Below are positions 1-25,302 of a stretch of DNA of 25,302 nucleotides, piece by piece (position 1 is the first letter of the stretch; the number at the start of each line of letters is the position of its first letter). The DNA lies in assembly GCA_000310025.1 (NCBI GenBank), contig FN649728.1, positions 6,732,167 to 6,757,468 on the forward strand. The letters run 5' to 3'. The position numbers and the translations under genes were made by a program. Source of the DNA: Ectocarpus siliculosus. Taxonomy: Eukaryota > Sar > Phaeophyceae > Ectocarpales > Ectocarpaceae. The notes under the pieces are model-generated. The model was not told where the DNA came from and did no database searches. It saw only the letters and a program-made list of their open reading frames with translations.

Positions 1-1
1 C

Positions 2-298
2 GCCACCGCCGCCGCAGCTGCTGCGACGGTGGCCGCCGCTGCTGCTCCGACGGTGACAGCTGCTCCGACGGTGGCCGCCGCCGCTGCTCCGACGGTGACA
101 GCTGCTCCGACGGTGGCCGCCGCCGCTGCTCCGACGGTGGCCGCCGCCGCTGCTCCGACGGTGGCCGTAACCGCCGTTCAGCAGGCACAGGCGCAGCAGG
201 CGCGCGCTCAGGCTCAGGCCCGGGCCCACGCGCAAGCCCAGGCGGCGCAGGCTCAAGCTCAGGCGCAGGCGCAGGCGCAAGCTGCGGCACAGGCTCAG
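2..298 (+). CDS. exon 1 (partial): Ala/Thr/Val repeat then Gln-Ala repeat
   Basis: Open from the window edge with no stop. The first half repeats a short AAPTV-type unit coded by a near-identical GCTCCGACGGTG block. From about base 175 it becomes Gln-Ala dipeptides. It ends CAG|GTGGGA in phase 0. There is no conserved domain; this is probably a disordered Q/A-rich N-terminal region. The true start codon lies upstream of the window. Confidence 0.75.
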
Positions 299-3200
299 GT
301 GGGAATAGGGAGGGATGTTTCGCTTGCCTTTGCTGTTGACCACGCGTCCTCGAGAGGACGGAGCATGTTTGTCCCCACAGGACCGATGGCTGATGGCCAA
401 TCGTTCCTTCACACTTTTGTTGGAATTGGGATGAGCGGGTTCATGATAGTACCGGTGGTTTTTGGGGGGGAGGGGGGGCGTCCTGGTCCAACTGAAAATG
501 TGAAAAAACCCAGGAAAATTCTCTTCGTTTTTTCTCTTCGTGTGTAATCTGTTATTTCACCCGAGCTGCTAGACATTCTGGGTTCGGTATTTGCTTGAGA
601 AGCTCCGAGCTGTTTGTGTACCCCCCTTCAGGTGCGTGTATATGGTTGAGAAGCTCCACCCTCAGTCGAGTTGGGGGTTCCGTGCTGAGGTAGGGGCGGG
701 GGGATGCCTCCAGCCATTCCAGTACAACAGAAAATAGCGCAATATGGAGAGGGTTCTCTTCCTTGTGGTTGTCACCGCCACGGGGCTGGACTTTGTTCCG
801 TGAGAGGTGCGCTATGGTGCGTGTTGGTGCCAAGCGTTCCATGCACACTTTTAAAACTCAAGTGCATGAAAACGTCTTGATTGTTCCATCGGTGCCAGCC
901 AAGTCCCACCCGCACTTCCCAACATGGCTGGCCCCTTTGCACTCCTGTACGTCGACCGACATCTGTGCTTCTTGTTTGAGCGTGCACTTTAGCGAAAACA
1001 CTGGCGTAAGTCTAATCAACTCCTGACAACGGCAGGCGGCGGCGCAGGCACGTGCCCAGGCTCAGCAGCAGGCAGCTGCGGCTCAGGCCCAAGCCCAAGC
1101 GCAGGTAAGTCTGTACAGTTCGGGGGTCCCTCTATAGTGCGGCAGACGCGATATATAGATACCATGGTATATATGTATTTTTGTCTTCACTTCCAATCAG
1201 CTCTCACAGCACTAGTGCCGTTTACTCCAACCCGTGGTCACATAGAAGAGCCCCTCTGTACCCTCCCCTCCTGCGGTACTTTGCCTTCGATTTTTAATGC
1301 GAGAAGAGTTCAGCGCTCTCTTCCCTCTGTGTACACACCGATATCGTGCTGGTGAAATAAGTCTGTTGGGCACAGATAGAACTCGATGTAGTACGGGTGC
1401 CCGCTATTGTGCGGGTGAAATCGCTTGGCACATACCCGCACTTTTAGAAGCCCCCCCCCCCCCCTGCTGTACCGTAGAAAAGAAAAAGAAGTGCAGAGTG
1501 AGCACCGGCACCGAAGAATCCGGGAATTCAGAAATCCAGCCTAGGAAAAATGGAAAAAAATCTAAGAAGTTGGCCTAATCCAGAGTCAAAAAAAGGAAAA
1601 ATTAAGAGCTTGGCCGTAAGAACAGGTGTTGGCCTGCACTAAAACCTATATAGTCAGAAATCCAGCCTAGAAAAAATGAAAAAAATCCAAGAAGTTGGCC
1701 TAATCCAGGGTAAAAAAAATGAAAAATTAAGAGCTTGGCCATAAGAACAGGTGTTGGCCTGTTCTAAAACCTATATAGTCGCTGTTGGAGTACAGTGTCG
1801 GCTACGGTTTAAGCGAGACTATTTAAGGGAAAGTACCGATTTAAGAGCGTCAAACTGGCTTGTCACGGCCATGAGAAATACATGTATTTATTTCACGGTA
1901 CGGTTTAAGAGAAAACCGGATTTAAGAGAGATATGCTGGCTTGTCACGACCCTCTCTTTCACCGTAGCCGCCACTGTACCCGATAGAGAAAGCTATAAAC
2001 GAGCCTCGGGCCAAATTCGGAGGTTCTCGAGTGCAGCCCCTAACTGTATCTACACAACATCCCCCGCCCTCGGTAGTCACCGCGCCCTGCCGACCTTGCA
2101 TCGATTGTTCGGAACCAGCAGCAACAGGCCCACGCGCAGGCTCAAGCCCAGGCTCAAGCCCAGGCCCAGGCTCAGGCTCAGGCCCAGGCGGCAGCGGTGC
2201 AAGCGCAAGCGCAAGCGCAAGCGCAAGCGCAGGCGCAAGCCCAGGTGACCCCCCCGTCCCCGTCCTCGAAGAGCAGGGTTGCAAACGATGTAGGATGTTA
2301 TCCCCTTGCCCCTTGCCGGAATTGGGAACTTGCTTGTTTTTGTTGGTGTCGGAGGTGGTGTTGGTGGTGTTGTTGTTGTTGTTGTTGTTGTTGGTGCTGC
2401 TGCTGCCGCTGCCTCTGATTTTCTTGTGTTGGTGTTTTGTTGTTGATGCTGCTGCCGCTGCTGCTGTTTTTCTTGTGTTGTTGCTGTGTTGTTGCTGTTG
2501 CTGCTGCTCTTGTTGATTTGAGACAATATATGGGCGGATCAGATTCGGTCTCTGCAGGCCACTGCGCACACCTATGTACGTAGAAAATATTAGCGGAGAC
2601 TGTTACTGCTGAACGGGCGTTCAGGATCCTCCCCGCTGTGTATTAAGTTGTACCGCATGCGTCACGAAGACTGCACACCCGTATAGGATACCACAGCCTG
2701 TAGTGACATAGTTTTACCGATCAGCATGAGCCCTAAACAGGTAACACTGCTCACAACCACTCGCACCATACCACACTCAGTGGTGAATGGTTTTACCCGT
2801 CAACAATTGCTCAAAACATGTAAAACTGCCCACAGCTCAGTACCACTTTGTTGGTGAATAATTTTTCTTTTCAACATGCGCCCAACGCTCAAACTCTCTT
2901 AGACCGAGCAATCTTCCCTCAAAAACGTCTTTTTTTTTTTTTTTGTGCACACGCGCGCCTTGCTAGGCGCAGGCCCAGGCGCATGCGCAAGCGCAGGCCG
3001 CTAAGGCTCAGCAGCAGCAGCAGCAACATCAACAACAACAGCAGCTGTTGCTGCAACAGCAGCACCAGCAGGCGGAAGAGGCCAAACGTGCGGAGGCGGC
3101 GAAAAAGACGGAGGTGGGTTGGGAAAAGTCTTTTTGGGAAATATTGTATTTATTTTTTTTACATGCAATCAAAAACGGCTGCCCGTGCGGGATGTGTATG

Positions 3201-3926
3201 ACCACAGCAGCAGTCGAAGGCGGTGGGTTGAAGTCTCTACAGTGAGCTGTAGTTGCGGCCGACGGATGCGTGATGGTTGTATAGTAGTAGGTGGGCGGGG
3301 TGAGTGATGATTGAAGTATAGTAGCAGGTGGGCACGGAGCAGGGGTTCGTGATGGTCACAATATGGTAGCAGGTGGACAAGGAGCATGGGGATGGACGGG
3401 GTGCGCCGTTATGTGAACAATGGCGTCTGCGTCCGTCAATAGGACCGGGTACAGATGTTCGAAGGTGCTGAGCAGAGGTCGGAACATTTATTTTCGTTGT
3501 GCCGAAGACCAACAGCAGCAACAAGCAAACAAGAGCAGAGATCGGAACGTTTTTCGTTCATCGTGAAGACCAACAGCATCAAACAACCAACAGCAGCAGT
3601 AACGACAACAACAACAAAGCTAGCCTTTTCAGACGACTCCTACCTATTAGGCGCTTCTCTCTTTTGTTTTAGAAGAGGACGTCCGTGTCCCACGAGCCAA
3701 CAGCAACAACGGGTCTAACGTGCAGACGACAACGGCATCATCATGTGTAGGGTAGTGCCACGGTTTCTGACGCTCGCAAAAGCTGCGTCCCGTTCACGTA
3801 ACACAGCCGACGACCACCCAGTAACGCACACCGTCTTGCTTTCACCATTAGGCGGACGAGCAGGTGAAGGCAAAGGAGGCGAAGGACGCTGCGGCGGCGG
3901 CTGCTGCTGCTGCTGCTGCTGCTGCT

Positions 3927-3961
<35 letters not shown>

Positions 3962-6900
3962 AGTGGCAGCGGCCAAAGCCAAGCCCGCGACCGGAAAGCC
4001 GCCAACGCCCGCCGCCGCAGCGGGGGGAGCGGCAGCGGCAGCGGAGGTGCGTGTCGCCGCGTGTGCCCTTCCCTTCCTACAGGAGAATGCGCCACACGTG
4101 CATGTGCGGCGACGCCGGGTTTTACACCGCTGGGTAGCAAGCTCAGTACCGACAGCCAAGTGGCAACAAACGAAGCAGAACCTAATCGAACTCGAACAAT
4201 CTGGGGGGGAGTCGGGTGGGTGGGTGGGTGGGTGGCGGGTAGCAATACATCTGGAATCCCGTTCCGTGAGTACCCTTGATTGTGGAAATACGCGTGGCAG
4301 TAGTAGCCCGTGTTTCCTCCCTCCTTCCCGGATCTCTACGGGACTTCGTTTGTGTCTATTTTTTTTTTTGTCTTTACTTCAAATCTGTCTATGCTAGTTT
4401 CTTTTTTTGGAGATTTAAAACAGTTTTGTGTACGTGTCGTCGACACGTGTCGTTGTTGTTACGATTCCCGACTCAAAACACGGTCTAAAACACTTTCTCT
4501 TCCACATTGCGGTTCCTGCCGTTGCTTCGGTTGCCGGCTCAAAACACGGACGAAAGCACGAGTTCCTCGTTGTCGTTCCTGCCGTTGTTCCGATTACCGA
4601 CTAAAAGTACGGACTAAAACACTTTCTCTGCCTTTTCATCGTTACCGTCCATCGCCTTCGTTGTTCCTATGCATACGATCTCCGACCCAAACCACGGACC
4701 AAAAAAACAACCACCGGCAGGCGGACGCCTCCCCCCCTCTCCCTCACGCGCCGGTTCTCGGCTGCGCGGGCCTATGGCTCGGGGCACGGGTCTGCGCGGA
4801 CCCCCGCCCGCCGCCGCCGCCGCCGCCGCCGTCCTGCTCCCGCCGCGGAGCCGCCGCCTCCGCCGTCGCCGAAGCGGTGGCCTCATCCCAACGAGACCTC
4901 GGGTACCCGCTGCCCAGGAAGAGGCGATTCCGTCCGGTGGGGCTCGGGGAAGACGGGGATAAAGCGGCGACGGGGACCGCTTTTGAGGCCAAGGCGGAGG
5001 CCGAGGGCGGCGTCACCCGGAACGGCGGAGTGGAGGGGGGCGGCGGCGCAGCCGCCGGGGCTCTGGGAGGCGGGGCGGCCGGCGGCGGCGGCGGGGCCGC
5101 CCAGGGGGCGGTTAGTAACGCGGCGGCTCTCCCGTCAGCGGCGACGCCTACTGCTGCTGCAAACCCTTCTTCGTCGTCGAATGCGGGAGGTGGGGGGGCG
5201 GTCGGAGCGGCGGGCGGTGATCAGTGGTACGAGCACTACCACGCCGTCAGACGGGTCCGGGATAACGAGGTGGGTGTTGAGGATGCTCAACGTCAGCCGT
5301 TTGTATGTGCGTACTGCTGTCAAACGTAGCACGCGGAGGATGTATGAAAGAAACAGTACAGACCTACTGAGTTGTTTGATGTGTAGGTGTTGGTTGGGTG
5401 TTGGAGCATGACAACAACAGCAGTACATACTGCCTGTAGGTATTCTCCTTCATAGTACCTTCGTATACACAGTGGTGGTGGCAGCTTAGAGTTAGAAGCA
5501 CAAATTTCGCGATAAAACTGCTGTATACAGATGCCAAGTGTTTTGTTTGTTCTGTTTGGTTTGTCGAGGTCCTCTGGGCTCTTGGGAGTCGAAACACGTC
5601 CGCCGTTTGAACTGTGGAGCTTGGGAAACCTCACAATTTTGACATCTTTCATGACCCCTGGCGTGGCACTGCTGTGCTCTCGTGAGCCCCCTCCATGTCT
5701 GTGGTTTCACCAGCCCACTGCCGAGGGGCCCCTTGCAGATGTGAATGGTTTTGACCGTCGCCGTTTTTTGTGTATGAGCGATGGGCAGCCGGTTTGTACG
5801 CCTCTATGTAGCAGTATGCCACGCCACAGACTGATGCGTGGTCGTCGTCTTGGATGACTTTTTGGTGGTCGCATTGGCTCGAGTTGTTCACTGATCAACC
5901 CACACAGGATCGAAATTGGCGATTGGTTTGCTCCTCCATGTCACTCTCAAGTTGCCTCTTGTCTACACACATGAGATTTCTGTTCTCATCGAGCTAACCT
6001 TTACGACAGCTGTTATCGTGGAACACATTTGCAGCCTCAGCCAAATTTTCCACCTGATATCGTCTCCTGACGCATTTACTACTGTCCCGATTTTTTTTGT
6101 TCCATGTCGCCTTCAGGCCTCTCGGGGGGAGGGAGGACTACCTATCCTCCCCGGGGAGGTGGCCGCGATGCGCCGCCACCGCCTGGTCAAGGCGGCGGAA
6201 CCGCAGAACCAGCGCGGCCTGACACGGTTCCAGCTGTCGCAGATGCTGGAGGAGAAGACGAAGGCGTTCAAGGATGTTCGGGCGAGGCTCAGGCTGGTGT
6301 TGGAGCGCAAGCCCCGGATACTGCCGCCTGTGAAGGTACACCATTGAACGGGCGTGTATGACAGGCATACCGTGAACTTACCCCCGCTCCCTTTTGTGCC
6401 TGTCTGGCAGTCTTGGTCTCTCTCCCTCTCCTCTCTTGCTCCGTTAACGTCAACATTTGTTTTTTATTTTTATTTTTTATTTTATTTTTTGCCTTTTCGT
6501 CTTTTTTTTTTTGTCTCCCCTTTGTTAATACTTTTTTTTTTTTCGTTTTTTAGTTTTCATTTTTTCATGGTATCTCTCTTGCTCATAATTAATTCAACAA
6601 TTTTTTTTCCCGCGTTTTTTTTTTGAACCTTTGTTTGTTTCTGACAGCCGCCCCGGAGACGCAAGACCCTGTGGGATTTCCTCCTTGACGAGATGCGTCT
6701 CATCGCAACCGACTATAACGAAGAGCGGAAGCTGGCGAGGCACCTCTTGAGGGGGGTGGCGAATCGGACGCGGCTTGCTCGGAGAGAGCTCTGCGAGGTG
6801 AAACATGTAGACTTACACCACATAGCTGGAGGAAGCACGGAAAAATGTAGTCTTCGCAGGTTATTAAGTATAGAATCGGCTAAAGTTGGGATTGGGGTTG

Positions 6901-8401
6901 GGGGTCTGCGTGCCCCCTCTCCGGTCTCTTTTCGTAATAGAGTTGAATTTACTCTCTTATGTGGACACGGGCGTGTCGCGCCACCCTCCTCTTAGATTGT
7001 TCGGTCGCTTTTGGTCGCTTGCGTCACTCTCCTCTCTCTTGCTCTTTATTCCGCCGCATGGACTTTCATTGTATCCGCTTCTTGTGTCCCCTCCCTTTTT
7101 TTTTTTTTAAGATGACACAACGAATCCATCTCTATCATAAAAAATAGTTTTTTGTGTTGTGCACCAAAAGCACGCACCACTGACGTCACCCTCGTCATCT
7201 AATTCCGCCGCCTCTTTTTTTCTTTCTTTCTTTTTCGCCCGCACCAGGGACGGCCGCAAGCTCGAGACGGACGTGTCGCCGACGCCGGTGTGGCGATCTG
7301 CAGGCACCTCTCCCTCCTCGCCTCCTCCCCTCCCCGCCCTACCACCGCCGCCGCTGCGGCGGAGAAACCCACTCAGAACGGGCCGGGGGGCGGGGGGGGC
7401 GGGAAGGGCCCGCTGTTGGCTTCTTGGTCTTCTGGTGGTGTTGGTGGTGAGACGGAGGCGGTGGGTGGCGGGGAGGAGGTGGAGTTGACGATGCCGGAGC
7501 TGAGCCGGATCGGGTTTGAGGTCAGTTGGGGGGGAGAGACAGCGGTAAGGCCGACAAGACGGTAAAGGCTTTCAGACAACCAGAGGACAGACAGAGAGAC
7601 AGGAGGGGGACGGACAGATGACAGATGACAGAAAGTAGGCTGGCTGACAGACGGACAGACAGGTTGGAGGACCGCCAGATTTTTGGCAAGAGAGATGGAC
7701 TGCAGTAAGACGGTCAGACATAGAGAACCCACAAGACAGGAAGAATAGACAGACAGACCCATGATAAAGGTATGTAGTAATTCCGTGGTCAATGGCCTAA
7801 CTAAGGCATGCCACGCGCGACGCCCAATCAGGTGGAGCAGTTAACGACGAGGGCGAAAGCGCTGGTGGAGGCGTCGCTAGCAGGAGACGCGGGCAAGGCG
7901 TCCCCTGTGAAGATTGAAGGCATGGTTGCCTCGGACGGACCTGGCAGCAATGGTGAGGGCGTCGATGAGTTACATCAATATTCCTGGTTAAAGCACACCA
8001 CTGATTTTATTTGGACAATATACACACAGAGAAAACCACACCACTGATTTAATTAGGAAAAAAAAATACACACAGAAAAGAGAACCACTGATTTTATTAG
8101 GAAAAAAAAATACTTCACACGGAACACCCGTTTAATATATCTTTATCCTCTGGGTTTGGGAAGTGTGATAGTGCCGATTCGCACCGTGCTGCTTGAATTT
8201 TTGACGTGCAATCCTGTTTTTTCTTCGTGCTTCATCCGAATTCGACCGACCCATCTCCACTTTCAGCAAAATTGCGTTCAGATTTATGTAAATTATATAT
8301 TTTCCCCTTTTTTTTTTTTCGCTACCAATGTGATATGTGGTATGCGTATGTATCTCGATCCCAGCGACTTTCACAACCTCCTGGACTGTTCGTCGCTACC
8401 A

Positions 8402-8439
<38 letters not shown>

Positions 8440-11400
8440 CTTCACATTAAAAACAGTTCCGATCTCTCTCTACCCAGTACCTTCGTATGTCCGTACTGAT
8501 CCAACACTCGACGCGGTCGATTCCCGTGGTCACAGGTTAACTTACCCTAAAAAGGTACACTCAAATAAACTGGCCCCGAGGGGTCCGCAAGTCAATAGAA
8601 ATCAACGACAGATATTCTGGAATCCTCCACTCCCTCTTCGCGATATGTACCGTATATGACACAAGATAGCACACCCCCTGGACCGATTTCCAAAGCTCGA
8701 TTACTCCACGACGAAGAGGATGCACAAACAAAACGATACATTTTCGAAAATTTCTCGACGAGACGATTCCAACGCTGCCGTTTTCGGCGCCGTGACTCTT
8801 CCTGCTGTTGAGAAATCGAGCTTTGAAAATCGGCCAAGGGGGTGTGTTATCTTGTGTCATATACGGTATATGCCTCAATCCCAGAGACTTTCTTCATCAC
8901 CCCCTGGATTTGTTGGTTCTCTCGGTGATGTGACCCACGCAGGGGTGGCTGGGTACGAGGAGTTCTCCTCCCGCAACCTTAGCAGAGCACCAGACTCTTG
9001 GGGAATGGCCGTTCACCTGCTACCCCACCAGGCGAAGGCTCTCTCCTGGATCAGGGCTCTGGCTGGGCGTGGTCTGGGGGGAGTTTTGTGTGACGACCGC
9101 GGCACCGGGAAGGTACTCCTTGCTGGGTGTACAGGTTTAATTTTTTCTTGTTTCCTTTTGTTTTTCTTACAAATCTACTTGCTGGGTGTACAGGTTTAAT
9201 TTTTTCTTGGTTCCTTTTGTTTTTCTTACAAATGTACTCCGAGCGCATCATCTCTCTGAACGATAAAAGAGACAAGAAGAGTCCGTCGAAGGCTGAATGG
9301 ATTAAAATTCAAGCTTCAATTTGTTCATGTGTTTTCTTGCAGAAACACACGGAATTCATAATCTCTCTGACAGATAACAACACAAAAAGAGTCCGCGGTA
9401 GGCTTGTGTCTTCTTCCGGGTTTCGTACTGACTGGTCTCAAATTCATATTTTTCATTTTGTTCATGTTAGCAGTCTCACACATTTGCGTCCTCTACCTGA
9501 GAGTTACTGGAACGTGACAGACGGTGACTGCGGCGGCGACTGTTGCGATGGCGCGGCTCTGACGTTGAAACAACCGTACCCGCGCTTCCCCCCCTTGGGT
9601 TGAAATTTGGTGTTGTCTTACTACACATCATGCTCCAAAACCAAGAATATAAAAATACTACCACTCCTTATTAGGGTATTTTAGTGTATGTCCCCCCCCC
9701 CAAAAAAAAAAAAAAAGATTACATTATTGTTTTGATGCGCGTGATAGACGGTGACTGCGGCGGCGACTGTTGCGATGGTGGCGGCTTGCCGGTCGGTCGT
9801 GGAGACTGAGCGCACCGACATCTTCCTGGCTCAGGAGAAGAAGCGCCTATCCGAGCGCTTGGTCAAAGGGGAGGCTGAGGTGTGGTTGATTGGTGCCTTG
9901 CGGTTGTTTTTTCCGCAGCTGTTGGTGGCGATGGTGTTGTCGTTGTTGATGATGTTTGGTGTTGTTGTCGTTGTTGTTTATGTTTTTATCTCTGCTGCTG
10001 CTATTCTTGCTGCTGTTGTATCATTTGTGTTGTGTTGGGGAGGGTTGAATGAAGACTGGTGGTAAGAGATTGAGCTGTCTGACGGTTTTAGAACCCTCTT
10101 CTCCTTCCGCACCCGCCGTTCTTTCCTGGCTCACACGCTTTGCCCTCCATACAATACCCCCTTCCGGGGACACTCCCCCCCCCGTCCAAAAAACTCCTTT
10201 TCAGGAATCCGGGGCTGCGTCGGGAGGATCCTCTGCCGGGGGTGCCGGTTCGAAATCGCAGGGTGCGGCTGCCAACGGCGGCGGAACTTCCTCGAAGGCG
10301 TCGCCGCCGAGACAGGGGACGCTTGCGATGCGTCCCCGGCCGGGAAGCCTCGCGCCGCCCCCGCAGCTGGTCGTGGTGCCCTCGTGGGCGATGGCGAGGT
10401 GGCACATGGAGCTGGCGCAGGCTTGTCCGCGCCTGGTCATCAAGGTGAGCGGCTTGCTGCCTTCACTCGTGGTTGTTGCTGTTGTTGCCTGCCGGTTCGG
10501 CCATATCGGATGGTGTATACAGGTATTGATGAGTATTTAAGAGGGATATTCTTTCCATTTTTGGTTGCCGGAAGGATAGCTGCCTCAATGCTTCGCTTGT
10601 TTTCGTTGGAGTTGTTTTGCCTTATTGTACGGTTTACAGTTTTTTACGTAAACATTAACATTAAAAATTGAAGAGGGGTGCGGATTCAATTTCGTTTTAT
10701 TTTTGTTGTATTTTCTTTGTTTTGGGAAGGACATATCAGGACCCCTTGGGGCCGCATTTTCAGAATCGAGTAGGTAGGTTTTGCAGACTCCACCCCCCAT
10801 ATTTAAGACAGGATAGGGAGAACATTTATGAGCCACCTTTGGCGAAGTAGGGAGGAACGATTGGCCATGGGGTGTGAATGGTACTGTGGGAACAACGCCC
10901 CGTCCTCTCGAGGACAGGTGGTCTAACAGCTGAGGCATGCAAAACATGAGTGCGCCACCCACTCCCTGTCCCCCCCCCCCCTCCCCGCAGGTGTGGGAGG
11001 AATGGAGGAGCCAGGAACACCATCATCGGTCAGCCACAGCAGCGGCGACAGCAGCAGCATCCTCGTCGCCGCCGTCCTCCTTGCAGCAGAAGCTGTCGCC
11101 GCAGGCCACCGCCGCCGGCGGTAGCGTTAGCGGTAAGGCACGGTTGCCGCCTACGGCAAGGCGTTCCTCGGCGGACGTGGTTCTTTGCTCCCTCGAGCGC
11201 CTGGCGGAGGTGGACGGAGGCGTCTCCGCGGACGCGCGTCTTGCGCGTTCCGTGCGGTGGAGCCAGGTAAGGAGAGTTATTGTACACAGGCGTCGGTGGG
11301 AGCCAGGTATTGTTTTGCCCACCCTTCTTTTTTGGGCCACAAGGTGACATTTTGTTTCGTTGTCAGCGGTGTTGGGGGCAGTTGTGGATCCGTCCCAGGA

Positions 11401-14400
11401 ACTCGACAAAGTTCGATACCTGTACATCGCGCCCAGCGTATCATCAGAGGATAGAATGAATGAATGCACTGTTGTTGTTGTTGTTGTTGTTGTTGCACAT
11501 TAAAAACCGTTCCAATCTCTCTACCCAGTACCTTCATCTGTCCGTACTAGCTAACACTTGACGCGGTCGGTCCCGTGGTTACAGGCTTACTCACCCAAAG
11601 AGACACGGTGTTGTCGTTTTATATTGCGGCTCGGCACGATGGCTCGGGACTACGGCTGTACAGTAGGTGACGAAGCAGACTGTGTGACTGAAATCGTGAA
11701 GAAAACTAGGGAAAGAAGCCTGTCCCTTTTCAGCGCAACAACCCCCCCTTGCATCTCACGGAACCCCCCCCCCCCCCCCCCCACCACGTCGGCAAAGGCC
11801 CCCCCCCCGCCGCCAAAAAACCCAGAACCCGCCCACTGCGAGCACTGGAGGACATGAGCGGCAACCTAGGCACGTGAGCAAAGCCCCCCCCCCCCCCCCT
11901 AAAANNNNNNNNNNNNNNNNNNNNNNNNNNNNNNNNNNNNNNNNNNNNNNNNNNNNNNNNNNNNNNNNNNNNNNNNNNNNNNNNNNNNNNNNNNNNNNNN
12001 NNNNNNNNNNNNNNNNNNNNNNNNNNNNNNNNNNNNNNNNNNNNNNNNNNNNNNNNNNNNNNNNNNNNNNNNNNNNNNNNNNNNNNNNNNNNNNNNNNNN
12101 NNNNNNNNNNNNNNNNNNNNNNNNNNNNNNNNNNNNNNNNNNNNNNNNNNNNNNNNNNNNNNNNNNNNNNNNNNNNNNNNNNNNNNNNNNNNNNNNNNNN
12201 NNNNNNNNNNNNNNNNNNNNNNNNNNNNNNNNNNNNNNNNNNNNNNNNNNNNNNNNNNNNNNNNNNNNNNNNNNNNNNNNNNNNNNNNNNNNNNNNNNNN
12301 NNNNNNNNNNNNNNNNNNNNNNNNNNNNNNNNNNNNNNNNNNNNNNNNNNNNNNNNNNNNNNNNNNNNNNNNNNNNNGGGTCCGGGGGGGGGAGGAGGAG
12401 GAGGAGTTGTTGTGAAGGAGTACGTGGTTCGGTGCGCGATGACCAAGCCGCAAGCCAAGGTTTACTCGGCCGTTGCCAGGTGAGTGAAGAGGGCGGGGGG
12501 GGGGCTTTGCTGAAGTGATTAGGTTGCCGCTCATGTACAGCAGTGCGCGCAGTGGGTGGGTTGTGGCTCTTTTGGCGGCAGGGAGGGGACTTTTGATGAC
12601 GTGATAGGTTGCCGCTCATGTACAGCAGTGCGTGCAGTTGGGTGGGTTGTGGCTCTGTTGACGGCAGGGAGGGAGCTCTGATGACGTCATAGGCTGCCGC
12701 TCCGTCTGTGTGGCGAGTTTTGGCCATGTACCTTTTTGTTGCCTCGTCGCTTGTGGTTTCTGGACGACGATTCCGCTTGTTTTTCGTGCGACGCTCCCGA
12801 CAGTTATTTTGTTTTTTGGCCTCAAGACGAGCTAGCGTGAAACCACTCCGCATACCCCCAATTCAGGAGAGATGAACTGTCTCATGCGATCATACACCCA
12901 CAAGTATAAATAACTCGGTTGTAATTTGGGTTGCGCCCCTCCCCCCCCCCCGGCAGATCGCGTGAGGTCGTGGCCGCTCTCTCCGGGGAAGGAACCACCA
13001 TTCCTCCCCCAGCGCTCGCTTCGAACGGTCTATCTACCCCGGCAACAACACCACCACCTCCAACGGCGGCGTCGTTGTCGGCAGCAAAAGGGGGGCCCGC
13101 TACGACGGGGGCGGGGGCGGGGGGGTGTGCCATGGAGGAGGCGCTGCTGGCCCTGCGGCGAGCGGCGCTGACCGGCGCCCTCGAGAAGCCGCCGCCCCCC
13201 GGCGCCCTGCTGTCCGCCGGGCAGGCGGAGGCTCAGAAGGAGGAGTTTTGGAGGGGGCACGTCAAGGTGGGTTGGATTGAGATTGAGGTCAAGGTTTGTA
13301 TGCATAGATGCATAGAGGTTGTTTTTTTTTGGGGGGGGGGGGGATTCTGGTCAGGGAGGGCTCAGAAGGAGGAGTTTTGGAGGGGGGCACGTCAAGGTGG
13401 GTAGGTGTTGAGATCGGGATACATGCGGGTTTATGGAGAATTTTGGGGCGGAGTTGTTGAGGTCAGGAAAGGCCCAGCAGGAGGAGTTTTTGACAAGGTG
13501 TACGTCTTGGATTGAGATTGAGCCCGGGACACATGCGGGTTTATAGAGTTTGTGTGTGTGTGTTTTTTTTGTTTGTTTTAGATAGGACACACACAACGAG
13601 AACAGAAGGACTACACACCCGTTCGATATTTTTTTGTCAGCAGGGATGGTGTGAAAGTTCGGAGGCCAAAATGGAACGACACCTTGCCGAAAACTGGAAA
13701 CACGTGGACCCTGCTGAAAGTCCTTGCGTTACTCCCTGCAATGCCAGAACATGTCTATTATTATATAGCTTTCATGTCTCACGTGTTTGGACCGTCCTTC
13801 TGTGTTCCTTTTTTCTTTTGCTGGAATTGGAACTCCGTCCTTCCCATCTAGTTTTTCACATGGTTCGTTCATCTTTTTTACTAATATTATTATCATTTTT
13901 TTTTTTTTGCAGGACTTGGAACTCAGCGTTCCGGAGCGATTAGAGAAGTACTCCGGCAAGCTGGCCAAGCTTGGCAGGGCTGTGGCGCGACTCGCCGCAG
14001 CGGGAAAGAAGGTAGATACGAGGCGACACGACCCGTGTGAACATAAGTTTGCCGAACGCTGAAGAACCTCTTTCTTTGCCCGAGGAGACTCGTTTCTTTT
14101 GTTCTCTGGGGTAGCAATTTATCCTACTCGTGTCTTTTTTTACCGCTGGGGTAGTATTTTATCCTTTTATTTCTCACGTTCTCCGGGGTATTAAATAGTT
14201 TACCCTATTTTATGGTCCAGGCACAACAATTTTTGTCCATTCGCGTCTTGTGCGATATGTTTTACTTGAAGGAAAAGGAATTGATATTTTGAAACATTAT
14301 GGGTTCTTCTTTTTGGAGGCTCGCCGTCTCGGGGGAAGTAAGGTTGTATGCATACTTGTTTAGTACTATCCTAACTACCGCGCAGAAGGCGTCAGCACCA

Positions 14401-17400
14401 AGAAGCCCTTGCCATCCAGAGGATGCTCTTTTATTTGGTGTGTGCGTGGGGTAGTATAACAGCGCAACATCGACTACAACTAGTATTTTTATCTATTTAG
14501 TACATGTGCTGGTTATCTTGTGAGGTGTTGCGTGGCTCTGATGGTTGGATACACATCACGTGATGTCACGATCGACTGTACCCCCCCCCTCCCCCCCGAG
14601 CGTTATGTGTTTCGGCAAGTGCGCTTCTTCTTGGTCTACACAGGAAGGCAATCAACCAATCAAATCGACCGATTCCCTCCTTTCACCGCTGGAACCCATC
14701 GCCTATTAGTCCTTTTCCGTGTCATGTTGGCCTGCTGTATCTCTGTTCGTTCGTAGCTGCTGGTTCTAGGGGCACGATAGTGCCGGCTTATTTCTATCAC
14801 CCCTTGGGAGCCATGGCCCAATCGTATGGCCGCGTTTGTAGTGCTTACTTGTCCGCTGTGAAGGTACTGGTTCCCTTGCTCCCCTGGAACCTAATCGTCT
14901 TGCGCGTTTGTTTTTTTTACTGTGATATATTCGTTTCGTGTGTAGGTGCTGGTCCTGGGGGCACTGCCAGACGCTCGTTTGCTGGTGCACCAGTACCTCG
15001 TGGAGACGGACGTGCCTCACGAGTGCTGGGCAGGTGTGGTGATCCCCAAAGAAGCGGATCCTTTCCGAAAACGTGCAGCAGTAACCGTTCGAGTTTGTGG
15101 CATCCTCTTCGTCCTGCCGCAGTTTTTTTTATTTTGTATGCCTGGAGTTCGGTCTTGATGTGATCATGTGGACTAGTAGTTGAGCATTGGTATGTGGAGG
15201 GTTGAAAAGCTTTTGAGAGCGGAGCATTTTGCTTGGCGTTGACGTGTGTTTTTTGCTTCTCAGCTGGCACTGACTCGCAGCCAAGTTCAAGACAAGGCAG
15301 TGGTTTGCGTGAAGCTGCAGCCGTGTATATTTTCCCCGCCACAGTTGTTTTTTGCCGAACGATAAAGTGGGAGTTGTTTCATGTTCGTCGCCCTTGCCTC
15401 CCCAAAAAGAATATAAAGGTTACCCTTTGTCCACCGCGACGCACTCGCCTCCCTTCTCCCCTCGTCTCTCGTCGGTAAATACATTCTCGATCAACGTTTC
15501 GAAAACCAAAGGCAACGGAGAGATGTTCCCGAACGTCGCCGAAGAGGAGAGCACGAGAGGTGTGGACGCTGGCACTGCTGCTCCAGCGGCGGCGGCGGCG
15601 GCGGCGGCGACGTCGGTGCCGGCCGCGTCGAACGGGAGCCCGCCTGGTGCGGCGGCCGCAGCCCCTCCCGCCGCTCTCAGCGTCGGGCCGGGGGTGGCAG
15701 CACCGGGGGCTGTTTCATCCCCGTCCCCTGCTTTGGCGCCCCTCAGCGCGCACCACAACCCACTCGGATCTTTCCCTTCACGGTGAGCACTTTTTTTTTT
15801 TTCGTATGTTGTTGTCCGCGGTGCCCTCCCCCCCCCGGTCTGTTCGATATACCGCGTCCCCAAAACTAAACACTTACCTATTAACACTGCTTTCGGTGTG
15901 CCCATTGGCTGACTTGTGTCCAGGCCCCCCTCGCCCCCAAACACCAGCCACGACTCCGAAGCCAGCCGCCACAAAATTTGTTCTAGCTAACGTGAGCTTT
16001 GAATTGTTGATACCAACGGTGCCCCTCCCCCCCCCCGCCCCGTGGTCTGTTCCACATATATCCAGGTCTCCCTTTCCCCAAGCACCAGTCACGCCACCAA
16101 AGCCCGCCCACGAGCGGCTGTGGAGCGGAGTGCAGGGGCCTCTCTGGCGCTTTAGATGCTCGCCCCGGACTCCGGTGCTGCTGGCGCCGCCTTCGGCTAT
16201 CCTTGAGGCTGTGGCGGGAGGTTCTGGCCTCTGCCCGAACGGTAGGGCGCGGGCTCTTGCTTGTGCTGTTGTCGATTTTGGTTTTGGTTTTGGTTTTGTT
16301 CCAAGAGAAGGAACAGGTTCAACTCAACTCTTTTTGATATATCCACAGATGGAAGAATCCGGGATAAACGGCAATTTCTTCGGAGTTTTGTATGGCCTGT
16401 TCGCTTGTTTTTCCGCCGACGTCAGACTCGGACATCGTGTAGCTAATAACTCGGGATCCACCTGCACAGCAGTACGCTTGCTGCCTCTGTAGTTGTTGGT
16501 GTTCGTGCTGTCGATGATCGCCTTGAGTACCGAACCAATATCCGTGGTATGTATACATAACGTTGTCCGTCTCTACCCCAATCCCACCTTCTACATGTAT
16601 CCCGACCTCATCATACGTTCTTTCCCTTTTTCGTCTCGTTGCCGACCCCATGTTACTCCCAACCCGTTTTCATCTCTTTGCCAACCCCATTTCTCTCCCT
16701 ACCCCTTTTCGCCTCTATCCCGACCCCCATGTTTCTCCCTACCCTTGTCCGTCTCTATCGCGACTCCGTCTCCTTATTCCTAATAACCTCGTCCATCTCT
16801 CCCCCACTTTTCCTGGCCTTTTTGCCCCCCCCCCCCTCCTCCGCCCCCCCCGGTGTTTACCATCGGGGTTGGGTTTTCGTCGCTTGGCAACGACGTTGTA
16901 AAACGAGCCCCCCGCTCGGTGTTTGCCATCGGGATTGGGTTTTCGTCGCTTGGCAACGACGTTGTAAAACAAGCCAATTCACTTCGTGAACTCGGCAACC
17001 AGGTTACCGTTTTTTTTTTTTTTTTTTACCTCGTTTTTTTTTTTTTTGGCGGTAACCATAATGGTGGTCGAGTAGATCATGTTGTGCGGGGTGGAGGACC
17101 CTCACTCCGCGCAACGGGGGATGATCGCACCACGTTGTGTTAAAATGGTCAAGCACCCTCGAGGCAGTTACACAGAGCTTACAACTGTCTCTGGAAGTGA
17201 AAGCACCAGAAAATAAATTAAGTCATACGTAGCTGTCATCCGTACGCAAGGAAGTAAGCACAAGATGCCGAACACCCTTAGCAGGATGCAGCTCACCCTT
17301 CATGCGACTCGCCAAATACCTCACGGTGCTTCGCGCTTGGTGATGTGAGAGCCTGGTCCGGTGAGAACCCGGCGTGCTCCGTCCCGGCTTTGTAGGGATG

Positions 17401-17578
17401 CGAGGTCAATGGTCTAATGACTACGGCATGCACGACTATGAGTACACCCCCCCCCCCTCCTCCGCAGGCGAACAGCCCAGACCCGACGGGAGCAGCGTGC
17501 GCAGGGGTTCTCTGTTAGGTCTTGGCCCCATCGACGCCGTCCTCATCTTCGACGAAGGGCCTCCGATAACAACAAGAA

Positions 17579-17609
<31 letters not shown>

Positions 17610-20600
17610 GACGTCATGGTCTCGGGCAGCACTAGCGGCGGCGCTGCAGAGCCTCCTCACGCTGCCCCGGTGCGCGAGGCGCTCCTCTGCGCCAAGAGCC
17701 ATCCGCAGCATGCCGGCAACGGGCGGGGGGGCGGCGGCGGATGAGAACGGGAGGGTCGACGGGGGGGGAGTCGCCACGGCGGCGGGCAGGGCCGAGGGGG
17801 AGAGCGTGGTGACGGTGGTCCGATACGTGGCGAACGGCACCATCGAGGAGACGCTGGAGGGGGAAGGGGACAAGGGGATCAGTAGCCTTGGGGTGAGAGG
17901 AGGGGTTTGGTGTGTGTGTGTGTGGGACTGGGGGGGGGGGTGGTTGCTGGTAGAGCGCAAGGCGGATTTTGGAGGGCTGTGAAGTGACGGAGGAGGGGGG
18001 CGCGGGAAGGGCGAGGGTTTGCGGCTCCGGGAAGGCTTTCGGTTTGTGTGCTTTGAGGAGAACCCGCTTGATAGCTCCTCGAGATGGAGTCGACAATTGT
18101 TAGGGCGCTTCTCGCTTATTGGGAAATGTGTTTCCCAAGGGTGTAGCGCTTTGCTCCAATAGGCCTGACCGCCATGAACTGCTTCGAAGTCCCGTCTTGA
18201 GTTGTGTGTTTGTTTCCAAAGCTGTTGATGTCCAAAGCTGTTCTTGTTTTCTTCATTTTCGAACACCGTTCCGGACTTTGCTCAGTGCCTTCTGACATCC
18301 GTGGTCACAGGACAACCATCCACCACATAGCGTACACACAATGCGGAAAATAACCCTCAGAGACAAAACGGAAGGGACCCAACAACGTCAACACAAGCTT
18401 TTGGACGCTTCGTCTTTTTTGTTTTTGTTTGTGACCAGGGGAGACCACTTGGAGAGGTCCTTTTCGGCCCAACCTACAGCGACAGAGGGTCAGCGCCTAC
18501 GACCATAGCAAAACCAGTTTCGGCAGGCGCGACAAGCGAGGCCGCGTCCGCTCCTGAGACGCCGGCAGCAGCAGCAGCAGCAGCAGCGACAGCAGCAGCG
18601 CCGACACCAACAGCCGCCGCAGCAGCAGCAACAGCAGCAGCAGCAGCAGCAGCAGTAATACCAACAGCCGCAGCAGGTGCCGCCAAGGCGTCCGGGTCCG
18701 ATCCCATGGACGTGGACGTGGAGAGAGGCGCCGCAGTCGCCGCCGCCGCCGCTCCTCCTCCCGCTGCGGGCACGGAGGCCGGTGGAGAGGGTATCGCGGT
18801 CCGGTGTTCGCTGGAGGGGAAGACTTTCTTGAAGCAGGGAGAGGCGGCATCGGCATCGGCCTCCGAGGTAGGCGGTTGTCGTGTGTGTGTGTGTGTGTTT
18901 TTTTTTTTTAAATGAAAAAAATTCGTCATCTTCCCCAGGCACGCGTGTGTTCGTAATGTGTTCATTTTACGGCGGTAGAGGTTGTTTTTTCTGTGAAGAC
19001 AACAAGAACTGTACTACAACTATATTTAGTGTTTTGGTCCTGCGGAAAATAGGACGTATTATCAGGTGCAGCGTTTGGTTTTGGGGAAAAAACGAAATAT
19101 AACGAAAGGATGAAGAGAAAAATGGAGATCCATGAGTACGTACACTGAAAAGTGTAGCACACGTCTCACCCCGAAGTATGGGGGGACTGTCGCCATAATA
19201 AAATATGACGAAAACACAAAACACATGTTCATTTCGGGGTTTACATTTTCCAGGGTACGGAGGCGGTATCTCTGTCGGGGACGAAGAGAAAGGCCGCCGA
19301 TGGCGGCGGCGGCGGCGGTTGCAGTGGCGTGGACATGCTGGGCGCCAACGGCAAGCACTGGAGCGAGGGGGCTCCGCCGTTGCGGAGGACGTGCCCCTGG
19401 TCCCCCGTGGGGGTGGAGGACATCCTCGTTGAGGAAATGGTGCAGGTGAGTTGGGCCGCGTTCTAGAACCGGTTCTAGGACCGGTCCAACGCGTCCGTAA
19501 CGTGTCACAGACTCGGAGGTGTGTGTGTGTGTGTGAGGGGTGTACTCATGTGCAGCGGTTTTCTCCCAATGTTGTACGTGGCGCGCGTTTTCTGTTCTCT
19601 TTTGATATTTCGAAAGTGTGTGATACCGTCTTTATTGGTGCAGTAGTTGATGCTTAAGCTTGTGGCCACGGAAGGCGTCCGTGTCAGTTGGAACGGTGCG
19701 GGTGCTAGAAGGTACGGAGACCGGAAACGTTTGTTGCTGTCAATCCGACGGCGAACAAGAGCACTTAGAGGCCGAAGTCAAGCCTTGAGACTAGGCTAGT
19801 CAGCGAGAATCACTAAATAGACTGGTCAGCGCTGACGACATTATACTAGACTAGTCAGCGAGAATCACTGAATAGACTTGTCAGCGCTGGCTACCATTAG
19901 ACTAGGCTAGTCAGCGATTGTCACTAGAGTGTTCAGCGCTGACTATATAGTCTAATGTGTCATTTCGGTTTCTTAAAAGACAACAGCAGTAGTAAGTATG
20001 ACTTTTTTTGCGCGTTGTTGTTCACCTCCTCCCCCTCCTCCTCCTCCTCATCACGTTATGCGCGTCGTAATAATCGCCCCCAGATGAACCCCGACGACTT
20101 CGACACCGGGCGAGGCTGCTTCGACACCGATGAGACGAGGGTGTTCGCCAGGCTCGCGGACGGGGGACACCCAGTTCCACCCCCGCTCCTGTCGTACGCC
20201 GTGGACGCCACCCTTGCCACAACTCCCGGGCGTTCCTTCACGGAGAGGGTGAGTTTTTTTAAGAGAGAACGTGCATCATAAAAAAAAAAGTAATGTGTAT
20301 GTAGCAGCAGTTGCAAAGTTTACGCTGTTGACCTAGACTACATGTCGAAAACGTAGAACGCAACAATCCGGGTAGTCTTTATGTACGAGCCGTGCTTGCT
20401 TTTGTGCACCATGGGTTAACATGAGTTTTTATTGTTGCGATGGCGACGACGATGAAGAGGCTCCATAGAACTGACGATCGGACCTTTGCCGAGATACATG
20501 CTGTCATAGCTACCGTACATGACACAAGGTAACACACCCCCTGGACCGATTTTCAAAGCTCGATTACTCAAAGCTCGAAGAGGATGCACAAACGAAACGA

Positions 20601-20918
20601 TACATTTTCGACAAATCTCGACGAGACGGTTCCAACGCCCCCGTTTTCGGCGCTGTGACTCTTCCTGCTGTTGAGAAATCGAGCTTTGAAAATCGGTCAA
20701 GGGGGGGTGTTATCTTGTGTCATGTACGGTAACCCTAACCCTAACCCTAACCTTGACCCAGGACTATGTACCCGTTCGAGATAATATCTCAATCGAAGGG
20801 ATACATACGCTGACATCGTTACTTTGCCCTTGTTTTTGTTGTGTCATTTTTGTTGTTGTAGGCGTTATTTGAGGTCCGCGATCCGCATCTATCGTTACTT
20901 TGCCTTTGTTTTATCGTC

Positions 20919-20958
<40 letters not shown>

Positions 20959-23900
20959 CGTTGCTTCAGGTCCGCGATTTGCATCTGTTGGGCATCTCGC
21001 CCGAGCCCTTCCTCCACTGCATGCCCTGCATCGACCTCGCCATGCCTCCCGACCACAACATGGTGCTCAACGAGGCCGTCGAGGTTCCCAGCTGGATGAG
21101 CACCTCATTCGGGCAGGTAAGCAAGCACGCGTGCGTGCGCTAAACGTGCGTGTTCTGTTTGTGATTTTTCAATTGGCATCGACTGCGCTAGCCCGCTGAC
21201 CTTTTTTTGACAAAACTTCGGTCTTTTAAACAGGGGGCAAAAGAAACTGTTTGTGGTTTTTTCAATTGGCATGGACTGCGCTAGCCCGCTGACCCTTGTG
21301 ACGAAACGTCTGTCTGTAAATACACGGGGGATAAAAAGAAACACCAACACGACTCTTTGTGTGTGTGTTTTTTCTTTTTATTGTCTGCAACGGCCGCGGT
21401 AACCGGCTGGCCAATGAAAAGACGCCATCAGTCTTCTAGCGGGGTAATAACTGCGAACAGGCTTTCTGATGGAGGGTTAAGGGTTCTGCCGACAGAGGGC
21501 GGGGCAGGAGTTCGACGGCAGTAGCAGTGTCCTGCTTCTGAAATATAAGTTGTTCCTGTGTGCGTGTTGTTTGTTGTTTTTTTCGCGCGTTTCTCTCTAG
21601 CCGTGTGGCGTGTTGCGGTTGGATGCGTCTGTGTTATGTTTCGTGTGCGCTTTTTTTTTTGTTCCAATGGTTTCCTGTCGCGAGTTGTCCTACGTGTTCG
21701 AGCAACCCGTAGGACAAATCACAAAAGGGAGTCACTGGAACAACAAAAGACACACACAAACGTAACAAAGACACAACCCACCGAAACACGCAACGCGGCG
21801 AAAGAGACAAGCGCGTGAAAAAAAAAACACGCACACAGAAATAACTTATATATTTCAGAAGCAGGACACTGCTACTGTCGTCCAACTCCTGCCCCCCCCC
21901 TGTCGATAGAACCCTTCCATTAGATCGCATGTGTTTGCGGTTTGTACCCCGCCGTAAGACGATTGATTGACGTTTTTGCAACTGGTGAGCCGGGTAGCGC
22001 GGTCGTTGCAGACAATAAAGATACGCACACGAGTCGTGTTGGGCGTTTCTTTTTGTCCCCCGTTTTAGTTGCGGGCGTTTCTCTGACCGTGTTGCGTGTT
22101 TCGGTTGGGTTGGGTCTATGTTATGTTTGTGTGCGTGTTTTTTCGTTTTTTTTCGTGTTTTTTTTGTTTTCCCATGGTTTCCCTTTGATGTTTGTCCTAC
22201 GGCATCGATCGCTCACGATTCTGTTGAAGCCGAGGCGCCAATTAGTTGGCGTAAATGTGGTCTGTTGAAGCCGAGGCGCCAATTAGTTGGCGTGAATGTG
22301 GTCTGTTGAAGCCGAGGCGCCAATTAGTTGGCGTGAATGTGGTTAAGCTTCTAACAACGGAAACGTGGTGCGTGTTGCCGTATCACCATGATGTTTGTCG
22401 ATCGCCCCGCAGGACCTGAGCTGCTCCCTGAGCTATGTGGACAGACTCCCCTCCAATCGGAACAAGAAGCTCAAGAAGGTACGTCTTTCTACCAATTTCT
22501 TCGAAGCTTGGAGAAGAAGCGAGATGTACCGATTGCACCCCACATTTTCGCGATTGTTTTTTCCCCCGTCCCATTTAGTTTTTGTGACTGCTATACATAT
22601 GCATCGTGTTTTTTCTCTTTTTTCGTTACGTTTGACGCTACAGTTGGCAGTTACACGTAAGGTCGCAGTGATGTTGCATGTACAGCAGTCTTATTTGTCT
22701 CATCTATTTTCTGACTGCTACGTATGCATCGTCATTTTCTCTTTTCGTTACGTTTGACGCTGCAGTTGGCAGTTACACGTAGGGTCGCAGTGATGTTGCA
22801 TGTACAGCAGTCTTATTATGATTATGCATTTGGGTATTGAGGGTTGATTTTGTAAACGCCCTTGTTTCTTGGCAAGACAATCGATATGTCCAGACGACAA
22901 GACCTCTTTGCTAACCCGTCTCTCGCACTTGTATCGAATTCGGATGAACTTCGTCGCGCTTTCGATCTCTTTTTCGTTTTGCTGAAAATGGAAGCATCGT
23001 TTTTCCCCCCCTTCGGTAGAAATTTTGAGCCTCGATCTGAGAAATCGATGGCCAGCATATTTTGCATACTTGTGTTCATTAATCAAACAGTTTATTGCAG
23101 TGTTTCAGCCCTTGGTTTGGCGAAGGCATAGACAAAGTACAGACAGATGAAGACAACAACAACATCAATAATTATTGTTGATACACGACACAGTGGTCGC
23201 TTTACATTCAAACGGGGCTACGCCTTAATTTTTTGGCGAGATCCATACATGTCTTTGATCCACATACATTGACCTTTTTTCACGCGAACGGGGTTGCTCA
23301 TCACAACCAACTGTGGCGAGATTGTACACATTTGACGTTGATATGCCAACAATGTCCAAGTTACACTCAAACGCTCAAACGGGGTTGCCCATCCCCGGGG
23401 TTGGAACTCCGAACAGGCGTTGTCCCCACGGGAGTCGAGCAGGAGAGAGGGCGAGCAGCCCGGGGCGGGGAGGAGGAACAAGACTAGCGTGGAGGAGTGG
23501 ACCAAGATGGTGAGTTTTTCCGGCCATCTTTCTTTGGGTTATCAGCAGAATATGTTGTGTGTTTCGCGCCTTTGTGCTGTGTTGTGTAAGACTGCTGTAG
23601 TGATCACTGTTTTGTGTTGTGTAAGACCGCTGACATTACCATGCCGTTATTGGCGCTTTTAAGACCACATGGTAGTGTCAACGGATTGGCGTTAAATGAG
23701 AGTGCGAGTTATCGCTCCACCCTATCGCTCCACCCCGACGACCGTCTAGGGGGGGACGAGTATACAAGTACCCCTACCAAAGCTCGCCGTTGAAAAAAAT
23801 GTGTCACATGTTTCAATTCTGTTGATTTTCTCGTTTACTCGTGTTGCTTTGTTAAGGGGAAATGCTGCTGTTGATGTTTTTGGTGATGGTGTTGTGTTGG

Positions 23901-25302
23901 TTGTTTTTGTTGCCGCTGTGAGTGCTCCTGAATCACCACCGTCCACCGTCCGCCGTGTGGAACCAACAAAATACCGCAGGAGGATACCCTCCTCGTCAGC
24001 GCGGTGCAGCAGTTCGGAGAGAACTGGGTCCTTGTGGCTTTCAGCATTAACAAGTGCCCGATCCTAAGGGGGCGCATGAGGTGTGTTTTGTGTTTTGTTC
24101 TTAATTGGCATCGACCGCGCTGACCGTTTGTGTGTGTTTGTTTTATTTGACTAGCATCGCGCTTACAGTAGCGTCCTCGTCTGTTTCAGCATCAACAAGT
24201 GCCTAATCCTGAGGGGATGCATGATGTCTTGTGTCTGTGCATGGTGTCTTATGTCTGTGTCTTCTTCAACTATAATACCTCGGCGACATACACCCCGATT
24301 AGCCCTCTGACCAATGAACAGCGGCTGGTCTTACGTGGCCATGATGGGGTTCGATTGCGCTTTCTAGGCTTGTGTGTCGCCCCATTTGTTCCAGACGTGA
24401 GCTTGAATTCCTTTCGGAATGTGTCGTATGTCAGCCAGGGTCACGCAGGAGATATACTTGAGTTTTTGTTTTGCCTTTTCCACCTTCCCTCTGCAGTGCA
24501 TGAGGCCCGCAGCCTTTTGTTTCTCGCTGCGGATTTGTTGCGTTTTCGTCCCACTTGTTCCGGGCGCCAGTCTACGACTCTCGGTGTACGTTTGACGCAC
24601 ACGTTAGTGGTCATGTAGGAGGAAGCAACAGCAGGACACTATAATAGTGGTCCCGATGCAGCAGTGAGATGCGTAGATGTCGTAGACTACAAGTGTTGGT
24701 GTGTGTGTGTTTTTTTTTTTTTTTTTTTTTTAGTGGTGGGGGCGCAATATATCTATCGGGGCGTAGTGACAGAAAAAAATTACCGCGTGATATCGAGACC
24801 CGAGGTATGGGCGAAAGGACTAGTACCAGTAATCAGTGGTTGTTGTGCCAGTTTTTTTTTACCTCGATGTATCGGAAACCACGCTATTCGGGACCGCGGT
24901 ACGGTATATCGGGACAAACCACCACTATAATGCTGCTGCTGCTGCTTTGTTGGATTTTTTTTTTTTTTCCACATTTCCTCCTCCTGTGGTGATTGGCTCC
25001 AACTTGTCTTCCAAACAAAAAAAATCAGTAATACTTCCATTTTTGATGATTTTTCTCCTGCGTGTTTGCCGACCGCATGCTGGTTAGGTCGGGTTCACGC
25101 AAGCACCACACCCCTGCCCTTTTATTTGACGATTTTCATCCCGTTTGTTTGCCGGAAACCCGTGTGCTGGTTTAGGTCGGGGAGTCAGAACAAGGCACGA
25201 CACGCAAACCTCGTGGCCCTAGGGGCTGCTGGCCAGCGCTCGCCGAGGGGAGCGAGGCCAAAGAGCGTCAGGCTTCCGCCGACTTACCGCGGGACGGCTA
25301 TA
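2..25302 (+). CDS. EP400/PIE1-type HSA-SNF2-SANT chromatin protein, partial, about 30 exons
   Basis: This is one spliced gene, open at both window ends. Proteins with HSA, SNF2 helicase and SANT domains in this order are the EP400/Domino/PIE1 group, nuclear subunits of SWR1- or NuA4-type complexes: the HSA helix binds actin-related proteins, the SNF2 motor drives H2A.Z exchange, and SANT contacts histones or the acetyltransferase module. What is seen: Gln/Ala-rich N-terminal part (residues about 1-275 of the visible chain), low-complexity linker, HSA (about 532-581), P-loop (about 755-775), motif Ia (about 868-893), post-gap helicase-lobe segments and a C-terminal SANT. Most exon junctions keep phase 0. 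Oddities: the ATPase core is broken by Ala/Gly/Pro-rich insertions, motif VI is not recognisable, and motif II is missing or lies in the assembly gap. Yeast Eaf1 (HSA and SANT without ATPase) is the alternative functional comparison. Domain calls are firm; the exon 14-15 and 19-20 joins are not. Confidence 0.85.
299..1035 (+). other. intron 1
   Basis: GTGGGA donor, GGCAG acceptor. About 340-415 carries a dispersed repeat containing CCTCGAGAGG that returns inverted at about 10847-10935. No gene seen. Confidence 0.65.
1036..1104 (+). CDS. exon 2: Gln-Ala repeat
   Basis: 23 codons of Gln/Ala with one Arg, phase 0 at both ends, strong CAG|GTAAGT donor. Flanking ORFs are short and unlike coding sequence. 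The composition matches exons 1, 3 and 4, which supports the join. Confidence 0.75.
1105..2127 (+). other. intron 2
   Basis: AT-rich, with a C homopolymer near 1450. It holds a two-copy tandem repeat of about 126 bases (1531-1782) and a second imperfect duplication built around CTGGCTTGTCACG (about 1804-1955). No gene seen. Confidence 0.65.
1531..1782 (+). repeat. tandem repeat, 2 x about 126 bases
   Basis: GAAATCCAGCCTAG starts near 1531 and again near 1657. Both copies run through AAGAAGTTGGCCTAATCCAG and ACAGGTGTTGGCCTG to CCTATATAGTC with few differences. Confidence 0.85.
2128..2244 (+). CDS. exon 3: Gln-Ala repeat
   Basis: 39 codons of nearly pure Ala-Gln alternation (one His, one Val), phase 0 at both ends, CAACAG acceptor and CAG|GTGACC donor. 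An in-frame CAG six bases upstream could shift the acceptor by two codons. The third bases alternate (GCT, GCC, GCG; CAG, CAA), so the repeat is older than a pure DNA slippage tract. Confidence 0.72.
2245..2966 (+). other. intron 3
   Basis: Contains a long GTT/GCT-rich stretch (about 2338-2515) that opens poly-Gln/Asn-like frames on the minus strand, followed by AT-rich sequence and a T-run before the acceptor. No gene seen. Confidence 0.6.
2967..3113 (+). CDS. exon 4: Gln-rich segment ending in a charged helix
   Basis: 49 codons. It begins with Ala-Gln repeats, passes through long Gln runs broken by His and Leu, and ends in a Glu/Lys/Ala helix (AEEAKRAEAAKKTE). T-rich tract and CTAG acceptor; GAG|GTGGGT donor; phase 0 at both ends. 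The end looks like the start of a coiled coil. Confidence 0.75.
3114..3851 (+). other. intron 4
   Basis: Holds three degenerate units of about 40 bases around ATAGTAGCAGGTGGGC (about 3270-3400). It also holds a two-copy duplication around GAGCAGAGGTCGGAAC and GAAGACCAACAGCA (about 3468-3590). No gene seen. Confidence 0.65.
3852..4046 (+). CDS. exon 5: charged lead and 25-residue poly-Ala tract
   Basis: 65 codons. ADEQVKAKEAKD is followed by 25 uninterrupted Ala (3888-3962), coded mainly by a GCT block and then a GCG block, then an Ala/Pro/Lys stretch. Phase 0 at both ends (TTAG acceptor, GAG|GTGCGT donor). The charged lead continues the helix of exon 4. Pure codon blocks point to recent triplet expansion. 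Confidence 0.75.
4047..4720 (+). other. intron 5 with minisatellite
   Basis: About 4455-4715 holds four degenerate units of roughly 60 bases around CGACTCAAAACACGG and CTAAAACACTTTC. The last unit runs up to the splice acceptor. A G/T-rich GGGTGG run lies near 4210. No gene seen. Confidence 0.65.
4721..5269 (+). CDS. exon 6: long low-complexity Pro/Gly/Ala linker
   Basis: 183 codons, the largest exon, phase 0 at both ends (GGCAG acceptor, GAG|GTGGGT donor). It runs from a Pro run and a Ser/Ala segment through a basic patch (LPRKRRFRPVG, possible nuclear localisation signal) to Gly/Ala repeats. It closes with a non-repetitive end (QWYEHYHAVRRVRDNE) that looks folded. The open frame also extends upstream into intron 5, but base composition changes sharply at the acceptor. 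Confidence 0.8.
5270..6116 (+). other. intron 6
   Basis: 847 bases of unremarkable AT-balanced sequence ending in a pyrimidine tract and CTTCAG. Short open frames on both strands have no recognisable content. Nothing else seen. Confidence 0.6.
6117..6335 (+). CDS. exon 7: basic helical segment before HSA
   Basis: 73 codons, phase 0 at both ends (CTTCAG acceptor, AAG|GTACAC donor). The non-repetitive, Arg/Lys-rich sequence includes LTRFQLSQMLEEKTKAFKDV and a Lys-Pro-Arg end. It predicts as amphipathic helix. Position just before HSA is where EP400 and Eaf1 proteins carry basic helical sequence, but I recognise no named domain. Confidence 0.82.
6336..6647 (+). other. intron 7
   Basis: Almost pure T/pyrimidine tract, typical of a strong 3' splice region. 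No gene. Confidence 0.7.
6648..6797 (+). CDS. exon 8: HSA domain
   Basis: 50 codons matching the core of the HSA (helicase-SANT-associated) domain: KTLWDFLLDEMRLIATDYNE followed by ERKLARHLLRGVANRTRLAR. The W-D-[FY]-L-L-[DE]-E-M and [AT]-T-D-[FY]-x-x-E-R-K pattern is characteristic of EP400, Domino, PIE1, SRCAP, Swr1 and Eaf1. In those proteins the helix binds nuclear actin and actin-related proteins. Phase 0 at both ends; TGACAG acceptor and GAG|GTGAAA donor. Confidence 0.93.
6798..7247 (+). other. intron 8
   Basis: T/C-rich with a CTTT repeat before the CACCAG acceptor. Nothing else seen. Confidence 0.65.
7248..7520 (+). CDS. exon 9: HSA tail and Gly/Ala/Glu linker
   Basis: 91 codons, phase 0 at both ends (CACCAG acceptor, GAG|GTCAGT donor). 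The early part (GVAICRHLSLL) may close the HSA helix. It is followed by Pro/Ala, a Gly run and an acidic stretch (GGEEVELTMPELSRIGFE). Acidic sequence between HSA and the motor is common in EP400/SWR1 proteins, where it can bind histones; that role here is inference. Confidence 0.78.
7521..7831 (+). other. intron 9
   Basis: About 7567-7760 is rich in GACA/CAGA units, forming a degenerate simple-sequence tract. The 3' end (GGCATGCC) resembles the ends of introns 13 and 21. No gene. Confidence 0.65.
7832..7952 (+). CDS. exon 10: linker before the SNF2 motor
   Basis: Forty codons plus one base: VEQLTTRAKALVEASLAGDA and then a Ser/Gly linker. It ends AATG|GTGAGG in phase 1. The next exon starts with the two bases that complete a Gly codon, so the join is phase-consistent. 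No named domain. Confidence 0.75.
7996..8120 (+). repeat. tandem repeat, 3 units of about 43 bases
   Basis: ACCACTGATTT begins three times, followed by AT-rich spacer and ACACACAGA or a decayed form of it. Copies two and three share GGAAAAAAAAATAC. Confidence 0.8.
8402..8552 (+). repeat. GTT-linked dispersed repeat, copy 1
   Basis: A run of GTT triplets, then CATTAAAAACAGTTCC, TACCCAGTACCTTC, GTCCGTACT, GACGCGGTCG and CCCGTGGTCACAGG. A second copy lies at 11467-11600 and a shortened one near 18255-18312. On the minus strand it would be a body with an AAC tail, a form seen in some SINE-like elements. Confidence 0.75.
8650..8866 (+). mobile_element. MITE copy A, Tc1/mariner (Stowaway)-like, 217 bases
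   Basis: Terminal inverted repeats of about 56 bases start CCGTATATGACACAAGAT and differ at about five positions. Both ends are flanked by TA (8648-8649, 8867-8868), the target duplication of Tc1/mariner elements. It is too short to code for a transposase. A near-identical copy of equal length is at 20513-20729. Confidence 0.88.
8943..9112 (+). CDS. exon 11: SNF2 motifs Q and I (P-loop, first half)
   Basis: Starts in phase 1 and ends in phase 0 at AAG|GTACTC. It encodes LLPHQAKALSWIRALAGRGL and GGVLCDDRGTGK, the SNF2 pattern L-x-x-[YH]-Q-x-x-[GA]-[LV]-x-W-[IL] followed by G-G-[IV]-L-x-D-[DE]-x-G-x-G-K. The usual DEMGLGK is DDRGTGK here: the G-x-G-K core is kept, while Glu is Asp and Leu is Thr. 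The following exon supplies the Thr of GKT. Confidence 0.92.
9113..9747 (+). other. intron 11 with a pseudo-exon
   Basis: A two-copy tandem repeat of 59 bases (GCTGGGTGTACAGG at 9122 and 9181) sits at the 5' end. A second duplication around CATCTCTCTGA and AGAGTCCG lies at about 9245-9400. A copy of the exon 12 start lies at 9513-9551. Confidence 0.7.
9513..9551 (+). pseudogene. decoy copy of the exon 12 start, with its acceptor
   Basis: 38 of 39 bases match 9740-9778, the intron 11 acceptor and the first codons of exon 12. Identity then stops. Spliced in frame it reads 13 codons to a TGA at about 9560. Its CAG acceptor is a better consensus than the TAG of the real exon. Confidence 0.82.
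9748..9879 (+). CDS. exon 12: P-loop Thr and following helix
   Basis: 44 codons, phase 0 at both ends. It starts T-V-T-A-A-A, completing GKT of the Walker A motif and the helix behind it, and continues with a charged helix (LAQEKKRLSERLVKGEAE). In active SNF2 proteins this stretch is short and leads to motif Ia; here it is longer. Confidence 0.85.
9880..10204 (+). other. intron 12
   Basis: GTT/GTG-rich first half, pyrimidine-rich second half, TTTTCAG acceptor. Nothing else seen. Confidence 0.65.
10205..10444 (+). CDS. exon 13: low-complexity insertion and SNF2 motif Ia
   Basis: 80 codons, phase 0 at both ends (TTTTCAG acceptor, AAG|GTGAGC donor). About 53 residues of Ser/Gly/Ala/Pro come first. 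Then follows QLVVVPSWAMARWHMELAQA and CPRLVIK, the SNF2 motif Ia region (in EP400: LVVV, W-x-x-E-L, CP-x-L). The inserted low-complexity block splits motif I from Ia and is unusual for the family. Confidence 0.9.
10445..10990 (+). other. intron 13
   Basis: Holds the inverted copy of the intron 1 dispersed repeat (about 10847-10935). Its 3' end (GGCATGCA, ATGAGT, C-run, CCGCAG) resembles that of intron 21. No gene. Confidence 0.65.
10991..11266 (+). CDS. exon 14: SNF2 segment between motifs Ia and II
   Basis: 92 codons, phase 0 at both ends (CCGCAG acceptor, CAG|GTAAGG donor). It begins VWEEWRSQE, carries a Ser/Ala/Pro/Gln insertion, then SADVVLCSLERLAEV and ARLARSVRW. This fits the SNF2 pattern of a hydrophobic strand (DVV-[LI]-x-S) and a V-R-W strand directly before the DEXH box. 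A weaker second donor lies at 11307. Confidence 0.87.
11267..11904 (+). other. intron 14 sequence left of the assembly gap
   Basis: Contains a copy of the exon 14 donor (about 11296-11312), GTT-linked repeat copy 2 (11467-11600), a possible eroded motif II/III segment (11664-11750, see findings) and long C runs. From 11773 it is the left arm of an inverted repeat. Confidence 0.55.
11467..11600 (+). repeat. GTT-linked dispersed repeat, copy 2
   Basis: GTT run, CATTAAAAACCGTTCC, CTACCCAGTACCTTC, GTCCGTACT, GACGCGGTCG, CCCGTGGTTACAGG in the same order and orientation as 8402-8552. Confidence 0.75.
11905..12377. other. assembly gap, 473 N
   Basis: Unread sequence between inverted arms with long C and G runs. 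The SNF2 motifs II and III and the 5' edge of exon 15 would be expected here or just to the left. Confidence 0.99.
12378..12479 (+). CDS. exon 15 (5' edge in gap): start of the second helicase lobe
   Basis: Open from the gap in the frame Gly-run, then VVVKEYVVRCAMTKPQAKVY and SAVAR. This fits the SNF2 pattern [KE]-x-[YE]-x-[VI]-x-C-x-[ML]-[ST]-x-x-Q-x-x-x-Y, which follows motif III and starts the linker to the C-terminal lobe. It ends in phase 2 at CCAG|GTGAGT, matched by exon 16. Confidence 0.85.
12480..12956 (+). other. intron 15
   Basis: A tandem repeat of 85 bases in about 2.3 copies (GGTTGCCGCTCATGTACAGC at about 12522 and 12607, partial near 12692) follows the right arm of the gap inverted repeat. 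C run and CGGCAG acceptor. No gene. Confidence 0.7.
12957..13266 (+). CDS. exon 16: SNF2 inter-lobe segment with insertion
   Basis: Starts in phase 2 with the third base of an Arg codon, ends in phase 0 at AAG|GTGGGT. It encodes SREVVAALSGEG, a Pro/Thr/Ala/Gly-rich insertion, then MEEALLALRRAALTGALE and KEEFWRGHVK. ALLALRRAALTGALE stands where SNF2 proteins carry L-x-x-L-R-[KR]-x-C-N-H-P; the C-N-H-P core is lost. Confidence 0.82.
13267..13912 (+). other. intron 16 with exon-end copies
   Basis: The last 36 bases of exon 16 plus its donor recur at 13360-13402 and, decayed, at 13471-13500. A decayed copy of the exon 17 start lies at about 13807-13845. T-run and GCAG acceptor. Confidence 0.75.
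13360..13500 (+). repeat. tandem copies of the exon 16 3' end and donor
   Basis: CTCAGAAGGAGGAGTTTTGG and GCACGTCAAGGTGGGT of the true exon end (13232-13272) recur almost unchanged at 13361-13402. A third, weaker copy (GGCCCAGCAGGAGGAGTTTT) starts at 13471. Units are spaced about 110-130 bases. Confidence 0.85.
13913..14011 (+). CDS. exon 17: SNF2 second lobe, SGKL motif
   Basis: 33 codons, phase 0 at both ends. DLELSVPERLEKYSGKLAKL is followed by GRAVARLAAAGKK. The S-G-K-[LF]-x-x-L-x-x-x-[LV]-x-x-L-x-x-x-G-[HKR]-[KR] pattern opens the SNF2 helicase-C lobe; the next exon starts VLVLG, the first strand of motif IV. Confidence 0.93.
14012..14945 (+). other. intron 17
   Basis: About 14083-14215 has three degenerate units around GGGGTA-TTTATCCT. 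Decayed copies of the exon 18 start sit at about 14751-14786 and 14859-14885. A 12-base palindrome CATCACGTGATG lies near 14555. No gene. Confidence 0.65.
14946..15033 (+). CDS. exon 18: SNF2 motif IV region
   Basis: VLVLGALPDARLLVHQYLVE then TDVPHECWA. It aligns with the SNF2 pattern [RK]-V-L-[IV]-[FL]-[ST]-x-x-x-x-x-L-[DL]-x-[LH]-x-x-[YF]-L-x-x-x-x-x-x-[CY]. Phase 0 start, phase 1 end at GCAG|GTGTGG. The Asp-Gly that normally follows (R-[IL]-D-G) is not seen. Confidence 0.88.
15264..15308 (+). CDS. exon 19: short segment after motif IV (3' end uncertain)
   Basis: Phase 1 start fits exon 18. It encodes A-G-T-D-S-Q-P-S-S-R-Q-G-S-G-L, placed like the SNF2 G-[ST]-[TD]-x-x-x-x-R-Q segment. The end chosen is C|GTGAAG in phase 1. 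The same frame stays open to 15474, so a longer exon with a donor near 15419 or 15474 is possible. Confidence 0.55.
15512..15782 (+). CDS. exon 20: Ala/Pro-rich insertion in the helicase lobe
   Basis: The frame encodes GNGEMFPNVAEEES, then a long Ala/Pro/Ser/Val stretch ending H-N-P-L-G-S-F-P-S-R in phase 2 at CACG|GTGAGC. The 5' acceptor is uncertain; AAAG at 15511 in phase 1 joins the chosen exon 19 end. Low complexity, unlike any SNF2 core. Confidence 0.6.
15919..15972 (+). pseudogene. phase-incompatible copy of the exon 21 start
   Basis: TCCAGG, CACCAGCCACG and GAAGCCAGCC here mirror TCCAGG, CACCAGTCACG and AAGCCCGCC at 16061-16100, acceptor included. Joined to the phase-2 end of exon 20 it reads to a TAA near 15988, so it cannot substitute for exon 21. 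Confidence 0.72.
16066..16241 (+). CDS. exon 21: helicase motif V-like segment
   Basis: Starts with one base completing the Arg codon left by exon 20 and ends in phase 1 at AACG|GTAGGG; both joins fit. It encodes APVTPPKPAHERLWSGVQGP, then PVLLAPPSAILEAVAGGSGL. The VLL...S...A-G-G-x-G-L order recalls SNF2 motif V (FLLSTRAGG-x-G-[IL]-N-L), but it is spread out by extra residues. Confidence 0.75.
16565..16790 (+). repeat. degenerate pyrimidine-rich tandem array
   Basis: Repeated CGTCTCT / CCGACCCCATGTT / CTCCCTACCC words in units of about 45-50 bases, roughly four to five copies. Confidence 0.7.
16852..16978 (+). repeat. tandem repeat, 2 x 66 bases
   Basis: GGTGTTTRCCATCGGG starts at 16852 and 16918. 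Both copies share TTGGGTTTTCGTCGCTTGGC and AACGACGTTGTAAAAC. CGTCG-CTTGGCAA-CGACG can form a hairpin. Confidence 0.88.
17468..17892 (+). CDS. exon 22: motif V strand, eroded motif VI, SNF2 tail
   Basis: Phase 1 start, phase 0 end (CTTGGG|GTGAGA), 141 codons. RGSLLGLGPIDAVLIFDEGP matches the SNF2 strand G-L-G-[IL]-[ND]-x-x-x-[AV]-D-x-V-[IL]-[IF]-[FY]-D. The usual Q-A-x-x-R-x-x-R-I-G-Q (arginine fingers) is absent. Instead there is a Thr-Ala run and about 85 low-complexity residues. The family tail follows intact: ESVVTVVRYVANGTIEETLE fits V-x-V-Y-R-[LFY]-[VI]-x-x-x-[TS]-[IV]-E-E-x-[ML]. Confidence 0.9.
17893..18438 (+). other. intron 22
   Basis: G-rich first 150 bases with a GT run. A shortened copy of the GTT-linked repeat lies at about 18255-18312 (CCGTTCC, CATCCGTGGTCACAGG). 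T-rich tract and GACCAG acceptor. No gene. Confidence 0.65.
18439..18867 (+). CDS. exon 23: Ala-rich linker with GCA-triplet tracts
   Basis: 143 codons, phase 0 at both ends. It begins GRPLGEVLFGPTYSDRG, then long Ala runs coded by GCA triplets (about 18570-18655), an acidic patch (SDPMDVDVERG) and VRCSLEGKTFLKQGEAAS. DNA of these tracts is CAG-type repeat read in the Ala frame. No named domain. Confidence 0.82.
18868..19253 (+). other. intron 23
   Basis: GT-dinucleotide run and T-run near the donor, then AT-rich sequence to TTTTCCAG. Nothing else seen. Confidence 0.65.
19254..19445 (+). CDS. exon 24: unrecognised C-terminal segment
   Basis: 64 codons, phase 0 at both ends (TTCCAG acceptor, CAG|GTGAGT donor). 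TEAVSLSGTKRKAADGGGGG contains a basic patch that could be a nuclear signal. It then runs to KHWSEGAPPLRRTCPWSP and VEDILVEEMVQ. The non-repetitive, Trp-containing second half looks folded. No family recognised. Confidence 0.8.
19446..20083 (+). other. intron 24
   Basis: A perfect 16-base palindrome (CTAGAACCGGTTCTAG, 19463-19478), a GT run and a three-unit tandem repeat with palindromes (19789-19952). CTC-rich tract and CCCAG acceptor. Confidence 0.65.
19789..19952 (+). repeat. tandem repeat, 3 x about 56 bases, palindromic units
   Basis: CTAGTCAGCGA recurs with TCAGCG starting about 19800, 19855 and 19911. Each unit ends in a TCAGCGCTG-type core; GTCAGCGCTGAC (19825-19836) and GACTATATAGTC (19941-19952) are perfect palindromes. 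Confidence 0.85.
20084..20248 (+). CDS. exon 25: unrecognised acidic segment
   Basis: 55 codons, phase 0 at both ends (CCCAG acceptor, AGG|GTGAGT donor). MNPDDFDTGRGCFDTDETRV is followed by FARLADGGHPVPPPLLSYAV. Well-mixed composition suggests a folded segment; no family recognised. Confidence 0.82.
20513..20729 (+). mobile_element. MITE copy B, Tc1/mariner (Stowaway)-like, 217 bases
   Basis: Same ends (CCGTACATGACACAAG and its inverse), same length and orientation as 8650-8866, TA at both sides (20511-20512, 20730-20731). Internal sequence differs by scattered substitutions. Both terminal repeats carry the same ATG/CAT-type change relative to copy A. Confidence 0.88.
20731..20752. repeat. 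interstitial telomere-type repeat (CCCTAA)n
   Basis: About 3.5 units of AACCCT start exactly at the A of the MITE's right TA. TTAGGG-type telomeres are found in many stramenopiles and animals. Confidence 0.85.
20970..21116 (+). CDS. exon 26: unrecognised segment with PSW motif
   Basis: 49 codons, phase 0 at both ends (TTCAG acceptor, CAG|GTAAGC donor). VRDLHLLGISPEPFLHCMPC, then MPPDHNMVLNEAVEVPSWMS. Rich in Met, Cys, His and Pro and clearly non-repetitive, so likely under constraint. No family recognised. Confidence 0.85.
21431..21960. repeat. fold-back element, arms about 260 bases
   Basis: The two halves are imperfect reverse complements. GGCAGTAGCAGTGTCCTGCT (left) pairs with its complement on the right near 21860, and the centre closes with TTGTCCTACG / CGTAGGACAA. 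Pairing extends weakly past both ends. A third, direct-oriented arm lies at about 22035-22205. No coding capacity. Confidence 0.82.
22221..22343 (+). repeat. tandem repeat, 3 x 41 bases with hairpin core
   Basis: CTGTTGAAGCCGAGGCGCCA starts at 22221, 22262 and 22303. The copies differ at one base. CGCCAA-TTAG-TTGGCG in each unit can form a six-base-pair stem. Confidence 0.95.
22413..22478 (+). CDS. exon 27: short basic segment
   Basis: 22 codons, phase 0 at both ends (CCGCAG acceptor, AAG|GTACGT donor): DLSCSLSYVDRLPSNRNKKL then KK. The short length makes it less certain, but splice sites and phase agree and the basic end continues into exon 28. Confidence 0.75.
22479..23416 (+). other. intron 27
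   Basis: A two-copy repeat of about 122 bases (22583-22820). Degenerate units around AACGGGGTTGC and GGCGAGAT (about 23206-23400) run up to the acceptor. No gene. Confidence 0.7.
22583..22820 (+). repeat. tandem repeat, 2 x about 122 bases
   Basis: GTTACGTTTGACGCTRCAG, TTGGCAGTTACACGTA and CAGTGATGTTGCATGTACAG occur in both copies, the second starting near 22705. Confidence 0.9.
23417..23509 (+). CDS. exon 28: basic stretch and start of SANT
   Basis: 31 codons, phase 0 at both ends (GAACAG acceptor, ATG|GTGAGT donor). ALSPRESSRREGEQPGAGRR then NKTSVEEWTKM. W-T begins the first SANT/Myb helix, which continues directly in exon 29. The Arg/Lys stretch may be a nuclear signal. Confidence 0.88.
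23510..23979 (+). other. intron 28
   Basis: A short duplication of GTGTTGTGTAAGACYGCTG (about 23580-23632) and GTT-rich sequence before the CCGCAG acceptor. Nothing else. Confidence 0.65.
23980..24080 (+). CDS. exon 29: SANT/Myb domain core
   Basis: 33 codons plus two bases. EDTLLVSAVQQFGENWVLVA then FSINKCPILRGRM. This fits the SANT pattern W-x-x-x-E-D-x-x-L-x-x-x-V-x-x-x-G-x-N-W-x-L-V-[AS] of EP400, PIE1 and Eaf1. The R-G-R before the last helix resembles PIE1. It ends in phase 2 at ATGAG|GTGTGT. Confidence 0.92.
24081..25175 (+). other. intron 29
   Basis: Holds a third copy of the AATTGGCATCGAC segment (24103), a decayed copy of the second half of exon 29 with its own acceptor-like CAG (24181-24226), T-runs and a decayed copy of the exon 30 start (about 25057-25110). 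No gene. Confidence 0.7.
24181..24226 (+). pseudogene. decayed copy of the exon 29 3' half
   Basis: TTTCAGCATCAACAAGTGCC and ATCCTGAGGGG mirror TTTCAGCATTAACAAGTGCC and ATCCTAAGGGGG at 24040-24073. The donor is changed to GATG, so it is not a working exon as seen. Confidence 0.82.
25176..25302 (+). CDS. exon 30 (partial): last SANT helix and basic tail
   Basis: Starts with one base that completes the Arg codon of exon 29 (phase 2) and is open to the window end (42 codons). RSGSQNKARHANLV matches the final SANT helix R-[ST]-x-x-Q-x-x-x-R-[HY]-x-x-L. An Arg/Lys/Pro-rich segment follows. TTTAG acceptor. Confidence 0.82.

Follow-up and report, generated by a model that had tools for sequence, protein, structure and literature searches.

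How do partial copies of exon ends, splice sites included, come to lie inside the introns that adjoin them, and are splice junctions a preferred target of the process that put them there? The question is raised by a long gene in the window examined here, that is, the whole stretch of 25,302 nucleotides of Ectocarpus siliculosus DNA that was analysed. According to the original prediction, nine exon edges of this gene each have a decayed copy (an echo) in the flanking intron, at a rate pointing to repeated tandem duplication across splice sites. The analysis described below indicates that the echoes are most probably what remains of short local duplications that arose, without any particular target, in a long gene rich in introns.

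The host gene and its introns

On the forward strand, a model of 28 exons was set by GT/AG dinucleotides and an unbroken reading frame. The model consists of three chains, the breaks between them being an N gap and the interval 15034-16065, where further exons may lie. Exons 21, 26, 29, and 30 of the original prediction, whose numbering is kept for the echoes, correspond to exons 19, 24, 27, and 28 of the model. The joined translation matched the HSA domain (Pfam PF07529, 24.8 bits, cut-off 23) and the SNF2-related domain (Pfam PF00176, 41.7 bits, cut-off 24.9), the latter over the first 92 of 290 profile positions, and a Myb-like domain was also recovered (Pfam PF00249, 25.2 bits, cut-off 24.4). 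No Pfam match to a helicase C-terminal lobe was obtained in the joined translations, which are interrupted by the N gap and perhaps lack unmodelled exons. Matches in PDB were weak and comprised several SNF2-family ATPases, INO80 among them. A set of HSA, SNF2 ATPase, and Myb/SANT domains is one that we take to define the EP400/Domino/SWR1-like grouping of SNF2 remodellers, and on our reading of the domain set the host gene would encode a member of it. A search of Rfam gave no match at gathering score for a known RNA. The first four exons (1-298, 1036-1104, 2122-2244, and 2967-3113) encode Q/A-rich repeats, and their ends resemble one another as coding repeats.

Several other elements were observed in the introns. 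An imperfect hairpin of 431 bases occupies 21480-21910 (-266 kcal/mol, z -23); its ends, about 60 bases long, are found again at many sites across the genome, and the hairpin is probably a foldback-type element. Two copies of a short, MITE-like element with inverted ends lie in two introns, at about 8640-8870 and 20510-20730, and among the matches listed for a 116-base probe of this element at least 40 in the genome are full length, the copies in the window included. A duplicated intronic stretch (8346-8372 and 8866-8892, E 0.08) is seemingly split by the first of these copies, and the insertion would therefore postdate the duplication. Interstitial telomere-like CCCTAA repeats (20731-20753) adjoin the second.

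Copies of exon edges in adjoining introns

The predicted echoes were compared with their own junctions against dinucleotide shuffles, and 9 of the 10 copies, at eight of the nine junctions, had p-values between 6e-4 and 4e-9 (Table 1). The claim of a local copy in the adjoining intron is accordingly upheld for eight exon edges, the end of exon 14 being the marginal case: its echo is not convincing and fails once the roughly 53 junctions of the gene are allowed for. It should be noted that this echo lies partly within the 32 bases beside the junction that were left unsearched by the equal-sensitivity test described below. That test found all eight remaining junctions at p<1e-4, and five of them (exons 12, 16, 17, 26, and 29) at p<1e-5. 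Self-alignment of the window recovered six of the claimed junctions; exon 17 went unreported, probably because low-complexity masking removed a T-run, and exon 26 fell below the threshold, its core alone reaching E 1.6. Near the end of exon 16, two of the copies also align with each other (13359-13434 with 13471-13544, E 2.8e-4).

Table 1. Features of the window discussed in the text. Echo p-values are against dinucleotide shuffles unless marked EST (equal-sensitivity test); percentages are identities over aligned columns.
Feature	Positions	Strand	Source and splice site	Support
Exons 7-14, HSA domain and first part of SNF2 domain	6117-11266	+		Pfam PF07529, PF00176 above cut-off; open frame
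Two exons carrying the Myb-like domain	23417-24080	+		Pfam PF00249
Exon 12 start, echo	9513-9558	+	9740-9786; real acceptor 9748; acceptor copy CAG, next base 9521	94% over 47, E 1.3e-13; p 2e-7
Exon 14 end, claimed echo (marginal)	11291-11310	+	donor 11266	20-column match, score 72, p 0.0016 uncorrected
Exon 16 end, first echo	13359-13414	+	13230-13283; donor 13266, GT kept	93% over 56, E 2.4e-14; p 8e-9
Exon 16 end, second, weaker echo (one of three copies)	13461-13510	+		p 6e-4
Exon 17 start, echo	13809-13844	+	13898-13932	p 2.5e-4; EST p<1e-5
Exon 18 start, echo	14746-14775	+	14935-14964; acceptor 14946	83% over 30, E 0.0025; p 1.5e-4
Exon 21 start, echo	15919-15967	+	16061-16108; acceptor 16066	78% over 49, E 0.0016; p 1.5e-5
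Exon 26 start, echo, partly TTG-rich	20856-20894	+	20952-20990; acceptor 20970	p 1.1e-4; EST p<1e-5
Exon 29 end, echo	24173-24251	+	24028-24103; donor 24080	76% over 79, E 1.7e-7; p 4e-9
Exon 30 start, echo	25042-25093	+	25125-25181; acceptor 25176	77% over 57, E 0.0015; p 1.1e-7
Intronic tandem duplication, unit 125	1528-1780	+		self-comparison of window
Intronic tandem duplication, unit 85	12492-12702	+		self-comparison of window
Intronic tandem duplication, unit 92	21155-21342	+		self-comparison, self-alignment
Intronic tandem duplication, unit about 128	22568-22817	+		self-comparison, self-alignment

As a control, 115 pairs of non-local acceptors were sampled, of which 15% had p<0.05 and one had p<0.001, the smallest value being 6e-4. 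Weak p-values at splice sites are thus inflated because splice regions resemble one another beyond what shuffles reproduce. The second copy at the end of exon 16 is no better than the best pair of this control, and the other echoes are better. Convergence on the splice motif is ruled out by the control as the whole cause of the echoes.

The original prediction also stated that each copy includes the AG or GT of its junction. This does not hold for exon 17, where the echo has TG at the place of the AG of the source acceptor. As read from the alignments, the dinucleotide is retained in seven of the eight firm echoes, and 5.5 would be expected from the identities, two of which are estimates (P=0.22). 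Retention is therefore no higher than expected, which tells against the view that the echoes are kept as working alternative or decoy splice sites. Some of the copies do score like splice sites in use: at exon 16 the first donor copy and the real donor both score 6.4, at exon 21 the copied acceptor (5.0) exceeds the real acceptor (4.0), and the acceptor copy of exon 12 scores 1.1 against -0.4 for the acceptor at 9748, which is the weakest of the acceptors scored in the gene with a simple weight matrix. The donor copy of exon 29, however, scores -1.1, and among the nine scored echo sites it is the exon 26 acceptor alone whose use would lengthen the exon (by 96 bases) with the frame kept and no stop added; the other eight bring a frame shift, added stops, or both. 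If used, the echo sites would set exon ends at 13396 and 24225 and exon starts at 9521, 14757, 15924, 20874, and 25088. A splicing role for the echoes is consequently quite improbable, and we would read them as neutral relics.

Splice junctions compared with intronic points

Local duplication was surveyed across the window by banded, gapped self-alignment with strict scoring and a local null, and pairs were counted at E<0.1. A search with lax scoring was set aside because it was in the linear phase, giving 21-31 pairs at E<0.1 in each of six shuffles. Under strict scoring the window gave 47 pairs, whereas 10 local shuffles gave 0.2 on average. Pairs less than 500 bases apart with a score of at least 36 comprised 25 direct and 3 inverted ones, and the pairs are thus near, in the same orientation, and above chance, as local direct duplication predicts. 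The copies lie mostly 40-240 bases apart and are of mixed age. In addition to the intronic duplications listed in Table 1, purely intronic ones occur at 9116-9238, 16856-16975, 19788-19943, and 22220-22343. Tandem, abutting units are common among the intronic pairs, and several of the junction pairs are spaced. Seven pairs in which one copy is wholly or partly exonic had identities of 0.76-0.94 and 29 intronic pairs a median of 0.82, with no difference between the two sets (P=0.94), and duplication units total about 6% of intron length (19,820 bases, the N gap included); several of the identities and unit lengths in these computations were entered by hand. The repeated local duplication of the original prediction is thus well supported by direct-orientation copies, and the step from their rate to a process acting at junctions fails, because local duplications confined to introns reach much the same density.

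Two counts bear on whether junctions are hit preferentially, as had been proposed. For the first, each pair was slid along the gene, and placements within one intron or across one junction were kept. Six of 27 independent places, some of which may be a single event, cross a splice junction, and random placement gives 4.2 (sd 1.9; P=0.23). Twelve of the 47 pairs were excluded from this count, namely nine in the repetitive exons 1 and 3, two linking the CAG repeats of exon 4 to an intron, and one that is wholly exonic on one side (exon 16). When weaker echoes were added by hand, P became 0.12, 0.07, and 0.03, figures that reflect one-sided counting since the additions were made to the junction side alone. 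For the second count, the equal-sensitivity test, junctions and intronic points were treated alike in segment (64 bases), length searched, and statistics. An echo at p<0.001 was found at 8 of 53 junctions (15.1%) and at 222 of 2,357 intronic points (9.4%, 95% interval 6.0-12.9%; P=0.12). At other cut-offs P was 0.051 (p<1e-4) and 0.28, and with the intronic rate set at either end of its interval it was 0.013 (low end) or 0.375. Once low-complexity segments were dropped, 5 of 40 junctions and 197 of 1,996 intronic points had an echo. All eight junction echoes lie beyond 9.7 kb, and none was found at the 21 junctions before that point. On our reasoning an untargeted process would produce equal rates at junctions and intronic points. 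The junction rate is nominally the higher, with a borderline excess at p<1e-4, but the counts largely agree with what the original prediction had itself named as its refutation, namely junctions hit only by chance.

A modest enrichment at junctions is possible. The stronger view, that splice junctions are true hot spots where duplication starts at or across the splice site, for example through transcription-linked breaks, can point to the borderline excess and to the value obtained at the low end of the interval, but the remaining cut-offs and the placement count do not bear it out. Moreover, exon copies change slowly, which by our reasoning would already favour the detection of junction echoes. 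In other blocks of the genome, where exons were tentatively predicted by a gene finder trained on the host gene, no pair crossed an edge of the 36 predicted exons in blocks C3, C4, and C5 (score at least 10, length at least 60 bases). Two pairs in C4 do cross the edge of an exon that was predicted with less certainty and is too short for that count, and eight pairs in block C2 cross edges of its 19 predicted exons; C2 was left out of the edge count, seemingly being a repeat array. This block (L015-L018) is crowded with repeats, direct as well as inverted, at every distance, and its predicted translation is repetitive. Taken with these observations, junction hot spots are rather unlikely.

Duplication as such is dense in this gene. 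The window holds 28 places in 24.8 kb (1.13 per kb), compared with 46 places in about 152 kb of usable sequence elsewhere (0.30 per kb; 0.20-0.41 in individual pieces), a ratio of 3.7 (P 3.5e-7) drawn from a small sample that mixes genes with intergenic sequence, with counts entered by hand and an E cut-off slightly stricter in longer blocks. The contrast is partly a matter of selection, the window having been chosen for its echoes. It is also the part of the observations that untargeted duplication leaves without explanation.

Origin of the echoes and comparison with known systems

The echo regions of exons 12, 16, and 29 were searched against the whole genome (189 Mb, 492 contigs), simple repeats and very common words being skipped. 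For exons 12 and 16 there was no match beyond the region itself; for exon 29 there were three others, 43-53 bases long, which fall in the intron and outside the echo. The echoes of these three regions are therefore local copies, and a paralogous or mobile source was rejected for the three regions searched. The likely explanation is local duplication of an ordinary, untargeted kind, which happens to be dense in this gene. A duplication unit that happened to cover a splice site would leave the gene with that site in duplicate. As long as splicing used the one closer to the body of the exon, the mRNA would stay the same and the allele could persist, and the inner copy together with the spacer would become intron and decay, the intron gaining about one unit. 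Through local direct duplication of this kind introns would become longer and would come to contain surplus splice-like sites. The molecular cause may have been slippage or end joining that copied a nearby template. A plain tandem event does not suffice for the several junction echoes that stand apart from their source, such as one that aligns over 47 columns at a distance of 227; these need later insertion or copying from a nearby template.

Three further accounts can be weighed against untargeted duplication. The gene may be a hot spot of local duplication in which duplications spanning the splice sites already present work like a ratchet: with every event, use would pass to the exon-body copy, one unit would be added to the intron, and a spare splice site would be left. 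If true, this would amount to a measurable supply of cryptic sites (units being about 6% of intron length), and on the present evidence it seems unlikely. Alternatively, the introns themselves could have been born by tandem duplication of AGGT-bearing exon segments, the echoes being a trace of this event. The mechanism is documented elsewhere, in PMC3443670, and it predicts homology between donor and acceptor. Of 27 introns, 26 were tested for this homology, and five reached p<0.05 and three (introns 1-3) p<0.001; for introns 1-3, however, both of the matched parts are coding sequence of the Q/A repeats, and one match enters the intron by a single base. Intron birth was rejected on the grounds that strong donor-acceptor homology was not found outside the Q/A-repeat exons among the 26 introns, and is very improbable. 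The echoes can hardly be an assembly artefact in which overlapping or haplotypic pieces were joined twice. There is an N gap in the window and its flanks are largely N, but the six junction pairs of the self-alignment differ by 6-24%, far above overlap errors, and the distances between copies vary from place to place.

If untargeted duplication is the correct reading, frequent local duplication in a lineage would leave decayed copies of junctions in introns about as often as it copies points within introns. A count that mostly agrees with chance then provides a simple null against which to judge claims on cryptic splice sites or on the growth of introns.

Short local (tandem) duplications are a common source of insertions and of change in intron length. 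The pairs in the window are alike in their direct orientation, short distance, and mixed age; here they are mostly intronic, and they are 3.7 times as dense as in the sequence sampled elsewhere in this genome. Alternative splice sites can also arise by duplication of a splice site. The window likewise has two copies of an acceptor or donor within about 40-240 bases, known in this case from sequence alone, but most of the extensions that these would produce break the frame. Intron gain by tandem genomic duplication was reportedly described by Hellsten in 2011 and by Gao and Lynch in 2009. As presented in PMC3443670 and PMC2891723, this process involves a local duplication that copies splice-site sequence, as is the case here. 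It differs in that existing junctions have here been copied into existing introns, and in that donor-acceptor homology is absent here outside the Q/A repeats. In novel introns of Drosophila, direct repeats overlap the splice sites (PMC2809761). The two cases are similar in having short direct repeats at splice sites that are visible in dot-plots. The repeats in Drosophila flank both ends of a new intron (PMC2809761), whereas those of the present gene pair one end of an intron with the inside of that same intron.
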